A stretch of DNA of 64,000 bases from contig NZ_FXYF01000018.1 in assembly GCF_900184945.1 (NCBI RefSeq), positions 1 through 64,000 of the forward strand, given 5' to 3'. The translations under genes were made by a program, and so were the position numbers. A model generated the notes under the pieces. The model saw nothing but the letters and a program-made list of their open reading frames with translations, had not been told where the DNA came from and ran no database searches. The DNA is from Antarctobacter aquimaris (GTDB lineage: Bacteria; Pseudomonadota; Alphaproteobacteria; Rhodobacterales; Rhodobacteraceae). Shown piece after piece: positions 1 to 64,000 of the stretch (position 1 is the first letter of the stretch; each line of letters opens with the position of its first letter).

Positions 1-121
1 CCCAACGCGCCCCAGTGGCAGGCGACACCTTCAGCCGCAACGCAGCCGCACGCCCGCTTAACCCTTCTTCAATCAATCTCTGAAACCGCGCCCGAAGAGC
101 TTCCGGTAAAGGTGCCGACAT
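1..121 (-). pseudogene. IS630-type transposase, N-terminal part (runs off the window edge)
   Basis: Reading leftward from an ATG at 121, the frame gives MSAPLPEALRARFQRL, then IEEGLSGRAAALRL and a basic turn, up to the window edge. This matches the N-terminal helix-turn-helix of IS630-family transposases, which binds the element's terminal repeats. Only about 40 residues lie inside the window, so I cannot say whether the gene is complete beyond it. It sits next to other decayed sequence, which fits an insertion-sequence scar. Confidence 0.6.
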
Positions 122-185
122 GATCCACCTCCACATATGGTGAATCACAATTCAGCTCTCATGGGAATCCCAACGATTCAGGTAT

Positions 186-600
186 TTGGCGGGGTGCTTT
201 AACACGCCGCTGTCACGCTCGGCGTTGCGGATGCTGCGCGGGTGGATGCCCCCGGAAAGCCCCTCGGGCACGGTGAGATCGCGTGGACCTATCGCCCTGC
301 CTTCTGCTGACCGCCTGCAAGCGCCGGTCGCGGGCCGTTCGAAGGCACGCCCGTCCGTCTCGACCGCTATGCCCCGCCAAGTGTCGAACACCCGTCGGAG
401 CGGCGCGTTCCTTCAAGTGGATCGGCGGCGCACTCACGGTGACGGCGGCCAGGTCTATCCCCTTGCCGCGCCAAGCGATCTGCGGGTCGAAGTCCGGGTC
501 GTGGTGGTCATGAGCCACCTTGATCGGCCGGGAATCGTCGGGTCCATCAGAGCGGCAAGGTCCGGCATCAGTTTAACCGGGCGTCCGCGTGGGTGTTGGG
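186..600 (-). pseudogene. frameshifted remnant resembling the start of an adenine-specific DNA methylase
   Basis: Three minus-strand frames must be stitched together. One carries MPDLAALMDPTIP (from about 567), the next DSRPIKVAHDHHDPDFDP and then QIAWRGKGIDLAAV (to about 400), and a third carries VFDTWRGIAVETDGRAF and more down to about 186. The motif VAHDHHDPDFDPQ followed by WRGK recalls the N-terminus of a group of site-specific DNA methyltransferases; no methylase catalytic motif is left. The two frame changes and the short length mark it as dead. The family assignment is from memory of the motif and is tentative. It follows the DUF4268-like gene on the same strand, so the pair may be what remains of a modification locus. 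Confidence 0.35.
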
Positions 601-620
601 CTGAATTGGGGTCTTTGGGG

Positions 621-1538
621 TCATTCTGCCTCCCCAAGGATGCCGTTAAGGGCGTCGAGATAGCGGTTCAACTGCTGTTCCTGCCAGTCCTGCGCCTGCG
701 GCCAGGTGGCCGGGTCATTGATGCTGGCCGGGGTGGTCTGGCCAAGTTCGGTGCCGTCGCCGGAGCGGTTCTCGATCCCCAGCCGCGCCTCAAGCGCGGG
801 GATGAGCGGCATGATCGTTGCCCGAAAATCCGGTGCGTTGCGTGTCGTGGCGCCGCGGACGAAGATGCCCGCCTGCGTCTGGCCGATCCAGAGGACGATC
901 CGGACGTCGGGCGCCCTTTCGGGGTCCAGAGACCACCAACTGCCACGCCCCACGTTCAGGCGCGAGGTCGGGTGGCGGTCCTTGTAGCTTTGCCAATAGG
1001 CGAAGCGCTTGTCGCCAAGCTCCGAGCTGCCCTTGGCCGCGGCGGTGGCCTGCCGGGTGATCGTGCGCTCCCAGTCGTTGGGCTTTTCCACCACCTCGAA
1101 GATCGGCGCATAGGGGCTGTTGCCGATGCGCACGATGCGGGCCTTGATGGCGAAGAAGGATAAGCCATCGGCGGTGTGTTCGTTCAGCCAGCGGATCGCC
1201 GAGAGGTGCGGTTCGCGGAAGGCCGGGGCGATCCAGATCACGGTCTGCGCCTCCAGCCCGGCGAGATAGGTCATGATCTGGCCAAGGTGCGTGTGGTCGG
1301 TCTGTTCCAGCTGGTTCTCGATCAGGACGATGGAGTCGTCCATCGGGTTGCGGGCGAGGATGTCGGCCGAGAAGCTTTCCACCGCGACCTCTGTCCCGGT
1401 CAGTTCCAGCGGGATGCCGATGACCTCTGACAGGTGGTCGATGTTGGTGGCGAGCCAGGGGGTGAACTGATGCGCCTCGTGTTTCCAGGCCTCGCGCAGA
1501 GGAAGGTCGGTGAGGCGGCCAAAGGTGATGTCGGTCAT
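621..1538 (-). CDS. DUF4268-like protein with a PD-(D/E)XK-type nuclease fold
   Basis: A 305-residue protein starting MTDITFGRLTDLPLREAW. Around residues 57-80 it has FSADIL and then VLIENQLEQTDHTHLGQ, a D59 / E74-N75-Q76 arrangement like the active site of NucS/PD-(D/E)XK-type nuclease folds. The rest, with WIGQTQAGIFVRG near the end, fits DUF4268-type proteins, a family often found beside restriction or defence genes. The start was chosen because the frame upstream is only the shadow of the neighbouring gene. A decayed methylase-like sequence follows on the same strand. Nuclease activity is inferred from the fold; the target is unknown. Confidence 0.7.
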   Translation of the reverse strand: MTDITFGRLTDLPLREAWKHEAHQFTPWLATNIDHLSEVIGIPLELTGTEVAVESFSADILARNPMDDSIVLIENQLEQTDHTHLGQIMTYLAGLEAQTVIWIAPAFREPHLSAIRWLNEHTADGLSFFAIKARIVRIGNSPYAPIFEVVEKPNDWERTITRQATAAAKGSSELGDKRFAYWQSYKDRHPTSRLNVGRGSWWSLDPERAPDVRIVLWIGQTQAGIFVRGATTRNAPDFRATIMPLIPALEARLGIENRSGDGTELGQTTPASINDPATWPQAQDWQEQQLNRYLDALNGILGEAE

Positions 1539-1843
1539 GCGGGTTTCGTCTGAAGTCTGTCGGTGTTGGCCTTGTCCAGCTCCGGGCCGACGTCTTGGAT
1601 CGGTTCTGTCATCGACCCAAACGTCCCGGCCGCGCGCTTTGCAATGCAGCAGAGTTGCGCATTCCGGACAGGGAAGCAAACCGCGAGGAACGGCCGTTCC
1701 CGGCCCCGTTGGCCCACCCCATCCGTGCGAGCGGACCGGCCCGGTCTGTCCCCTCCCGGTACCCCGGTTGGTGCTCTCCACGGTCCACGGGCAAGTGCAA
1801 TGCCCACCTGCCCCGCATACGCATACCGGTTGATCGCGGTCCC
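1539..1843. other. intergenic stretch, no gene recognised
   Basis: About 305 bases between the DUF4268-like gene and the end of the SMP-30/isochorismatase fusion. Several short frames are open on both strands but none has recognisable protein sequence or a good ribosome binding site. It marks the break between the decayed edge and the long catabolic operon. Confidence 0.5.
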
Positions 1844-3406
1844 CTATCCCAGGGCCGCGATCACGGCCTCTGTCCTTGTCACCAGGGACACGTTCTGCAA
1901 CGCGTAGTCGATGCTGGCCCTGTGCCAGTCGGCGTTCATCGTCGAACAGCCGTCTTCCGGGATCACCATGACATAGCCCTTGTCGGCCCCGGTCCGCGCG
2001 GTGTGCTCGATCGACATGTTGGTCCAGGCGCCGGTCTCGATCAGGATGTCGCGGCCCTCGGCCTTGAGGATGGTTTCCAGGCTTGTCCCCTCCCAGGCCG
2101 ACATGCGCATCTTTTCGACCACGTGATCGCCCTCCTGCACCTCGCAGCCGGGGGCCGGGGCCGCGCCCCAGGTGCCGCGCACCAGCGCATTGTTGTCGAT
2201 CACCCCCTCGAACAGCGGCGCATTGAGCGTCAGCCCCCTTGCGCCCGGCGGCACGACGAAATGCACGTGGATCACCGGGATGCCCAGCTCGCGGCAGCGC
2301 CGCGCAAGGCGGGCGACGTTTTCCAGCGCGTTCTGGTCGCGGCAATGCTGCGGCGAGCCGGAGTCGGCAAAGGCGCCGCCCTCCATCACCACGTCGTTCT
2401 GCATGTCCTGGATGATCAGCGCGCAGCGCGCAGGATCGAGGCGCAGCACCTCTTCGCCCTTGGACCCGGCCGAACGGGCGGCCGGCGGCCGCGCCCGCAT
2501 GAAGGGCTCATTGCGGGGGCCCACCTTGACCGGGACCGCGTAGACCGAGGTCGAGGCGCAGACATAGAGCGTGCGCCGATCCTCGCCGCCCCAGTGCAGG
2601 TTGGCGGGCAGTTCCGGGATCGCCACCTTGCCGATCAGCTTGCCCGCCGGGCTGTAGACCCAGAGCCCGCCCGGCGCCGTGACCCAGACATTGCCCTCGG
2701 CATCACATTTCATCCCGTCCGGCACGCCCGGCCTCAGGCTGTCCTTGATGCCGGAGGCAAAGATGCGACCGTTGGACAGCCGGCCGTCCCTGCCCACGTC
2801 GAAGACCCGGATGTTCACCTGTTCGGTATCGTTGATGTAGAGCAGCGACTCGTCGGGCGAAAAGCACAGCCCGTTCGGCATGGTGAAAAGGTAGCGGTCG
2901 ACGACCAGCTGCGGTTCGGCCCCCGGCTGGTGGCCGGGGGGCAGGCGAAAGACCCCCTGCCAACCGAGCTGCCGGGGCCGTTCGACCCCGTAATGCGGCA
3001 TCCGCCCGTACCAGGGATCGGTGAACCAGACCGATCCGTCGGATTTCACGCAGATGTCGTTGGGCGAATTCAGCTCGCGCCCCTGGAAATGGCTGGCCAG
3101 AACCTCGCGCCGCCCGTCCGGCGAAAACCGCGTCACGGAAGATGTGGCATGTTCGCAGACCAGCAGGTTCAGCTGCGCGTCATAGGTCATGCCGTTGCCC
3201 TTGTGCGACGGGCGCAGCACCTCGCGCACGCCCGCCCGGTCAAGCCTGCGGCGCACGTCGCCCGGCATGTCGGAGAACAGCAGGTAATGGTCGGCCGGGT
3301 GCCAGATCGGGCCTTCGGTGAAGATGAACCCCGAACCCGCCTGCCGGACGGGCGCGTGTTCGTCGATCAGGCGGCGAAAGGCGGGATCGAGGGCTTCGTG
3401 CGCCAT
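1844..3406 (-). CDS. fusion: SMP-30/gluconolactonase-like domain plus isochorismatase-like hydrolase domain
   Basis: A 520-residue protein with two enzyme domains. Residues about 15-295 form an SMP-30/gluconolactonase beta-propeller; the usual metal ligands are visible as E31 (FTEGPIW), N116 (SPNDIC) and D230 (VPDGM). Residues about 320-520 form an isochorismatase-type cysteine-hydrolase fold with D334 (IIQDMQND) and K432 (VEKMRMSAW). At the position of the catalytic cysteine the sequence is WTNMSIEHTA, so a serine (S465) stands where Cys is expected. A lactone or cyclic ester and an amide/carbamoyl group are the plausible substrates, but the Ser makes the second activity uncertain. It is the last gene of the long minus-strand operon and begins 10 bases after the upstream hydrolase ends. 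The start is the ATG at 3406; sequence further upstream overlaps the neighbour. Confidence 0.85.
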   Translation of the reverse strand: MAHEALDPAFRRLIDEHAPVRQAGSGFIFTEGPIWHPADHYLLFSDMPGDVRRRLDRAGVREVLRPSHKGNGMTYDAQLNLLVCEHATSSVTRFSPDGRREVLASHFQGRELNSPNDICVKSDGSVWFTDPWYGRMPHYGVERPRQLGWQGVFRLPPGHQPGAEPQLVVDRYLFTMPNGLCFSPDESLLYINDTEQVNIRVFDVGRDGRLSNGRIFASGIKDSLRPGVPDGMKCDAEGNVWVTAPGGLWVYSPAGKLIGKVAIPELPANLHWGGEDRRTLYVCASTSVYAVPVKVGPRNEPFMRARPPAARSAGSKGEEVLRLDPARCALIIQDMQNDVVMEGGAFADSGSPQHCRDQNALENVARLARRCRELGIPVIHVHFVVPPGARGLTLNAPLFEGVIDNNALVRGTWGAAPAPGCEVQEGDHVVEKMRMSAWEGTSLETILKAEGRDILIETGAWTNMSIEHTARTGADKGYVMVIPEDGCSTMNADWHRASIDYALQNVSLVTRTEAVIAALG

Positions 3407-3416
3407 CGTCGCGCCC

Positions 3417-4268
3417 TCAGGCCGGGAACCAGTCGCGTCGCGGGACGGACTGGCTGACAGGACCGGGCACCACCATGTCGAGCCGTCCCACGACCTGCCC
3501 GCGGTCGATCTTGGCCGGCTTGTCATGGATCGGCAGCAGGAATTTCGACGTGCCGTACATCAGCTTGCGGATCGCGCCCTTTTCGCCGCGCTTCGATCCG
3601 CCGTGGTTGCCGGTGACCTGGTATTCCTCGGGACCGAAGCTGCGCATCGGATTGATGATCTGGTCGTTGAAATCGTAGATCACGTCGCCGCAGATCGTCG
3701 CGCGCCCCTCCGCGGTCTCCACGTGCACGTTCATCGACCCTTCCGTATGCGCCCCTGCCGCCTCGATAAAGACGCCGGGCATCAGCTCGATCTCGCCGGT
3801 GATCTCCAGATCCTCGAGCCGCAGCGCGCCGGGATGGTGCAGGCGTTCGATCAGGTGGATGATGTCGGGCTTGGGGTATTGCGGATGCATCAGCCCCGAG
3901 ACCGAGTATTCCAGCTCGCGCCGGTTGATGACCACGGTGGTGTTCATCGGGAAATGGTCGTCCTTGCCGGCGTGGTCGATATGCAGGTGGGTGTGCAACA
4001 CGTAGCGCACATCGCCCGGCTTGACCCCGTGATTGGCCAGTTGGCGCTCGATCATGTTCTCATGGAATTGCAGGCCGCGCATCCCGAGCGTTTCCATGAT
4101 GGCGTTGTCGCGGTAGCCGGTGTCCACCACGATGGGATATCGCCCGCCGAGGATGAGAAAGCCGTAGACCGGCACCCGCCGCACCCGTCCGCAATCGCGG
4201 CCGAGCACCAGAAACGAGCTTTCCAGCTCGATATCGCCGTAGTCGAGTATCCTGATTTCCAGGGCCAT
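3417..4268 (-). CDS. metallo-beta-lactamase-fold hydrolase, AHL-lactonase-like
   Basis: A 283-residue MBL-fold enzyme. The zinc motif HTHLHIDHAG lies at residues 92-101, followed by AGAHTEGSM (third His), CGDVIYD (bridging Asp) and LPIHDKPA (last His). The layout matches the N-acyl-homoserine-lactone lactonase branch, whose members open lactone rings. In this operon it more likely acts on a pathway lactone than on a quorum signal; that is inference. It lies 12 bases downstream of the amidohydrolase gene and 10 bases before the SMP-30 fusion, so the three hydrolases are probably co-translated. Confidence 0.85.
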   Translation of the reverse strand: MALEIRILDYGDIELESSFLVLGRDCGRVRRVPVYGFLILGGRYPIVVDTGYRDNAIMETLGMRGLQFHENMIERQLANHGVKPGDVRYVLHTHLHIDHAGKDDHFPMNTTVVINRRELEYSVSGLMHPQYPKPDIIHLIERLHHPGALRLEDLEITGEIELMPGVFIEAAGAHTEGSMNVHVETAEGRATICGDVIYDFNDQIINPMRSFGPEEYQVTGNHGGSKRGEKGAIRKLMYGTSKFLLPIHDKPAKIDRGQVVGRLDMVVPGPVSQSVPRRDWFPA

Positions 4269-4280
4269 CCCCGTTCCTCC

Positions 4281-5165
4281 CTAGTTCAGCCGGTAGACCC
4301 GGCATGCGGTATCGTGGAAAATCATCGTCTGTTCGCCGTCCGACAGGCCCCCGGCCGCCTGCCGGTGCACCTCCAGAAGCGTCGCGTAATCGGTCCAGAG
4401 CTTTTCGATCGGGAAATTCGACCCCCAGAGGCAGCGACCCGCGCCGAACAGCGCCACCGTCTCGGAGGTGAGCCAGGCGATATGCGCCGGATCGCAGCGG
4501 TGCAGGAAGGTGCCGAAGCCCGACAGCTTGGCAAAGACATTCGGCCGCCGCGCGAGATCGGTCATGGCGCTGCGCCATGCCGCGCGGCCCTCGTCGGACA
4601 GATCCTCCAGCATCCCGGCGTGTTGCAGGACGAAACTCACCCTGGGGCAGGCTTCGGCCAGCGCGGCGGCACCCGCCATCTGCCCGTCAAAGACCTGCAG
4701 GTCGAAGGCCAGCCCGTAGTCCGCCAGCCGCGCCACGTTGCGCTGCACGGTCGCGTCAGAGCACAGGTCAGGCGACGCAGCGAACCGGTACAGCGGATTC
4801 TCGTGCCAGTGAAACTGCTGCCGGATGCCGCGCAGGCGGGGAAACCGCATGAGCCGGTCCAGCGCGGGGCGCACGTCCGGCACCGTCATGTCGGCATAGG
4901 CGACGATGCCATGCGGCCAGCCGGTCCTTGATGCCAGCGTCTCCAGCCAGTCCACCTCGGCCTCGGCCCGATCAGTGGGCCAGTTGGCCTGCACATAGAC
5001 GGCCTTTTCCACACCTGTCCCGGCGCGGTCGTCCAGGTATTCCTCGACCGGGTAATCCCGCCGGATCGGCTCGTAAGGGCCAAAGATCCGCGGCTGCATC
5101 GGCCCCGAAAGCCAGGGCAGGTCCGCCTGCCGCCAGACATGGAAATGCGCGTCAACCACCCTCAT
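4281..5165 (-). CDS. amidohydrolase family protein (TIM-barrel metal hydrolase)
   Basis: A 294-residue protein beginning MRVVDAHFHVWRQADLPW. The DAHFHVW at residues 5-11 is the HxH metal motif of the amidohydrolase superfamily; GIRQQFHWHENP, SFVLQHAGM and LWGSNFP are typical of the branch containing 2-pyrone-4,6-dicarboxylate lactonase and L-fuconolactonase. These enzymes hydrolyse lactones or cyclic amides, or decarboxylate. The ATG at 5165 overlaps the TGA of the VWA gene (ATGA), which fixes the start and indicates translational coupling. The substrate is not predictable. Confidence 0.85.
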   Translation of the reverse strand: MRVVDAHFHVWRQADLPWLSGPMQPRIFGPYEPIRRDYPVEEYLDDRAGTGVEKAVYVQANWPTDRAEAEVDWLETLASRTGWPHGIVAYADMTVPDVRPALDRLMRFPRLRGIRQQFHWHENPLYRFAASPDLCSDATVQRNVARLADYGLAFDLQVFDGQMAGAAALAEACPRVSFVLQHAGMLEDLSDEGRAAWRSAMTDLARRPNVFAKLSGFGTFLHRCDPAHIAWLTSETVALFGAGRCLWGSNFPIEKLWTDYATLLEVHRQAAGGLSDGEQTMIFHDTACRVYRLN

Positions 5166-6259
5166 CGCCGCGCCCCCTTGGAGAAGTGCAGGATCTCGCC
5201 CGCGATCGTGCCGGGGTCGGATCCGTCGCCCAGCCGGTCGAGCAGGGGCAGGATCGCTGTCATCGCGCCAGTTTCGGGCCGGTAGGCCGGATAGGCGGCC
5301 AGCGGCGAAAGCCACAGCACGGACCATGCCAACCCGTGCAGCCGCTGCATCGCGGCCACCAGCGCCTCTGGCCCGCCCCGCTCCAACCCGTCCGACACGA
5401 CGATGACCAGCGCACCGCGGGCATGGGAGGCAAAGCGCGGCACGGAAAGGAAGACCGCCAGCGCCTCGCCCAGCCGCGTGCCGCCGTCCCAGTCGGCCAC
5501 AAGCCCCGAGGCCAGCACCAACGCCTGCTCCGGGCTGCGGTGCCTCAGCGCCCGCGTGACGCGCGTCAGGCGCGTGCCAAGGGTAAAGGCCTCGACCCGC
5601 TCGCCGCCCTGCACCAGGGCATGCGCCAGCCGCAAGGCGCCGTCAGTGCCCGCCTTCATGCTGCCCGACACGTCGACCAGCATCAGCACCCGGCGTTGCC
5701 GCGTGCGGCGGCGGCGCGTGGGCAGCTGCGCCAGTTCCCCATCGCGGCGCAGCATCTCGCGGAAGGCGCGGCGCGCATCGGCCAGCCGCCCCTTGCCCGA
5801 TGCGGTGCGCCGCGAGCGGCGGCGCGGCAGCGCGCCCGGCAAGGCACGGGCAAAGGCGCGCAGCATCGCCGCCTCGTCGCCCGGACCCAGGTCGCGGCGG
5901 AACAGGCGTTCGGCGGCGGTCGCATCGGCGCCCGAAGGCTCTTCCTCGTCGGCTTCGGGCATCAGGTCGAAATCGCCCGCGTCATAGCTGCGCGGCATCT
6001 CCTCTGGTTCACCCGGTGCGGGCGCGGCAAGGGTTTGGCCCAGGAAGACCCGGTTGAAGATCGCGTCGAACTGCGCCGCCCGCTCTGGCCCCGGCCCGTA
6101 GACCGCATGCGCCGCGCGCCGGATATCGCTGATCGAGCGCGGCCCCAGCAGGCCGGTTGCGGCGATGAAACTCTCGGTCTGCTCGGGCGAGGCAGGCAGG
6201 CCGGCCGCGCGCAGCATCTGCGGAAAGGCGAGGAAGGGATCGAGCGCGCGGGGGATCAT
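5162..6259 (-). CDS. VWA-domain protein, CoxE-like
   Basis: A 365-residue protein. The C-terminal half has a von Willebrand A domain with the MIDAS motif DVSGS at residues 196-200; the N-terminal half is helical with an acidic stretch near 100-110 (PEADEEEPSG). This is the CoxE architecture. In carbon monoxide dehydrogenase clusters CoxE works with the MoxR ATPase CoxD to mature the molybdenum/copper site. Here it directly follows a MoxR gene with an ATGA overlap, so the pair probably matures the molybdenum hydroxylase encoded just upstream. No CO dehydrogenase active-site motif is present in that hydroxylase, so cox symbols are not assigned. Confidence 0.85.
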   Translation of the reverse strand: MIPRALDPFLAFPQMLRAAGLPASPEQTESFIAATGLLGPRSISDIRRAAHAVYGPGPERAAQFDAIFNRVFLGQTLAAPAPGEPEEMPRSYDAGDFDLMPEADEEEPSGADATAAERLFRRDLGPGDEAAMLRAFARALPGALPRRRSRRTASGKGRLADARRAFREMLRRDGELAQLPTRRRRTRQRRVLMLVDVSGSMKAGTDGALRLAHALVQGGERVEAFTLGTRLTRVTRALRHRSPEQALVLASGLVADWDGGTRLGEALAVFLSVPRFASHARGALVIVVSDGLERGGPEALVAAMQRLHGLAWSVLWLSPLAAYPAYRPETGAMTAILPLLDRLGDGSDPGTIAGEILHFSKGARR

Positions 6260-7137
6260 GCCGCCGCCCCCGCCAGCAGCGCCTCGATCCGAGGTGCGAT
6301 GAACTCGATATCGTCCTGGTCCTTGAGCGCGACCCCGATGGCGCGCAGGAAGGCGCTTGGCCAGGGCGCGCCGCCCTCGTGCAGCAGGGTCGCGGCCTCG
6401 GCCCATTCGACGGTTTCGGCAACGCCCGGCGGCTTGGCCAGCGGTTCGGCCCGCAGCGCGCCCACCGCGCGCACCACCCGCTCGGCGGTGTCGCGGGCGA
6501 CGGTGGAGGACCGCATCATCACGATCTCCGCCTCCAGCGCGGGTTCGGGGTAGCCGATCCAGTGATAGACGCAGCGCCGCCTGAGGGCTTCGTGCAATTC
6601 CCGCGTGCGGTTGGAAGTCAGCACGACCACCGGCGGCATCTCGGCCCGGACGGTGCCGCGTTCCGGGATGGAGACGGTGAAATCGGACAGGAATTCCAGC
6701 AGGAATGCCTCGAATTCATGGTCGGCGCGGTCGATCTCGTCGATCAGCAGCACCCGGTCTTGCGGCGCTTCGAGCGCTTGCAGGATCGGTCGGGCGATCA
6801 GGTATTCATCGGCATAGAGGTTGACGTAGGCATCCCCGGCCTGCCGGATCGCCAGCATCTGGCGCGGGAAGTTCCATTCGTACATCGCCGCCGCTGCGTC
6901 GATCCCCTCGTAGCATTGCAGCCGCACAAGGTCGCGCCCGAGGACCGAGGCGACGGCCTTGGCGGCCTCGGTCTTGCCCACGCCCGGCGCGCCTTCGAGC
7001 AGCAGCGGCTTGCCCAGCGCCAGCGCGAGATAGACGGCGGTCGAAAGCCCCTCGTCCGCGATGTACTGGGCATCGCGCAGCGACCGGGCCAGAGGCCCGG
7101 GCCCGTCGATGCCCTGTATGACGCGGCGCACCACCAT
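6256..7137 (-). CDS. MoxR-family AAA+ ATPase, CoxD-like
   Basis: A 293-residue AAA+ protein. Walker A is GAPGVGKT (residues 49-56), Walker B VLLIDEID (129-136), and VLTSNRTRELHEALRRRC is the sensor/arginine-finger region. MoxR ATPases act as chaperones with VWA partners; the CoxD branch functions in metal-centre maturation of molybdenum hydroxylases. It overlaps the VWA gene by ATGA. It is separated by 94 bases from the hydroxylase subunit upstream, the largest gap inside this operon; that gap holds two palindromes. Confidence 0.9.
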   Translation of the reverse strand: MVVRRVIQGIDGPGPLARSLRDAQYIADEGLSTAVYLALALGKPLLLEGAPGVGKTEAAKAVASVLGRDLVRLQCYEGIDAAAAMYEWNFPRQMLAIRQAGDAYVNLYADEYLIARPILQALEAPQDRVLLIDEIDRADHEFEAFLLEFLSDFTVSIPERGTVRAEMPPVVVLTSNRTRELHEALRRRCVYHWIGYPEPALEAEIVMMRSSTVARDTAERVVRAVGALRAEPLAKPPGVAETVEWAEAATLLHEGGAPWPSAFLRAIGVALKDQDDIEFIAPRIEALLAGAAA

Positions 7138-7169
7138 CAGGCGCCCCCCCGCCGGCCCGGCGCGGCAAG

Positions 7170-7211
7170 CCCGTTCGAACGGGTTTGGGCAACGGCCTTC
7201 GAAGGCCGTTG
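7170..7211. repeat. two adjacent perfect palindromes in an operon gap
   Basis: Between the hydroxylase C-terminal subunit gene and the MoxR gene lie two perfect palindromes. The first, CCCGTTCGAACGGG, is at 7170-7183. The second is 22 bases at 7190-7211, centred on CCTTCGAAGG. Both have TTCGAA at the centre and are 6 bases apart. They could fold as RNA hairpins that adjust expression or stability within the operon, or be a mobile palindromic unit. No T-run follows, so a simple terminator is unlikely. Confidence 0.7.
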
Positions 7212-7231
7212 TCCCGCGCCCCGCACCGCCG

Positions 7232-8254
7232 TCACAGCTGCCTCCGCGGTTTCGCGCCGCCCTGCGCCTTCAGCGCGCGGAGCACCTTTTCGGGTGTCAC
7301 GGGCAGATCGTCGATGCGGATGCCCACGGCGTCGTAGACCGCGTTGACCACCGCCGGCAGCACCGGGTTGGCGCACATCTCGCCCGGGCCCTTGCCGCCG
7401 TAGGGGCCGTCCTCGGCGGGGCGTTCCAGCACAGAGATGTGATGCGGCGCCAGATCTCCGGGGCCGGGCATGAGGTAGCCGTTGAAATCGACCGCGCCGT
7501 GGTCGCGGCTGGGGTACTGCGGCTCGGTCGTCTCCCAGGCCGCGTGGCTCATGCCCATCCAGGCGCCGCCGCGCAACTGCTGCTCCACCAACCGCGGGTT
7601 GAGCGCGCGGCCGACCTCGTAGGCCGATTGCATGTCGGTCACGGCAACGTCGCCGGTCTCGTCGTCCACCTCGACCTCGACCAGCATGGCGGCATGGGCA
7701 AAGGTGGTGACGGGCGACATTTCTCCGGTCTCGGGGTCCACCTCCGACAGCGGGATCAGGAAGATGCCGCGCCCGGCGATGGTTCGGCCCTGCTTGAACT
7801 GCGCCGCCTGCGCCGCCGCCATGGTGGTGATCGAACGCGACGGCGCGCCCTTGACGTGGATATTGCCCTTGCCGTCCGTCACCAGATCGGCGGCGTCCAC
7901 CTCCAGCTCTTCCGCCGCCGCCTCCAACATCACCTGACGCGCTTCCTCGGAGGCACGGATCACCGCATTGCCCATCCGGTGCGTCCCGCGCGAGGCGAAG
8001 GAGCCCATGTCATGCGGGCCGGTATCGCTGTCGGCGGTGTCGACATAGACGTCCTCGATCGGCACGCCCAGCGTCTCGGCGGCGATCTGGCGGGTGACGG
8101 ATTTCATCCCCTGGCCCAGGTCGATGGCCGACAGCGCCACGGTGAACTTGCCGTCCGGGTTGGAATGCACCAGCGCCTGGGACGGGTCGCCGCCCAGGTT
8201 CATGCCGATGGGGTAGTTGATCGCCGCAAAGCCGCGGCCGCGATGCAGGGCCAT
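7232..8254 (-). CDS. molybdenum hydroxylase large subunit, C-terminal half as a separate protein
   Basis: A 340-residue protein starting MALHRGRGFAAINYPIGM. It matches the second half of xanthine-dehydrogenase-family molybdopterin subunits: LSAIDLGQGM, the cofactor loop MGSFASRGTHRMGN and the catalytic glutamate in GGKGPGEMCANP near the C-terminus. It lacks the N-terminal cofactor region, which is the preceding gene. The start is well supported: AGGAGG lies 5 bases before the ATG and the ATG overlaps the TGA of the upstream half. The two proteins presumably assemble into one active subunit. The substrate is unknown; the family hydroxylates purines, N-heterocycles, aldehydes or CO, and the CO-specific AYxCSFR motif is absent. 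Confidence 0.85.
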   Translation of the reverse strand: MALHRGRGFAAINYPIGMNLGGDPSQALVHSNPDGKFTVALSAIDLGQGMKSVTRQIAAETLGVPIEDVYVDTADSDTGPHDMGSFASRGTHRMGNAVIRASEEARQVMLEAAAEELEVDAADLVTDGKGNIHVKGAPSRSITTMAAAQAAQFKQGRTIAGRGIFLIPLSEVDPETGEMSPVTTFAHAAMLVEVEVDDETGDVAVTDMQSAYEVGRALNPRLVEQQLRGGAWMGMSHAAWETTEPQYPSRDHGAVDFNGYLMPGPGDLAPHHISVLERPAEDGPYGGKGPGEMCANPVLPAVVNAVYDAVGIRIDDLPVTPEKVLRALKAQGGAKPRRQL

Positions 8255-9951
8255 CAGCGCCTCCTGAAACCGGAGAGGGAGGAGAACCGCATCGCGCCGC
8301 TGCGCGTCGGTTTCTGCGCGGGCGCCGGGGCGGCGGGCGGCGCAGGCGGCTCGGGCGGGGTCCGCGCCGCCGAAGACGGCGCAGGCGGCGTCTGGGCGGC
8401 AGGCCTGTAGGCGGTCGCGGGCTGCGGCGCGGGGCGTGCGGTGGCGGGTTCCGCCGGGCGCGGCCCACCCTTGCGCGCGTAGCCTTGCGCCTCGAAGCCT
8501 TCGACACGCCCGGACGTGTCGGTCGCGGTCCGGGCGGGTAGCTGCGCCCGCGCTCCGCCACCATCCTTCAGCGAGGAGGCCGCGCGCGCCGCGTCCGAGA
8601 TGCGGATGCCCGCCTTTTCCGCCACCACCTGGCAGCATTCGATCAGCGCGCAGTTCTTGGCCACGCGCCTGTGCGCCTTCATGTCGCCGTCGCGGTAGGC
8701 GTTGAGGATGCGCAGATCGACCGGGTTCAGGCCCACCGTCTCGGCCACCTTGTCCATATGCGCCTCGATGGCGAAATCGACCCCGGTGATGCCAAAGCCG
8801 CGCATCGCGGTGGCGGGCGTGCGGTTGGTGTAGACGCAGTAGACGTCGGCATAAACGTTGGGGATCGTGTAGGGGCCCGGCAAGTGCCCCACGCCCTTGA
8901 TGATCGCGTAGGAGGACAGGCGCGTATAGGCGCCAGAGTCGAAATAGCCGGTGAACTTTCGCGCGACGATGCGGCCGTCCTTCATCACGCCGTCCTTGAT
9001 GTACCAGCGTTCGGCGCCGCGCGGCGCGCCCACCTGCATCTCTTCCTCGCGGTCCCAGGCGTATTTCACCGGCCGCCCGGTCAGCATCGTGCCGAGGATG
9101 GCAAGCGGTTCGTGGATCGAATCCACCTTGCCGCCAAAGCCGCCCCCCACCGTGCCGCCGATGAAGTGCAGCCGCGAGGACGGCATCTTGAGCACCTTGG
9201 CCGCCGTGCCGAGCGAGAAGAACAGCGCCTGCGTGGAGGTGTAGCAGACGTAGCGGCCATTCTGTTCGGGGGCGGCGATGGCGCCGCAGGTCTCGATCGG
9301 CGCCTGTTCGATCGGCGACATCTGGTAGCGGCCTTCGACCACGTGGTCGGCCTCGGCAAAGCCTGCCTCCACGTCGCCATAGCGCAGCTTCTGGTGGTCG
9401 TACTTGCCGTGATAGACGAACTTGTTGGCGGGGTAGATGTCCAGCACCACGGGCGCGCCGGGCTTGATCGCCTCCTCCACGTCCAGCACGTGCGGCAGCA
9501 CCTCCCAGTCCACGCGCACGGCGGCGACGGCGGCGCGGGCCTGCGCCTCGGTCTCGGCGATGACCGCAGCGACCGGCTCTCCACGATAGCGCACGCGGTC
9601 GGTGGACAGGATCGGTTCGTCGTCCAGGCCGAAATCCAGCAGCGACAGCAGCGTGTTCAGGTTCAGCGGCACATCCGCGCCGCGCAGGATGCGCACGACA
9701 CCGGGCATGCGTTCCGCCTCGGCCGTGTCGATGCGGCGGATGCGGGCGGCGTGATGCGGCGAGCGCACGCAGCGCAGGTGCAACAGCCCGTCGAACAGGT
9801 GATCGTCGAAAAAGGGCGAGCGCCCCGTCACGTGGCCGGTGATGTCCTGCCGCCGTGTCGGCTTGCCGATCTCGTTGAGGTTGTCGTCACGCTCATCGGC
9901 GAACAGGTCCTTGCGGAACTCGATCTTGCCCGGTCCGGTCATCTCGGTCAT
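8254..9951 (-). CDS. molybdenum hydroxylase large subunit, N-terminal half with a Pro/Ala-rich tail
   Basis: A 565-residue protein. Residues about 25-470 match the first half of xanthine-dehydrogenase-family large subunits: GKPTRRQDITGHVTG, VRYRGEPVAAVIAET, the molybdopterin-binding GGTVGGGFGGK and ATAMRGFGITG. After about residue 475 the similarity stops and a low-complexity tail rich in Pro and Ala follows, ending FSSLSGFRRR and TGA. The remainder of the family sequence is supplied by the next gene, whose ATG overlaps this stop. The gene starts at the ATG at 9951, overlapping the 2Fe-2S subunit stop (ATGA). Normal family members are one chain of about 750-800 residues, so this is a split subunit. 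Confidence 0.88.
   Translation of the reverse strand: MTEMTGPGKIEFRKDLFADERDDNLNEIGKPTRRQDITGHVTGRSPFFDDHLFDGLLHLRCVRSPHHAARIRRIDTAEAERMPGVVRILRGADVPLNLNTLLSLLDFGLDDEPILSTDRVRYRGEPVAAVIAETEAQARAAVAAVRVDWEVLPHVLDVEEAIKPGAPVVLDIYPANKFVYHGKYDHQKLRYGDVEAGFAEADHVVEGRYQMSPIEQAPIETCGAIAAPEQNGRYVCYTSTQALFFSLGTAAKVLKMPSSRLHFIGGTVGGGFGGKVDSIHEPLAILGTMLTGRPVKYAWDREEEMQVGAPRGAERWYIKDGVMKDGRIVARKFTGYFDSGAYTRLSSYAIIKGVGHLPGPYTIPNVYADVYCVYTNRTPATAMRGFGITGVDFAIEAHMDKVAETVGLNPVDLRILNAYRDGDMKAHRRVAKNCALIECCQVVAEKAGIRISDAARAASSLKDGGGARAQLPARTATDTSGRVEGFEAQGYARKGGPRPAEPATARPAPQPATAYRPAAQTPPAPSSAARTPPEPPAPPAAPAPAQKPTRSGAMRFSSLSGFRRR
8260..8265 (-). promoter_or_regulatory. strong ribosome binding site at the internal split of the hydroxylase large subunit
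   Basis: On the minus strand AGGAGG precedes the ATG at 8254 with a 5-base spacer, inside the last codons of the upstream half. A perfect Shine-Dalgarno exactly at the stop/start overlap argues the split is evolved rather than a sequencing error. Confidence 0.8.
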
Positions 9952-10424
9952 GCGCGCATCCTCCCCTCGGCCACCGCGAGGATCGCGGCGATGATCGGCT
10001 CGTACCCGGTGCAACGGCACAGGTTGCCGCTGATCGCCTCGATCACCTCTTCGCGCGAGGGGCGCGGGTTGCGGTCGAGCAGCGCGCGGGCCGACATCAA
10101 CATCCCCGGCGTACAGTAGCCGCATTGCGCGGCGAAATGCTCCATGAAGGACTCCTGCAACGGGTCGAGCGCGGGGCCTTGCGCCAGTCCCGCCGCGGTG
10201 CGCACCTCGCGGCCCTCGACGCTCTCGGCCAGCGTCAGGCAGGCGAGGTGCGTCGCGCCGTCAATGGTGACCGTGCAGGCGCCGCAGGCCCCCTGCCCGC
10301 AGCCGTATTTCGGCGAAAGATCCCCGACACCGCGCCGCAGGAAGTCGAGCAGGTTCTGCCCGTCGTCGGCAAAGGCCGCGCGCGGGCTGCCGTTCAGGGT
10401 GAAATTGACCGGTTTCTTGCCCAT
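9948..10424 (-). CDS. molybdenum hydroxylase small subunit, 2Fe-2S
   Basis: A 158-residue electron-transfer subunit. The plant-type ferredoxin cluster motif YGCGQGACGACTV (near residues 40-52) and the second cluster motifs QCGYCTPGM and NLCRCTGYEP are all intact, giving the eight cysteines for two 2Fe-2S clusters. It passes electrons between the molybdenum centre and the FAD subunit. It overlaps the FAD subunit upstream by one base and the large-subunit gene downstream by four, so the subunits are translationally coupled. Length and motifs are normal for CoxS/XdhC-type small subunits. Confidence 0.95.
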   Translation of the reverse strand: MGKKPVNFTLNGSPRAAFADDGQNLLDFLRRGVGDLSPKYGCGQGACGACTVTIDGATHLACLTLAESVEGREVRTAAGLAQGPALDPLQESFMEHFAAQCGYCTPGMLMSARALLDRNPRPSREEVIEAISGNLCRCTGYEPIIAAILAVAEGRMRA

Positions 10425-11227
10425 CAGCCCCGCTCCATCCGGTGCAGCAGACGCTTGAGGTACACGCCCGCAACCTCGCTTCGATACCAGCCCGAGGCGA
10501 TGGGATCGGTCGGCGGGTCCAGCCCCTCGGCCGCCGCCGCGGCGGCGCGGTCGATGGTCGCGGCGTCCAGCGACTGGCCCTCGAGCAGACGTTCCACCGC
10601 CTGGCCGCGCAACGGCATCGGTCCCATCGCGCCCCAGGCGACGCGGGCGCCGCGGATGCGCCCGACCTCGCGCGGCAGGTAGGCCGCGACCGACAGGATG
10701 GACACGCCCTTGGGCGTGACCCGGCTGGCCTTGAGAAAGCCGAAGGCGCGGGGATCGCGCGGGCGCGGCACCTCGATCGACGCAACCAGCCCCGCATGGT
10801 CGCGGTCGCGCAGCATCTCCTCCACGGGCCGGGCCCCGCCCTGCCCCGCGAACACCACCCGCGCGCCCAGCGCCAGCAGGGCCGCGGCGAAATCGCCGTA
10901 GGGATGCGGCGCAAAGAGGTTGCCTGCCACGGTCGCCATGTTGCGCACTTGCGGCCCGCCGATGGCGCGCGCCACCGGGTGCAGGAAATCGAGGTCGCGG
11001 CTGGCCAGGACATCTGCCATGGTGACACCCGCGCCCAGGCTGACGCCGTCGCCGGTCGTGCGGATCGTGCCGAGCGCGGCGTCCGTCGTGCGCAGCACCC
11101 GCGCGGGTGCCGTGCCGGCGTTCACGTCGCGCATCACGATGGTGCCGCCGCCCAGGTAGACGGCGCCGCGCCCCAGCGCGCGGGCCGCCTCGGCCAGCGT
11201 GGCGTAGGTTTCCACGGTGGTGGTCAT
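10424..11227 (-). CDS. molybdenum hydroxylase medium subunit, FAD-binding
   Basis: A 267-residue CoxM-type flavoprotein. The FAD motifs are YLGGGTIVMRDVNAG near the N-terminus and IGGPQVRNMATVAGNLFAPHP near residue 90, both diagnostic for this family. It is the third part of the hydroxylase, taking electrons from the 2Fe-2S subunit. Its start overlaps the end of the SRPBCC gene upstream by ATGA. Order FAD, 2Fe-2S, Mo subunit matches cox-type clusters. Confidence 0.93.
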   Translation of the reverse strand: MTTTVETYATLAEAARALGRGAVYLGGGTIVMRDVNAGTAPARVLRTTDAALGTIRTTGDGVSLGAGVTMADVLASRDLDFLHPVARAIGGPQVRNMATVAGNLFAPHPYGDFAAALLALGARVVFAGQGGARPVEEMLRDRDHAGLVASIEVPRPRDPRAFGFLKASRVTPKGVSILSVAAYLPREVGRIRGARVAWGAMGPMPLRGQAVERLLEGQSLDAATIDRAAAAAAEGLDPPTDPIASGWYRSEVAGVYLKRLLHRMERG

Positions 11228-11670
11228 GCTCCCTCCAGTCCCATATGGCTGCGGATCGCGTCCATTCCGCCCTGGTAGACGTTTTCGGCCACCATCTGCC
11301 GCAACTCCTTTTCGCGCCCCGCGGGCGTGTCGAACCGGCTTTCCCAGTGCCAGAAGGTCATGTCGCCATCCGTCACCGGCGCCAGGCGCACGTGTGCGAC
11401 GTAGTTCAGCAGCGGCACCGGCGTGTCGAGAAGGCAGTAGCTGAAGGCCATGTCCGCATCCGACAGCGTCAGCAGCTGCTCGCGCAGTTCCGAACCATCC
11501 TGGAGGTGAAAGCGGCGCACGCAGCCGATGCGATCCGACGTCCAGCCCTTTTCCACCACGCTGTCCCGCACGATCGGGTGCCAGCGGTCATGCCCGTTGA
11601 AGTCGCGCAGCACGTCCCACACCGCCTCGACGGGGGCTGGCAAAACCGTGCTCTTGACCACCTTGACCAT
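11224..11670 (-). CDS. SRPBCC (START-like) protein, second of a tandem pair
   Basis: A 148-residue protein with the SRPBCC pattern: VKSTVLPAPVEAVWDVLRDF, then WHPIV, IGCVRRFHL and a C-terminal helix. These form a helix-grip pocket for small hydrophobic ligands. In CO dehydrogenase clusters the SRPBCC protein CoxG tethers the enzyme at the membrane or carries a lipid; a comparable role beside this hydroxylase is possible. It is a paralogue of the gene just upstream (shared RDFNG, RWHP, IGC/VGC and FHLQ stretches). The ATG at 11670 lies two bases after the upstream stop. Alternative roles are polyketide-cyclase-like or ligand-binding. Confidence 0.8.
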   Translation of the reverse strand: MVKVVKSTVLPAPVEAVWDVLRDFNGHDRWHPIVRDSVVEKGWTSDRIGCVRRFHLQDGSELREQLLTLSDADMAFSYCLLDTPVPLLNYVAHVRLAPVTDGDMTFWHWESRFDTPAGREKELRQMVAENVYQGGMDAIRSHMGLEGA

Positions 11671-11672
11671 GG

Positions 11673-12110
11673 TCAGCCCGCCATCCGCCGCTTGAGCGCC
11701 GAAAACCCGGCCTGAAAGACATCGTTGCCGATGCCCGTCACGAGACCCTCGGCATCGGCCTCGGCGCAGTCGAATTCGGCGGTCCATTCGGCAAAGGTGC
11801 GGTTGCCGTCCGTGACCGGCGTCAGGCGGATCGTCGCCACGTAGTCGGTCAGCGGCATCGGGCTTTCGAGAATCGCGTAGGTGCAGAACATGTCGTAGTC
11901 CGACAGGCCGAGCAGCTTTTCGCGGATGCGGTCGCCGTTTTGCAGGTGGAAATCCCGGATACAGCCGACCCGGTCGGCGGGTTCGCCATTTTCGATCCGG
12001 CTGTCACGGATGCGCGGGTGCCAGCGCGGCAGGCCGTTGAAATCGCGGATCCGTTCCCAGACCTTTGCCGCCGGCGCGTCGATGACGGAGGAAATGTAGA
12101 CGCGCGCCAT
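11673..12110 (-). CDS. SRPBCC (START-like) protein, first of a tandem pair
   Basis: A 145-residue paralogue of the next gene: VIDAPAAKVWERIRDFNGLPRWHP, VGCIRDFHLQNGDRIREKL and a C-terminal helix ending ALKRRMAG. The two have diverged in the middle of the pocket region (YDMFCTYAILESPMP versus ADMAFSYCLLDTPVP), so they may bind different ligands or form a heterodimer. The gene directly abuts the stop of the flotillin-like gene. Function is inferred from family and context only. Confidence 0.8.
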   Translation of the reverse strand: MARVYISSVIDAPAAKVWERIRDFNGLPRWHPRIRDSRIENGEPADRVGCIRDFHLQNGDRIREKLLGLSDYDMFCTYAILESPMPLTDYVATIRLTPVTDGNRTFAEWTAEFDCAEADAEGLVTGIGNDVFQAGFSALKRRMAG

Positions 12111-14999
12111 CTACTTCTTGCCTCCCTCGGGGGCCGCGTCACCCTTGCCGCCGCCGGACTTCTTCGTCGCATCGGCGATGCGCTGCATGTCCGACGCCTC
12201 GCGGATCAGCCCGCCCTGCTTGGACAGATTGCCGCCCTCGATGCCGATGTCGGACAGCAGCGAGTCGATCAGCGGCGCCTGCACGCGGTAGCGCAGGGCC
12301 GAGTTGATCACCTCGTCGGTCGGGCTGCCGTCGCGGCTGCCGCCGCCCCCGCCCGTGACGCCGTCCAGCTGCATGATCCGGATGTCCTGGATCTTTTCCA
12401 GCGGCTTGACCGAGGCGGCGACGATGCCTTCGACATGCTCCAGCATCTTGCGCTTGAACAGCGAATGGCGCGCCTCGTCGGTGAGAATGTTCTCGGCCTC
12501 GTTGATCAGCTTGGCCGCTTCGGCCTCGACAACCGCGCGGACCTGCGCCGCTGCGGCCATGTGCTTGGCCTCGGCGGCGGCCTTTTCGGCCATCAGCACG
12601 TCGATCGACTTGCGGCGGTTCGCGGCCTCGGTTTCGCGCACCGTCTTGACCTTTTCCTCGGCCTGGGCCGCGTGGGCGCGGGCGGCATCCGCCTCGGCCC
12701 TTGCCGCGCTTTCCTCGAGCGATTTCTGGTAGAGCGCGATGGCCTTTTCCATCTGCGCGGTCTCGACCGTCTTTTCGCGCGTCACCTCCAGCTGGCGACG
12801 GATCGTCTCGTGGTCGATCCGGATCTCGTCGAGCCCGCGCTCGGAGGCGATCCGGGCGCGTTCGATGTCCTCGCGGCTGGCGATCTCGGCTTCGCGGAGC
12901 GCCTGGACGCGGGCGATCTCGAGCTGTTCGAGCGACCGGCGCCGTTCGAGCCGCGCGGCTTCGACCGCGCGTTCACGTTCCACCTCGGCGGCCTCGATCT
13001 GGCGCTTGGCCACGATCTCGGCCTGGCTGACGCTGGCCTCGGCGGCGACGCGCTTCTGCTTGGCGTCGGATAGCTGCACCACGCGGGCCTGCTCGGCCTC
13101 CTCGACGGTGCGCTTGCGGTCGATCTCCTCGACCTCGCGGGTTTTCTGACTGGCGATGCGGTCCTTCTCGAGCGACAGCTCGGTCGCAACGCGGGCCTTC
13201 TCGACCGCCTCGCGGCGGGCGATCTCGGCGGCTTCCAGCGCCTGGTCCTTGTCGATCTCGCGGGCGCGGACCTCCTGTTCGGCGGCGATGCGCTCGGCCT
13301 CGAGCGCCCGCCTCTGGGCGATCCGCGCCTGTTCCACCGCCTCGTCGGCGGCGACGCGGGCCTCGTCGATCACGCGGTTGCGCGTGATCTCGAGCGACCT
13401 GGTGTCCTCGTCGGCGGCGATGCGGCTTGCGGCGATCTGCTTTTCGCGCGCGATGCGGGCCGCCTCGACGGCCTGGCCGGCCGCGATTTCAGCGGCCTCC
13501 ACCGCCTGCTGCCGCGCGATTTCCAGCTCGCGGATGCGGCGGTCCTCGGCGATGCGCGCCTCGCTGATCTGCGCGTCCTGCAGGATGCGCATCCGCTCGG
13601 TCGCCTCGCGCGCGGCGATCTCGGCCTCGTCCAGCGCCTGCTGGCGGGCGATCTCGCGCTGGCGGATGTCCTCTTCGCCCTTGATGCGGGTCTGGGCCAG
13701 CAACAGGTCCTGCGCCATGCGCCGCTTTTCGTTGGCCTCGTTGGCCTCGATCTCGGCTTCGCGGATCGCCTTCTGGCGCGCGATCTCCAGCGCCTGGGTC
13801 TCGCGTTCCTTGGCGATGCGGGCCTCGGCCAGCGCCTGCTCCTGGGCGATGCGGGCGCGTTCCGTGGCCTCGCGCGCGGCGATCTCGGCTTCTTCGATGG
13901 CCTTCTGGCGGGCGATCTCGCGCGATTGCGTCTCCTGCTCGTTCTGGATGCGCGCTTCCTTGACGCTGCGCTCCTGCAGGATGCGCGCCGTCTCGGTGGC
14001 TTCGCGCGCGGCGATCTCCTCGGCTTCGTCCTCCTTCTGGCGGGCGATCTCGCGGGCGCGGACCGACCGTTCCGACGCGATGCGCGCCTCGGCGATCACC
14101 CGGTCGTTGGCGATGCGGGCCTTTTCGATGGTCTCGCGCGCGGTGATCTGCGCGGATTCCGCCTCGGTGTCGCGCTCGGCGCGTTCGCGGGCCAGTTCGG
14201 CGCGCTGCTGGGCGCGGCGGAATTCGACGTCGCGTTCCTGGCTCAGGCGGGCTTCCTCGCTCTCGCGCTCGATATCCAGCGCCAGCTTTTCGGCCTCGAG
14301 GTTGCGCGCCCGGATCTTGATCATCGAATCCTGCTCGATGTCGTTGCGCAGCTTGCGCCGCTCTTCGATGTCCTTGATGAGCGCGGTCAGACCTTCGGCG
14401 TCAAAGCGGTTGGAGGGGTTGAAATACTCCAGCGGCGTCTGGTCGATGTCGATGATCGCGACCGATTCCAGCTCCAGCCCGTTCTTTTCCAGGTCCTCCT
14501 GCGCGATCTCCTTGACCCGCGCCACGTAGGTGTGCCGCCCCTCGTGCATCTCGCCCATCGACATCTCGGCCGCGACGGCGCGCAACGCGCTTTCGAACTT
14601 GCCGGCAAGCAGCCCGTGCAGGTTCTGGGCCTCCAGCGTGCGCCGCCCCAGGGTCGAGGCGGCCTTGGACACCGCGGTGCGGTCGGACCGGACACGGACG
14701 TAGAACTCTGCCTCCACGTCCACGCGCATGCGGTCCTTGGTGATCAGCGCCTGTTCCCGCGTCCGGCTGACCGCCAGCGGCAGCGTGTTCATGTTCACCG
14801 GCGTGATGTCGTGGATGATCGGCCAGACGAAGGCGCCGCCGTCGATCACCACCTTTTCGCCCAGGAAACCGGTTCGGACAAAGGCGATTTCCTTTGTCGA
14901 ACGGCGGTAAAGCCATTGCATGACCCAGTAGACGATGGCGATGACGACCACCGCCACGATGAGCCACAGGATGAGCTGCCCGATGATCTGGCCGGTCAT
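12111..14999 (-). CDS. flotillin-like SPFH/Band 7 membrane protein with a very long hendecad coiled coil
   Basis: A 962-residue protein. Residues about 5-30 form one transmembrane segment (LILWLIVAVVVIAIVYWVM), then an SPFH/Band 7 domain to about residue 200. From about 205 to 770 the chain is an uninterrupted charged helix rich in Ala, Glu, Arg and Ile. Its core repeats every 44 residues, and each unit divides into four 11-residue hendecads with the theme ARIAxE or LEIARQ. A flotillin-type C-terminal region and a Gly/Lys-rich tail follow. Ordinary flotillins are about 450-700 residues. Flotillins build membrane microdomain scaffolds or cages, here probably at the cytoplasmic membrane. Its place inside an import/oxidation operon suggests it organises the transporter or hydroxylase, which is inference. 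Confidence 0.85.
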   Translation of the reverse strand: MTGQIIGQLILWLIVAVVVIAIVYWVMQWLYRRSTKEIAFVRTGFLGEKVVIDGGAFVWPIIHDITPVNMNTLPLAVSRTREQALITKDRMRVDVEAEFYVRVRSDRTAVSKAASTLGRRTLEAQNLHGLLAGKFESALRAVAAEMSMGEMHEGRHTYVARVKEIAQEDLEKNGLELESVAIIDIDQTPLEYFNPSNRFDAEGLTALIKDIEERRKLRNDIEQDSMIKIRARNLEAEKLALDIERESEEARLSQERDVEFRRAQQRAELARERAERDTEAESAQITARETIEKARIANDRVIAEARIASERSVRAREIARQKEDEAEEIAAREATETARILQERSVKEARIQNEQETQSREIARQKAIEEAEIAAREATERARIAQEQALAEARIAKERETQALEIARQKAIREAEIEANEANEKRRMAQDLLLAQTRIKGEEDIRQREIARQQALDEAEIAAREATERMRILQDAQISEARIAEDRRIRELEIARQQAVEAAEIAAGQAVEAARIAREKQIAASRIAADEDTRSLEITRNRVIDEARVAADEAVEQARIAQRRALEAERIAAEQEVRAREIDKDQALEAAEIARREAVEKARVATELSLEKDRIASQKTREVEEIDRKRTVEEAEQARVVQLSDAKQKRVAAEASVSQAEIVAKRQIEAAEVERERAVEAARLERRRSLEQLEIARVQALREAEIASREDIERARIASERGLDEIRIDHETIRRQLEVTREKTVETAQMEKAIALYQKSLEESAARAEADAARAHAAQAEEKVKTVRETEAANRRKSIDVLMAEKAAAEAKHMAAAAQVRAVVEAEAAKLINEAENILTDEARHSLFKRKMLEHVEGIVAASVKPLEKIQDIRIMQLDGVTGGGGGSRDGSPTDEVINSALRYRVQAPLIDSLLSDIGIEGGNLSKQGGLIREASDMQRIADATKKSGGGKGDAAPEGGKK

Positions 15000-15023
15000 G
15001 ATCTCTCCTCCCCCGTTGCGCGG

Positions 15024-15851
15024 TCAGCGGCCCTTGATGGCCTTGAAAGCGCGTGTCTGTTCCGTCAGCGCAACCTCGGTCGGCAGGCGCTCCATCGAGG
15101 AGGCGCCGTAGAAACCGTGGCAGGCGGACGTGTTCTTCAGTATGAATTCGGCGTCCTCGGGCATGGCCACCGGCCCGCCGTGGACAAGGATGATGGCATC
15201 GGGATTGACCCGCAGCGCGGCCTCGGCCCAGGCATCGACCAGCGCCGGGCAATCGGACAGCTTGAGCGCCGTTTCGGCCCCGATGGCGCCGCCGGTGGTC
15301 AGGCCCAGATGGCAGACGATCACGTCCGCCCCGGCGCCGGCCATCGCTGCCGCGTCGTCCTCGTTGAAGACGTAAGGCGTGGTGAGCATCCCCTTGGCGC
15401 GGGCCATGGCGATCATATCCACCTCGAGCCCGTAGGACATGCCGGTTTCCTCGAGGTTGGCGCGGAAGGTGCCGTCGATCAGACCGACGGTCGGAAAGTT
15501 CTGCACGCCCGAGAACCCGATGCGCCTGAGGTCGTCCAGGAAGACATCCATCAGGCGGAACGGGTCGGTGGCGCAGACCCCGGCCAGGACCGGCGTCTTC
15601 CTGACCACCGGCAGGACCTCGGCCGCCATCTCGACCACGATGGCATTGGCGTCGCCGTAGGGCATGAGGCCGGCAAGGCTGCCGCGTCCGGCCATGCGGT
15701 AGCGCCCGGAATTGTAGATCACGATGAGGTCGATCCCGCCCGCCTCCTCGCATTTGGCGGACAGGCCGGTGCCCGCGCCGCCGCCGACGATGGGGATGCC
15801 GCGGTCGATCATGTCGCGGAACCGGGAAAGGATGGACTCTCGGTCGATCAT
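15024..15851 (-). CDS. phosphoenolpyruvate-hydrolase-family TIM-barrel protein
   Basis: A 275-residue protein starting [18 protein letters not shown]. It contains [56 protein letters not shown] and [13 protein letters not shown], characteristic of the TIM-barrel family called phosphoenolpyruvate hydrolase or TIM-barrel signal transduction protein. Members are often encoded beside Tm-1-like (UPF0261) proteins, as here: the ATG overlaps the stop of the ABC/Tm-1 fusion gene by ATGA. The reaction of these proteins is poorly defined; C-C bond hydrolysis of a keto-acid is one idea. Confidence 0.82.
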
Positions 15852-18040
15852 CTTCGTGCCTCTCTCTTGCGGGCCGGACGGCCGCCATGCAGCTCGCGAA
15901 AGGCGGCGACGATGGCGGCGGCGAAGGCCGGGGCGTTGATGTTGTGCGGCAGGCGGATCAGCTGGCGTTGCGCGGTCTGGCGGACGGTATCCTCGAGCGC
16001 GGTGAACAGCGAATGCCGCGCCTGCGGATCGTCGAAGGGCTGGCCCGGCGCATCCAGCGCCGAAACGCCGCCTTCGGGCAGGAAAAAGCGCACCAGACCT
16101 TCCATCTCGTTCAGCCGTGCGCCGATCCAGCGGCCCATCTCGGCGGATTCCGACGGCGTGGTCCGCATCAGCGTGACCTGCGGGTTGTGTTCGTAGAACA
16201 GGCGGTCGCGGTATCGTTCGGGGACGGTGTCGGGCGGGCCGAAATTGACCATGTCCAGCGCCCCGACCGAGCCGATATAGGGGATCCGCTTGCGGATGAC
16301 GGCGCCAAAGCGGTCCTCGGTCGCCGGGAAAACCCCGCCGAACAGCATGTCGCAGATCTCGGTCGTGGTGATGTCGATGACCGCCGGTATCTTGCCGGAA
16401 TCGATCAGTTTTTCCATCGACTGGCCGCCGATCCCCGTGGCGTGGAACACCAGGCAGTCGTAGTCCGCGTCGAGCGCGTCGGTGATCTGGCTGACGCAGG
16501 GCGTCGTCACGCCGAACATCGTCAGGCCGATGGCGGGCTTGCCCGCCTGCCGTGCCGGGGCGGCCTTGCGGGCCGCGACCATGCCCACCATCGCCTGCGC
16601 GGCGTTGGCCAGCACCTCTTCGGTGATGGCGTTCAGGCCCTGCACGTCGGCCACCGAATGCATCATCATGATGTCGGCCGGCCCCACGTATTTCGACACC
16701 TCGCCCGAGGCGACGGTCGAGACGATCAACTTGGGCACCCCCACGGGCAGCGCGCGCATCGCCGGCGCCACGATGGCCGTGCCGCCCGATCCGCCCGCCG
16801 AAAGGATGCCGGCGATGCCCTCCTGCCGGGTGATCCAGCGCTGAAAAGCCAGCGTCATCCCCGCCACCGATTTTCCCCGGTCGCCGGTAAAGACCCCTGC
16901 GGCGCCGCGTGGATGAAACGCGGCGATCTGGTGCGCCGGGATCTCGGCGCCGGAGTGCCCGCCGCCGGTCGACAGGTCCACCATCCGCACCGGCAGGCCG
17001 GCCGCGCGGATCAGGTCGCGCATGTAGCGCAGTTCTGGCCCCTTCGTGTCCAGCGTCCCGGCCACGAGGATGACCTGCGCGCCGGACGCGGCAAGCGGCC
17101 GTATCTCGGCCTGCATCGTCTCGAAGGCCGGCGCACCGACCGTCACGACCCGCGCCGCGCGTTCGATCTGCGCCACCGGCACGGGCTGCGACCAGCGGGT
17201 CGGAGGTTTCGGGTTGGACAGGTAGATCTTGGCCGCCTGTGGGGCGGCGGGCCGGTCGCCGTCCGGCGTGTCCTGGCCGGACGGCGCCACGGTGGGCGTG
17301 TCGTCGTGGGCGTGACGCCCGACGCCCAAAAGCCGCTGTTGCAGGTCGCGGTCCGCCGCCAGTTCGCGGGCCGGCACGATCCGGTTGACCTGTCCGTTGA
17401 CCATGATCGCCACGCGATCGGCCACCGCGCAGGCCACGCCGATGTTCTGCTCGATCACGACGACGTCCATGTCGCCTTCCTCGGCCAGCCGCAGCAGCAT
17501 GTCTTCGACCTGCGAGACGATGACCGGCGCCAGACCCTCGGTCGGCTCGTCCATGACCAGGAGACGCGGATTGGCCAGCAGGGCCCGCGAGATGGCAAGC
17601 ATCTGCTGTTCGCCGCCCGAAAGCTGGCCGCCGCCGTTCGACTTGCGCTCGGCAAGGCGGGGGAAGGTCGAATAGATGCGCTCGATGCTCCAGGCGCCGC
17701 CCTTGCGCTCGACCATCTTGAGGTGTTCGTCCACCGTGAGCGACCGCCACAGCCTGCGCCCCTGAGGCACGTAACCGATGCCGATGCGCGAGATCTCGGC
17801 GGGGCTGCGACCGGCCAGCGCCTGGCCGTGAAAGCTGATCGACCCGGACGCAACCGGCACAAGGCCCATGATTGCCTTGCACAGCGTGGTCTTGCCCATG
17901 CCGTTGCGGCCGACCACCGACAGGATGCCCGAGGGCAGCGCCAGGTTCACGCCCTGCAACGCATGGGACGCGCCGTAATAGACGTTCAGGCCCCGGATAT
18001 CCAGCGCCGGGGCGCCTTTCCGCTCGCCGCGCTCAGCCAT
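15848..18040 (-). CDS. fusion: LivF-type ABC ATPase plus Tm-1-like (UPF0261) domain
   Basis: A 730-residue protein joining two normally separate families. Residues about 12-245 are a branched-chain-amino-acid-type ABC ATPase: Walker [10 protein letters not shown], signature LSGGEQQM, Walker [12 protein letters not shown], and the [12 protein letters not shown]-loop of LivF. After a Pro/Asp-rich linker (about 245-300) comes a Tm-1-like domain: [65 protein letters not shown] and [18 protein letters not shown]. The plant Tm-1 protein uses this fold to bind ATP and block a viral replicase; bacterial roles are unclear. The fusion ties the importer ATPase to cytoplasmic handling of the cargo. The start overlaps the LivG stop by 8 bases. 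Confidence 0.9.
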
Positions 18041-18830
18041 GGCCGCCCCCGAGATATAGCTCCTGCACCTCGGCGTCGCTCTCGATCTCCTCGGGCGTGC
18101 CCTCCTTGAACACCTTGCCGTTGTGCATCATCGTCACGCTTTCGGCGACGCGCAGGGCGACGTCCATGTCGTGCTCGATGATGATGTAGCCGATGTGCGA
18201 CGGCAGGCTGGTCAGGATCGTCACCAGTTCGCCCCGCTCGGTCGGCGAGAGGCCCGCCGCCGGTTCGTCGAACAGGATGAAGCGCGGCGCGCCCGCCAAG
18301 GCCAGCGCGATCTCGAGCTGGCGCTGCTGGCCGTAGCTGAGATTGGCGACCGCCGTGCCGCTGGCCTCGGTCAGGTGCACTGCGTCGATCAGTTCCTGGG
18401 TGCGGGCGCGCAGGGCGTCCTTTGCATCCGGCCGCAGGAACGAAAACCGCCCGCGCGACACGCCCCGACAGGCGAGATAGACATTGTCCGAAACGGTCAG
18501 CCCGCCGAACAGCAGGCTGATCTGGTAGGTCCGGCGCAGGCCGCGGCGGATGCGTTCATAGGCCGGAAAGGCGGTCACGTCCTCGCCGAACAGCCGGATC
18601 GTGCCCGAGGTGGGCAGGAAATCCCCGGTGACGCAGTTGAACAGCGTCGTCTTGCCCGCCCCGTTGGAGCCGAGCACGGCGCGCCGTTCGCCCGAGCCGA
18701 CGGTCAGGGTCACATCCTGGATGGCCGCCAGCGCGCCGAACATCTTGGTCACGCCGCGCAGTTCCAGCGCATTGCCGGAACTGACCGACCCGATCCGGTC
18801 CGCGGCGCTGGAGGTCTCGACCAGGGTCAT
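18033..18830 (-). CDS. livG: LivG-type ABC transporter ATP-binding protein
   Basis: A 265-residue ATPase of the branched-chain amino acid/amide importer type. Walker A is [16 protein letters not shown], signature [17 protein letters not shown] (LSYGQ as in LivG), Walker [14 protein letters not shown], then the switch histidine in IIIEHDMDV. It partners the LivF half of the downstream fusion. It starts at the ATG at 18830, overlapping the LivM stop by ATGA. The symbol reflects family; the cargo is probably not leucine but the compound degraded by this operon. Confidence 0.92.
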
Positions 18831-19882
18831 TTGCCGCCTCCCCTGAGCGGATCGCGGGCCTTGCGCCGCCGCGCGCGCCAGCGTTCCCACAGGCCAAGCA
18901 CACCGTCGGGCGAGAAGAAGACCACGGCGAGAAAACCGATGCCGATCAATAGTTTGAACCGCTCGCTCGACAGGCCGAAGGCGGTCAGGACATCCGGCGA
19001 AAAGGTCCGCAGAAGGACATAGATCAGCGCGCCGATGAACGGCCCGATGGGCCGCGAGATGCCCCCCACGACCGCGATGACAAGAACGTCGATGACCGCC
19101 GGAATGCCGGCCGTGCCCGGCGAGATCTGCGCATTCTGCCAGACCAGCAAGATGCCCCCGACAGCGGCAATCACGCTGGCCACGGTATAGGCCGCGACCC
19201 GGTGTGCCGTCACGTTGAAGCCGAGCGCCGCCATGCGCCGGGGATTGTCCCGCACGCCCTGAAGCGCCAGCCCGAAAGGCGCGCGCGAGAGGTAGACCAC
19301 CACCGCGTAGCAGATCGCCGCCGCCCCCAGCGAGAGATAGAAGAAGGGCATGGGCTGACGCCAGTCCACGCCGAACAGCTGTGGCGGCACGACGAGGTTG
19401 AAGCCGGAATAGCCGTTGAAGATCTCGTAGTTCTGCCGCGTGAAGTAGAAGAAGGCCGCCGCGATGGCCAGCGTGATCATGATCGTGTAGATGCCCTCGG
19501 TCCGGACGGCGAGCGCGCCGACGATGGTGCCGAAGATCGCGGCGATCACGATGGCGACCGGGATGTAGACCCACCAGGGCAGGCCCATGCTGATCGCCGA
19601 CACGCCCGACGTGCCGAAGATCGCGACCATGTAGCCCGCCATGGCCGCGACCGACATCTGGATCAGGCTGACCATGCCGCCGTAGCCGGCGAGAAACATC
19701 AGGCTCAGCGCGATGATCCCCAGGATGAAGGTCCAGCCCATCACCTGGAACAGGATGAAATCGTTGGCCCAGGCGGGCATGGTCAGCAGGATCAGGATCA
19801 CCGCCCACCACGCCGCCGGCACCCGATCGATCCACATCGGCTGGAGGGCGGCGGGTTTGCGGCGCTGGTCGATGAGAGCCAT
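18827..19882 (-). CDS. livM: LivM-type ABC transporter permease
   Basis: A 351-residue polytopic membrane protein with about nine hydrophobic segments and the LivM coupling motif around RAPFGLALQGVRDNPRRMAALGFN (approx. residues 215-240). The C-terminus is cytoplasmic and basic (ERWRARRRKARDP). It forms the translocation pore with the LivH-type permease encoded immediately upstream, whose stop lies directly before this start with no gap, and couples to LivG/LivF. Length and topology are normal. Confidence 0.93.
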   Translation of the reverse strand: MALIDQRRKPAALQPMWIDRVPAAWWAVILILLTMPAWANDFILFQVMGWTFILGIIALSLMFLAGYGGMVSLIQMSVAAMAGYMVAIFGTSGVSAISMGLPWWVYIPVAIVIAAIFGTIVGALAVRTEGIYTIMITLAIAAAFFYFTRQNYEIFNGYSGFNLVVPPQLFGVDWRQPMPFFYLSLGAAAICYAVVVYLSRAPFGLALQGVRDNPRRMAALGFNVTAHRVAAYTVASVIAAVGGILLVWQNAQISPGTAGIPAVIDVLVIAVVGGISRPIGPFIGALIYVLLRTFSPDVLTAFGLSSERFKLLIGIGFLAVVFFSPDGVLGLWERWRARRRKARDPLRGGGK

Positions 19883-20896
19883 TTACCGCGACGCCCCCAG
19901 CAGCCCCTGCGGGCGAAAGGCCAGGACGGCCGCCATGATGAGGAAGGTGAAGACCACCGAGTAGGTCGGCGCGTAGACCAGGCCCAACTGCTCGGACAGG
20001 CCGATCACCAGCGCGCCGATGGCGGCGCCCGGGATGGAGCCCATGCCGCCGACGATCACGACGACAAGGCTGGCCAGCAGGAAACGCGTGTCCTCGCCCG
20101 GCGACAGCGACTGGAACGTGCCGCCGACGATGCCGCCGATGCCGGCCAGCCCCGCGCCGAAGGCAAAGACCGCGAGAAAGACGTAGTGGATACGCACGCC
20201 CGAGGCGGCCAGCATCTCGCGGTCGTCGACGCCCGCGCGGATCAGCATCCCCAGGCGGGTGCGGTTGAGGATAAGCCACATGCCGACACCGATGACGATG
20301 GCTGCGAACAGGATCGCCATGCGCACGGCGGGGTAGCGAAGATAGGCGATCTCGCCCGTGTCGCGCACCGACGAGATCACCGGCAGCGTCATCGGCCCGG
20401 ACAGCCAGTCGGGCGACAGGATCGTGTAGGACTGCCCGCCCCAGATCCACAGCAGGATATCCGCGATCACCACCGACAGCCCGATCGTGACCATGGTTTG
20501 GCGCAGCTCTTCTCCCTCCATCCGGCGGAACACCTGGTTTTGCAGGACCAGGCCAAGGATCGCGACAGCGACAAAGACGACCGGAAAGGCCAGCAGCCAG
20601 GATCCCGTCGCCTCGGACACCTCGAACCCCAGATAACCGCCAAGCAGGTAGAGCGACCCGTGCGCGAGGTTCACGTTGCGCATCAGCCCGAAGATCAGCG
20701 TGAAGCCCGCCGCCACGAGAAAATAGAGCGCCCCGAGCGTGACGCCGCCGAAGATCGCGTTCAGAAAGACACGCTTGCGGCCGAGGACTTCTTCGAGCGC
20801 GTCCGACCAGGGGGCAAAGACAAGCCACAGAAAGACCGCGACGACGATCGCGATGATCAGTGCCCAGACCGGATGACGCCTGACGAAATCCTGCAC
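19883..20896 (-). CDS. livH: LivH-type ABC transporter permease
   Basis: A 337-residue permease. After one N-terminal hydrophobic segment (VWALIIAIVVAVFLWLVFAP) comes the canonical LivH region: GVTLGALYFLVAAGFTLIFGLMRNVNLAHGSLY and a C-terminal VVVIVGGMGSIPGAAIGALVIGL. The extra N-terminal segment with the soluble loop SDALEEVLGRKR makes it somewhat longer than typical LivH proteins (about 290-310). It is the first gene of the ABC run and lies 120 bases after the AraC regulator gene on the same strand, so a promoter may lie in between. Confidence 0.93.
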   Translation of the reverse strand: MQDFVRRHPVWALIIAIVVAVFLWLVFAPWSDALEEVLGRKRVFLNAIFGGVTLGALYFLVAAGFTLIFGLMRNVNLAHGSLYLLGGYLGFEVSEATGSWLLAFPVVFVAVAILGLVLQNQVFRRMEGEELRQTMVTIGLSVVIADILLWIWGGQSYTILSPDWLSGPMTLPVISSVRDTGEIAYLRYPAVRMAILFAAIVIGVGMWLILNRTRLGMLIRAGVDDREMLAASGVRIHYVFLAVFAFGAGLAGIGGIVGGTFQSLSPGEDTRFLLASLVVVIVGGMGSIPGAAIGALVIGLSEQLGLVYAPTYSVVFTFLIMAAVLAFRPQGLLGASR

Positions 20897-21016
20897 GCTG
20901 CCCTACTCCCGAGTCCCGGCCTGCTGCCGGAACGGACCGTGGAGAGCCTAGCGCGATGCCGCGCCCGTACAGATACCCGACAGTCTCATCCTTGTGCCCC
21001 TGATCGGGAAACCCGG
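20897..21016 (-). promoter_or_regulatory. gap before livH: candidate promoter/regulator target
   Basis: The 120-base gap between the AraC-type regulator stop and livH is the largest non-coding stretch upstream of the 19-kb operon. It contains a small hairpin, CCGGC-CTGCT-GCCGG at 20916-20930. I see no convincing -35/-10 pair; the assignment is from position only. Confidence 0.35.
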
Positions 21017-21847
21017 TCAGGACAGGTGAACGGACCGGCGATAGACCGAGGGTGGCACGACACCATTGGCGATGAAGAAGCGCGAAAAGCTCGCCTGGCT
21101 CGAAAACCCGAGATCGAAACCGATATCGGCCACGGCCTCCTCCGTCGCGGCCAGCCGGTCGATCGCGCGCTCCATCCGGAGCGCGTTGGCATAGAGGTTG
21201 GGTGTCAGGCCGACCTGCGTGCGGAACAGCTTGAAGAAATGCGGGCGCGACAGGCCAACCTCGCGCGCGACGCAATCCAGCGCGACCGCTTCGCCGACGT
21301 TTTCCTGCATGAGCTTCAGCGCCTTGCGTATACGAAAGTCGCGCCGGGTAAAGTCGGGGCCGGTGAACGCGCTGCCGCGCATCGTCCATTGCCACGACTG
21401 GTCAAAGGACATCTGCGTCAGCGCGCAGAGCTTGTCCTCGAGCAGGTAGTCCTCGCGGTCGGGGTCCAGCATCGTCCGGGCCGTGGCGATGACAAGACGG
21501 TCGATCGGATCCGTCACCTCGACGCCGACCCGCCCGAAGGACAGCGAGGCCGAGGCACGCCGCGCGGCATCCAGGAACCACGCCGGACGGATGTAGAGAA
21601 CCAGCGCAAGCGTCGGTTCCGCCGTGGTCACCGGATTGTAGTAATGCGCCTGCCACGGGCTGACGGCGACGGCCTGCCCGGGCGACAGCGGCCAGGCCTT
21701 TCCGTTCACGACGACCTGACCGGGCGGTCCCTGCACGTGATAGATCAGATGCCCTTCGCGATGCCCGTGCGGCACCATGCGGCGGTCCATCGAATACAGG
21801 CAGACGCGACCGAAATCTCCGTGAAACACGGACAATGACCCACTCAT
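21017..21847 (-). CDS. AraC-family transcriptional regulator
   Basis: A 276-residue regulator. The N-terminal half is a cupin-like sensor (MVPHGHREGHLIYHVQG, GQAVAVSPWQAHYYNP). The C-terminal 100 residues carry two helix-turn-helix motifs: LDCVAREVGLSRPHFFKLFRTQVG and VADIGFDLGFSSQASFSRFF, the AraC/XylS signature. The start at 21847 has a purine-rich GGGGGGGAG just upstream; an upstream in-frame ATG is less well placed. Its location between the dehydrogenase gene and the ABC/hydroxylase operon suggests it activates this regulon in response to the substrate. Confidence 0.88.
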   Translation of the reverse strand: MSGSLSVFHGDFGRVCLYSMDRRMVPHGHREGHLIYHVQGPPGQVVVNGKAWPLSPGQAVAVSPWQAHYYNPVTTAEPTLALVLYIRPAWFLDAARRASASLSFGRVGVEVTDPIDRLVIATARTMLDPDREDYLLEDKLCALTQMSFDQSWQWTMRGSAFTGPDFTRRDFRIRKALKLMQENVGEAVALDCVAREVGLSRPHFFKLFRTQVGLTPNLYANALRMERAIDRLAATEEAVADIGFDLGFSSQASFSRFFIANGVVPPSVYRRSVHLS

Positions 21848-21967
21848 CGTCTCCCCCCCGATGCGTGCAATATGAAGGATCGGGGGTTGGCCCCCGTTAT
21901 GGATATGTCCCACGTTAAGGCCAGTCGGCCCGATCTCCAAAGGGATTTGTCGCGTCTCATCGGCCCC

Positions 21968-23008
21968 TCACAACGCGGCCGCCATCATGGCTTCGTAGTC
22001 GCGGGGCGTGGCATGACGCGGATTGGTCTGGTTCACCGGGTCAGCGGCAGCCCTCCGGGCCGCCCTTGGCACCGCCGACATGGCCACGCCTGCCGCCGAC
22101 AGGCGGACCGGCAATCCCACCGCCTCGGCCAGCCCGCGAATCGTGTCCGCCAGGTCCGCCTGCCGCCCGAGACCGAGCACCGTGCGAATGACCGGCAACC
22201 GGTCTTGCACCACCGGCGCGTTGAAGGCCAGGACCTCGGGCAGCAGGGCGGCGTGGAGCGCGCCGTGGCGCACCGGCACCTCCCGTTCGAGCCCGCGCGA
22301 GGCGGCCTCGATTCCGCCGAACCCCTTCTGCTCGGCCAGACCCCCGCTCAGCGCTGCCGCGAGAAGATCGCGGCGCGCGTCGATGTCGCGCCCGTCCTGC
22401 ACAGCGGCGGCGAGGCTGCGCATCGCGCGGCGCAATCCCTCGAGGGCGATGCCATCGGCGGGCGGATTGAAGGCCGTGCTCAGAAATGCCTCAAGGCAAT
22501 GGATCAGCGCATCCATTCCCGCGGCCGCCGTCTCGGCCGGCCCGCGCGCAACCATGAGCGTCGCGTCGCAGAAGATCGCCGCCGGGATCAGCGAGGGCCG
22601 CGTCGCATGGTGGGCAAACGCGACGCCCAAAGGCCCCAGCCCGACGCCGTCGGTCGCCGTGGGCACCGCGATCACCGGCGTGCCCGATCTGCCCAGGACC
22701 CGCGCCAGATCGAGCGTCGCAGCGCCGCCGAGGCCGATGATCCCGTCGCACCCCGTCTCGGCGAACAGCGCGGCCGCCGCGCGCAGGTCCTCATCCACCG
22801 GCAGATGCGGCCGCATTTCAAAGATCACCCCGGATGTGGAGAGCGGCAGCGCATCCTCGAGCCTCTCTCGTTCCTCACCCTCGGCGAGGGCGCTGTCGCA
22901 GACGATCATCGGTCGCCGGACGGCAAGGCGCGACAACTCCTCCAACAGCGCGTCCTCGAGCACCCGGTCGGCGAAATGGATTCTCGTCAGGAACGTGATG
23001 AGAGACAT
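21968..23008 (-). CDS. iron-containing alcohol dehydrogenase family, maleylacetate-reductase-like
   Basis: A 346-residue oxidoreductase. The nucleotide-binding region DGIIGLGGAATLDLARVLG and PVIAVPTATDGVGLGPLGV fits the maleylacetate reductase/Fe-ADH superfamily. D and H of the metal motif are visible in GMDALIHCLEAF. In the second metal region the usual H-A-x-x-H is replaced by GIEAASRGLEREVPVRHGALH, so one canonical His ligand seems missing and the metal site may be altered. Maleylacetate reductases act at the end of aromatic catabolism, which suits this cluster. Longer upstream frames lack family sequence; the ATG at 23008 begins MSLITFLTRIHFADRV. Confidence 0.78.
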   Translation of the reverse strand: MSLITFLTRIHFADRVLEDALLEELSRLAVRRPMIVCDSALAEGEERERLEDALPLSTSGVIFEMRPHLPVDEDLRAAAALFAETGCDGIIGLGGAATLDLARVLGRSGTPVIAVPTATDGVGLGPLGVAFAHHATRPSLIPAAIFCDATLMVARGPAETAAAGMDALIHCLEAFLSTAFNPPADGIALEGLRRAMRSLAAAVQDGRDIDARRDLLAAALSGGLAEQKGFGGIEAASRGLEREVPVRHGALHAALLPEVLAFNAPVVQDRLPVIRTVLGLGRQADLADTIRGLAEAVGLPVRLSAAGVAMSAVPRAARRAAADPVNQTNPRHATPRDYEAMMAAAL

Positions 23009-23098
23009 GGCGGAAGCCCCCCGCAGAACACGCCCGCACCGCTGGCCGGAAGACACACACTTGTCTGTGTAGGCCAGGAGGAGCCCACACAGATGAAA

Positions 23099-23124
23099 CC
23101 GGGGCCGCTCATGCGCGGCCCCGG
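23099..23124 (-). terminator. GC-rich hairpin after the binding-protein gene
   Basis: A perfect 10-base stem (CCGGGGCCGC / GCGGCCCCGG) with a 6-base loop begins 18 bases after the binding-protein stop on the minus strand and is followed by TTTCAT. It probably attenuates transcription so the abundant binding protein outnumbers the downstream enzymes, a common design in ABC operons. Confidence 0.65.
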
Positions 23125-23142
23125 CCCGTTCTGGTACGCGGA

Positions 23143-24405
23143 TCAGCCCTTGCCGCCGAGAGCGGCGCAATCCGGCGTTTCGCGCGACGGCAGACCCATG
23201 GCACGGAACTCGTCCGGGGTCATGCCGAGCGTCTGGTTCACGTTCTCGACCTTGCCGACCATCACGTTCTTCAGCCCGCCTTCGCCGTTGTCCTGCACTT
23301 CGTTGATGAACACCGTGCCGGTGGCCTGCCTGTTCTCGTTGAGCGAGACCGGGCCCAGGGGCGTGTCCAGCGGATCGTCCGCCAGCGCCGCGCGGAACTT
23401 GGCCTGGCCGTCGGACAGGTCGCCGTCGATCTCGTTCAGGGCGTCGATGGCCGCCAGTGCGGCGATGTAGTAGCCCACGCCGAACAGCGACGGCGACGGG
23501 AAGCGTTCGCTTTCCGGGAAGGCCTCCTGGTAGGCCGCGACATAGGCCTGCCATGCCGGATCGGGGTTGTCTTCGGCCAGCGCGCCCGAGGTGGGCGTGC
23601 CGACAAGCGCGTCCTTGGCCCGGCCCTTGGAGGTCAGCACCGTCTGGTCGGCCATGATGGTGCCGCCGATCAGGTTGGTCTCGGCGCCGGCCTGCGCGTA
23701 CTGGTTGAGGAAGTTGATGGCATCCGTGCCGCCGACCCCGAGATAGATGGCGTCCACGTCATCGGGCAGCGCAGCGATCACGCCGCCGAAGTCGGACGAT
23801 CCGAGCGGCACCCAGAAACGGTCCACGATCTCGCCGCCCGCGCGGCAGAAGTCGACCGCAAAGCCGAGGAAGTTCGTGTAGCCAAAGGAATAGTCTGCGG
23901 CCACCGTGGCGACGCGTTTCCAGCCCTTCTCGTTCACGACATAGGTGCCTAGGCCCGCGCCCCATTGTGCACCGTCGAGGTTGAACCGGAAGAAGTTCTC
24001 GGCCGGATCGACCCATGTCGTCTCGAGCGCGCCCGAGATGCCGTTGATCACCGTATGGTTGGGGATCGTCTTGGCATAGTCGCGCATGGCGATGCCTTCC
24101 GAGCCGGACAGCGGCCCGAGGATGAAGTCCACGCCGTCCTGCTCGATCAGTTTGCGCGCCTGCCGGACGGTGGTGTCCGGCGTGGTGTCGGTGGGCGCGA
24201 CGACGATCTCGATCGGCCGCCCGCCGGCGACCCCTCCGGCCTGCTTGACGGCCAGTTCGACGTTGCGGACGCCATCCGCGCCACCGGCCGCAAATGCACC
24301 CTCGAGCGCGACAAGCACACCGATCTTGATGGCTTCCTGGGCCATGGCGCCTGCAGGAAGCAGAAGCGCCATCGCCGAAACCGAGGCGATCATTGCCTTC
24401 TTCAT
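23143..24405 (-). CDS. Liv-type ABC transporter substrate-binding protein
   Basis: A 420-residue periplasmic protein with a Sec signal peptide (MKKAMIASVSAMALLLPAGAMAQ) followed by IKIGVLVALEGAFAAGG. This is the type I periplasmic fold used by branched-chain amino acid/amide/aromatic binding proteins (Peripla_BP_6); WVDPAENFFRFNLDG and VATVAADYSFGY are typical. GAGGAGACTG precedes the ATG. Family relatives bind amino acids, amides, urea or aromatic acids; with the downstream enzymes an aromatic or heterocyclic ligand is plausible. It appears to be the 5'-most gene of the regulon. Confidence 0.92.
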   Translation of the reverse strand: MKKAMIASVSAMALLLPAGAMAQEAIKIGVLVALEGAFAAGGADGVRNVELAVKQAGGVAGGRPIEIVVAPTDTTPDTTVRQARKLIEQDGVDFILGPLSGSEGIAMRDYAKTIPNHTVINGISGALETTWVDPAENFFRFNLDGAQWGAGLGTYVVNEKGWKRVATVAADYSFGYTNFLGFAVDFCRAGGEIVDRFWVPLGSSDFGGVIAALPDDVDAIYLGVGGTDAINFLNQYAQAGAETNLIGGTIMADQTVLTSKGRAKDALVGTPTSGALAEDNPDPAWQAYVAAYQEAFPESERFPSPSLFGVGYYIAALAAIDALNEIDGDLSDGQAKFRAALADDPLDTPLGPVSLNENRQATGTVFINEVQDNGEGGLKNVMVGKVENVNQTLGMTPDEFRAMGLPSRETPDCAALGGKG

Positions 24406-24953
24406 CAGTCTCCTCCCGTTCAAACGCAGGCCGTTCGTTTTCATGCCGCCATCCGCCGCCTGCACACAGAGCCTTGGGCAACGCCGAATTATAGGAAGCG
24501 GGAAGAGGCGGCACGACGCCCGGCCGTGGGCAATAATATCCCATCGTATCTTTTTTCGCCCCGCGCGGGCTGTCGCGGCCAAGCATGCCGACGGTTGACG
24601 ACATCCGATTCGGCACGGCGTCGCCCGGTGCGACACGTTCTGGCGTCGATCTGCACGATCGCCGTCGTGCAGGGCGTCCCGAGGATTGCGATGTCACAGA
24701 CGCAGGCAGCGCCAGGTTTCATCCCGGCGCATACGGATATCTCTGCGCGGCAAGACCCGGTCGGGAAGGACAGCCCGGCGTTCAGCGGCGCCAATGCCCC
24801 TGGGCCGTCTTGCACAGGTCCCTGTCCGGTCTGCGGGCGGAATGGCCGGCAAAGGACCGGAGCCCGAACAGGATGATCCGACGCGCGCGGAGCACCTGTC
24901 GCCCTTTGGATGTTGACAGCGGCACGCGGTTGAAGGCACCTTCCGGCCCGTCA
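24406..24953. other. divergent intergenic region, no gene recognised
   Basis: About 550 bases between the divergently transcribed binding-protein gene and the copper-cluster gene at 24954. Long frames cross it but their sequences look non-coding. It should hold the promoters of both units; an AT-rich patch (ATAATATCCCATCGTATC near 24533-24550) is the most promoter-like stretch for the leftward unit. Confidence 0.45.
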
Positions 24954-25283
24954 ATGGATGGAGTTTGCGTGCGGACAGGTCTCGTCTTGCTTCTTGCGTG
25001 GTTGGTGGCTGCGGTTGTTCTGCCGGGCGAAAGCCTGGCGCACGGCGTGGCCGCTGCGCATGACGATGTCGTGATGCAAGACATCGTCGAGCCGGGCGAG
25101 CAGGATGACACGACGGTGCTGCCCTGTTGCAATTACATGGCCGGTTGCGGGCATGCCGTCGTGTCCCCTGGCGCCGATATGGCTGTCCCGTTCTTGCTGC
25201 TGACCGCGCAGCACGTCCGGCCGCCCGGAAGTCCGGTCAAGTCGGTCTCTCCCCCACCGGATCTGCCACCTCCGCGAACCTGA
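24954..25283 (+). CDS. small exported Cys/His-containing protein of the copper cluster
   Basis: A 109-residue protein with an N-terminal hydrophobic segment (GLVLLLAWLVAAVVLPG) ending in a likely signal cleavage near SLAHG. The mature part has an acidic stretch (HDDVVMQDIVEPGEQDD) and a Cys-rich patch PCCNYMAGCGHAVV, followed by a Pro-rich tail. I do not recognise a named family. The CC...C...H pattern next to copper proteins suggests metal handling. A similar PCCAHGC patch occurs in the protein at 29865-30230, so the two may be related. Confidence 0.55.
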   Translation: MDGVCVRTGLVLLLAWLVAAVVLPGESLAHGVAAAHDDVVMQDIVEPGEQDDTTVLPCCNYMAGCGHAVVSPGADMAVPFLLLTAQHVRPPGSPVKSVSPPPDLPPPRT

Positions 25284-25365
25284 GGATTTCTTGCGAACCG
25301 CGGGCCTCAGGCTCGTGACCGTTCACCGCCGCGGGCTGCATGTCCGCGCGATCAAGGACTTCAGG

Positions 25366-25797
25366 ATGAACAAGATATTGCTGGCTGGGGCTGTAGCGGT
25401 CTTCGCTGCGGCTGCCGGCTACCTCTACACATCGCGGACGGGCCCCGACCTCGCCGCTCCCGACACCGTACCCGGAGGCGCCATCGTCACCGTCGCGTTG
25501 CCCGAAACGCTCACTGACCAGGAAAGGATGGGCAAGACCGCCTTCGAGGCCGTTTGCGCCGCTTGCCACGGCGAGAATGCCGCCGGCAAGCAGGGCTTTG
25601 GCCCACCGCTGGTCCACAGGATCTACGAACCGTCGCACCATGCCGACATGGCGTTTCACCTCGCCGCGGAACGGGGGGTGCGCGCGCACCACTGGACCTT
25701 TGGCGACATGCCGCCGCAACCCGGTCTGACGCGCGCCGACGTAACCGCCATCGTGGCCTATGTCCGCACGTTGCAGCGCGCCAACGGGATCATGTGA
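25366..25797 (+). CDS. membrane-anchored or exported c-type cytochrome
   Basis: A 143-residue protein: an N-terminal hydrophobic anchor/signal (MNKILLAGAVAVFAAAAGYLY), then one haem-binding motif CAACHGEN (approx. residue 63) and a distal Met candidate in FGDMPPQPGLTRADV near the C-terminus, as in class I cytochromes c. It probably transfers electrons in the periplasm, perhaps to or from the multicopper oxidase. The ATG at 25366 is preferred because an upstream start would add a non-signal-like leader. Confidence 0.82.
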   Translation: MNKILLAGAVAVFAAAAGYLYTSRTGPDLAAPDTVPGGAIVTVALPETLTDQERMGKTAFEAVCAACHGENAAGKQGFGPPLVHRIYEPSHHADMAFHLAAERGVRAHHWTFGDMPPQPGLTRADVTAIVAYVRTLQRANGIM

Positions 25798-25818
25798 GAG
25801 CTTTCCCCAATCGGGTCT

Positions 25819-25845
25819 GGCGGCCGGGGTCAGACCCCGGCCGCC
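25819..25845 (+). terminator. hairpin after the cytochrome c gene
   Basis: A perfect 11-base stem (GGCGGCCGGGG / CCCCGGCCGCC) with loop TCAGA lies 21 bases after the cytochrome stop. Only a short GGGTCTT follows, so termination may be partial. TTGACA at 25851-25856 could be the -35 box for the next gene, but I see no clear -10. Confidence 0.55.
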
Positions 25846-25923
25846 GGGTCTTGACATGATGGCGCGCAGTCGCCGCCGGCAAACACCACACTTCGGATTG
25901 ACCCAGACAAGGAAACCGACCCC

Positions 25924-26364
25924 ATGAAGATGAAGAAGACGACGCTTGCCCTGACCCTGATCGCCCTTGGCACCGCCGCGCTGGCGCATACCGGCGTGCA
26001 GAACAGGGACGTGATGGCCCGCATGGTGGTCATGTCCACCATCGGCGACCAGATGAAACTGATCGGCAGCATGGCCAAGGGCGAAGCCGCTTTCGACGCC
26101 GACGCGGTGAACGCCGCGCTGATCGAGATCGCGGCGCAGTCGGCCCAAATCCCCTCGATGTTCGAGACGAAGGCGCTCGACCCCAAGTCCGAGGCTCTGC
26201 CGGCCATCTGGGAGCGGTTCGACAGCTTTACAAAGCAGGCAAGGGAGGCGGAGTCCGTGGCCGAGCGTCTGGCCGGGACCGTGACGGCGGTGGACGATCT
26301 CGGACCCGTGCTGGCCCAGGTTGGCGAGACCTGCAAGGCCTGTCACACGACCTTCCGCAAGTGA
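25924..26364 (+). CDS. cytochrome c' (class II cytochrome c)
   Basis: A 146-residue exported protein with a clear signal peptide (MKMKKTTLALTLIALGTAALAH). The haem motif CKACHTTFRK is at the extreme C-terminus, diagnostic for class II cytochromes c, which are four-helix bundles binding NO or CO or shuttling electrons. Good start context after AAACCGACCCC. Its stop is followed by the hairpin shared with the convergent copper operon. Confidence 0.92.
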   Translation: MKMKKTTLALTLIALGTAALAHTGVQNRDVMARMVVMSTIGDQMKLIGSMAKGEAAFDADAVNAALIEIAAQSAQIPSMFETKALDPKSEALPAIWERFDSFTKQAREAESVAERLAGTVTAVDDLGPVLAQVGETCKACHTTFRK

Positions 26365-26437
26365 CGGCCGGCGTGCCGACAGCGGCCTGAGCGCATCCGG
26401 TCCCGGGCAAGGCGTGCCGGGGCCGGCGCGATGAAAA

Positions 26438-26474
26438 GGGCAGACGGCGCAGGCGCGCGCCGGGCCGTCTGCCC
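26438..26474 (-). terminator. rho-independent terminator of the leftward copper operon
   Basis: An 11-base perfect stem (GGGCAGACGGC / GCCGTCTGCCC) is followed on the minus strand by TTTTCAT. It lies just after the CusF-like gene stop and before the convergent cytochrome c' gene. Confidence 0.8.
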
Positions 26475-26488
26475 CCCCTGTTCCCCGG

Positions 26489-26788
26489 TCAGTCGACCTG
26501 GAGTTCCGTCACCGTCAGCTTGCCGTTCACGCGGTCGGCCACGAATGTGACCGCCTGGCCCTCGGCCAGCCCGTCCAGCATCGCCGGATCGGCCAGGTCG
26601 AAGACCATCTTCATCCCCGGCATGTCGAGGTTTTCCAGCGGCCCGTGGTCGATGGTGATCTTCTTCCACTTCAGGTCGATCTTGGTGATCGTGCCCTGGG
26701 TCATCGGCATCATGCCGGTTTGGGCCGTTTCCGCCAGCGCGGCGCCGGAAGTGACCAGCGCGAAGGCAAGGGCAAGGAGCGTTTTCAT
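26489..26788 (-). CDS. periplasmic copper-binding protein, CusF-like
   Basis: A 99-residue protein with a signal peptide (MKTLLALAFALVTSGAALAE) and a small OB-fold: GTITKIDLKWKKITIDHGPLENLDMPGMKMVF. The DHGP and MPGMKM pair is the CusF copper(I) site (His, Trp/Met, Met). CusF-type chaperones deliver copper to efflux pumps or oxidases. It ends the minus-strand unit that contains the multicopper oxidase and TolC-like genes, 61 bases downstream of the oxidase stop. Confidence 0.9.
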   Translation of the reverse strand: MKTLLALAFALVTSGAALAETAQTGMMPMTQGTITKIDLKWKKITIDHGPLENLDMPGMKMVFDLADPAMLDGLAEGQAVTFVADRVNGKLTVTELQVD

Positions 26789-26849
26789 GTGATGTGTCCT
26801 TTCGTGACGATATGGGGCGCCCGCGATGGCGGTGCGCCGGGGGTGAGGA

Positions 26850-28202
26850 TCAGTTGTGGTCCAAGTGGCTGCGCGGGGTCAGCAGGGTGGCAGGGCTGGT
26901 GTTGCGGGCTTCCTCGGGCAGGTCGCCGGTCCACTCCCAGGCCTGCGTGCCCGGCGGGTTCACATACCAGCCGGGATCCGAGTAGTCGCGGGGCGCGATG
27001 CCCTGGCGCACCTTGACGACCGAGAACATGCCGCCCATCTCGAGCGGCCCGTAGGGTCCCCAGCCGGTCATCATCGGCACGGTGTTGTCGGGCAATTCCA
27101 TCGACATCTCGCCCATGTCCGCCATGCCGGCGGTGCCCATCGGCATGTAGCCGGGCTGGTGCTGGCGCACCATCCGGGTCAGCCTTCGCTTGTCTGCACC
27201 GATGTAGGTCGGCAGGTCGTGGCCCATGGCATTCATTGTGTGGTGCGACTTGTGGCAGTGGATCGCCCAGTCGCCCTCGTGCACAGCGTCGAACTCGTAG
27301 GCGCGCATGGCGCCCACGGGGATGTCGATGCTCACCTCGGGCCAGCGGGCGCTTTTCGGCACCCAGCCGCCATCGGTGCAGGTGACTTCGAAGTCGTAGC
27401 CGTGCATGTGGATCGGGTGGTTGGTCATCGTCAGGTTGCCGACGCGCACCCGCACCCGGTCGCCCTTGGCCACCACCAGCGGGTCGATGTCCGGGAAGAT
27501 CCGGCTGTTCCAGGTCCACATGTTGAAGTTGGTCATCTCGGCCACCTTCGGGATGTAGGTGCCCGGATCGATGTCGTAGGCCGCCAGAAGGAAGGCAAAG
27601 TCGCGGTCGACCGGCATGAAGGCCGGGTCGCGCGGGTGCACGATGAACAACCCCATCATGCCCATCGCCATCTGCACCATCTCGTCGGCGTGCGGGTGGT
27701 ACATGAAGGTGCCGGATTTCACCAGGTCGAACTCGTAGACAAAGGTCTTGCCCGGTGGGATCGCCGGGTGGCTCAGCCCGCCCACGCCGTCCATCCCCGA
27801 GGGCAGGATCAGCCCGTGCCAGTGGACCGAGGTATGCTCCGGCAGGCGGTTGGTGACATAGATGCGCACGCGCTCGCCCTCCACCGCCTCGATGGTCGGG
27901 CCGGTGGATTGGCCATTGTAACCCCAGAGCCGCGCCATCATGCCATCCGCCATGATGCGCTCGACAGGTTCGGCGACCAGGTGGAATTCCTTGACGCCTC
28001 CGTTCATCCGCCAGGGCAGCGACCAGCCGTTCAGCGTGACCACCGGGTTGTAGTCCGGGCCCGATCCGGGCCGCGGCGGCACCTGGGTGCGCGGGTCGTC
28101 GGTCATCGCCGCCTCGGGCAGGTCGCGAAAGCGGGTCTCGGCGGCGGCGGCAGAGGCCAGCACGGCGCCCGCGCCCGCGGTCAGAAGTTGCCTGCGGTTC
28201 AT
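26850..28202 (-). CDS. multicopper oxidase, copper-resistance type
   Basis: A 450-residue exported oxidase. The N-terminus MNRRQLLTAGAGAVLASAAAAE is a Tat-like signal. The copper ligand motifs are all present: HWHG (T1/T3), HPHADE, HPIHMHGYDFE and HCHKSHHTMNAM. The last motif is followed by a Met-rich region (MPMGTAGMADMGEMSMEL) as in copper-tolerance oxidases, which oxidise Cu(I) in the periplasm. HxH spacing is slightly unusual for the second motif (HPHADE instead of WYHSH-type). The gene overlaps the TolC-like gene upstream by ATGA. CopA-like in sense of family; no symbol assigned. Confidence 0.92.
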   Translation of the reverse strand: MNRRQLLTAGAGAVLASAAAAETRFRDLPEAAMTDDPRTQVPPRPGSGPDYNPVVTLNGWSLPWRMNGGVKEFHLVAEPVERIMADGMMARLWGYNGQSTGPTIEAVEGERVRIYVTNRLPEHTSVHWHGLILPSGMDGVGGLSHPAIPPGKTFVYEFDLVKSGTFMYHPHADEMVQMAMGMMGLFIVHPRDPAFMPVDRDFAFLLAAYDIDPGTYIPKVAEMTNFNMWTWNSRIFPDIDPLVVAKGDRVRVRVGNLTMTNHPIHMHGYDFEVTCTDGGWVPKSARWPEVSIDIPVGAMRAYEFDAVHEGDWAIHCHKSHHTMNAMGHDLPTYIGADKRRLTRMVRQHQPGYMPMGTAGMADMGEMSMELPDNTVPMMTGWGPYGPLEMGGMFSVVKVRQGIAPRDYSDPGWYVNPPGTQAWEWTGDLPEEARNTSPATLLTPRSHLDHN

Positions 28203-29590
28203 TCGTCTCCTCCTGTGGGGCGGCCGCCCCAGATCACGGCGGTCAGGTCGGCCTCGGCGCGCCAGTAGTCGGCCTTGGCCTCGGCGGTGGACAGTTGTGC
28301 CTCCAGCCCCTCGCGGGCGTCGGCGATCAGGTCGAAGGTCGAGGTCAACATGCCGTTGTAGGTGCGCAGCGCCTCTTCATCGATCACCCGGCGCAGCGGC
28401 AGCACCTCGTCGTGCCAGTGCCGCGCGATGCGGTACTTGCCGGTGACGGCGGCATGCGCCGAGCGCGCCTCGGACCGCGCGTTGACCGCCTGCTGGGCCA
28501 ACTGGTGCGCGGTGCGCATGTATTCCAGTTCGCCCTTGCGCGCGGCCAGCTTGCCGGTGTCGTAGAGCGGGATCTCAAGGCCAACTTCGAGCACGCGCGC
28601 GCGCTCGGTCTCGTCGGTCCTCTCGACCTCGACCCCGGCAACGATCTCGGCGTCGCTCAGCACCCGGGTGCTGCCGGTCAGCCGGTAATCCTGCGCGATA
28701 GCCTCCAGTTCCAGCCGCCCGATGGCCAGGTCGACGCGATGCTCCAGCGCCAGCCTTTCGATGTCGCTGCGGCCGGGTTGCCGTCCGGGCAGCGCCGGCA
28801 GGCGGTCGGGCACGTAGAACGCGATGTCGGCGCCCCAGAGGCCCATCAACCGGGTCAGCTTTTCCTTGGCCAGCTGCGCCTCCAGCCGCGCATCGGCACG
28901 CTGGACCGCCAGTTCGGCGGTAAAGACATGCTCGCGCGCCTGGTCACCCCGGTTCATCGCCCCAGTGCGTCCCAGTTCCGCCGCCAGTTCCGAGGCGGCA
29001 TCCGCCGTCCCCTGCGTCTGGGCGATCAGCGCCGCCGCCTCGAAGGCCGCGACCGCGTCAATCCAGGCCCGGCGCGTTTCGGCCGCCAGCGCGACGGTCT
29101 CGCCCACCGCGGCCAGCTGCGCCTGGCGGAACCGCGTTTCGGCCAGAGCCTTGCGCGGCTTCTGCGTCGCCAGGTCGATCAGTGCAGCGGCGATGGTCGC
29201 CTCGGCCGACCGGGTGAGCCCGGTCTGGCCCAGCGAGATGCTGAGCGTCGGCACCGGGCCCAGCGCCACCTCCCAGAGCTCGGTCGCCGACAGGCCCAAC
29301 TCGGCATAGGCGGCCTGCAAGGCGCGGTTGTTCATCAAGGCGATCTGCACCGCCAGGCCGGGGCCTATGGTCTTGCCCTGCACCAGGCCACGCACGCGGG
29401 TCTCTGTGGCGGCGATCTCGGCGGCGGAGGTTGCCCAGACGCTGTTCGCACCCGTCGCACGGCGCGTGCCATCGGCGACAAAGGCGAAACCCGCCTTCGG
29501 ATCGGAGGCCTTGCCCACCAGCGCCGGATCGGCGCAGGCCCCCAGCAACAGCGGCAGGATCAGCCCAAGGGACCGGGTTCGCAGGCTCAT
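28199..29590 (-). CDS. TolC-family outer-membrane protein
   Basis: A 463-residue protein with a lipoprotein-type signal (LILPLLLGACADPALVG) and the long alpha-helical repeats of outer-membrane efflux proteins (AAYAELGLSATELWE, LEVGLEIPLYDTGKLAARKGELEYM). It would form an outer-membrane channel or act as a copper-associated OEP. No inner-membrane pump or membrane-fusion gene is visible nearby, so any tripartite partner is encoded elsewhere. It overlaps its neighbours on both sides by ATGA. Confidence 0.88.
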   Translation of the reverse strand: MSLRTRSLGLILPLLLGACADPALVGKASDPKAGFAFVADGTRRATGANSVWATSAAEIAATETRVRGLVQGKTIGPGLAVQIALMNNRALQAAYAELGLSATELWEVALGPVPTLSISLGQTGLTRSAEATIAAALIDLATQKPRKALAETRFRQAQLAAVGETVALAAETRRAWIDAVAAFEAAALIAQTQGTADAASELAAELGRTGAMNRGDQAREHVFTAELAVQRADARLEAQLAKEKLTRLMGLWGADIAFYVPDRLPALPGRQPGRSDIERLALEHRVDLAIGRLELEAIAQDYRLTGSTRVLSDAEIVAGVEVERTDETERARVLEVGLEIPLYDTGKLAARKGELEYMRTAHQLAQQAVNARSEARSAHAAVTGKYRIARHWHDEVLPLRRVIDEEALRTYNGMLTSTFDLIADAREGLEAQLSTAEAKADYWRAEADLTAVIWGGRPTGGDE

Positions 29591-29805
29591 GACGACCCTC
29601 CCGGCGCCTGCGCGTCGTTCAGCTGCCGCCAGTCCATCGGTTCGGCGATCTCGCGGTGGGTGTAGACCACGTGCGGGCCCGGCGGCGCGGCGGCGTTGAG
29701 GTCAGGAATCGCGGCTCGGGTCAGAGGTCCGGCCTCAGGCAGGGCTGCGGGCTGCGTGCAGCCAGCAAGCACCAGCGGCACGAGGGCCGCATATCTCAGT
29801 TTCAT
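29587..29805 (-). CDS. small predicted lipoprotein
   Basis: A 72-residue protein with a lipoprotein signal MKLRYAALVPLVLAGCTQP (lipobox LAGC, Cys16). The mature part is Pro/Ala-rich and ends in VVYTHREIAEPMDWRQLNDAQAP. No family recognised. It is the first gene of the tight unit with the TolC-family and oxidase genes, overlapping the former by ATGA, and is probably periplasmic and lipid-anchored. Confidence 0.7.
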   Translation of the reverse strand: MKLRYAALVPLVLAGCTQPAALPEAGPLTRAAIPDLNAAAPPGPHVVYTHREIAEPMDWRQLNDAQAPGGSS

Positions 29806-29864
29806 CGGTAAACTCCAGCAATGATCATCGGATCGAAGGCCACACGGCCCCTGCGAAAACGATG

Positions 29865-30230
29865 TCAGGCCCTGGGAGGTCGTCGCAGCCCGTAGGGGTC
29901 CGTCAGATCCGTGAGATCCGTGACAGACCATCCGGCGATAAAGCCCGTGACAGCCGGCGCGCCGGCAGCGCCATCGGCAGCCAGCGACATGCCGACGACG
30001 CAGCCATGGGCACAACACGGGGCCATGGCCAAGTCATCGTCCTGCCCGGATGCCGGTTCGGCGGCCGGAGCTTGATGGCCATGGTGGCCATGCATGCCAT
30101 ACGCCGCGTCGGCTGTGGATTGCTGTGTGCATGTGACATGATCGGCGACGACAATCTGCACGATCGGAGCGATCGCGATCATCAGGCTCGTGATGACAAG
30201 AACCAGGGCCAGGAAATGCCGTCCACACAT
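29865..30230 (-). CDS. small membrane or exported Cys/His-rich protein
   Basis: A 121-residue protein starting MCGRHFLALVLVITSLMIAIAPIVQIVVA, a strong hydrophobic segment, followed by YGMHGHHGHQAPAAE and a PCCAHGCVVG patch. The His and Cys clusters suggest metal binding. An upstream start (30272) would only add a short leader. No named family recognised; DUF2946-like proteins of copper clusters have a similar look. It heads the leftward copper unit 59 bases before the lipoprotein gene. Confidence 0.55.
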   Translation of the reverse strand: MCGRHFLALVLVITSLMIAIAPIVQIVVADHVTCTQQSTADAAYGMHGHHGHQAPAAEPASGQDDDLAMAPCCAHGCVVGMSLAADGAAGAPAVTGFIAGWSVTDLTDLTDPYGLRRPPRA

Positions 30231-30272
30231 GGCCGAGATCGTTGAACCAATGAAGTCGATCTGACAAGTCAC

Positions 30273-30648
30273 GACCTTGTCAGCGCAGGGGATATTTGCG
30301 CGGGGTCGCCGGGCTATGGTCCCGCGGCCGGTTTCCCGGCTCGGGGCGTTCTGCCCTGCACGGCTAGGCGCGGATCGCCCGCGCCTTCGTATCGCGCGGC
30401 GCCTGCTCTCGCACCGATCCTCGAGGTGGTCCCCGTTTCCCGACAGAGTTGCAGCGCAGCCAAGTCTGCCCGTTGATCAGGATGCGGCTTTCGGCGCTCG
30501 CTGGTGCGGAATCGCTCCACCGCCCGTTTCCGTACCGGGCTGCTGTTCCGATTTTCGAAGGCATTCAAGTCGCCGCACGATGTTTACCGGGGCGTTATTG
30601 CTGCTGCGCAATGCGAAGCCGCAAGGCTCTGACATGCCGTGAAATCAA
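30273..30648. other. chromosomal flank of the island, no gene recognised
   Basis: About 375 bases between the copper cluster and the left island boundary. Several short frames are open, none convincing. It may contain remnants of earlier insertions, but I could not identify them. Confidence 0.45.
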
Positions 30649-30664
30649 TGGTGCCCCCACACGG
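30649..30664. repeat. left attachment site (16-bp copy of tRNA-Thr 3' end)
   Basis: TGGTGCCCCCACACGG, identical to the last 16 bases of the tRNA-Thr gene at 62401-62416. Identity ends abruptly on both sides (left flank AAATCAA versus CTTGACAG), which defines the core. It sits 134 bases before the integrase start. Confidence 0.87.
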
Positions 30665-30798
30665 CAAACCGGGCAGAGGAGAAACCATTTCCGCGCCCAC
30701 GGTTAAACACCCAGTTCCGTTGCAGAAATCGTCTCCGAGACCGTGTTCGGGGCGATCCATGCAACCGCTCCTTTGTGGGGCAGACTGTGGAGCAGACT

Positions 30799-32328
30799 AT
30801 GAGCAACAAAACCTCGCCCCTTTCAGACGGCTTGGAACTGCGCGGGCGGATGTACTACGCGCGGTTTCGCGTTCCCACCCGGTTCTGCAGCGTTGAACCG
30901 CGGCGCGAAGTCAACAAATCGCTTAAAACACGCGATCGCCGGCAAGCCAGGGTCAAGCTCGAGCAAATGCGCACCCAGCTTGAACTGCAGTGGGAGACCC
31001 TGCTTGCCGAGAAGGAGGGCCGGAGCACCATCGACAGCTTCATCCAAATGACGAATTTCCTGGAATCCCTCTCGCTGCCTTTTCGCCCTTTGCAGAAGAT
31101 CGTGAGCGGACCGCTCGAAGATATGCTGGCCCGAATCGAAAAGATCGAAAATTTTGGCACGACCTCGGAGGCGGTTCCTGCCGTTCTTGGCGCCAGACAA
31201 TTGCCCGACGTGAAGGTGTCGGAAATGGCCGACCTGATGAAGCGCCACCACGCGACCAAGATCTCGCGAAAGAACGCGTATCAGACCCGGGCCTGGGTGT
31301 CGAAATATGAGCGGGCGGCTGCTTCCTTCATCGAAGTTGTCGAGGACAAACCGATAAGCCAGATTTCAGAAGCCAACGCGATGGCCTTCAAGAAGCACTG
31401 GCTGGAACGTCTGGAAAAGACCAAGCTGACGGCGAACTATGTGAACAAGCAGATCCGGCATTTCCGCCAGATGATCGACACCTACTACGAGATGTTTGGA
31501 GTCCCAATGAGCGAGCGTCGCAACTCGTTCGAGGGCATGAACCTCAAGAACGCAGGATCATTTTCTAATGACGAAGGCACCAAGCTTCCGCTCCCCTCCA
31601 ACTGGGTGCAGCGAGTCGTGTCCGGCTACGTCTTTGCTGGCTTGGACAAAGACCCTCAAGCCCAGGATATTGCCATCGTTGTCGCGCAGACTGGTGCCCG
31701 GCAGAGCGAAATCTGCGATCTGCCGCCGCACAACATCGTTCTCGACCATCCGATCCCGCATGTCATCATTGGTTTCGTGAACCGCGATGACTTCAAATCC
31801 GAGATCAAGAACAAGGCATCCGAGCGGGTCATCCCGCTTGTCGGACCGGCTCTGGACGCCATGCGCCGCAACCCCAAGGGTTTCCCCAAGTATCGTGGCA
31901 AAGGCACGATCAGCAATGAAATCGGCCGATATCTTCGGGACAACAACCTTTTCCCTGCGCCCACGGATGCAGAAAAAGCTGAAATTGCGCGTCGTGCCGA
32001 AGCCCTTGGCCGCAGTGTCAATCATGCGTTGCAGCGCCCCTTTACATTTGGCTCGACCCGTCACACTTTCGAAGACCGCATGCTGGCGTTGGGCTTCACC
32101 AACGAAGAGCGGGCTTACATGATGGGCCATTCTCTGACCCAAGTGCGTGGTCGCCCGGTCTACGGCAGTGGTCCTGACGTCGCGCTGCGCGCCTTGTACA
32201 TGGAGCTGGTTTCTTACCCGACGGACACGTGGTCTCCGCGTCCCAGCGACGAGCTGTGGGCCAAAGTCGACGCGCACCTCTTGGAAATGGGATTTGAGCT
32301 CCGCCGTCCTCGTGCGCAGGCTGCGTGA
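30799..32328 (+). CDS. tyrosine site-specific integrase of the island
   Basis: A 509-residue integrase. The N-terminal region (ELRGRMYYARFRVPTRFC) is the DUF6538-like arm-binding part seen in alphaproteobacterial phage-type integrases; a core-binding segment follows in the middle. The catalytic domain shows R in QTGARQSEICDL (about residue 300), K in NKASERVIPL, H-x-x-R-like FGSTRHTFEDRML, then MGHS and a Tyr in GRPVYGSGP. It would recombine the 16-bp att core in tRNA-Thr. GGAG at 30789-30792 supports the ATG at 30799 over the GTG at 30775. Transcription points into the island. Confidence 0.88.
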   Translation: MSNKTSPLSDGLELRGRMYYARFRVPTRFCSVEPRREVNKSLKTRDRRQARVKLEQMRTQLELQWETLLAEKEGRSTIDSFIQMTNFLESLSLPFRPLQKIVSGPLEDMLARIEKIENFGTTSEAVPAVLGARQLPDVKVSEMADLMKRHHATKISRKNAYQTRAWVSKYERAAASFIEVVEDKPISQISEANAMAFKKHWLERLEKTKLTANYVNKQIRHFRQMIDTYYEMFGVPMSERRNSFEGMNLKNAGSFSNDEGTKLPLPSNWVQRVVSGYVFAGLDKDPQAQDIAIVVAQTGARQSEICDLPPHNIVLDHPIPHVIIGFVNRDDFKSEIKNKASERVIPLVGPALDAMRRNPKGFPKYRGKGTISNEIGRYLRDNNLFPAPTDAEKAEIARRAEALGRSVNHALQRPFTFGSTRHTFEDRMLALGFTNEERAYMMGHSLTQVRGRPVYGSGPDVALRALYMELVSYPTDTWSPRPSDELWAKVDAHLLEMGFELRRPRAQAA

Positions 32329-32549
32329 TGCTGTCCGGTGTGCGACCAGATCAGATGCTGATTTCAGTGAGCATCGAAGATTTTCGGGTCTTGGGGTCTT
32401 GGGGAAAAAATTTCCCTATTACCCACGAGAAAAGCAGGACGCGCGCCAAACTTTCGTGATGAGTCAACACAATGACACGTAGTCAATCGTAACATAGGTC
32501 AGGCCGTCAAGGCGCAATACCATACTCACAGTCGTAACAATTAGCGGGA
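32329..32549. other. short non-coding gap with low GC
   Basis: About 220 AT-richer bases between the convergent integrase and Sel1-repeat genes. GGGTCTTGGGGTCTTGGGG near 32387-32405 is a short direct repeat. No clear terminator hairpin was found. Confidence 0.4.
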
Positions 32550-33857
32550 TCACTGCAACAGCAACATGCCGCCGACAGTGCCCCAGGTTCTTTCCATCTG
32601 CTCCTTGATGTGTCGCTGCTCCCGATCGAAATCGCTCTCTGTTTGCCACGGCGCTGGCGTCGGCGACGAATTCGCCAGAGCTACACCGGCGTCGAAAAGC
32701 ATCTGGAGGAACTGTTCCATGCTGGCCTTGCGGGCAGCGTCAGACTTCGCTTTTTCTTCCCGAATGCGCTCCAACATGGACCCCGCCAGAGCACTGCCCT
32801 GACCCGCGGCCAACATGAGATGGGTATTCGCCTGGCGCACATCCTGTTTCACACCCTTGCCGTAATAATAAAGCAGCGCAAAATGGGCCTCTCCATCCGG
32901 ACGCCCTGCTCTACTTGCTCTGAGATACCATCCCTTGGCCTGTCGATAGTTCTGTTCTATACCGCGGCCGAACTCATAGGCGTTCCCCAGTAGGATCATT
33001 GCATCAGGGTCCCCCTGCTCGGCGGCTTTCTTGTACCAACTGGTCGACTGCACGAAATCTGCCGGAACCCCGATCCCCTTTTCATAAATTCGCCCCAGAT
33101 GAATCTGGGCTTCCGGGTATCCGCCTTCGGCCGCTTGCCTGTAATACGCCATCGCCTTGTTCGCATCCCGCGGCACACTCTGCCCGGCCTCATGAACCAA
33201 TGCCAATGCGTAGGCGGCCTTGGCATTGCCCATCGCCGCAGCCTCTTGATAGAGCCTCAACGCTTCCGGAACATTCTGCGGCACATTCTTCAATCCACTC
33301 GCATAGGCATGCCCCAACATCACCATGGCGTCCGAATGGCCGCTCGCCGCGGCCTTCTTGAGCCACTCGACGGCAGTCGCCCGAAGACCGATAATCTGTG
33401 TCTTGTTCAATTTCAGGACCCGTGCATTCCAATACATTTCCGCGATGCTGAATTGCGCCTCCGGCCACCCCTCTTCCGCCGCGGCAAGCATCATGTCGTA
33501 GCCAACAGATTCGTCCTGCACGGCGCCTTCACCCGACAGCAGCATGGCGGCGTAATACGTCCGGCCGGCCAGATCACCCTGATCAGCAGCGGCCTTGAAG
33601 TAACCCGCCGCCTTGTAGATTTGCCGCACTGTTCCGGTACCGTTGGCGTAGATCAGGCCGAGTTGCAGCTGTGCCTGGATATCTCCTGCCGCGGCAACAG
33701 GCTCGAGTGCCACCCGCGCCGCTTTGAAATCGCCAGCATCGTAAAGAACCATCGCCTCATCGAAACTCTGGCCAAACACGGGAGACGTCAAAGACACTGC
33801 GCAAGAAGCAGATAGTAGAATACAAGCCGCCGAATGCCGAAAGATATTGCCTCGCAT
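32550..33857 (-). CDS. exported Sel1-repeat (TPR-like) protein
   Basis: A 435-residue protein. A signal peptide (ILLSASCAVSLTSPVFGQ) is followed by about eight Sel1-like repeats, each around 36 residues with the theme A-x-x-x-LG-x-x-Y-x-x-G-x-G-V and A-x-x-WY-x-x-AA-x-x-G (for example IHLGRIYEKGIGVPADF). Sel1 repeats form a solenoid for protein binding in the periplasm or at the surface. The C-terminal 80 residues are charged and coiled. In an island it is cargo of unknown role. The ATG at 33857 is chosen; a TTG directly before it adds only one residue. Confidence 0.82.
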   Translation of the reverse strand: MRGNIFRHSAACILLSASCAVSLTSPVFGQSFDEAMVLYDAGDFKAARVALEPVAAAGDIQAQLQLGLIYANGTGTVRQIYKAAGYFKAAADQGDLAGRTYYAAMLLSGEGAVQDESVGYDMMLAAAEEGWPEAQFSIAEMYWNARVLKLNKTQIIGLRATAVEWLKKAAASGHSDAMVMLGHAYASGLKNVPQNVPEALRLYQEAAAMGNAKAAYALALVHEAGQSVPRDANKAMAYYRQAAEGGYPEAQIHLGRIYEKGIGVPADFVQSTSWYKKAAEQGDPDAMILLGNAYEFGRGIEQNYRQAKGWYLRASRAGRPDGEAHFALLYYYGKGVKQDVRQANTHLMLAAGQGSALAGSMLERIREEKAKSDAARKASMEQFLQMLFDAGVALANSSPTPAPWQTESDFDREQRHIKEQMERTWGTVGGMLLLQ

Positions 33858-33984
33858 CAAATCTCATCCAATTCATTTTGGGCAGGCTGGTCGAACGCCA
33901 GCCCCCTGTTTCGCCGTCATATGATTCAGTCTACACTGTCCACAGTGGGCTCTGTCTATACAATACGCCCGCTTTTTCTCAGAA

Positions 33985-34325
33985 TAGTGCTTCATTGGAG
34001 GAGGTGGCAGTGTCCATGGCAAGATGGACCTCGCGCCATTGGCGCCTTACCTGAACGCCATGCTTGCACGCCTGCCGTTCGCCATCGCCCAGGAACTTGA
34101 TGCCGGTGCTGTCTGGCATCCGGCAGGGTATCCCGCAGGGATGCCCCAAAAGGGCACCAGCAGGTTCAGCCGCCCGCCAGAATGGCGCCAGGGATCTGCA
34201 CCTCCGGGGTCTTCTGCCTGCGAGACAGGGTCGAGTAGTCCGGAACGGGCCAGTCGGTCGTGTCGCGAAAGTGCAAAAGGCTGGCGACCATCCCGGAGGT
34301 CTGCCTGAACGGCAGCTCGAACAGC
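33985..34325 (-). pseudogene. IS5-family transposase remnant
   Basis: Minus-strand frames give LFELPFRQTSGMVASLLHF, DWPVPDYSTLSRRQKTPEV and then, after a frame change, DSTGIKFLGDGERQ and RRQWREVHLAMDTATS. This is the central catalytic part of IS5-type DDE transposases (first Asp in the DSTGIK motif). It is frameshifted and both ends are missing, so it is dead. Confidence 0.72.
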
Positions 34326-34380
34326 ACTTCTATCCCCTTCCGGGTATCCGTCGGACGTGACCGTCGTTGACGTTCAACTT

Positions 34381-34515
34381 GGCTGCCAATTCCACGGTGC
34401 GAGTTGGTCGATGCGGTTGATCTTGTGAACGGCGATGTGGGTCAGAACCCAGGTCAGCCAGGCTTCCGGATCGACGCCGTTCATGCGTGCGGTCTCGATG
34501 AGCGTATAGGCAAGG
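34381..34515 (-). pseudogene. IS66-family transposase C-terminal remnant
   Basis: The minus strand reads [20 protein letters not shown] then [21 protein letters not shown], which is the conserved C-terminus of the IS66 TnpC transposase. Only about 45 codons remain. It abuts the IS5 remnant, evidence of repeated insertion and deletion here. Confidence 0.75.
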
Positions 34516-34520
34516 TCGAC

Positions 34521-34745
34521 CTACACCACCGAAGGTGCGCCGCCGGACTGAATCTTTTGAAACTCCGCGCGGTACTTCGCCATCAGATCCGCGGTGTCAG
34601 ACGCTTCGGCCTTTATACTCTCGATCTCATGATCGAGGCGCACAAGCAGAGGCAAATAAAGTTCGCCGTCAGGCCGCGTGTTGACGATTTCCAGCATCTT
34701 CGTGCGTGCATTTTCGAGTCGTTCGAGGAACATCGCATTCTCCAT
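34521..34745 (-). CDS. small helical protein, unknown
   Basis: A 74-residue hydrophilic protein, MENAMFLERLENARTKMLEI at the start, predicted almost entirely helical with acidic/basic pairs typical of a coiled coil (VRLDHEIESIKAEASDTADL). No signal or membrane segment. Not recognised. Codon use looks coding-like, but it lies directly beside an IS66 remnant, so it may be the tail of a larger broken gene. Confidence is limited. Confidence 0.4.
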   Translation of the reverse strand: MENAMFLERLENARTKMLEIVNTRPDGELYLPLLVRLDHEIESIKAEASDTADLMAKYRAEFQKIQSGGAPSVV

Positions 34746-35376
34746 CCACTTTCGAGCCGGGGAGGAGGTTGGTTCGGCTTGGGCGCCGCGGAAAAAGATT
34801 GGCGAAGAAAGTTACAAGGCGAAGAAAAGAATTGATTTTCTGGCATGCGGACGACCAGCCCGACATACGCCAGGCCGGCTGTCATTGCTTACGAGGGATC
34901 ATCCATGGACCGCTGCCGCGCGCATCTTGCGCTCCCGGACGCGCCAGTCGCGGCTCAGGAGACTACCGGGAAGGCGCCTCTTTTTCGCCCTGCCTGTGAG
35001 TGAGCGCTGCTACTGTTGTCTGAAGCAGGGGAAGACAACCTCTGCCGGTTACAGCAGCGGCATCTGAAACTCGATCGCCAGTTGGGCGGGCACGTAGGCT
35101 GCCCTATCCTGCTGCCAGATATCCTGCCAAGCAAGGCGATGCGGGAGGTAATCTACCGGTCGGATATCGACCGCAGCGAGCAGCTTCCTTGTGGTCGCGT
35201 ATCCCAGCTGTAAACGGTGGGCGGCAGACGTGTGAAAAAACGTGGACCCAGCTCCCTTTAAGGAAATGGGTCCCGGGGCGATTACCCTGAATTTCTCAGC
35301 ACACAATTTGTCCGGGATTTGGCGGAGACGGGAAGTCCACGGACCTCCCCTCTCATCACCTGCCCCATCTAAGGCG
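34746..35376. other. scar region, no intact gene
   Basis: About 630 bases. On the minus strand near 35050-35220 the frame LGYATTRKLLAAVDIRPVDY and then HRLAWQDIWQQDR up to a stop looks protein-like and could be the end of a lost gene; I cannot name it. The rest shows nothing recognisable. Confidence 0.4.
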
Positions 35377-36963
35377 TCAGCAGGCTTTCCGGCGAGCACC
35401 CCCTGAGCATTCAGGCAGAGACACCACGTTGCACGCATCTCCCGCCCGATGGCTCGAGTCCTCTTGGTTGCGATAGGCCATGAGCAGCCGCTGGAGGCGT
35501 TTTTTGTTGCGCCAGCCCTCCTGCGTGCGGTCGCGTTCCCGGATAGCGTCATATTGCTTCGCGAGAAACTCGGCCTTTCGCTGCCGGACATCCTGTTGTG
35601 ATCCAGCAACGCTGAAAACTTCATCAAAGAGCGCGGGGGAAGTTTCCACCCGATCGAGCGCGCTCAGGATTTGGGCGATGCGATCCCGCGTCAGTTCCTT
35701 GCTTTGCTTCTTGCTCAAACGGCGCTGGACGTCTCGGACCGTCACTTGCGCCAGCCCGTTGCTCAGCAAGCTCTCCCGGACCCTGGCAATCTTCTCGATC
35801 TGGCTCCGTCCCTCGGAGCCATACTCGCGCATCATGATGAGCGTGCACTCGAGATGGTATTCCGCATACTTCGTTGCCAGTTCCGCGGTTTCCAGATCGA
35901 TTTTCCGGTTCGACTTTCCGAGCAGAAACTGCAGCACGACGAGATAGCTGAGAACTGAAAAGCCCGTGCGTCGGATAAACGAGCCCGGCAAAACTCCATC
36001 GCCCCAATTGCTCCTCAGGCTCCGCCACCAGTTCTCGAGGTACGGCAGGACTTCGTCATTCAGTTTGTAGGTTTCGAGCGCGCCCTTCTGAGCGCACAGG
36101 GCGTACCAGACTTCCCGAAGCTCGTTCTTCCGGGACTCGAACTCTTCCCCTGCGAAGTAGAGGAAATGGTCGAACATGTCGGTGTCACTACGCGGCTCCG
36201 CGATCACGTAGTTGAACCGCTGGCAAAACCCGTCAAGCATACTTGCCGCATCGACATCATCGGTCCAGGTTTCCCGGACGCTGAGGCCCAGGAACGTGAA
36301 ATGGGGGTCTTGAATTTCGAGCTTAACCGCCTCACCTTTCAGTCGGTTAGAAATTGGCTTGTTCGAGTAAGCGTCCAGCATCCAAGGCTTCATCCGCGCG
36401 AAATTCGATTGCGTGAGGATCATGTGGAACATCTTCCCGGCCTCGTCCTGATACCAGTAGCCCCCATTGTTCTCCTTCACCTCGATAATCCACTGCGCGT
36501 CGCTCCCTGCCTTGGGGAGCATGCGAACGAAGTCGTTTTTCCCCTTGGGTAGGAGGATCTCGGCCACCTTGTCGGTCGCGAGCGTTTTCGAGCTGGCGGA
36601 CGGAGCCAAGGCCATGGTCCACAGGATCGGGCGTTGGCATCCAAGTCCGGGTATCCAAAGGGTTGCGCCACCCTGCGTGAGATAGGAGGACGCGATCATG
36701 ATGAGTTGGATTAGCGGCAGCACGTAGCTGACATCGGTCTTCTTGAAATAGGAGCTGATATGCTCGAGGTAGGAGCCTTTCGGGATCAGGCTGTCCACCG
36801 ACAGGGCTTCGGGGCATTCCCGGATTGCGAGCATTGCGATAATCTGCTCCCGCTCACCGTCATTGAGCGCGCGCCGTCTCCCCTTCTCGAGGACATGGAG
36901 ATTATGAAATAGCTCTTGTTCCTTCTTCTGGTTCCGGTTGGTCTTTCGGGTCTTCGTTGTCAT
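35377..36963 (-). CDS. DUF3987-like (primase/helicase-associated) protein
   Basis: A 528-residue protein. The middle portion matches the style of DUF3987 proteins found with phage/plasmid primases: LWTMALAPSASSKTLATDKV (a possible degenerate P-loop region), MILTQSNFARMKPWMLDAYS and FLGLSVRETWTDDVDAASML followed by DGFCQRFNYV. DUF3987 proteins are thought to act in replication of mobile elements. The C-terminal third has an HTH-like segment (ESLLSNGLAQVTVRDVQRRL). AAAAGGTG lies before the ATG at 36963. It is downstream of two small genes and two recombinase-like genes on the same strand, forming a mobile-element module. Confidence 0.6.
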   Translation of the reverse strand: MTTKTRKTNRNQKKEQELFHNLHVLEKGRRRALNDGEREQIIAMLAIRECPEALSVDSLIPKGSYLEHISSYFKKTDVSYVLPLIQLIMIASSYLTQGGATLWIPGLGCQRPILWTMALAPSASSKTLATDKVAEILLPKGKNDFVRMLPKAGSDAQWIIEVKENNGGYWYQDEAGKMFHMILTQSNFARMKPWMLDAYSNKPISNRLKGEAVKLEIQDPHFTFLGLSVRETWTDDVDAASMLDGFCQRFNYVIAEPRSDTDMFDHFLYFAGEEFESRKNELREVWYALCAQKGALETYKLNDEVLPYLENWWRSLRSNWGDGVLPGSFIRRTGFSVLSYLVVLQFLLGKSNRKIDLETAELATKYAEYHLECTLIMMREYGSEGRSQIEKIARVRESLLSNGLAQVTVRDVQRRLSKKQSKELTRDRIAQILSALDRVETSPALFDEVFSVAGSQQDVRQRKAEFLAKQYDAIRERDRTQEGWRNKKRLQRLLMAYRNQEDSSHRAGDACNVVSLPECSGGARRKAC

Positions 36964-37283
36964 GTTGTGCACCTTTTGGGCTGATCAGTGCACGGGAGAT
37001 GCCGTCACTCCCAAATGGGCCTGCATCGGTTTGATCTCCGGTCCGGGGAAGTCCTCGACCGTCGCCGACGACCGACACCCCCACTATGGCTTTGATATTT
37101 TGAATGTATTTCTGACCCGACCAACCGACAAAGAACCGACAAACCGCCTGAGAATGACTGAAAGCATTCCAAGGTCGTCCTGCAAATTACCATGCGGTAA
37201 CAGCTGTATGAACCACTCTGGATTTCCCGGAGTTTCTAACACCTGAGAAGGATGAAGCCCCATTGGCAAAACTAAGAATTGAA

Positions 37284-37317
37284 GCGCTGTCCCGTGTCTC
37301 GAGGAAGGGGACAGCGC
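37284..37317. terminator. hairpin between module genes
   Basis: A perfect 10-base stem (GCGCTGTCCC / GGGACAGCGC) follows the stop of the 142-residue gene. On the plus strand it is followed by ATTTTT, on the minus strand by TTCAATTC, so it may act in both directions. It separates the small genes from the DUF3987-like gene. Confidence 0.6.
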
Positions 37318-37338
37318 ATTTTTATTGGCCCTTGGCAC

Positions 37339-37767
37339 TCAGCAGCTTTCGAGCAATTCCGCGGCGATCCGCCGGGCGTCAAGAAGCCAACGGACAGCGT
37401 TGATGCGATCCGCCAGGACCAAGGCGAGGCTGCGCAGAACGAGCAATTCGGAGCCTGTTTCGGAATACACCTCCTCGGTTCGCGGTGGTCCGATACCGTA
37501 TTCATCTTGAATGCAGATTCGTCGGCACTCGCTATCAGCAGCTCTGGCCAGATTCTCTGCGAAGTCGCGCAGGGTCTTGACGTCAATGGAGCCGAAAATG
37601 GCCTGATTACCAATCTCGGTAGAGATCTGCTTGGCAGCACGTGCCATCGCACTTCGAAAGAAGCCGGTTTCAAGCGCGGCTTCGATCCCTGTTTTCAGCT
37701 TGTCAGCTTCGCCAAGCGCTTCTTCGATGCGCTCGATCAGTTTTTCGTCTGCCTGCAAGTTGCTCAT
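37339..37767 (-). CDS. unknown helical protein of the recombinase module
   Basis: A 142-residue soluble protein (MSNLQADEKLIERIEEALGE...) predicted mostly helical. The C-terminal half has LLVLRSLALVLADRINAVRW then LLDARRIAAELLESC. No domain recognised. It starts with an ATGA overlap to the preceding small gene, so the pair is translationally coupled, which argues it is real. It may regulate or assist the recombinases. Confidence 0.65.
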   Translation of the reverse strand: MSNLQADEKLIERIEEALGEADKLKTGIEAALETGFFRSAMARAAKQISTEIGNQAIFGSIDVKTLRDFAENLARAADSECRRICIQDEYGIGPPRTEEVYSETGSELLVLRSLALVLADRINAVRWLLDARRIAAELLESC

Positions 37768-38111
37768 GCGCAGCCCTCCGCGTCGACAGTTTCGATCGCG
37801 TCGGCAAGAGCTTCGGTGAGTTGGCAGTTCTCAGCGATGTAAGGCGCTTCCAGATCAAGCTCACCGAAGTACCAAGATTCGGGCCGATCGAAATCTTGAA
37901 CGTGTTCGAGACTGAGCAGGCCGTACAGCGCCTGCGCCTCCTGTCGAATTTTCCGCGTCATGCGCGGCTCCCGCGACAGTGCGTCGATCAGGCGTCGCGT
38001 ACGCTTGAGCCATGCGGGACCGCCGAGCAGGAGCGCAGCATTCTGCAGTGCCTCGCCGTGCTCATGAACAAAGCGATGGATGGCTGTGTTGGTGGAAGGA
38101 AAGTCAAACAT
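37764..38111 (-). CDS. unknown small protein of the recombinase module
   Basis: A 115-residue protein, MFDFPSTNTAIHRFVHEHGE at the start, helical, acidic at the C-terminus (ENCQLTEALADAIETVDAEGC). No family recognised. It is the first of a coupled pair downstream of two recombinase-like genes and upstream of the DUF3987-like gene, all on the same strand. Confidence 0.6.
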   Translation of the reverse strand: MFDFPSTNTAIHRFVHEHGEALQNAALLLGGPAWLKRTRRLIDALSREPRMTRKIRQEAQALYGLLSLEHVQDFDRPESWYFGELDLEAPYIAENCQLTEALADAIETVDAEGCA

Positions 38112-38302
38112 ATTTTTCTTACTTCTTATGCCGCGTGCGAGATGCAGGCGGTGACAACACTTTGCCTTTCGTGGATTGATTTCATTGAGTAATTTCCGGG
38201 GTTCGCGTCCTCCTGTTCTTGTGTGGTGTTGCCGTTTGAGTGTCGCGGCTCTCGCAAAGAAGAGCTGCGAAAAACAAACGACAAACCGACACGTCCCTTT
38301 CC

Positions 38303-39760
38303 TTATGTCTTTCTTTTTTTCCGGGGTGCCCGATGGCTTCGCATCATCCTGTTCGGACCTCCTCGATCCTGCCGTTTCGGAGCCGCAGGCGATCCTTCAC
38401 CAAGGCTTGCACGGCCGGCGTCGGTGGCCTCGCGCAGCTTGTGTGCGGCTTGGATCTGGACAGCATTGGCGCGATAGGTCTCGGTCGTCGCGGCCTGCGC
38501 GTGGTTGAGCACTTCGCTCGCCAGGGCGGCCTGTTCCGGAGCCTGCGACACGATGAAGCCGGCCACGATGTTGCGGATCACCTGCGGCGTTACGCGTTTT
38601 CCGAACAGACGCAGGCACTGATCCCCGACGGATTGGCTCAGATAGTCCGGTGCGACCGGCTTGCCGCGGCTGCCGACGAAAAGCGCGGTTTCCTGCGCCG
38701 GCGCGACAGTGGCGCGATGGTGCGTGACATAATCTTGTAGTTGGCACCGGAGGTCAGGGGTCAGCATGCGCTGGTCTCGCTTCTTGTCCTTTGTTTCGCT
38801 GGCCGACAGGTATAGCGTCGTCAGATCCGGATCGAAGTTGTCCTTCAGATCGAGCGTCGCAAGCGACTCGAGCCGGATCGGAGAATTCACGAGCAGACTG
38901 AGCGCGAGCCCGGTGCGTGCAAGCTTGTTCGCGGACGTCCGCGATCTGAAGCCCGGGTCTGCCAAATGGTGGCGCAGGGCAACATCGGAACAGCTTCGCG
39001 CCGCCAACCGCAATTCGGCGAGGTCGACAAGTCGGCCGTCGTTGCGGGACGGTTGCAGCGCAGCTTGCTTCTTCAACAGTTTCAGCACCGGATTGACCCA
39101 GTTCCAATCGCGGTCCGGGAACAAGGCTTGGCCCAGGAGTTTCAATCTCTGAACCTCGCCACGCACGGTCGCGACAGAGACCGCGCCGCGTCGGAAAGCG
39201 GATTGGCGGTCATCAAGCCGTTGTTTCAACGTCACCGGAGTCACGTCTTCTGCCAGATCATTTGCGCGGCAGAAGTCGAAAAAGGCCCAAGCGGACTGTA
39301 ATCTTGATTGCAATGTATCGACTGACCAAGCCTCGACAAGAAGCCCGTCGTTCAAGTCTTCCGCGCAGAAATGCAGTTTCGGCTTCGCCGCCAGCTGCCA
39401 TTCCAGCGGCAGGCGGTGCCAGTTCCGCTGGATTTCGCGAATCAGCGCCGCGCGCTTGCTCTCTGTCTCGACGCGCGCGTCCCGGGCAAAGGCGTTTGAT
39501 CCCGGGAAAACGGCTTGCAATGCCTGCCGCATCGATGCAGCCAATTCCGGCCGTAAATCTTCGCATCTGCGTTCAATCAGCGCCGACGTGATCAAATCGG
39601 GTGGCAGATCGTCCTGTGCCGCAGCGCGGAGCCAGCGCCCCAAGCCTTGCTCCAGCCGCGGGCGTTGAAAGTCCGAAGCATTGGCAAAGGCCGCTTCGAA
39701 CCGGGAACGTAGATCTTCCGGCCACTTTGCCAGCGCGACGGAAAGTCGGTGTTTCGGCAT
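38303..39760 (-). CDS. tyrosine-recombinase-like protein (second of a pair)
   Basis: A 485-residue protein whose C-terminal half has the tyrosine recombinase plan: R in NSPIRLESLATLDL, K in SETKDKKRDQRML, TPQVIRNIVAGF in the H-x-x-R position (Gln in place of His), then LNHAQAATTETYRAN with the final His and the nucleophilic Tyr. The N-terminal half is a SAM-like core-binding region. It ends with a basic tail. Its start lies three bases after the stop of the 748-residue recombinase-like gene, so the two are probably co-translated and may act together. The His-to-Gln change is seen in some active family members. Confidence 0.75.
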   Translation of the reverse strand: MPKHRLSVALAKWPEDLRSRFEAAFANASDFQRPRLEQGLGRWLRAAAQDDLPPDLITSALIERRCEDLRPELAASMRQALQAVFPGSNAFARDARVETESKRAALIREIQRNWHRLPLEWQLAAKPKLHFCAEDLNDGLLVEAWSVDTLQSRLQSAWAFFDFCRANDLAEDVTPVTLKQRLDDRQSAFRRGAVSVATVRGEVQRLKLLGQALFPDRDWNWVNPVLKLLKKQAALQPSRNDGRLVDLAELRLAARSCSDVALRHHLADPGFRSRTSANKLARTGLALSLLVNSPIRLESLATLDLKDNFDPDLTTLYLSASETKDKKRDQRMLTPDLRCQLQDYVTHHRATVAPAQETALFVGSRGKPVAPDYLSQSVGDQCLRLFGKRVTPQVIRNIVAGFIVSQAPEQAALASEVLNHAQAATTETYRANAVQIQAAHKLREATDAGRASLGEGSPAAPKRQDRGGPNRMMRSHRAPRKKRKT

Positions 39761-39763
39761 CGT

Positions 39764-42010
39764 TCAATGCTCCATCTGCTGCTCGATAACGATGCGGAAA
39801 TCGACATGCGACAACACGCGACGGCTGTATTGATCGAGCAATTTCAGGTAGTTCTTCTGCGCGACGATCTTGCTGACTTCGGCGTAATACGCCCGTGTTG
39901 TCTCGATCCGTTTATGTCCCAGCACTTCCTGGACAAGCCCCATCGCGCTCGGATCCATGTCGAGGATCACTTTTCCCGCGATGTGGCGCATTACTTGCAT
40001 GTCCATGCGCAACTGGCAGTACTTCCAGACGTGCTGTCTGAAGCGTGCGCAGAGCTTGCTTTTTGCCATGTAGCCGAGTCCATCCGCATAACCGCCGTTT
40101 TCGCCGCGTTCCTTGCGTTCCGTGCTGGCACCCGGGAAGAGGTGCTCGTTCTCGGCATGCGCCTCTGCGTTTTCTGCAAGCACGGGGCGATAGATCTCGA
40201 TGTAGCGTTTCAGCATCCGTACTGTTTCCGGATCGATGGTTACGTGGACAGACCGCAGGTTCTTCATTTCTGCTGCCGGCAGAATCATCCGCCCGTCGCC
40301 CTGCCCGATCGGCAAGCTCAAGTGAGGTTGTTCACCGAAAGCCCGCAGGCGCGCGAAATTCGTGCGCCGCATCGGCGTGACACGCTGTGAAAGCTGCGCG
40401 ATCAACGCCGATCGCGCCAGCCCGGCCTGCGCCAGAGTTGGACGTGCCTTGCCGTGTTTGACCCAGCGTTCCGCTTCACGCCAAAGCGTTTTGGGCGCTT
40501 GGAACCAGCGCGACAGCGCCGAGTCGTCGTTGAACTGGCGCAGCATCTCGTCGTGATGACGACCGATCTTGCGCTCTTCGTAGACGTAGCCAAGGCTTCC
40601 GTCAGCTTTCAACTTTGAGCCGACAACGCTGGGGTCCAGCTTCATGGTCAGTGCACGAACGGGTTCAAGCAAATCCCCTGGCAGATCGCAGGACTTTCCG
40701 ACGCTGTAGAGCGCCTGCACGACAGAGCACTCATAGCGCCCCTTCTTGTGCGTTTCCCAGTTCTGCCCCTGCGCTTCGACGCGCGCCCGACGCTTGCCAC
40801 GGATCGCAGCGACCGCCGCCAGAAGACACTCCGGTCGGAACAAGTCCTCCAGCGCTTTAGGCTTATTCCGCACCGCAGGGTCGCTCTCGGCGGCGTGCCA
40901 GACCCGCTTGACAGCGTCCCGCAGGTTGCGCTGCGTTCCTGGTTCGCGGGTCAGCATTGGCTGCGTTTTGGCTTTGTCCTGTAGTTCGCCAAGCCCAAGC
41001 TCGTCGTCCTCTTCTTTTATGAAGGAGGACCAATTCAGATCGCCTTGGGGCGCAACCATCTTGTCCGTCAGCGCATCGACCCTTGACCGGATCGCGTCCG
41101 GCACCGCGATCCAGGTGACATCGGGCAAGCGATCTTGCCGTCCCGCGGGCCGGAAGGGCGCGGCACTCATCTTTTCTTCCGAGATCACGTCGTTCCAGAT
41201 CCGTCCCGCACGGCGCAGTTTCTCGCGATGACTGTCGGATTTGCTCGCGATTTCTTGGGCAGAAAACTCGGCCAGGAAAGTTGCATCGATTTCATTTGGG
41301 CTCAGTTTTTGCTGGTCCGCGCGCAGAGCGAGCCTGCGAAAGATCGCCGTTTCTGATTTTGCGTGGGGCGGCGTGCGCGTCGCAAGTTTGTCAAGCAGCA
41401 TCCGCCATTGCTCTGGCAAGGCTTTGACATCCGACTCACGCCCGCTGACGGCGTTCGGATCGACGAGCTTCACCGCTGCGCGGATCTGCGAAAGCTTGTT
41501 GACGAGCGACTTCGCGGACTGCACTTGCAGATCTTCCGGGCGCAATCGGTGCAACATTGGTTCGATGACCACCGATGTTGCAACGATCTGCTCCGGGGCG
41601 CTGGCTTGCGAGGTCGCGAGTTGGCGGATTGCCTGCACGCTGCGTTTTGCGGCCTCAGGCTTGCAAACGCTGTCGACGGCATCAATCGCGTCAGCGAGCG
41701 TTGGCAGCCGACCACGCAAGCGCAATGCCAGCGACCGCCGCACGGAATCCGCCCACGCGCGCTCCGCGCGGCGGAGATCACTGAGGATCTGGCTTTGTCG
41801 CGCGCCGAGGGATTCCCGCTGCTCCGGCGTGATCGTGCTGCAGACGTGAAAGAGCTCTTCGACGGCGGGATCGCCCTCTTGCATCAGCGTCTCACGAAAC
41901 CTCCGCACAGAGACAATTGTCGCAACCCGCGTCGCGGCGTTCATCGGGGTCAGTCGCAACACAGCGATGAGGTCGGTTGTAGTCCCGTGAAATTCGCGAT
42001 CATCAAACAT
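39764..42010 (-). CDS. large tyrosine-recombinase-like protein (first of a pair)
   Basis: A 748-residue protein. The C-terminal 250 residues look like a tyrosine recombinase catalytic domain: R in TPMRRTNFARLRAFG, the K-turn region around LRSVHVTIDPETVRML, MDMQVMRHIAGKVIL, then LGHKRIETTRAYYAEVS with the His and the Tyr pair. The long N-terminal portion (about 450 residues) is helical with no recognised domain; it is far larger than in standard integrases. The ATG at 42010 follows AAAGGACAG. The gene upstream is excisionase-like, with a 17-base inverted repeat between. Confidence 0.72.
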   Translation of the reverse strand: MFDDREFHGTTTDLIAVLRLTPMNAATRVATIVSVRRFRETLMQEGDPAVEELFHVCSTITPEQRESLGARQSQILSDLRRAERAWADSVRRSLALRLRGRLPTLADAIDAVDSVCKPEAAKRSVQAIRQLATSQASAPEQIVATSVVIEPMLHRLRPEDLQVQSAKSLVNKLSQIRAAVKLVDPNAVSGRESDVKALPEQWRMLLDKLATRTPPHAKSETAIFRRLALRADQQKLSPNEIDATFLAEFSAQEIASKSDSHREKLRRAGRIWNDVISEEKMSAAPFRPAGRQDRLPDVTWIAVPDAIRSRVDALTDKMVAPQGDLNWSSFIKEEDDELGLGELQDKAKTQPMLTREPGTQRNLRDAVKRVWHAAESDPAVRNKPKALEDLFRPECLLAAVAAIRGKRRARVEAQGQNWETHKKGRYECSVVQALYSVGKSCDLPGDLLEPVRALTMKLDPSVVGSKLKADGSLGYVYEERKIGRHHDEMLRQFNDDSALSRWFQAPKTLWREAERWVKHGKARPTLAQAGLARSALIAQLSQRVTPMRRTNFARLRAFGEQPHLSLPIGQGDGRMILPAAEMKNLRSVHVTIDPETVRMLKRYIEIYRPVLAENAEAHAENEHLFPGASTERKERGENGGYADGLGYMAKSKLCARFRQHVWKYCQLRMDMQVMRHIAGKVILDMDPSAMGLVQEVLGHKRIETTRAYYAEVSKIVAQKNYLKLLDQYSRRVLSHVDFRIVIEQQMEH

Positions 42011-42040
42011 TTTTTCTGTCCTTTCTTGTTGAGTATCCGG

Positions 42041-42086
42041 GGTGTTCTCCAGGCGCGTTCGGAACAAAACGCGCCTGGAGAACACC
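42041..42086. repeat. 17-bp perfect inverted repeat upstream of the recombinase gene
   Basis: GGTGTTCTCCAGGCGCG at 42041-42057 and its exact complement at 42070-42086, 12-base spacer TTCGGAACAAAA. Pairing continues outward with a G-T and three more pairs. It lies 31 bases before the recombinase start. It could be a recombination or operator site bound by the recombinase or the excisionase-like protein, or an RNA hairpin controlling the gene. Confidence 0.8.
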
Positions 42087-42249
42087 TCGGAAACTGCCGA
42101 CAGGGGCAGACAAAGAGCCCCCTTTCCCGCCGCTGGCTGACAGGGGGCGACACAGGACGACATGGGGGCAAAAGGGGTGGTCCACATTCCAACGCAATGG
42201 AGACCGGCTATTTCCCCCGAGAAGGATAACGCATTGAAAGTAAGTCATT

Positions 42250-42483
42250 TTATTCAACGTCATTTTTCGACATCCGAACGCAATAATCGATCCAGATCGC
42301 TTGCATTTCTTGCTCGATGCCCTGGAATTTCCACAGTGACAGCGCGGTGATTCGCCAGCGTCCGTTTGGGCGTTTGCCATGCAGGCGCCCCTCCGCCAGG
42401 TACCGCTGTATTTGCCGCTCGGACTTGCGCAAAAACTCGGCCGCTTCGCGGGCCGAAAAAGTGTCATCCGGGGATACGATCAT
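42250..42483 (-). CDS. excisionase-like DNA-binding protein (winged helix, MerR-type)
   Basis: A 77-residue protein, MIVSPDDTFSAREAAEFLRK, followed by a SERQIQRYLAEGRLHGKRPN turn and GRWRITALSLWKF. The pattern is the HTH_17/excisionase family: helix-turn-helix, then a wing with G-R-W-R-I. AAAGGAGAACAAT precedes the ATG at 42483. It likely serves as a recombination directionality factor or repressor for the two recombinase-like genes that follow on the same strand. Confidence 0.8.
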   Translation of the reverse strand: MIVSPDDTFSAREAAEFLRKSERQIQRYLAEGRLHGKRPNGRWRITALSLWKFQGIEQEMQAIWIDYCVRMSKNDVE

Positions 42484-42525
42484 TATTGTTCTCCTTTCGT
42501 CCTCTGTCGAAAAGGAGATACGCAC

Positions 42526-42835
42526 GTTGGCGACGGATCAAAATATCGGGTTTGTTTGCCGCAGACGACTGCGTGCCAAGAACACGTTTCCGCGAATCCG
42601 AGACCGGGAACGAGGGGAACGCAGGATAGTATCAAGAAAGAGCCCTGCCATGCACTGGTCACTCATGCGAACGGCCACAGGACACACGCCGAATTGACCT
42701 TCGCCGAAGCACAGCTTTCCTGAAACAGCCGTTCACTTCGACAAGAAAATAGTCGCTTTAGGCGCGAGTGCTCTCCAAATCGCTGACGCGAGCCAAGGCG
42801 CGCTGGCCGCAGGCAAGCACTCTTCGCTGTGATTT
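42526..42835. other. gap with no gene recognised
   Basis: About 310 bases between the excisionase-like gene and an IS21 scar. Nothing protein-like or structured stands out; it should hold the promoter of the leftward recombinase module. Confidence 0.4.
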
Positions 42836-42955
42836 TAGCTCTTGGCTTTTCGACTTTCGCGCAGCCAGAAGCTTTCGCCGTTCATCTCCAGGATATGCAC
42901 ATGAAGGGTCAGGCGGTTGAGAATGGCGCCCGTGAGGCGTTCCGATCCCGCACCA
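42836..42955 (-). pseudogene. IS21-type IstB C-terminal remnant
   Basis: The minus strand reads GSERLTGAILNRLTLHVHIL then EMNGESFWLRESRKAKS and a stop, matching the C-terminus of IS21-family IstB proteins. Only about 38 codons remain. It differs from the intact istB at 44597-45442, so it comes from another element. Confidence 0.7.
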
Positions 42956-43051
42956 CGCAAAAAACGTTTTTCCCGTATTCGCGACTTTCCTTAGGTGTTT
43001 GATCTCACGGTTTTATGGTGTGATCCTTTCGCAGGAATGGAAGGAAGCATT

Positions 43052-43138
43052 ATGGGACAGGTTCGTCATGGCAGCGCCACGACCACGCACGCCGTCAGAG
43101 CAGCAATACAGCGATCGCAAGCTTCGATCGCGAAATCG
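43052..43138 (+). pseudogene. IS481-like transposase N-terminal fragment
   Basis: Starting MGQVRHGSATTTHAVRAAIQ and then RSQASIA, typical of the N-terminus of IS481-type transposases. Similarity stops at about 43138, where a different sequence begins. The fragment has its own start codon with GGAAGGA upstream but is truncated, so not functional. Confidence 0.6.
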
Positions 43139-43346
43139 CCAGTACAGGCGGTGCGCCGATCGAGGCTCGCAGCGACGAAGGCGACATCCTTTGGCTCGGA
43201 GGTGTGAGTGCTGGACGTAATCTCCCCAAAAGCGCTGGATGAAATTTCCCCAGTTTGGCGCTGTTGCCGATGGTCCGGGGGGCATGCCCCCCGGACCATC
43301 GGCGGCGCAGAATTACCCCTGCTGATGCCAATGGAAGGGCGCGCAG

Positions 43347-45442
<2,096 letters not shown>

Positions 45443-45650
45443 TCCCCGAACCCGTTAGGTGGGGAATTTTGCGCCAGCACTTCTGGGGAACTTTGATCCA
45501 GCATTTACAGGAGGCACAGACCTCAGCCGAGACCTGGCCGAGATCAAGCGCTGCCTGTCGCGGCTGACAGGGAACGCATCCAGGGTCTGCCACGCCGTGG
45601 AAACTGAAGCAGCGCTGGACCGCAAACGGGCGCAGCTCGCAAGGGGCTAA

Positions 45651-45803
45651 ACTGGGGATACCCTGAATACCAATAATTGTTGCCCGATCGCACCCATACG
45701 GTCGGGTCTACCTCCCTCATAAGTGCACCCGCCCCTTTTGTTATCTCCGAGCCCATAGGTCTTTTTTGCAGACCTATCGACTATTTCGCACTACCAACAT
45801 CCT
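45651..45803 (+). promoter_or_regulatory. control region ahead of the BREX regulator
   Basis: Non-coding 150 bases leading into brxR. An imperfect inverted repeat (CCCGATC at 45683-45689, GGTCGGG at 45700-45706) sits inside it and might be an operator, since BrxR-type regulators bind inverted repeats upstream of their own gene. The region is AT-richer than the surroundings. No confident promoter boxes. Confidence 0.35.
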
Positions 45804-46681
45804 ATGAACAAACCAAGCGATTCACATATGACCCGATGGCAACGCGACCGGTGTGGATTCATCGAGCACCCGATATTTTGGCATGGATCGATCGGGCTCG
45901 CCGATCTGATGGAGGTCATGGGCATCAGCCGTGCCCAAGCGTCAAAGGATCTCAATGGCTACATCGCCGACCATCCTGATCACCTGTTCTACGACAACAG
46001 CGCGTGAACTTACATCATGGGGTCGGCGTGCGAGGCACACTACCTTTTAATCGATCCCGGCGCGCTTCTGGCAGACATGGCGGCGGTGGCGCTCGGTGCG
46101 CCGGTACCGCAATCGGATTGGTTCGACGAATCCCCGGCAGTGCTGACACCTGCCATCCCGGCTCGCGGGCTGTACCCGTTCACCGTTCGCAAGGTGCTTC
46201 TGACGTGCAATCAGGGGCGTCGACTAAGCCTAACATACCAGTCGATGTCTTCGCCTTTGCCCGAGCGGCGACAGATTGCGCCCTACGGCCTCGTGCAGGA
46301 TGGATTCCGATGGCATGCGCACGCATTCTGCTTTCGAGACGGCATATTCAAAGACTTCGTCGTTGGGCGGATGGCAAATGTGTCTTTGGGCGACACAGCA
46401 GGGATCGACATTGCGACCGACACAGCATGGACCGAAACCGTAGCTCTACGGATCGCGCCGCATCCTGTTCTTTTTTTGATAGCCAGCGCCGGGTGATTGA
46501 ACTGGACTACGGCATGGTCGATGGGACAGCAGTGCTTGAAGTTCGCCGCTGCCTCCTGTTCTACAATCTCAAACGACTGGGCCTCGACGGCGACGCTGCC
46601 GCGCGGCGCCCGGAAGACCAGCAAATCGTCCTGCTCAATGCGGACGATGTCCTGACCCTGCTTGGAAGCAATGCGAAATGA
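45804..46681 (+). pseudogene. brxR: BREX regulator (HTH-WYL, BrxR-like), broken by a stop and a frameshift
   Basis: Three segments align with one BrxR-type regulator of about 292 codons. Residues 1-67 (WQRDRCGFIEHPIFWHGSIG, MEVMGISRAQASKDLNGYIA) are a winged-helix DNA-binding domain. Codon 68 is TGA (46005-46007), after which the same frame continues with TYIMGSACEAHYLLIDPGAL and a WYL-type domain (ICNQGRRLSLTYQSMS-like). At the seven-T run 46471-46477 the frame breaks; the sequence resumes one frame over as DSQRRVIELDYGMVDGTAVL to a TGA overlapping brxA. An eight-T tract would restore it. BrxR represses BREX operons, so loss may derepress the system. Confidence 0.8.
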
Positions 46682-47295
46682 CCGAGAGCGGCGACAAATA
46701 CCGGATGTCCTTCACGACAGGCGGCTTGTTCCTCAACGAGAGCCTGGAGTTGACTCGAGTGCACGAGCCTGGGGAGCCCTGGGCCGATACCGTTGCGAGA
46801 GCCATGGAAAGCGGGACAGCTTCGCTGCCGAAGTCCGCGTCCAACAAGCGCACCCTTCGCGAAATCGGCAACCGCATTCGCACACTGTCGGACGACGAAC
46901 GGCAGTTCCTTCTGGCGACGGCCGACCGTTCCGATCAGCAGGCGATCCTGTGGCTCGCGATGTGTCGCGCCTATCGCTTCGTCCGGGAATTCGCCGTCGA
47001 AGTCGTTCGGGACAGGCATCTGTCCTACCAGCTGGAGCTGCCCTACTCCGCTTTCGACATCCTGCTGGATTCCAAGGCTGAATGGCATCCCGAATTGGAG
47101 AAGCTGAGCGACAGCACGCGACGTAAACTTCGCCAGATCCTCTTTCGCATCATGCGCGAAGCTGCGATTATTACCCAGGATGACCGCATTCAGACCGCAA
47201 TCCTGTCTCGGCGCCTGTTGCAAATGATTGAAGAACGAGACCCTCGGGAGTTGGCGTACTTTCCCGGTATCCCGGTCAGTGGAGGACCGAATTGA
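46678..47295 (+). CDS. brxA: BREX protein BrxA (DUF1819)
   Basis: A 205-residue protein: KYRMSFTTGGLFLNESLELT at the start, LREIGNRIRTLSDDERQFLL and QAILWLAMCRAYRFVREFAV in the middle, all typical of BrxA. BrxA is a small DNA-binding NusB-like protein of type 1 BREX. The ATG overlaps the end of the broken regulator gene (ATGA), so it was coupled to brxR. Its stop overlaps brxB. First functional gene of the defence operon. Confidence 0.9.
   Translation: MTESGDKYRMSFTTGGLFLNESLELTRVHEPGEPWADTVARAMESGTASLPKSASNKRTLREIGNRIRTLSDDERQFLLATADRSDQQAILWLAMCRAYRFVREFAVEVVRDRHLSYQLELPYSAFDILLDSKAEWHPELEKLSDSTRRKLRQILFRIMREAAIITQDDRIQTAILSRRLLQMIEERDPRELAYFPGIPVSGGPN
47281..47285 (+). promoter_or_regulatory. 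ribosome binding site supporting a TTG start of brxB
   Basis: GGAGG is placed 6 bases before TTG at 47292 inside the end of brxA. It supports the rare TTG start and translational coupling. Confidence 0.65.
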
Positions 47296-47894
47296 AGATT
47301 GAATTGACGCGCAAGGAACGCGCGGAACATCTATTTCGCGTGATCACCAGCAAGCGATTTCTTTCCAAGCAAGGTTTGGGCAACGAGGTTCCTTTTTTCA
47401 TCTGCCCCTTTCCCGCCGAGGCCGGGCTGACTATGGTCAATGACCGGGCGGATTTGATCTCGCGCCTGGGGCATTCCGGCGTGCGTGTGCTCGATATCGA
47501 CCTCTACGACCTCGCCCTCGAAATCCTGCGCGAGCGGGACATTCTCGAACAGCTCATCGAGGTCGAAGCCGACAGCGACAAATCTGAAATCAAGGAGTTG
47601 CTCCAAGGGGTTCTTGATCCCGAGACACACCTGGTGCCAAAGATCGGCGAGGCCATCGCGGCTGTGCCGCATGATGTCATCTTCCTGTCCGGTGTCGGCG
47701 AGGTCTATCCATTCATCCGCTCTCACAACGTTCTGAACAACCTGCAGAGCACAGCCAAGGTCGCGCCGACGGTGTTGTTCTTCCCTGGTTCCTACACGCA
47801 TGCTCTTGCGACTGGCGCGTCGCTGGACCTGTTCGGTCTCCTGCATGACGACAAGTATTATCGCGCATTCAATATCCTGAATTACGAGGTCTGA
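47292..47894 (+). CDS. brxB: BREX protein BrxB (DUF1788)
   Basis: A 200-residue protein: VPFFICPFPAEAGLTMVNDR, ISRLGHSGVRVLDIDLYDLA and VIFLSGVGEVYPFIRSHNVL, then VLFFPGSYTHALATGASLDL and FNILNYEV. These are standard BrxB features; its role in BREX is needed but mechanistically unclear. It begins with TTG, overlapping the brxA stop, and ends 3 bases before brxC. Confidence 0.92.
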   Translation: MKIELTRKERAEHLFRVITSKRFLSKQGLGNEVPFFICPFPAEAGLTMVNDRADLISRLGHSGVRVLDIDLYDLALEILRERDILEQLIEVEADSDKSEIKELLQGVLDPETHLVPKIGEAIAAVPHDVIFLSGVGEVYPFIRSHNVLNNLQSTAKVAPTVLFFPGSYTHALATGASLDLFGLLHDDKYYRAFNILNYEV

Positions 47895-47897
47895 CCC

Positions 47898-50800
47898 ATG
47901 TCCCAGTTGATGAAAGATATTTTCGAGAAGCCGGTCGATCGCGCAATTGACGGGGTCATCAAGGCGGATGATGAAGCCAGCCTTCGCATCGAGCTGGACG
48001 AATATGTCATCACCGGAGAAATCGGGCAGAAGCTCGAGCAATTCCTCGAAGCCTACAATAACTACACCACGGCGAATGGTGTGTGGATCTCTGGGTTCTT
48101 CGGATCGGGTAAGTCACACCTGCTGAAGATGCTCGCTCTGCTGCTGGAAAACCGCCAGGTCGACGGCGCAACCGCGTACGAGATCTTTGCCGCGAAGCTC
48201 AAGGACGATCCGATGCTGAAGGGGCTGCTCGACAAGGCAGTCGCCATTCCGTCCCGGTCGATCCTGTTCAACATTGACCAAAAGGCAGATGTCATCTCGA
48301 AGACCGATGCGGACGCCCTGCTCTCAGTCTTCCAGAAGGTTTTTGACGAAGCCTGTGGGTATTACGGAAAGCTCGCGCATATTGCCCGTTTCGAACGCGA
48401 CCTCGACCAGCTCGGACATCTTCAAGACTTTCGGGACGCCTATACGCGAATTGCAGATGAGCCATGGGAGGATGGCCGCGAGATTGCGAAGCTTCGCGGT
48501 GCCAAGATCGCACAGGCCTATGCCGAGGCGACGCAATCCGACCCAAGCGATGCAAAGGGCATCCTCGACCGCTATCGACAGGACACCAACATCTCGATCG
48601 AAGACTTCGCGGACACCGTCAAAGCCTGGATCGAAAGGCAGCCCAAGGGCTTTCGCCTGAACTTCTTCGTCGACGAGGTTGGCCAGTACATCGCCGACAA
48701 CGTCAAGCTGATGACCAACCTTCAGACCGTGGCCGAGACGCTGAACACGCGCTGCAAGGGGCGGGCCTGGATCATCGTGACCTCCCAGCAGGACATGGAA
48801 TCCATCGTCGGGGACACGCGAGCGTTTCAGGGGCAGGACTTCTCGAAGATCATGGCACGCTTCGGCGTTCGAATGCCGTTGAACTCTCAAGATGTCGCCG
48901 AGGTCATCCAGCGTCGCCTGCTTGCGAAGACCCCTGAAGGTGAAGTGGCGCTCGGACATCTGCACGACCGCGAGGAAAACAACCTCAAGACATTGTTTGA
49001 TTTCGCGGACGGCTCAATGAAGCTCAAGAACTATACAGGGCGGGATCACTTCATCTCCAGCTATCCGTTCCCTCCGTATCAATACACCCTGTTCCAGGAA
49101 GCCATCCGCGCACTGTCCCAGCACAACGCCTTCGAGGGGCGTCACAGCTCGGTCGGCGAACGGTCGATGCTCGGTGTTTTCCAGGAAGTAGCCAAGAAGC
49201 TCATGGCACAGCCAGTGGGCGGGCTGGCGACCTTCGACCTTATGTTTGAAGGCATCCGGACGGCTCTAAAATCGAATGTCCAGCAGTCCATCCATCTCGC
49301 CGAACGGCAGATCCAGGATATCGACGCATTTGCCGTTAGCGTCCTGAAGGCGCTCTTCTTGGTGAAATACGTCAAGGGTTTCAAGCCGTCGGTTCGGAAC
49401 ATCTCGATCCTGCTGCTGTCCGAGTTCGAGGCTGACCAGACTGAGCAAAAGCGCAAGATCGAGGAAGCCCTGGGCTACCTGGAGCGCAACACGCTCATCC
49501 AGCGCAACGGCGAGGTCTATGAATTCCTGACCGACGAAGAAAAGGACGTCGAGGCCGAGATCAAGGCGCTCGACATCGACCCGTCCGAGCTGTCGAAAGA
49601 GCTGGAGACCCTGGCCTTCGACACGATCCTGAAGGTCCGCAAGATCCGGCACGCCCAGACGAACAACGAATACAGCTTCACCCGCAAGCTGGATGATCAT
49701 GCCACCGGCCGCGAGTACGAACTGGCTGTCAATGTCATCTCGCCCTACAGCGAACATGCCGACAGCCCGGATGCCATCCGCATGGCCACAATGTCGCGCG
49801 AGGAGCTTGCCGTCGCGCTGAAGCCGGACAGCAATTTCGTCCGCGACCTCTTGCTCTTCAAGCAGACAGACAAGTTCATCCGGCAGTCTCGCACCGGCTC
49901 GCCGCAGCCTGGCCGCGATCGCATCATCGCCGAGAAGGGCGAGCAGAACGGGCGACGTGCCAAGGATCTCGAATTGCGCCTTCGCAGGTTGATGGGTGAA
50001 GCTCGGATGTTCGTTCGCGGCGACGAGCTGGAAATCGGCAGCGAGGACCCGCAGGATCGGGTGACGAAGGCCTTCCAGTCACTGGTCGACAAGGTCTACA
50101 CAAACCTCTCGATGCTGCGCGGTGTAGCCTACTCCGAAGCAGACGTTGCCAAATCGGTCCGACAGGACAGCGGCCTCTTCGGGGCTGGCGGCAGCGGCCT
50201 GACCGAAGCGGAACATGAAGTTCTCGGCTTCGTGAACCAGCAGAAGCGCAACGGCCTCAAGACCTCCGCCAAGAGCCTTGTGGAACGCTTCACGGCCAAG
50301 CCTTATGGTTGGCCCACCCCGGCCGTCCTGTGCATCACGGGCAGTCTCGTGGCGCGCGGCAAGGTCGAGGCGCGTGTGGACGGCACACTGACCGAAGGCC
50401 CCGACTTGGCGAAGGCGCTCACCAACAGCCACGCCCTTCCGAACATCCTGCTCACCACGCAGCAAGAGTTCACCAACGGACAGATCAATGCGGCGAAGAA
50501 ACTCTACCAGGACCTGTTCAGCAAGCCCGCTGCCGGTACCGATGCCCGTGAACTCGGCGCGGAGTGGCTGGCCAGCGTCTCGGAGCTTGAAGCCGACGTT
50601 GACGCCCTGACCCGGCAGTCCCACGACTACCCCTTCCTCGCTGCGCTGGAGCCGTTTCGCGACCGCCTGCGCAGCATGAAGCAGCAGTCCCCGTCCTGGT
50701 TCATCTCCGATGCGCCCCAGCACGAGGATGCGCTTCTGGACGCCAAGGAGGACATCTACGACAAGGTCAAATCCTTCATGGGTGGCGCGCAGAAGGCCAT

Positions 50801-51425
50801 TTATGACGATGCGCGCGACACCTTGACCCGCCACGGTCCGAACCTCGAGCAGGTCGATCCCATGGCCGCCGCGAAGATCCGCGCGGCGCTGGAGGATCCG
50901 AACTGCCACAAGGGCAGCATCATCCAGGATCTAAAAAACGATCTCTACGATCTGCGCAACGAGGTCGACCAGGCGATCCTGGCCGAGCGCAAGGCCGTCA
51001 TCGCCGCCGTGGACTCAGTGGCCGCCAAGATCACCCAGATGCCGGAGTTCCAGCAGCTGGATGCGGACAAACAGGCGAAACTCACCAGGCGGCTCGACCT
51101 CGCCAAGGCGGGGCTCGACACGATCACCCAGATCTCGCAGCTCCAGGTCCGCGCCATGACCGCGCAAAGCACCCTCACCGGCGAGGTCATCGCAGAGATG
51201 GATCGCCTCGCCCGTCCGCCGCAGGCCCCTTTCACGCCGAAACCGGGCGCAGCCGAACCCCCTGCCCCTGCGCCGCAGGCGCCGACGTACATCAATGCCT
51301 CGCAGATCAAGGTGCCCTTCACCAAGGCCTACCTGTCGGATGATGCGGACGTGACCGACTACCTCGAAGAACTGAAGAAGACCCTGCTGGCCGAGATCCA
51401 CGCAGGCAAGAAAGTGATCGTCTGA
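47898..51425 (+). CDS. brxC: BREX P-loop ATPase BrxC
   Basis: A 1175-residue protein, the usual BrxC size. The P-loop ISGFFGSGKSHLLKML is at residues 65-80, followed by a sensor-type RLNFFVDEVGQYI (Walker B, about residue 255) and CKGRAWIIVTSQQDMESI. The remainder is helical with coiled coils (about 960-1090) and a Pro/Ala-rich segment near 1115-1135. BrxC is the large ATPase thought to drive the BREX complex on DNA. It overlaps pglX by TGATG, indicating coupling. Confidence 0.93.
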   Translation: MSQLMKDIFEKPVDRAIDGVIKADDEASLRIELDEYVITGEIGQKLEQFLEAYNNYTTANGVWISGFFGSGKSHLLKMLALLLENRQVDGATAYEIFAAKLKDDPMLKGLLDKAVAIPSRSILFNIDQKADVISKTDADALLSVFQKVFDEACGYYGKLAHIARFERDLDQLGHLQDFRDAYTRIADEPWEDGREIAKLRGAKIAQAYAEATQSDPSDAKGILDRYRQDTNISIEDFADTVKAWIERQPKGFRLNFFVDEVGQYIADNVKLMTNLQTVAETLNTRCKGRAWIIVTSQQDMESIVGDTRAFQGQDFSKIMARFGVRMPLNSQDVAEVIQRRLLAKTPEGEVALGHLHDREENNLKTLFDFADGSMKLKNYTGRDHFISSYPFPPYQYTLFQEAIRALSQHNAFEGRHSSVGERSMLGVFQEVAKKLMAQPVGGLATFDLMFEGIRTALKSNVQQSIHLAERQIQDIDAFAVSVLKALFLVKYVKGFKPSVRNISILLLSEFEADQTEQKRKIEEALGYLERNTLIQRNGEVYEFLTDEEKDVEAEIKALDIDPSELSKELETLAFDTILKVRKIRHAQTNNEYSFTRKLDDHATGREYELAVNVISPYSEHADSPDAIRMATMSREELAVALKPDSNFVRDLLLFKQTDKFIRQSRTGSPQPGRDRIIAEKGEQNGRRAKDLELRLRRLMGEARMFVRGDELEIGSEDPQDRVTKAFQSLVDKVYTNLSMLRGVAYSEADVAKSVRQDSGLFGAGGSGLTEAEHEVLGFVNQQKRNGLKTSAKSLVERFTAKPYGWPTPAVLCITGSLVARGKVEARVDGTLTEGPDLAKALTNSHALPNILLTTQQEFTNGQINAAKKLYQDLFSKPAAGTDARELGAEWLASVSELEADVDALTRQSHDYPFLAALEPFRDRLRSMKQQSPSWFISDAPQHEDALLDAKEDIYDKVKSFMGGAQKAIYDDARDTLTRHGPNLEQVDPMAAAKIRAALEDPNCHKGSIIQDLKNDLYDLRNEVDQAILAERKAVIAAVDSVAAKITQMPEFQQLDADKQAKLTRRLDLAKAGLDTITQISQLQVRAMTAQSTLTGEVIAEMDRLARPPQAPFTPKPGAAEPPAPAPQAPTYINASQIKVPFTKAYLSDDADVTDYLEELKKTLLAEIHAGKKVIV

Positions 51426-54400
51426 TGGACACCAACACGCTCAAGAAATTTGCCGCCGCAGCCCGGAACCTGCTGATCGACCAGGTCACGGCCAAGCTCG
51501 ACCTCGTCCTCGCTGAAGGGGCCAATGCGCGCCGCGAACATCCCGCCGCCATCAAGGCGCTGGAAACCGCCATCAAGACCCACGGCAAAAAGCAGGTCAT
51601 CGAACAGACCGCCTATACCTGGTTCAACCGCTTCACCGCCCTGCGCTTCATGGATGTGAACGGCTACACCCAGGTGCGCATCGTCTCGCCCGCCGAGGGC
51701 GCGACCCGGCCCGAGATCCTGTCCGAGGCCATGGCAGGCAACCTGCCCGACGGTGCCCCCGCGACCATCGCCGCCCTGCTGGATGGGCGCGCGCCCTCGA
51801 ATGACCCGCAGGCCGAGGCCTATCGCCTGCTGCTCGTCCATGCCTGCAACGGCTGGCACGCGCACATGCCCTTCCTCTTCGAGGAACTCGACGACTACAC
51901 CGAACTCCTGATGCCCGAGGATCTGCTGTCGCAGACCTCGATCCTCGCCCGCCTGCGCGAGGTGATGACCGACGACACCTGCCGCGATGTCGAGATCATC
52001 GGCTGGCTCTACCAGTTCTACATCTCGGAGAAGAAGGATCAGGTCTTCGCGGGCCTCAAGAAGAACCAGAAGATCACGGCTGAGAACATCCCCGCCGCGA
52101 CGCAGCTGTTCACACCCCATTGGATCGTCCGCTACCTGGTGGAGAATTCGCTGGGGCGGCTCTGGCTGCTGAACCGACCCGACAGCCGTCTGGCCGAGCG
52201 GATGGACTATTACATCGCGCCCGAAGAGCCGGAGACGGATTTCCTGAAGATCACCCGCCCCGAAGAGATCCGCATCTGCGATCCCGCCGCAGGCTCGGGG
52301 CACATGCTGACCTATGCCTTCGACCTGCTCCACGCCATCTACGAGGAAGAGGGCTATGAGGCGACCGAGATCCCCGCGCTGATCCTGACGCACAACCTGA
52401 CCGGGGTGGAGATTGACGACCGCGCGGGCGCGCTGGCCGCCTTTGCGCTGGCGATGAAGGCGGCGGCGCGGCTGGGGCGGCGGCGGTTCCTGCGGATGGA
52501 GGCAAAGCCCGACATCTGCGTGTTGCAGGACGTGAGCTTTACCCCGGCCGAGTTGCAGGACGTGGCCGCCGTGGTGGGCAAGGATTTGTTCACCGATGAA
52601 CTGCGCGAGACGCTGGGGCAATTTGAGCAGGCCAAGAATTTCGGCTCGCTGATCGTGCCGAAGCTACGCGATCCGGCAGAGACGCTGCGGGTGGTCGAGG
52701 CACGGGATTTCGGCTCTGACCTTCTGCTGAAGGATGTGCAGGAGCGCGTCGTCACCGTGCTGCGCATGGCCGAGGCGCTGTCGCCGAAGTACCACGTTGT
52801 GGTGGCCAACCCGCCGTATATGGGCAGCGCCGGAATGAATGCTACCCTGAAGGGGTGGATTGAGAAGAATTTCAAAGCTGCAAAGCTCGATGCAATGACC
52901 TGCTTTATGGATCGCGCATCAGGACTCACGAGAGCTAAAGGAACTTGGGGGATGATAAACCTACCAAGCTGGCTGTTCTTGGGGTCTTACTCAAAGTTCA
53001 GAACTTCGTTTCTACTGAGAAACAGGATCTCTTCATTTCTTCATCTCGGGCGGGGTGTCTTTGGCCCTGACTTCGGATCAATAGCTTTCGTCGTAAGCCG
53101 ACACCAAGGTAAAGAGCGGCACCGGGGTTCTTATTTCAAACTTTATGAGCAACACTCGTTGGTTCGGACACCTGAAGAGATTCAAAGAAAGTTCTTGGAG
53201 CGTGACTGCGAAACGTTTTTAAGCGACCAAAGCAACTTCTTGAAAATTCCAGGTGCCCCTGTCGCATACTGGCACAGTTCGTCGGTCTACAAAGCGTTTG
53301 AGGGGCGCCAAGTTTCTCTTGTTGCGCGGCCGATGATTGGTATCCAGAGCGGAGACAATGACCGATTTTATCGGCAATGGCAGGAAGTAGGCCGATCTGA
53401 AATATTGACGTCACTGAAGTCCGTGGATGACACCGCAGGGAAGACGGTATGGGCTCCGCTTCAAAGAGGCGGCGATGCGAGAAAATGGTTTGGAAATAAC
53501 TCGTACGTGGTAAATCTGTCGAACTCGGCGGAAGAAATCCAGAGTGTCACCAATAGCTCTCTGAGAAACTCTTCACAGTATTTCCAACAGTGCATTTCCT
53601 GGAATCGGCTCTCCAACGGCAGATTCTACCCCCGCTACGTCGACAACGGTTTTGCCTTTGATGACGTGAGCCCGTTTTTGACAACTACCCACGAAGCCAA
53701 GATCAATGATCTACTTGCGTGTCTTGGCAGTTGCGCGTCTCATTTCTTCGTTCGATCATTCTCTACAGGCTACAAGACCGAAGTAGGCCATGTCGCGCCG
53801 CTGCCGTTGCCGAATGAGGCAATCGGCGCAAGTGATTGGAACGTTGAGATACGACGTTTGGTGTCTCTCGCCCGCACCGACTGGGACGCCTACGAAACCT
53901 CCTGGGATTTCACCACGCTCCCGCTCCTCTCGCCTGATCATCGCGGCGAGACGCTGGCGGAGAGCTATGCCGCGCTCCGCGCCAACTGGCAGCGCATGAC
54001 GGACGAGATGCGGCGCCTTGAGGAAGAGAACAACCGCATCTTCATCGACGCCTATGGTCTGCAAGACGAGCTGACCCCCGATGTGCCGATTGAAGAGATC
54101 ACCCTCACCTGCAACCCCGCCTATCGCTATGGCGTGAAGGGTTCCGAGGCCGACCGCGAAACCCGCCTGCGCGCCGACACCATGGCCGAGTTCCTCAGCT
54201 ACGCCGTGGGCTGCATGTTCGGGCGCTACAGCCTCGACGCGCCGGGCCTGATCCTCGCCAATCAGGGAGAGCGGTTGGAGGACTACCTCGCCCGCGTGCC
54301 GGAGCCCAGCTTCACGCCCGACGCTGACAACGTCATCCCCGTGCTGGACGAGAACTGGTTCCCCGACGACATCACCGAACGCTTCCGCCTGTTCCTGCGC

Positions 54401-54895
54401 GTGACCTTCGGCGAGGCGCATTTCCGCGAGAACCTGAAGTTCATCGAGGACAGTCTGGGCAAGGACATCCGCAAGTATTTCACCAAGGATTTCTACGCCG
54501 ACCACGTGAAGCGGTATAAAAAGCGCCCGATCTACTGGATGTTCTCCAGCCCCAAGGGGACGTTCAACGCCCTGATCTACATGCACCGCTACCGCGCCGA
54601 CACGGTGTCGGTGCTGCTCAACGACTACCTGCGCGAGTTCATCTCCAAGCTGATCGCCGAACGGGAGCGGCTGGAGAAGCTGTCGGATGATCCGACGGCG
54701 ACGCAGGGCCAGCGGACCAAGGCGCTGAAGGAGGCGGGCGTCGTTGCGAAACAGATCGACGAGCTGAACGAGTGGGAGCGCGAGGTGATCTTCCCGCTGG
54801 CGCAGCAGAAGATCGAGATCGACCTGGATGACGGGGTGAAGGCGAATTATCCGAAGTTCGGCACCGCGCTGAAGAAGATCACAGGTCTGTCTTGA
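51425..54895 (+). CDS. pglX: BREX adenine-specific DNA methyltransferase PglX
   Basis: A 1156-residue N6-adenine methylase. The AdoMet motif is IRICDPAAGSGHMLTYAFDL (about 281-300) and the catalytic NPPY is in VVVANPPYMGSAG (462-465). The region after it, roughly residues 470-815 (52830-53870), is the target-recognition part; its DNA is AT-richer than either side (28-29 G+C per 60 bases at 52921-52980 and 53521-53580, against 45 at 52441-52500 and 40 at 54181-54240). This suggests the specificity region was exchanged. The C-terminal third is conserved and ends in a coiled coil (LIAERERLEKLSDDPTATQG). PglX marks the host genome so that BREX excludes unmarked phage. Confidence 0.94.
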   Translation: MDTNTLKKFAAAARNLLIDQVTAKLDLVLAEGANARREHPAAIKALETAIKTHGKKQVIEQTAYTWFNRFTALRFMDVNGYTQVRIVSPAEGATRPEILSEAMAGNLPDGAPATIAALLDGRAPSNDPQAEAYRLLLVHACNGWHAHMPFLFEELDDYTELLMPEDLLSQTSILARLREVMTDDTCRDVEIIGWLYQFYISEKKDQVFAGLKKNQKITAENIPAATQLFTPHWIVRYLVENSLGRLWLLNRPDSRLAERMDYYIAPEEPETDFLKITRPEEIRICDPAAGSGHMLTYAFDLLHAIYEEEGYEATEIPALILTHNLTGVEIDDRAGALAAFALAMKAAARLGRRRFLRMEAKPDICVLQDVSFTPAELQDVAAVVGKDLFTDELRETLGQFEQAKNFGSLIVPKLRDPAETLRVVEARDFGSDLLLKDVQERVVTVLRMAEALSPKYHVVVANPPYMGSAGMNATLKGWIEKNFKAAKLDAMTCFMDRASGLTRAKGTWGMINLPSWLFLGSYSKFRTSFLLRNRISSFLHLGRGVFGPDFGSIAFVVSRHQGKERHRGSYFKLYEQHSLVRTPEEIQRKFLERDCETFLSDQSNFLKIPGAPVAYWHSSSVYKAFEGRQVSLVARPMIGIQSGDNDRFYRQWQEVGRSEILTSLKSVDDTAGKTVWAPLQRGGDARKWFGNNSYVVNLSNSAEEIQSVTNSSLRNSSQYFQQCISWNRLSNGRFYPRYVDNGFAFDDVSPFLTTTHEAKINDLLACLGSCASHFFVRSFSTGYKTEVGHVAPLPLPNEAIGASDWNVEIRRLVSLARTDWDAYETSWDFTTLPLLSPDHRGETLAESYAALRANWQRMTDEMRRLEEENNRIFIDAYGLQDELTPDVPIEEITLTCNPAYRYGVKGSEADRETRLRADTMAEFLSYAVGCMFGRYSLDAPGLILANQGERLEDYLARVPEPSFTPDADNVIPVLDENWFPDDITERFRLFLRVTFGEAHFRENLKFIEDSLGKDIRKYFTKDFYADHVKRYKKRPIYWMFSSPKGTFNALIYMHRYRADTVSVLLNDYLREFISKLIAERERLEKLSDDPTATQGQRTKALKEAGVVAKQIDELNEWEREVIFPLAQQKIEIDLDDGVKANYPKFGTALKKITGLS

Positions 54896-54908
54896 GAGGG
54901 CTGAGCTG

Positions 54909-57416
54909 ATGTCGGATCGCATTCAAGCCGGGCTGTCGCGGCTGTTTGAGGAGCATAGGATCGTCTTCTGGTATGACGCTGCTCGCGATCTGCGCGAGGA
55001 GTACGAGGCCGTGTATCTGCCGGGTGTCGAGAAGGTCGAGATCGCCAACAACGAGTTCGGCCTGAAATACCGGATGCTGCGGCAGGAACCGAAGACGAAA
55101 TTCCTGGTGTTCAAGGACGGGCCCGAGCCGGAGATGAAAGACAACTGGCTACTGGACCTGCAACTGGCTACGGCCGTGTTCAAGGCCGACCAGGCGGCGA
55201 TCTGGTTGTCCGAGATCGGCCTGCCCGGCAAGTACGAGGCCGTGGTGCGCGAGCATCTCGAGTTCTACCGCTCTGCCCGGCGACTGGAGCGGATGAAGGC
55301 GCTGGAACAGGAGCGCCCCTCGCAATCGGTCAGCGAGGCACGCCGCAACATGTTGGCCGTTTGCGCCGACGCCGATGGCGCGCTGGACACGGTGATCGAG
55401 GCACTGCTGGGTCAGCTGGCACGGGGCAGCGACGACGGGCTACGAGTGATCGAACGCTCCGGCCTGCTGGAGTTCTTCTGGACGCAGGTCGAGGGCGCTT
55501 ATGGCTACGCATCAGATGCGCCGGACTTCGAGGATTTCGCCATCGCGCTGTTCCACTCGGCCTACCGGCGCTCTTTGGGCGAAGACGGCACGCTGAACGC
55601 CGAGGCGCAGCTTGTCTTCAACCGCTGGAAAAACAGCCGTCTGCACGCCGAGGCGTTTGAGAAACTCAGCGGTCGCTATCAGACCCTTCTCAAGATCCCC
55701 GACGACCTGAAGTCACGCGAGTTGAAGCCACTGGGATCCCTGGATCACTTCGAGGAAATCGACCGCCAGATTATCCGCCTGCTGGTGGGCGCGATGTCCA
55801 GCCAGACGGTGAGCGCTGCCGAGGTCCTGAAAATCGTCCGCGAGCGTCGCCAGAGCCATTGGTACGCGCGCTACAAGGATGTGTACGAGGCGATCGGCTA
55901 CGCCACCGAGTTCCAGCAGGCGCTGGCCGAGGCGGTGCTGACGATGTCCTCGCCCGCCGAAGGGGTGAAGCGCTACGTGGCCAGCTGGTTCAAGATCGAC
56001 CAGTTCTACCGCAAGTTCATCTACCACATGCAACGTAGCGGACAGGCGTCTCTGCTGGACGCGCTGTTCCAGAGCGTCGAGAACCGCTACACGACGAGTT
56101 TTCTACTTGCCGTGAACGATGCTTGGCAGGACCAGATCGCGAAGCTGTCCGACTGGAAGGTCGGAAGCTTTCCGCGCCAGGCCGATTTCTATATGGATCA
56201 GGCGGCAGAATTCCGTCGCCTGAAGACGCCGCAGAAGGTGGTGGTGATCATCTCGGATGCGCTGCGCTACGAGGTCGCCGAGGAATGCCTGCGCGAGATC
56301 CGCAAGCTGGACCGTTTCGATGCCGAGCTAACCCCGATGATCTCGGCGCTGCCGAGCTACACCCAGCTTGGCATGGCGGCGCTGTTGCCCAACCGGCAAA
56401 TGACGATCGGCCCGGATGGCAACGTCGCCTCCCACGGTCAATCCGCGCAAGGCACGGCCAACCGGGAGAAGATCCTCGGGATGGGCCGCCCCGGAGACCG
56501 CGTGATCGCGATGAAGGCCGACGACTTCATGGCGATGAAGGCGGATGACGGGAAGGTACTCTTCCGCGATCACGACGTCTTCTACCTCTACCACAATCGC
56601 ATCGACATCGTCGGCGACAAGTTGGCCACCGAAGACCGGACGACCGAAGCCGTCGAAGATGCCATCGAAGACATCACGAAGTTGGTGAAGAAACTGACGA
56701 CCGCCAATTTCAGGAACATTCTGATCACGGCGGACCATGGTTTCCTGTACCAGCATCGCGCGCTGCACGACGCTGAATTCTCCGTCGCGGAACCGGCCGG
56801 CGCGGAGATCCTGCAACGGGGTCGCCGCTTCGTCCTGGGACACCAGCTCAACGAGACGCCCGGCATGAAGAAATTCACCGCGGCCCAGCTTGGCCTCGCG
56901 GGGGATTTGGATATTCTCATCCCGAATTCGATCAACCGCCTGCGTGTCAAGGGCTCCGGGAGCCGGTTCGTCCATGGCGGCGCCACGCTGCAGGAGATCG
57001 TCATCCCGGTGCTGCGTGTCGGCAAGCGCCGCGAGACCGACGTCGGCAAGGTCGGGGTTCAGATCATCTCCACGGGTAAGAACCTTATCACCTCCGGACA
57101 GATCGCGGTCAGCCTGTACCAGACCGAACCGGTGTCCGAGAAGCTGCAGGAACGGACCGTCTGTGCCGGGATTTTCGCAGATGATGGCACTCTCGTTTCT
57201 GATGAGCATGAGCTCACCTTCGACTTTGCCTCGGCCAACGCGCGTGAGCGCGAGCTCCCGGTCAAGTTCCTGCTCTCGCGGGATGCAGACCGGTACAACA
57301 ATCAAGATGTCCAGCTGAAGCTCCGCGAACGGGTCGGCAAGACCAGCCACTTCGAAGACATCGCGGCCCAAAAGTACCGTCTCCAACGCGGGATGGCGAC
57401 CGATTTTGATTTCTAA
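54909..57416 (+). CDS. pglZ: BREX phosphatase-like protein PglZ
   Basis: An 835-residue protein. The N-terminus HRIVFWYDAARDLREEYEAV and LLDLQLATAVFKADQAAIWL are typical of PglZ. The alkaline-phosphatase-like core runs from about residue 425: VVVIISDALRYEVAEECL (metal Asp), MISALPSYTQLGMAALLPN, then ITADHGFLYQ (Asp-His metal ligands). The C-terminal region (ISTGKNLITSGQIAVSLYQT) is an Ig-like fold. PglZ is a core BREX protein. It begins 13 bases after pglX with GAGAGGG upstream. Confidence 0.94.
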   Translation: MSDRIQAGLSRLFEEHRIVFWYDAARDLREEYEAVYLPGVEKVEIANNEFGLKYRMLRQEPKTKFLVFKDGPEPEMKDNWLLDLQLATAVFKADQAAIWLSEIGLPGKYEAVVREHLEFYRSARRLERMKALEQERPSQSVSEARRNMLAVCADADGALDTVIEALLGQLARGSDDGLRVIERSGLLEFFWTQVEGAYGYASDAPDFEDFAIALFHSAYRRSLGEDGTLNAEAQLVFNRWKNSRLHAEAFEKLSGRYQTLLKIPDDLKSRELKPLGSLDHFEEIDRQIIRLLVGAMSSQTVSAAEVLKIVRERRQSHWYARYKDVYEAIGYATEFQQALAEAVLTMSSPAEGVKRYVASWFKIDQFYRKFIYHMQRSGQASLLDALFQSVENRYTTSFLLAVNDAWQDQIAKLSDWKVGSFPRQADFYMDQAAEFRRLKTPQKVVVIISDALRYEVAEECLREIRKLDRFDAELTPMISALPSYTQLGMAALLPNRQMTIGPDGNVASHGQSAQGTANREKILGMGRPGDRVIAMKADDFMAMKADDGKVLFRDHDVFYLYHNRIDIVGDKLATEDRTTEAVEDAIEDITKLVKKLTTANFRNILITADHGFLYQHRALHDAEFSVAEPAGAEILQRGRRFVLGHQLNETPGMKKFTAAQLGLAGDLDILIPNSINRLRVKGSGSRFVHGGATLQEIVIPVLRVGKRRETDVGKVGVQIISTGKNLITSGQIAVSLYQTEPVSEKLQERTVCAGIFADDGTLVSDEHELTFDFASANARERELPVKFLLSRDADRYNNQDVQLKLRERVGKTSHFEDIAAQKYRLQRGMATDFDF

Positions 57417-57453
57417 TGGCGCACCTGCCCGCGACGGAAAGTAGATCGCAACG

Positions 57454-58086
57454 ATGAACGACGTTGATACAAGAACCGCTTTCCTGGTGCCCTCGGAGAC
57501 TCTGTCCTCCGAACCAACACCTTTCGCAGACGCCTGTAAGCGGCGCTGCTTCAGGCTGTTGCGAATGGTGGCAATCCTCCATGGAAAGGGTTTTCATGGT
57601 TTACGGGTCTATCCCTGGCTGTATCCTCTTGCCTACCGCGTCGAGATTTATCCCGCGAAATTTTCCGGTCCATCCGGTGTGCGGTATGATGACGATCTGG
57701 CGCCTGTCATGGAGGAAAAGCGCTTGGTCGCGCGTCATTCAGGAGCCGATCAAGCGAATTACTTCGGGTGGGACGATGTTGCGTCCGACAGTGCTCACGA
57801 GCTTGCGATCAAGTTCATCGACCGGTTCCCTCAGATCGTGAAGGCCGGTTACATCGTCGATTACGCCTATGTTGGGTGGTACGCGACCCTGATCGCACAT
57901 TGCGAGTACGGTTACCTTCCGTACCTTTCCGCGGAATTTGAGCCAGAAACCGACGTCATGCGAATGCTTCAGGCCAATGCCATTGCTGGACAACATCAAA
58001 TGGATTGGTTTCCGCTTCCCCCATCCGCTGGCAATGGGCACCGCTTTGATCCCCGCCCGGAACCACGATGGTTCCAGAGCAACTAA
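57454..58086 (+). CDS. unknown protein inserted between pglZ and brxL
   Basis: A 210-residue protein: CKRRCFRLLRMVAILHGKGF, then HGLRVYPWLYPLAYRVEIYP, ADQANYFGWDDVASDSAHEL and VDYAYVGWYATLIAHCEYGY, with a Pro-rich end (FPLPPSAGNGHRFDPRPEPR). Many aromatic residues and a mixed alpha/beta look; no signal, no membrane segment. I do not recognise a family. It lies 37 bases after pglZ and 15 bases before brxL in the same direction, so it is part of the operon. Such accessory genes in BREX loci are often defence add-ons or modulators; that is inference. Confidence 0.75.
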   Translation: MNDVDTRTAFLVPSETLSSEPTPFADACKRRCFRLLRMVAILHGKGFHGLRVYPWLYPLAYRVEIYPAKFSGPSGVRYDDDLAPVMEEKRLVARHSGADQANYFGWDDVASDSAHELAIKFIDRFPQIVKAGYIVDYAYVGWYATLIAHCEYGYLPYLSAEFEPETDVMRMLQANAIAGQHQMDWFPLPPSAGNGHRFDPRPEPRWFQSN

Positions 58087-58101
58087 TTTGAAGGCCCCGA
58101 C

Positions 58102-60171
58102 ATGAGCACGCTCGACGACAAGATTAATGAACACTTTGCCGGATTCGTGGTGCGCAAGGACCTCGTGAAAGCCGTGAAAGGCAACGCGATTGTCCCGACC
58201 TACGTGCTGGAATACCTGCTTGGCCAATACTGCGCGACGGATGACGAGGCCTCGATCGAGAGCGGCATCGAGACCGTCAAGGAGATCCTGCGCAAGCACT
58301 ACGTGCACCGCAGCGAAGCCGGGCTGATACAGTCTACCATCAAGGAGCGCGGGCGCTACAAGGTCATCGACCAGATCAGCGTGTCCCTGAACGAGAAGAC
58401 CGACAGCTATGAAGCGACGTTCGAGAACCTCGGGATCAAGAAGGTCGCTGTCGATAGCGGCACCGTCAAGAAGCATCCCAAGCTCCTGGTGACCGGTGTC
58501 TGGTGCATCGCGGACGTGCAGTACGAGTTCAACGAGGATGCGCGGACATCCCCCTGGATCCTGGAAACCACCAAGCCGATCCAGATCGCCAACGTCGATT
58601 ACGAGTCCTACAAGGCGGCACGGGAGAAGTTCACCAAGGACGAGTGGATCGACCTCCTGATGCAGTCCATCGGCTTCAATCCGGAGGCCTTTGGACGACG
58701 CAGCAAGCTACTGCAGTTGATGCGCTTGATTCCGTTTGTCGAGCGCAACTACAACCTCATCGAATTGGGCCCCAAGGGCACCGGAAAGTCGCACATCTAC
58801 TCCGAGTTCTCCCCGCACGGACAGCTGATCTCGGGAGGTGAGGTCAGCGTGCCGAAGCTCTTCGTGAACAACTCGACCGGCCGGATCGGGCTGGTGGGCT
58901 ACTGGGACGTCGTGGCCTTCGACGAATTCGCGGGGCGGGAGAAAACCGCCAACAAGGCTCTGGTCGACATCATGAAGAACTACATGGCGAACAAGACCTT
59001 CTCGCGTGGGGTCAATCCCATGGGCGCAGAGGCGAGCTTCTCCTTCGTAGGGAATACCGACCACAACGTGCCCTTCATGCTAAAGAACTCTGACCTGTTC
59101 GAGGCCCTGCCACCGCAGTTCCATGACAGCGCCTTCATCGACCGACTGCACGCTTACCTGCCCGGCTGGGAGGTCGATGTGATCCGCGGCGAGATGTTCA
59201 CCTCGGGCTACGGCTTCATCGTCGATTACCTCGCCGAGATCTTGCGCCACCTCCGGCAGGAAGATTTCTCCAACCGTCCAGACCAGCATTTCCAGGTCAG
59301 TCCGAAGATCTCGACCCGCGACCGGGATGCCGTCTACAAGACAATGTCTGGTCTCTTGAAGGTGATCTTCCCGGCGGGCGGGGAGAGCGCTGCGGACGTC
59401 GAAGAACTGCTGAAACTTGCCCTGGAATCCCGCAAGCGGGTGAAGGACCAACTTTTCCGAATCGATGCCACCTACCCTGACGTCGACTTCTACTATGCAG
59501 GCTCGGACGGCGAGAAGCGTCGGGTGCAGACAGTCGAGGAACAGGAATTTCCGCAGTTCTACAATCGCAAGCACGTAAGCTCAGAAACAGGAAAGATCAC
59601 CGATGCCACCCTGGCGGACGGTGCTATCGTTGATGAGCCCTCAACACCAACGGTTGCAAGATCAGTGCCGGGTGTGGTGCCTGTTCCCGAAGAGGGCCAT
59701 CATACGTTTGTGGAAAACCGCAAAGGCGTGAGCTTCGAAAAGCTATTCGGAAACTACATCGCCGGGGCTTCCCGCATCGTGGTGACGGACCCGTACATCC
59801 GCTACTTCTATCAAATCAGGAACATGATGGAATTCGTGGAGCTGGTGATCCGGAAAAAAGCACCGGAGGATCAGGTTTCAATCCACCTCGTGACCGGTCC
59901 CCACGACGGCGACATTCAGAAGCAACGTGAGCTCTTGGACAGTATCGCGGAAGCTTGCACCGGCACAGGTGTGGATTTCACCTGGGCATTTGATACGTCC
60001 GGGACCGCCCATGCCCGTGACATCGTGACCGATACCGGATGGAAAATCGTTCTGGATCGTGGCCTGGATATTTATCAGGCGCCCATCCGCAGAGAAGGCT
60101 TCAACCTCGGCGATCGGCTGCAGGATCACCGAATGATCAAAAGTTTCTATGTGACCTATGTCAAGCAATAG
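58102..60171 (+). CDS. brxL: BREX protein BrxL (Lon-like AAA+), with a PLD-like C-terminal domain
   Basis: A 689-residue protein. Residues about 1-190 are the BrxL N-terminal region (LDDKINEHFAGFVVRKDLVK); the AAA+ core has Walker A ELGPKGTGKSHIYSEFS (about 220-235) and Walker B WDVVAFDEFAG (about 270), with FVGNTDHNVPFML as sensor. From about residue 535 comes ENRKGVSFEKLFGNYIAGAS, RIVVTDPYIRYFYQIRNMME and IHARDIVTDTGW-like sequence, which resembles the phospholipase D-like MIT C-terminal domain. BrxL defines type 1 BREX and is needed for defence; it oligomerises on DNA. Good context (AAGG before the ATG). Confidence 0.92.
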   Translation: MSTLDDKINEHFAGFVVRKDLVKAVKGNAIVPTYVLEYLLGQYCATDDEASIESGIETVKEILRKHYVHRSEAGLIQSTIKERGRYKVIDQISVSLNEKTDSYEATFENLGIKKVAVDSGTVKKHPKLLVTGVWCIADVQYEFNEDARTSPWILETTKPIQIANVDYESYKAAREKFTKDEWIDLLMQSIGFNPEAFGRRSKLLQLMRLIPFVERNYNLIELGPKGTGKSHIYSEFSPHGQLISGGEVSVPKLFVNNSTGRIGLVGYWDVVAFDEFAGREKTANKALVDIMKNYMANKTFSRGVNPMGAEASFSFVGNTDHNVPFMLKNSDLFEALPPQFHDSAFIDRLHAYLPGWEVDVIRGEMFTSGYGFIVDYLAEILRHLRQEDFSNRPDQHFQVSPKISTRDRDAVYKTMSGLLKVIFPAGGESAADVEELLKLALESRKRVKDQLFRIDATYPDVDFYYAGSDGEKRRVQTVEEQEFPQFYNRKHVSSETGKITDATLADGAIVDEPSTPTVARSVPGVVPVPEEGHHTFVENRKGVSFEKLFGNYIAGASRIVVTDPYIRYFYQIRNMMEFVELVIRKKAPEDQVSIHLVTGPHDGDIQKQRELLDSIAEACTGTGVDFTWAFDTSGTAHARDIVTDTGWKIVLDRGLDIYQAPIRREGFNLGDRLQDHRMIKSFYVTYVKQ

Positions 60172-60295
60172 CTTCCAATCTCCGACATTTTAGGAAATAA
60201 TCAAAGCTCCTAACAGCCAAAGAAAATCGAGAATCCGCAGTAAAAACCAGCTCTCCAAATCAACTATCTAAAGCATTCGACACCTGTGAAGCAAT
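60172..60295. other. AT-rich gap between brxL and the helicase gene
   Basis: 124 bases, clearly lower in GC than the operon. No hairpin with a T-run is evident. It may contain a separate promoter for the helicase gene. Confidence 0.4.
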
Positions 60296-62089
60296 ATGCC
60301 GATAACACCGGAAAGAATCATCTCAGCACTCAAGTCTGAACGGGCGGCCGCTCAGATTGGTCTTGCCTTCAAAGTCCTATCCACAAGACGACAAGGCGAA
60401 TTGACTCTGATAGCGGCGGAACCCGTTCGAGATGGCCGCAGAAGCTCAGCCCTCGATGAAAGCCTGGAAGATTCAAAGGCCGTCTGGTTCGGAGATCTTC
60501 CGGGACGAGGCAAGGTTGTCGCCGTTGACCCTGATCGCGGTGAGCTCGCGCTGAAATACGTGAGCGGCCCTCTTCCCGAAGTTGACAGCCGGGTCACACT
60601 CTATCCCGAAGATTTCCTAACTCCATTGATCGAGTTATGGGATACACCTTGCCACCTGAAGAAGGCTGCAAAGCTCCTCAAGAGAGCCAAGGCACCTGCA
60701 GCATTCGAGAGCAAACCGCTTCCAGCGGAATTCAACCAGCTTCGCGCAAGGCAATCCGAAGCAGTTTCACTGCCGCTCAGTCGTGTCGGCCTGCTCCACG
60801 GCCCACCAGGCACAGGCAAGACATATACCATTGGCGGGATGATTGCATATCTCTTGACGCGATTTCCAGACTGCAAGATCCTGGTGAGCGGCCCGACCAA
60901 TACAGCCGTGGATTCCGCGCTTCTGTCCGCGGACGACTGGCTTCAAAAGATTGGTCGTGAAGATCTGCGGGAGACAATGAAGCGCATCGGCTCTCGCTTT
61001 GAAACCAGCAAGTTTTCGGGGCGCAACCATTTGCTCCCAAGCGGTGTGTATGCGGCATCCGTGGAGGTTGGACTACTGGAAAGTGAGGAACCCTCCAAGA
61101 CAGACATCGAAAAGTACGTCATCTGGAAGGAGAAGCTGGCCGAGGCGCGAAAGAGGCTGAAGGCGGATATTGCCTATACTTGCAGCCAATCACGTCTGAT
61201 CGCCATTACGACTAATTCTTTTTTCCGGCATTTTGACGATATCCCGAAAGGATGGCATTTCGCGCTTGCCGATGAGGCGAGCCAGATCCCGCTACCCGCG
61301 GCTTTGATGGTTGCCAGCAAAGCCCACTGTGTAACCTTTGCCGGGGACCCGAAACAACTCGCGCCAATCGTCCAAACCGATGACATCTCCGCCGGAACGA
61401 TCCTGGGCAAGACTGCCTTCGACGTGTTCAAAGAAGCGCCCAGCGTTTTCTTGAACGAACAATCTCGAATGTGCCAAGGCGTGTGTGACGTCGTATCCCA
61501 CACGTTCTATGACGATCAGCTCATTGTTTGCCAGAAAGCTGCGCGCGACGTAGCCTGGAAGAAAGATCGCAGTCCCTGGTTCCTGAATGGTCGAGAGATG
61601 CCGCGAGTCATGATCGATGATCGTGCGGGTGAAGCCACATGGTCGAAGAAGTACAATGGGAAGATCCGGTATCAATCAGCGGAAATCATCGCGGCAATGA
61701 TTGACGAACTCCTGGGTTCGTACGCGGAGCCCGAAGATATTATGATCTTGACACCCTTCAGGGCACAGCGCGAGCTGATCCGGGGCATGCTTGGTCGCGG
61801 CGGGCGGCGGAACATCAAAGTGAGTACAGTTCACCGTGCGCAGGGAAGCGAAAAGAAGATCGTGATCTTCGACCCTGTTGATGCTGGGAGCTCGTTCCTC
61901 AACAGCGACACAGGTAGACGTCTCATCAACGTGGCAGCCTCGAGAGCGCAGGCACATTTTGTTCTATTGACCGGTCCAGCCGATATGAGGAACCAGTTCA
62001 TCACACGCATCGCAGAACGATCACGTGCCATTTGGGATCGGCGCGGCGACTATGCATCGCCGCTCCGTGTCCGACTGAGGAGTGCATAG
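60296..62089 (+). CDS. SF1 (UPF1/DNA2-like) helicase, BREX-adjacent
   Basis: A 597-residue helicase. Motif I is LLHGPPGTGKTYTIGGM (167-183), then ILVSGPTNTAVDSAL (Ia), FALADEASQIPLPAAL (motif II with DEAS), VTFAGDPKQLAPIV (III), LNEQSRMCQGVCDVV (IV), ILTPFRAQREL, VSTVHRAQGSEKKIVIF (V) and LINVAASRAQAHFVLLTG (VI). All seven are present, so it should be active on DNA or RNA. It is the last island gene before tRNA-Thr, 124 bases after brxL, in the same direction. Helicases of this type recur next to defence loci. It may assist BREX or be a separate defence gene. Confidence 0.88.
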   Translation: MPITPERIISALKSERAAAQIGLAFKVLSTRRQGELTLIAAEPVRDGRRSSALDESLEDSKAVWFGDLPGRGKVVAVDPDRGELALKYVSGPLPEVDSRVTLYPEDFLTPLIELWDTPCHLKKAAKLLKRAKAPAAFESKPLPAEFNQLRARQSEAVSLPLSRVGLLHGPPGTGKTYTIGGMIAYLLTRFPDCKILVSGPTNTAVDSALLSADDWLQKIGREDLRETMKRIGSRFETSKFSGRNHLLPSGVYAASVEVGLLESEEPSKTDIEKYVIWKEKLAEARKRLKADIAYTCSQSRLIAITTNSFFRHFDDIPKGWHFALADEASQIPLPAALMVASKAHCVTFAGDPKQLAPIVQTDDISAGTILGKTAFDVFKEAPSVFLNEQSRMCQGVCDVVSHTFYDDQLIVCQKAARDVAWKKDRSPWFLNGREMPRVMIDDRAGEATWSKKYNGKIRYQSAEIIAAMIDELLGSYAEPEDIMILTPFRAQRELIRGMLGRGGRRNIKVSTVHRAQGSEKKIVIFDPVDAGSSFLNSDTGRRLINVAASRAQAHFVLLTGPADMRNQFITRIAERSRAIWDRRGDYASPLRVRLRSA

Positions 62090-62400
62090 TCCCTCGGCCA
62101 TCATTTTGGTGGCCGGCGCGGCCCGGCCCCCACCACCGCACCCGAAGTTCGATACTTGTCATGGCGTTGATGCCGTCAGGGGGCGGTCACATCATCAACG
62201 CCCTGTGGTTGTCGGAAAGCGGCGCGCTGTTCCTTTCATTTGACGCCACTCCGCACTCGGCTGGAAAAGCCCATTGGCCTGCGAGGCTCAGCTGAGCCGG
62301 ACTCAAGGGCATGTGGGACACGTTGTGTGGCAGATTCGTGGGGCAAAACCACAGGAAACCTCAGGAAAACCTGTATTTCTTTGATTTTCAGGCTTGACAG
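62090..62400. other. right end of the island, no gene; 10-bp inverted repeat
   Basis: About 310 non-coding bases between the helicase stop and the attachment site. GGCGTTGATG at 62163-62172 and CATCAACGCC at 62193-62202 form a perfect 10-base inverted repeat with a 20-base spacer, possibly a terminator for the helicase transcript or an integrase/excisionase binding site. Short A/T tracts (TTTCTTTGATTTT) precede the att core. Confidence 0.5.
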
Positions 62401-62476
62401 TGGTGCCCCCACACGGACTCGAACCGCGGACCTACTGATTACAAATCAGTTGCTCTACCAGCTGAGCTATAGGGGC
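62401..62476 (-). tRNA. tRNA-Thr (anticodon TGT); its 3' end is the right attachment site
   Basis: A 76-base cloverleaf on the minus strand. The acceptor stem GCCCCTA pairs with TGGGGGC, the D-arm is AGCTCAGCTGGTAGAGC, the anticodon stem-loop CTGATTTGTAATCAG gives anticodon TGT, and the T-arm contains GGTTCGAGTCC. CCA is encoded (62401-62403). The last 16 bases are duplicated at 30649-30664, showing that an element integrated here and rebuilt the tRNA end. Confidence 0.96.
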
Positions 62477-62639
62477 GCCTCACGCGCCGCGCGGGCCACG
62501 TGTAGGGATGGTTTATCCCGTCTTGGGGCGCAACGGAAGACCCGATTTGACACCCCGCCGGGCTGGCCCCCCGCATATCAGGTGTTCCTCGCCATTGGAC
62601 CGCGTATATTGGCGCAGAGCCAACAAGAACCGGTGCCCC

Positions 62640-63521
62640 ATGCAGGTCATCCTTCACGCCGGTGTGCACTGCACCGACGACGATCGTCTCCTGAAATGCC
62701 TTCTGCGCAATGCCGAAGCCTGGCGGCATGAAGGCGTCGCCATTCCGGGGCCGTCCAAGTACCGCGCCCTGCTCACCGAGTCGCTCAACAAGTTGCGCGG
62801 CGGCATCCCCAATCCCGACGCACGGGAAATCCTGCTGGACGCCATATTGCAGGAGGACCCGGGCCAGGTCTCGCGCCTGGTGCTGTCGAACGACAACTTC
62901 TTTTCCGTGCCCAAGCTCATGTTCCAGGGCGGGCATGTCTACCAGCGGGCAGAGACGCGGCTACAGACCTTTGCCGGGATCTTCGCCGCCGACCGGATCG
63001 AGGTCTTCATGGGCCTGCGCGACCCGGCCAGCTTTCTGCCCGCCGCCTTTGCCGCCACGCCGCACACGGACTTCGGGGTCTTCATGGAAGGTGTGAACCC
63101 CATGCACTTTCGGTGGTCCGACCTTGTCCGGCGCATGCGCCAGGCGTTGCCGGAGGTTCCCTTCACCCTGTGGTGCAATGAGGACACCCCCCTGCTCTGG
63201 GGTCAGATCATCCGCGAGATGGCGGGAATTGCGCTGACCCGCAAGATCACCGGCGCCTTTGATCTCTATGCGCAGATCATCTCGCGCGAGGGGATGGTGC
63301 GGTTCCGGGCCTTCCTGAAGGAAAACCCGACGATCACCGAAGGCCAGAAGCGGCGCGTGATGATGGCCTTCCTCGACAAATACGCGATCGACGAGGAGAT
63401 TGAGCAGGAACTGGACCTTCCCGGTTGGGACGGCGCCTATGTGGACATGCTGACCGAGCTTTACGAGGAAGACCTCGAAACCATCGCGGCCATTCCGGGC
63501 GTGCGCCTGCTCACGCCTTGA
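62640..63521 (+). CDS. unknown protein, chromosomal flank
   Basis: A 293-residue soluble protein starting MQVILHAGVHCTDDDRLLKC. It carries RIEVFMGLRDPASFLPAAFA and FGVFMEGVNPMHFRWSDLVR, features that recall sulfotransferase-like or capsule-associated proteins in Rhodobacterales but lack a clear PAPS-binding loop. I would not assign a function. It begins just beyond the tRNA and is convergent with the Anbu-type gene, with a hairpin between. Sequence composition is like the host chromosome. Confidence 0.72.
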   Translation: MQVILHAGVHCTDDDRLLKCLLRNAEAWRHEGVAIPGPSKYRALLTESLNKLRGGIPNPDAREILLDAILQEDPGQVSRLVLSNDNFFSVPKLMFQGGHVYQRAETRLQTFAGIFAADRIEVFMGLRDPASFLPAAFAATPHTDFGVFMEGVNPMHFRWSDLVRRMRQALPEVPFTLWCNEDTPLLWGQIIREMAGIALTRKITGAFDLYAQIISREGMVRFRAFLKENPTITEGQKRRVMMAFLDKYAIDEEIEQELDLPGWDGAYVDMLTELYEEDLETIAAIPGVRLLTP

Positions 63522-63552
63522 GGCGGGCCAGCTGCCCGCCCGGATGCCGTTC

Positions 63553-63581
63553 CGGCCGTCACGAGCGCCCGGGGACGGCCG
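63553..63581. terminator. hairpin between convergent genes
   Basis: An 8-base perfect stem (CGGCCGTC / GACGGCCG) with a 13-base loop between the stops of two convergent genes. No T-run follows, but the position suggests a shared transcription stop. Confidence 0.55.
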
Positions 63582-63593
63582 TCTGACGGTTCC

Positions 63594-64000
63594 TCAGGGC
63601 GTTGGTTGCGGCAGTTCGGCCCCGAAGGCCGGCAGGCTGTCCAGCGCCTGCTTCAGCGCATCGCCCCAGCCCTGGCTGATGGTCTGGAAATAGGGATCGT
63701 CCTGCTCGATCCGCCCGATCTGGCCCCGAACCAGGCTGTCGACCGTGTAGAGGTGGAAATCGAACGGCGCGCCGACGGTCAGGTTGGCCTTGACCGTGCT
63801 GTCAAAGCTCACCAGCAGCAGTTTCATCGCCTCCTCGAAGCTGAGCGCCGGATCATAGGCCCGCACGAGGATCGGCCGGCCGTACTTGATCTCGCCGATC
63901 TGGAAGAAGGGCGTGTCGCTGCCCGCCTCGATGAAGTTGCCTTCGGGGTAGATCAGGAACAGCCGCGGCGGCCCGCCGGCGATCTGCCCGCCAAGGATCA
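63594..64000 (-). CDS. proteasome-type protease (Anbu family), C-terminal part
   Basis: At least 134 codons, continuing beyond the right edge. The reading frame gives FLIYPEGNFIEAGSDTPFFQ, then IGEIKYGRPILVRAYDPALS and MKLLLVSFDSTVKANLTVGA, typical of Anbu (ancestral beta subunit), a proteasome-like Ntn-hydrolase common in alphaproteobacteria and usually encoded with an ATP-grasp and a transglutaminase-like gene. The catalytic N-terminal Thr/Ser lies outside the window. The C-terminus ends AFGAELPQPTP. Confidence 0.85.
   Translation of the reverse strand, partial: ILGGQIAGGPPRLFLIYPEGNFIEAGSDTPFFQIGEIKYGRPILVRAYDPALSFEEAMKLLLVSFDSTVKANLTVGAPFDFHLYTVDSLVRGQIGRIEQDDPYFQTISQGWGDALKQALDSLPAFGAELPQPTP

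Follow-up and report, generated by a model that had tools for sequence, protein, structure and literature searches.

The gamma-butyrolactone operon blc/att of Agrobacterium, nicotinate dehydrogenase, aerobic CO dehydrogenase, the acetovanillone clusters and plant Tm-1 are the described systems closest to the locus presented here. Nicotinate dehydrogenase NdhFSLM of Eubacterium barkeri (3hrd) hydroxylates nicotinate at C6. In this four-gene Mo-hydroxylase the Mo-binding subunit comes in two pieces, NdhL and NdhM (PMC10331938). Aerobic CO dehydrogenase (coxMSLDEFG) combines FAD, 2Fe-2S and Mo subunits with a MoxR ATPase (CoxD) and a VWA protein (CoxE), which have a role in maturation (PMC4240915). 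The published acetovanillone pathway (clusters hpe in Rhodococcus, acv in Sphingobium SYK-6) involves a kinase, HpeHI, a carboxylase, HpeCBA, and a phosphatase, HpeD (PMC9618137). Plants carry Tm-1, a fused version with a UPF0261 domain plus a TIM barrel, which is a tomato virus-resistance gene (PMC5028733).

The locus lies in a window of 64,000 nucleotides (the whole stretch of DNA that was analysed) from Antarctobacter aquimaris. With our start choices, 20 CDS run in one direction from 24405 to 1844 (Table 1). The initial annotation had listed about twenty co-directional genes, among them a dedicated Liv-type importer; all of these genes, and all five importer parts, were indeed found on the minus strand. 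Its description of the junctions as mostly ATGA overlaps was overstated: counted from coordinates, and depending on start choices as the CDS total does, of the 19 junctions just 5 have 4-nt overlaps and 8 overlap at all, while 15 lie within 25 nt. The last gene could also begin at 3526, which would make it longer. A literature search outside most subscription journals turned up no characterised cluster that combines these genes, in line with the annotator's own statement.

Table 1. Genes and sub-features of the locus, in gene direction (NCBIfam scores are given with the model's cut-off)
Feature	Position	Strand	Domains and matches
LivK-type periplasmic binding protein	23143..24405	-	PF13458 199.6 bits; nearest solved 4zpj, 4ey3/4eyg/4eyk, 4evq
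Iron-type alcohol dehydrogenase-like (Fe-ADH)	21968..23008	-	PF25137 98 bits; NCBIfam 4-hydroxybutyrate DH 253 bits, cut-off 500
AraC-family regulator	21017..21847	-	PF12833, PF02311
LivH permease	19883..20896	-	PF02653
LivM permease	18827..19882	-	PF02653
LivG ATPase	18033..18830	-	PF00005
LivF ATPase fused to Tm-1-like UPF0261 domain	15848..18040	-	PF00005, PF06792, PF23189
LivF part	~17321-18040		
Linker	~17081-17320		
UPF0261 part	15848-17080		
PEP-hydrolase-like TIM-barrel protein	15024..15851	-	PF09370 432.6 bits; 2p10
Long flotillin, 962 aa	12111..14999	-	PF01145, PF15975
SRPBCC protein 1	11673..12110	-	PF10604; model pLDDT 94.9, helix-grip type fold
SRPBCC protein 2	11224..11670	-	PF10604
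Mo-hydroxylase FAD subunit (CoxM-like)	10424..11227	-	PF00941, PF03450
Mo-hydroxylase 2Fe-2S subunit (CoxS-like)	9948..10424	-	PF00111, PF01799
Mo-hydroxylase large subunit (CoxL-like), N-half	8254..9942	-	PF01315, PF02738; best solved match 3hrd_A NdhL
Pro/Ala-rich tail of N-half	~8257-8595	-	
Conserved C-terminal peptide RFSSLSGFRRR of N-half	8257..8289	-	
Mo-hydroxylase large subunit (CoxL-like), C-half	7232..8254	-	PF20256; best solved match 3hrd_B NdhM
MoxR AAA+ ATPase (CoxD/MadB-like)	6256..7137	-	PF00004; NCBIfam MadB 247 bits, cut-off 475
VWA protein (CoxE-like)	5162..6259	-	PF05762 152 bits
Amidohydrolase_2 family, lactonase-like	4281..5165	-	PF04909; NCBIfam fuconolactonase 108.7 bits, cut-off 400; 4dlf
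Metallo-beta-lactamase-fold (MBL) lactonase-like protein	3417..4268	-	PF00753; AiiA and 4-pyridoxolactonase relatives
SMP-30/gluconolactonase (SGL) domain fused to isochorismatase-like domain	1844..3406	-	PF08450, PF00857

Joint conservation of these genes, on which the proposal of a dedicated uptake, oxidation and hydrolysis unit depended, was borne out. Eighty loci were picked by similarity of the PEP-hydrolase gene out of at least 542 relatives, and 51 of them were full-length. The Mo module was present in 41 of the 51; in these the four Mo genes and MoxR were each detected in 41/41, VWA in 36 and the Fe-ADH-like gene in just 24, and every detected gene kept identical order and strand. Among 20 extended loci, the MoxR, VWA, SGL and isochorismatase-like genes were found in all 20, MBL in 19 (undetected in one) and the amidohydrolase in 18 (undetected in two). 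Because the 51 loci were chosen by PEP-hydrolase similarity, a co-occurrence test on 295 unselected genomes of the same family weighs more: the fused ATPase was found in 19 of the 20 genomes with an orthologue of the Mo C-half (G085 being the sole exception), and in 6 of the 275 without one (Fisher p = 9e-24). Synteny spans more than 20 alphaproteobacterial genera. The related carriers are soil and sea bacteria. Given the constant order of the Mo module, the retention of the far end in 18-20 of 20 loci and the unselected co-occurrence, the cassette is a real unit. Its downstream border fits, since all 20 extended relatives reach SGL::isochorismatase, with differing genes beyond, except that an SDR gene comes next in 4 of 22 loci (L090, L092, L097, L110), accompanied in two of them by an FAA hydrolase gene. 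Upstream, the view reached 1-2 kb past LivK at most. Eight related loci retain the importer, Tm-1, PEP-hydrolase-like, flotillin and SRPBCC genes in the absence of the Mo-enzyme: the Tm-1/PEP-hydrolase/flotillin/SRPBCC set makes up the constant core, whereas the Mo module is optional. We propose, with a probability of about 0.4, that the locus is a horizontally moving catabolic cassette for the uptake and degradation of one small hydroxylated (hetero)aromatic or enolic acid, by the steps set out below.

The importer is a complete Liv-type (HAAT) ABC system, with binding protein, two permeases and two ATPases. Solved relatives of the LivK protein are distant. Identity with the branched-chain amino acid system LivJKHMGF was not recovered by NCBIfam, all scores being below cut-off (LivK 52.6/477, LivH 81.7/379, LivG 177.5/362 and LivF 157.2/441 bits). 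The fusion of LivF to UPF0261 is in a single frame in 72/72 loci, and Walker A, signature and Walker B of LivF are invariant across 43 aligned fusions. The second part belongs to UPF0261/Tm-1 (PF06792 194.8 bits, PF23189 300.9 bits, both above cut-off). PDB matches to this part of the model are 3wry and 9mpy, the top ones being plant Tm-1 (Z 35.1) and Saro_1862 (9mpy; Z 31.7, about 32% identity). The domain is thus shared with plant Tm-1, but its partner here is the ATPase of an ABC importer, while a separate gene encodes the TIM barrel. The 9mpy structure was solved with bound acetovanillone, a plant-derived aromatic ketone. On three plasmids, from Sphingomonas bisphenolicum, Pseudomonas putida YC-AE1 and Novosphingobium humi, genes for a Tm-1-like protein, BCCP, biotin carboxylase, carboxyltransferase and a HAD-IIA protein lie in a row, the first occupying the acetovanillone kinase slot of the hpe/acv clusters; HpeHI itself is of a different protein family. 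From this slot and the ligand of 9mpy, UPF0261 may be a hydroxy-aromatic kinase, a role argued from genomic position rather than assay, and its fusion to LivF may link phosphorylation to import. These acv-like loci show no PEP_hydrolase gene, whereas among the cassette's 20 genes Pfam names neither a biotin-dependent carboxylase nor a HAD phosphatase; the step after the kinase must therefore differ.

The same cassette could instead use UPF0261 on LivF as a regulatory sensor that binds ATP or product and gates import, Mo-hydroxylation then being the first step. Some ABC ATPases, such as MetN and ModC, carry a regulatory domain fused at the C-terminus, the linker between LivF and UPF0261 is poorly ordered in the structure model, and among solved proteins the Mo halves come closest to nicotinate dehydrogenase subunits. 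UPF0261 however also occurs as free proteins beside importers and in the acv-like loci, where the 19 kb viewed carry no annotated importer and it is the only nameable candidate for the first enzyme; together with the aromatic ketone bound in 9mpy, this makes a sensor the less likely role, though one to be taken seriously.

The Mo-enzyme belongs to the xanthine dehydrogenase family, with 2Fe-2S, FAD and two-part Mo-binding domains encoded together. Its large subunit, which had seemed frameshifted, is truly encoded by two genes, and the split is found in 47/47 loci. Relative to NdhFSLM, the N-half adds a Pro/Ala-rich tail and a conserved end peptide, and the cassette adds MoxR/VWA, Liv importer, Tm-1 and flotillin genes; four loci whose next start lies 14-585 nt off still have the peptide. 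The catalytic Glu of Mo hydroxylases sits in a GxGE motif, and GGKGPGEMC or GAKGPGEMC was found in 58/58 aligned matches, 10 of which are the same genes counted again from extended loci. Aerobic Mo-Cu CO dehydrogenase, which has an active-site loop Cys for Cu, does not fit: the loop P-[AS]-T-A-M-R-G-F-G lacks Cys in 52/52, the two halves score 172 and 94 bits against a cut-off of 991 (NCBIfam TIGR02416), and unlike coxL the large subunit is split. Pfam names no XdhC-type CoxF among the 20 genes. Of the partners initially annotated as maturation-like, MoxR and VWA fit a CoxD/CoxE-like role; the SRPBCC pair has no clear link to maturation, as it accompanies Tm-1/PEP-hydrolase also in loci that lack the Mo-enzyme. 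From its resemblance to plant ABA receptors and uncharacterised bacterial proteins, SRPBCC1 may bind a small molecule; CoxG is not among the 50 matches listed for it.

The Mo relatives lend only indirect support to the earlier suggestion of an N-heterocycle, which is plausible but unproven. A nicotinate-like pathway of import, C-H hydroxylation next to N, lactam or lactone hydrolysis and Fe-ADH, with Tm-1, PEP-hydrolase and flotillin as accessories, would agree with the NdhL/NdhM-like split and with an MBL protein related to 4-pyridoxolactonase. We consider it doubtful: its supposed accessories, with the SRPBCC proteins, are the constant core and its Mo module the optional part, the single amidase-like domain has no catalytic Cys, and Pfam names no ring-cleaving dioxygenase in the 20 genes.

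The four hydrolase genes and the Fe-ADH-like gene are present as annotated, and lactone chemistry is favoured by two lactonase-like proteins and the SGL domain. In the isochorismatase-like domain, Ser replaces the catalytic Cys of such cysteine hydrolases (amidases) in 23/23, window included, at the position set by alignment with the Cys of 3kl2 and 3hb7. The MBL metal motif HxHxDH reads HTHLHIDH in 21/21, and the protein scores 67 bits against NCBIfam equivalog cut-offs of 375 and 325 (AHL lactonase/4-pyridoxolactonase). In the Fe-ADH-like protein Glu replaces one His among the positions that we take to be metal ligands. Like blc/att, the cassette combines an MBL lactonase-like protein with Fe-ADH, and some relatives (a Yoonia plasmid locus and locus L028) also have an aldehyde dehydrogenase gene, but the MBL of the cassette is far under the AttM cut-off and its gene set much larger. 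That the system imports and inactivates a lactone-type signal or toxin is very improbable: several proteins are lactonase-like, one being related to quorum-quenching AiiA, but the NCBIfam quorum-quenching scores are far under cut-off (67/375 and 51/390 bits), and a dedicated binding-protein importer with oxidising enzymes would better suit nutrition.

In the catabolic cassette that we favour, LivK would capture the substrate and LivHMGF import it. As the molecule arrives at the inner face of the membrane, UPF0261 on LivF would phosphorylate one of its hydroxyls (or an enol), thereby trapping and activating the molecule. The PEP-hydrolase-like barrel would then rearrange or cleave the phospho-intermediate, with the SRPBCC proteins as ligand holders and flotillin keeping all of these at the membrane. 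In the Mo-bearing lineage, the Mo-enzyme, matured by MoxR/VWA, would hydroxylate the product with water, its tail peptide docking either to MoxR/VWA or to the complex at the membrane. The amidohydrolase, MBL and SGL proteins would open the resulting lactone, and Fe-ADH, with aldehyde dehydrogenase in some relatives, would oxidise the product towards central metabolism. The order of these steps is a guess. A bolder form, in which LivF::UPF0261 phosphorylates its own cargo on entry, as an ABC counterpart of PTS group translocation, within a flotillin-held membrane complex that recruits the split Mo-hydroxylase by its tethered C-terminal peptide, is speculative and rather unlikely.

New here are the LivF::UPF0261 fusion, the split large subunit with its tail peptide, the Ser-for-Cys isochorismatase-like domain and the Mo-less related loci. 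For neither UPF0261 (Tm-1) nor PF09370, both widespread families, did we find a settled function. The cassette links both, in more than 20 genera, to one importer, one Mo-enzyme and one hydrolase set, so that one ligand screen could reveal their role, and the aromatic ketone in 9mpy makes the UPF0261 family testable. The split Mo-subunit with its conserved tethered peptide offers a handle on client choice by MoxR/VWA pairs. Should the fused ATPase indeed phosphorylate its cargo, this would give ABC importers a trapping mechanism which, to our knowledge, is known only from the PTS.

The initial annotation had described about twenty co-directional genes as a single regulon, and its gene list was correct, every gene it named having been found on the minus strand of the cassette (see table). 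It had called most of the junctions ATGA overlaps: the junctions are indeed tight, but with the starts chosen here 4-nt overlaps account for only 5 of 19. The downstream limit that it proposed coincides with the usual one, since past the SGL::isochorismatase-like fusion gene (SGL, SMP-30/gluconolactonase domain) neighbourhoods differ between relatives. An SDR gene lies beyond this end in 4 of 22 loci of relatives (L090, L092, L097 and L110), accompanied in two of the four by an FAA hydrolase gene.

Features of the cassette, its genes listed in order of transcription, and of the DNA around it
Feature	Position	Strand	Content
Match to candidate defence family PDC-S11	621-1556	-	adjoins cassette end, near contig end
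Cassette, 20 genes	24405-1844	-	transcription order starts at LivK
Cassette genes 1-6		-	LivK; Fe-ADH-like; AraC; LivH; LivM; LivG
Cassette genes 7-11		-	LivF::UPF0261 (Tm-1-like); PEP_hydrolase (PF09370); flotillin, 962 residues; two SRPBCC proteins
SRPBCC1	11673-12110	-	first SRPBCC protein
Cassette genes 12-15		-	Mo-hydroxylase FAD subunit; 2Fe-2S subunit; large subunit as two genes
Cassette genes 16-20		-	MoxR; VWA_CoxE; Amidohydro_2; metallo-beta-lactamase-fold (MBL) protein; SMP-30/gluconolactonase::isochorismatase-like fusion
ORFs upstream of cassette	25237-29590		cytochrome-like, multicopper-oxidase-like, TolC-like (by eye)
Lower-GC stretch	from near 30 kb		includes the three features below
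Recombinase-like ORF	30775-32328		by eye
BREX defence genes	47898-60171	+	BrxC, PglX, PglZ, BrxL
tRNA-Thr	62401-62476		

A scan with the PEP-hydrolase-like protein gave at least 542 relatives; conservation was measured on the best 80, of which 51 had full flanks, with gene counts taken from tblastn. The Mo module (Mo-hydroxylase genes with MoxR and VWA) was present in 41 of these 51 loci, and in all 41 every detected gene had the same order and strand. Every Mo locus has LivH, LivM, LivG, LivF, Tm-1, PEP-hydrolase, flotillin, both SRPBCC, the four Mo genes and MoxR; LivK was detected in 40 and AraC in 39, but for the Fe-ADH-like gene the count falls to 24. VWA was detected in 36, the flank often stopping at its position; in 20 of these genomes, for which the DNA was extended downstream, MoxR, VWA, SGL and isochorismatase-like were each present in 20, the MBL gene in 19 and the amidohydrolase in 18. 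As a test independent of locus picking by similarity, co-occurrence was examined in 295 genomes of the same family, from 295 genera. An orthologue of the C-half (second gene of the split Mo large subunit; E up to 1e-90) was found in 20 genomes, the full-length fused ATPase in 25, and both in 19 (Fisher p = 9e-24), the two lying on one contig in 16 of these. The cassette therefore has a patchy distribution yet travels as a block, and the neighbourhood check suggested in the initial annotation is answered affirmatively, both by the constant order in 41/41 Mo loci and by the co-occurrence in 19 of 20 genomes. In the tree of fusion proteins, Hoeflea and Roseomonas sequences are placed among those of Rhodobacterales, as would be expected from horizontal transfer. 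A branch with moderate support (88/98) has the Mo group on one side; L018, a locus without Mo genes, sits with it, which implies at least one loss of the Mo module and no single clean change.

The Mo module was absent from 10 of the 51 full-flank loci, and these distinguish core from optional genes. Eight of them (L031, L049, L052, L064, L081, L086, L087 and L088) retain the genes for LivHMK, LivG, LivF::Tm-1, PEP-hydrolase, flotillin and SRPBCC; of the other two, L018 still carries the importer side and L085 only Tm-1 and PEP-hydrolase. Downstream of its SRPBCC genes, L081 encodes an FAA hydrolase, an alpha/beta hydrolase and an Amidohydro_1 protein. Several more distant plasmid regions have Tm-1 and PEP-hydrolase adjoining sugar-, Liv- or BMP-type importers, Vibrio casei being an exception without such an importer beside the pair. 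SRPBCC directly follows the pair in 3 of 7 distant regions (Azospirillum, Ensifer and Terrarubrum), and in Thermomicrobium roseum the pair again lies near Mo-hydroxylase genes. We read this as Tm-1, PEP-hydrolase and often SRPBCC processing the cargo of the importer, with downstream enzymes that vary. In L049 (positions 3-1505 of that locus) and similar loci, the PEP_hydrolase domain is carried by a sigma-54-type activator with a Fis helix-turn-helix, where the barrel may be a ligand sensor. Among the loci listed, flotillin measures 865-1169 aa in six with the Mo module and 542-784 aa in 13 without it, although that of L018 has 1160 aa.

LivF and UPF0261 (the Tm-1-like domain) share a single open frame in all 72 loci having both, L035 included. 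Across 43 aligned fusion proteins the ATPase motifs are invariant, and in the interdomain linker an RW pair is invariant and the PT preceding it nearly so. The AlphaFold model (mean pLDDT 82.1, pTM 0.56) is mostly confident for both domains, whereas the residues that separate them (240-320) are not confidently modelled. Solved structures matched by the UPF0261 part include tomato Tm-1 (3wry; Z 35.1, 395 aligned residues, rmsd 2.4), a plant member of a family whose evolution has been studied in plants (PMC5028733), and 9mpy (Z 31.7, 388 aligned, rmsd 7.3), which is titled as Saro_1862, a UPF0261 domain protein of Novosphingobium aromaticivorans, with bound acetovanillone. In Rhodococcus, acetovanillone is described as being phosphorylated by HpeHI, then carboxylated by HpeCBA and dephosphorylated by HpeD, and acvABCDEF of Sphingobium SYK-6 as homologous and syntenous to hpeHICBAD (PMC9618137). 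Equating UPF0261 with AcvA/AcvB of SYK-6 is not supported, given that homology. Three plasmid-borne loci (L119-L121, from Sphingomonas bisphenolicum AO1, Pseudomonas putida YC-AE1 and Novosphingobium humi) have a Tm-1-like gene followed by genes for BCCP, biotin carboxylase, carboxyltransferase and HAD-IIA, and no other kinase gene was found in the 19 kb read at two annotated loci of this set. Position and bound ligand make it the simplest reading that UPF0261 performs the kinase step there. If so, the ATPase subunit of the cassette importer may itself phosphorylate the cargo, and the PEP-hydrolase-like barrel could act next, on an enol- or aryl-phosphate, which is chemically coherent but a guess. 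A search for orthologues of Saro_1862 in 385 genomes of the class at E 1e-90 gave no match but, having no positive control, carries no weight.

The best solved matches of the N-half and C-half are nicotinate dehydrogenase NdhL (3hrd_A) and NdhM (3hrd_B), described as two Mo-binding subunits (PMC10331938), so that the two-piece arrangement has a precedent. A sequencing frameshift was rejected, as the split of the large subunit recurs in each of the 47 loci where both halves are present, mostly as a stop/start junction with a ribosome-binding-like sequence. Other PF02738 matches of the genome under study have open frames of 746-1018 codons, versus 668 at the cassette. The N-half ends with a Pro/Ala-rich stretch and an RFSSxxGxRRR-type peptide; the pattern RF.{2,5}G.R[RK]R matches 42 of 47, the remaining five differing slightly from it, and occurs in no further ORF of the 80 loci. 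For the RRR end, a Shine-Dalgarno constraint alone was rejected as an explanation, since the peptide is kept at four loci whose next start lies at some distance (180 nt in L021, 15 in L047, 14 in L050 and 585 in L071). L047 and L050 use codons other than AGG-AGG; L071 keeps them and is by itself a weak case. Where the Mo-enzyme is missing, the peptide was not detected, and neither were MoxR and VWA (0/10, tblastn); MoxR and VWA are therefore the most economical candidates for docking partners of the peptide. Identity with CO dehydrogenase was rejected from the NCBIfam score and the active-site loop motif. CoxD and CoxE are described as taking part in maturing the CO dehydrogenase Mo site (PMC4240915).

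A CoxG-like quinone shuttle is not supported for the SRPBCC pair: the pair is retained without the Mo-enzyme, in L081 the second SRPBCC forms one protein with a zinc-type dehydrogenase domain, and the fold matches of SRPBCC1 are led by PYL receptors and unknown bacterial proteins, with no CoxG among those listed. The SRPBCC1 model is close to the abscisic acid receptors of plants, with Z of about 19-21 and, for most matches listed, 16-23% identity; Tm-1, like these receptors, is a plant protein with bacterial relatives.

Concerning the downstream chemistry, the metal motif of the MBL protein is kept in 21/21, and the amidohydrolase is nearest to lactonases (NCBIfam). In the isochorismatase-like domain, Ser occupies the Cys position of 3kl2 and 3hb7 in 23/23, which rules out a standard amidase. 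The nearest model for Fe-ADH is 4-hydroxybutyrate dehydrogenase, with a score under the cut-off, and an aldehyde dehydrogenase gene follows it in a Yoonia plasmid and in L028. Together, these enzymes would suit opening of a ring or lactone to a hydroxy acid, then oxidation. The solved relatives of LivK include binders of hydroxy-aromatic acids (4ey3, 4eyg, 4eyk and 4evq), which fit the scheme but do not prove it. In the literature searched, no paper on homarine breakdown genes (judged by title) and none on 3-hydroxypyridine was found.

The observation of the initial annotation is confirmed and its interpretation supported in part; the cassette is real, conserved and mobile, and probably catabolic. 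No characterised cluster with its gene combination was found in the literature searched, most subscription journals being outside its scope. The parts are of known kinds; what is distinctive is an importer ATPase fused to UPF0261 and a split Mo-subunit with a tethered end peptide, and these two features turn open questions into testable ones.
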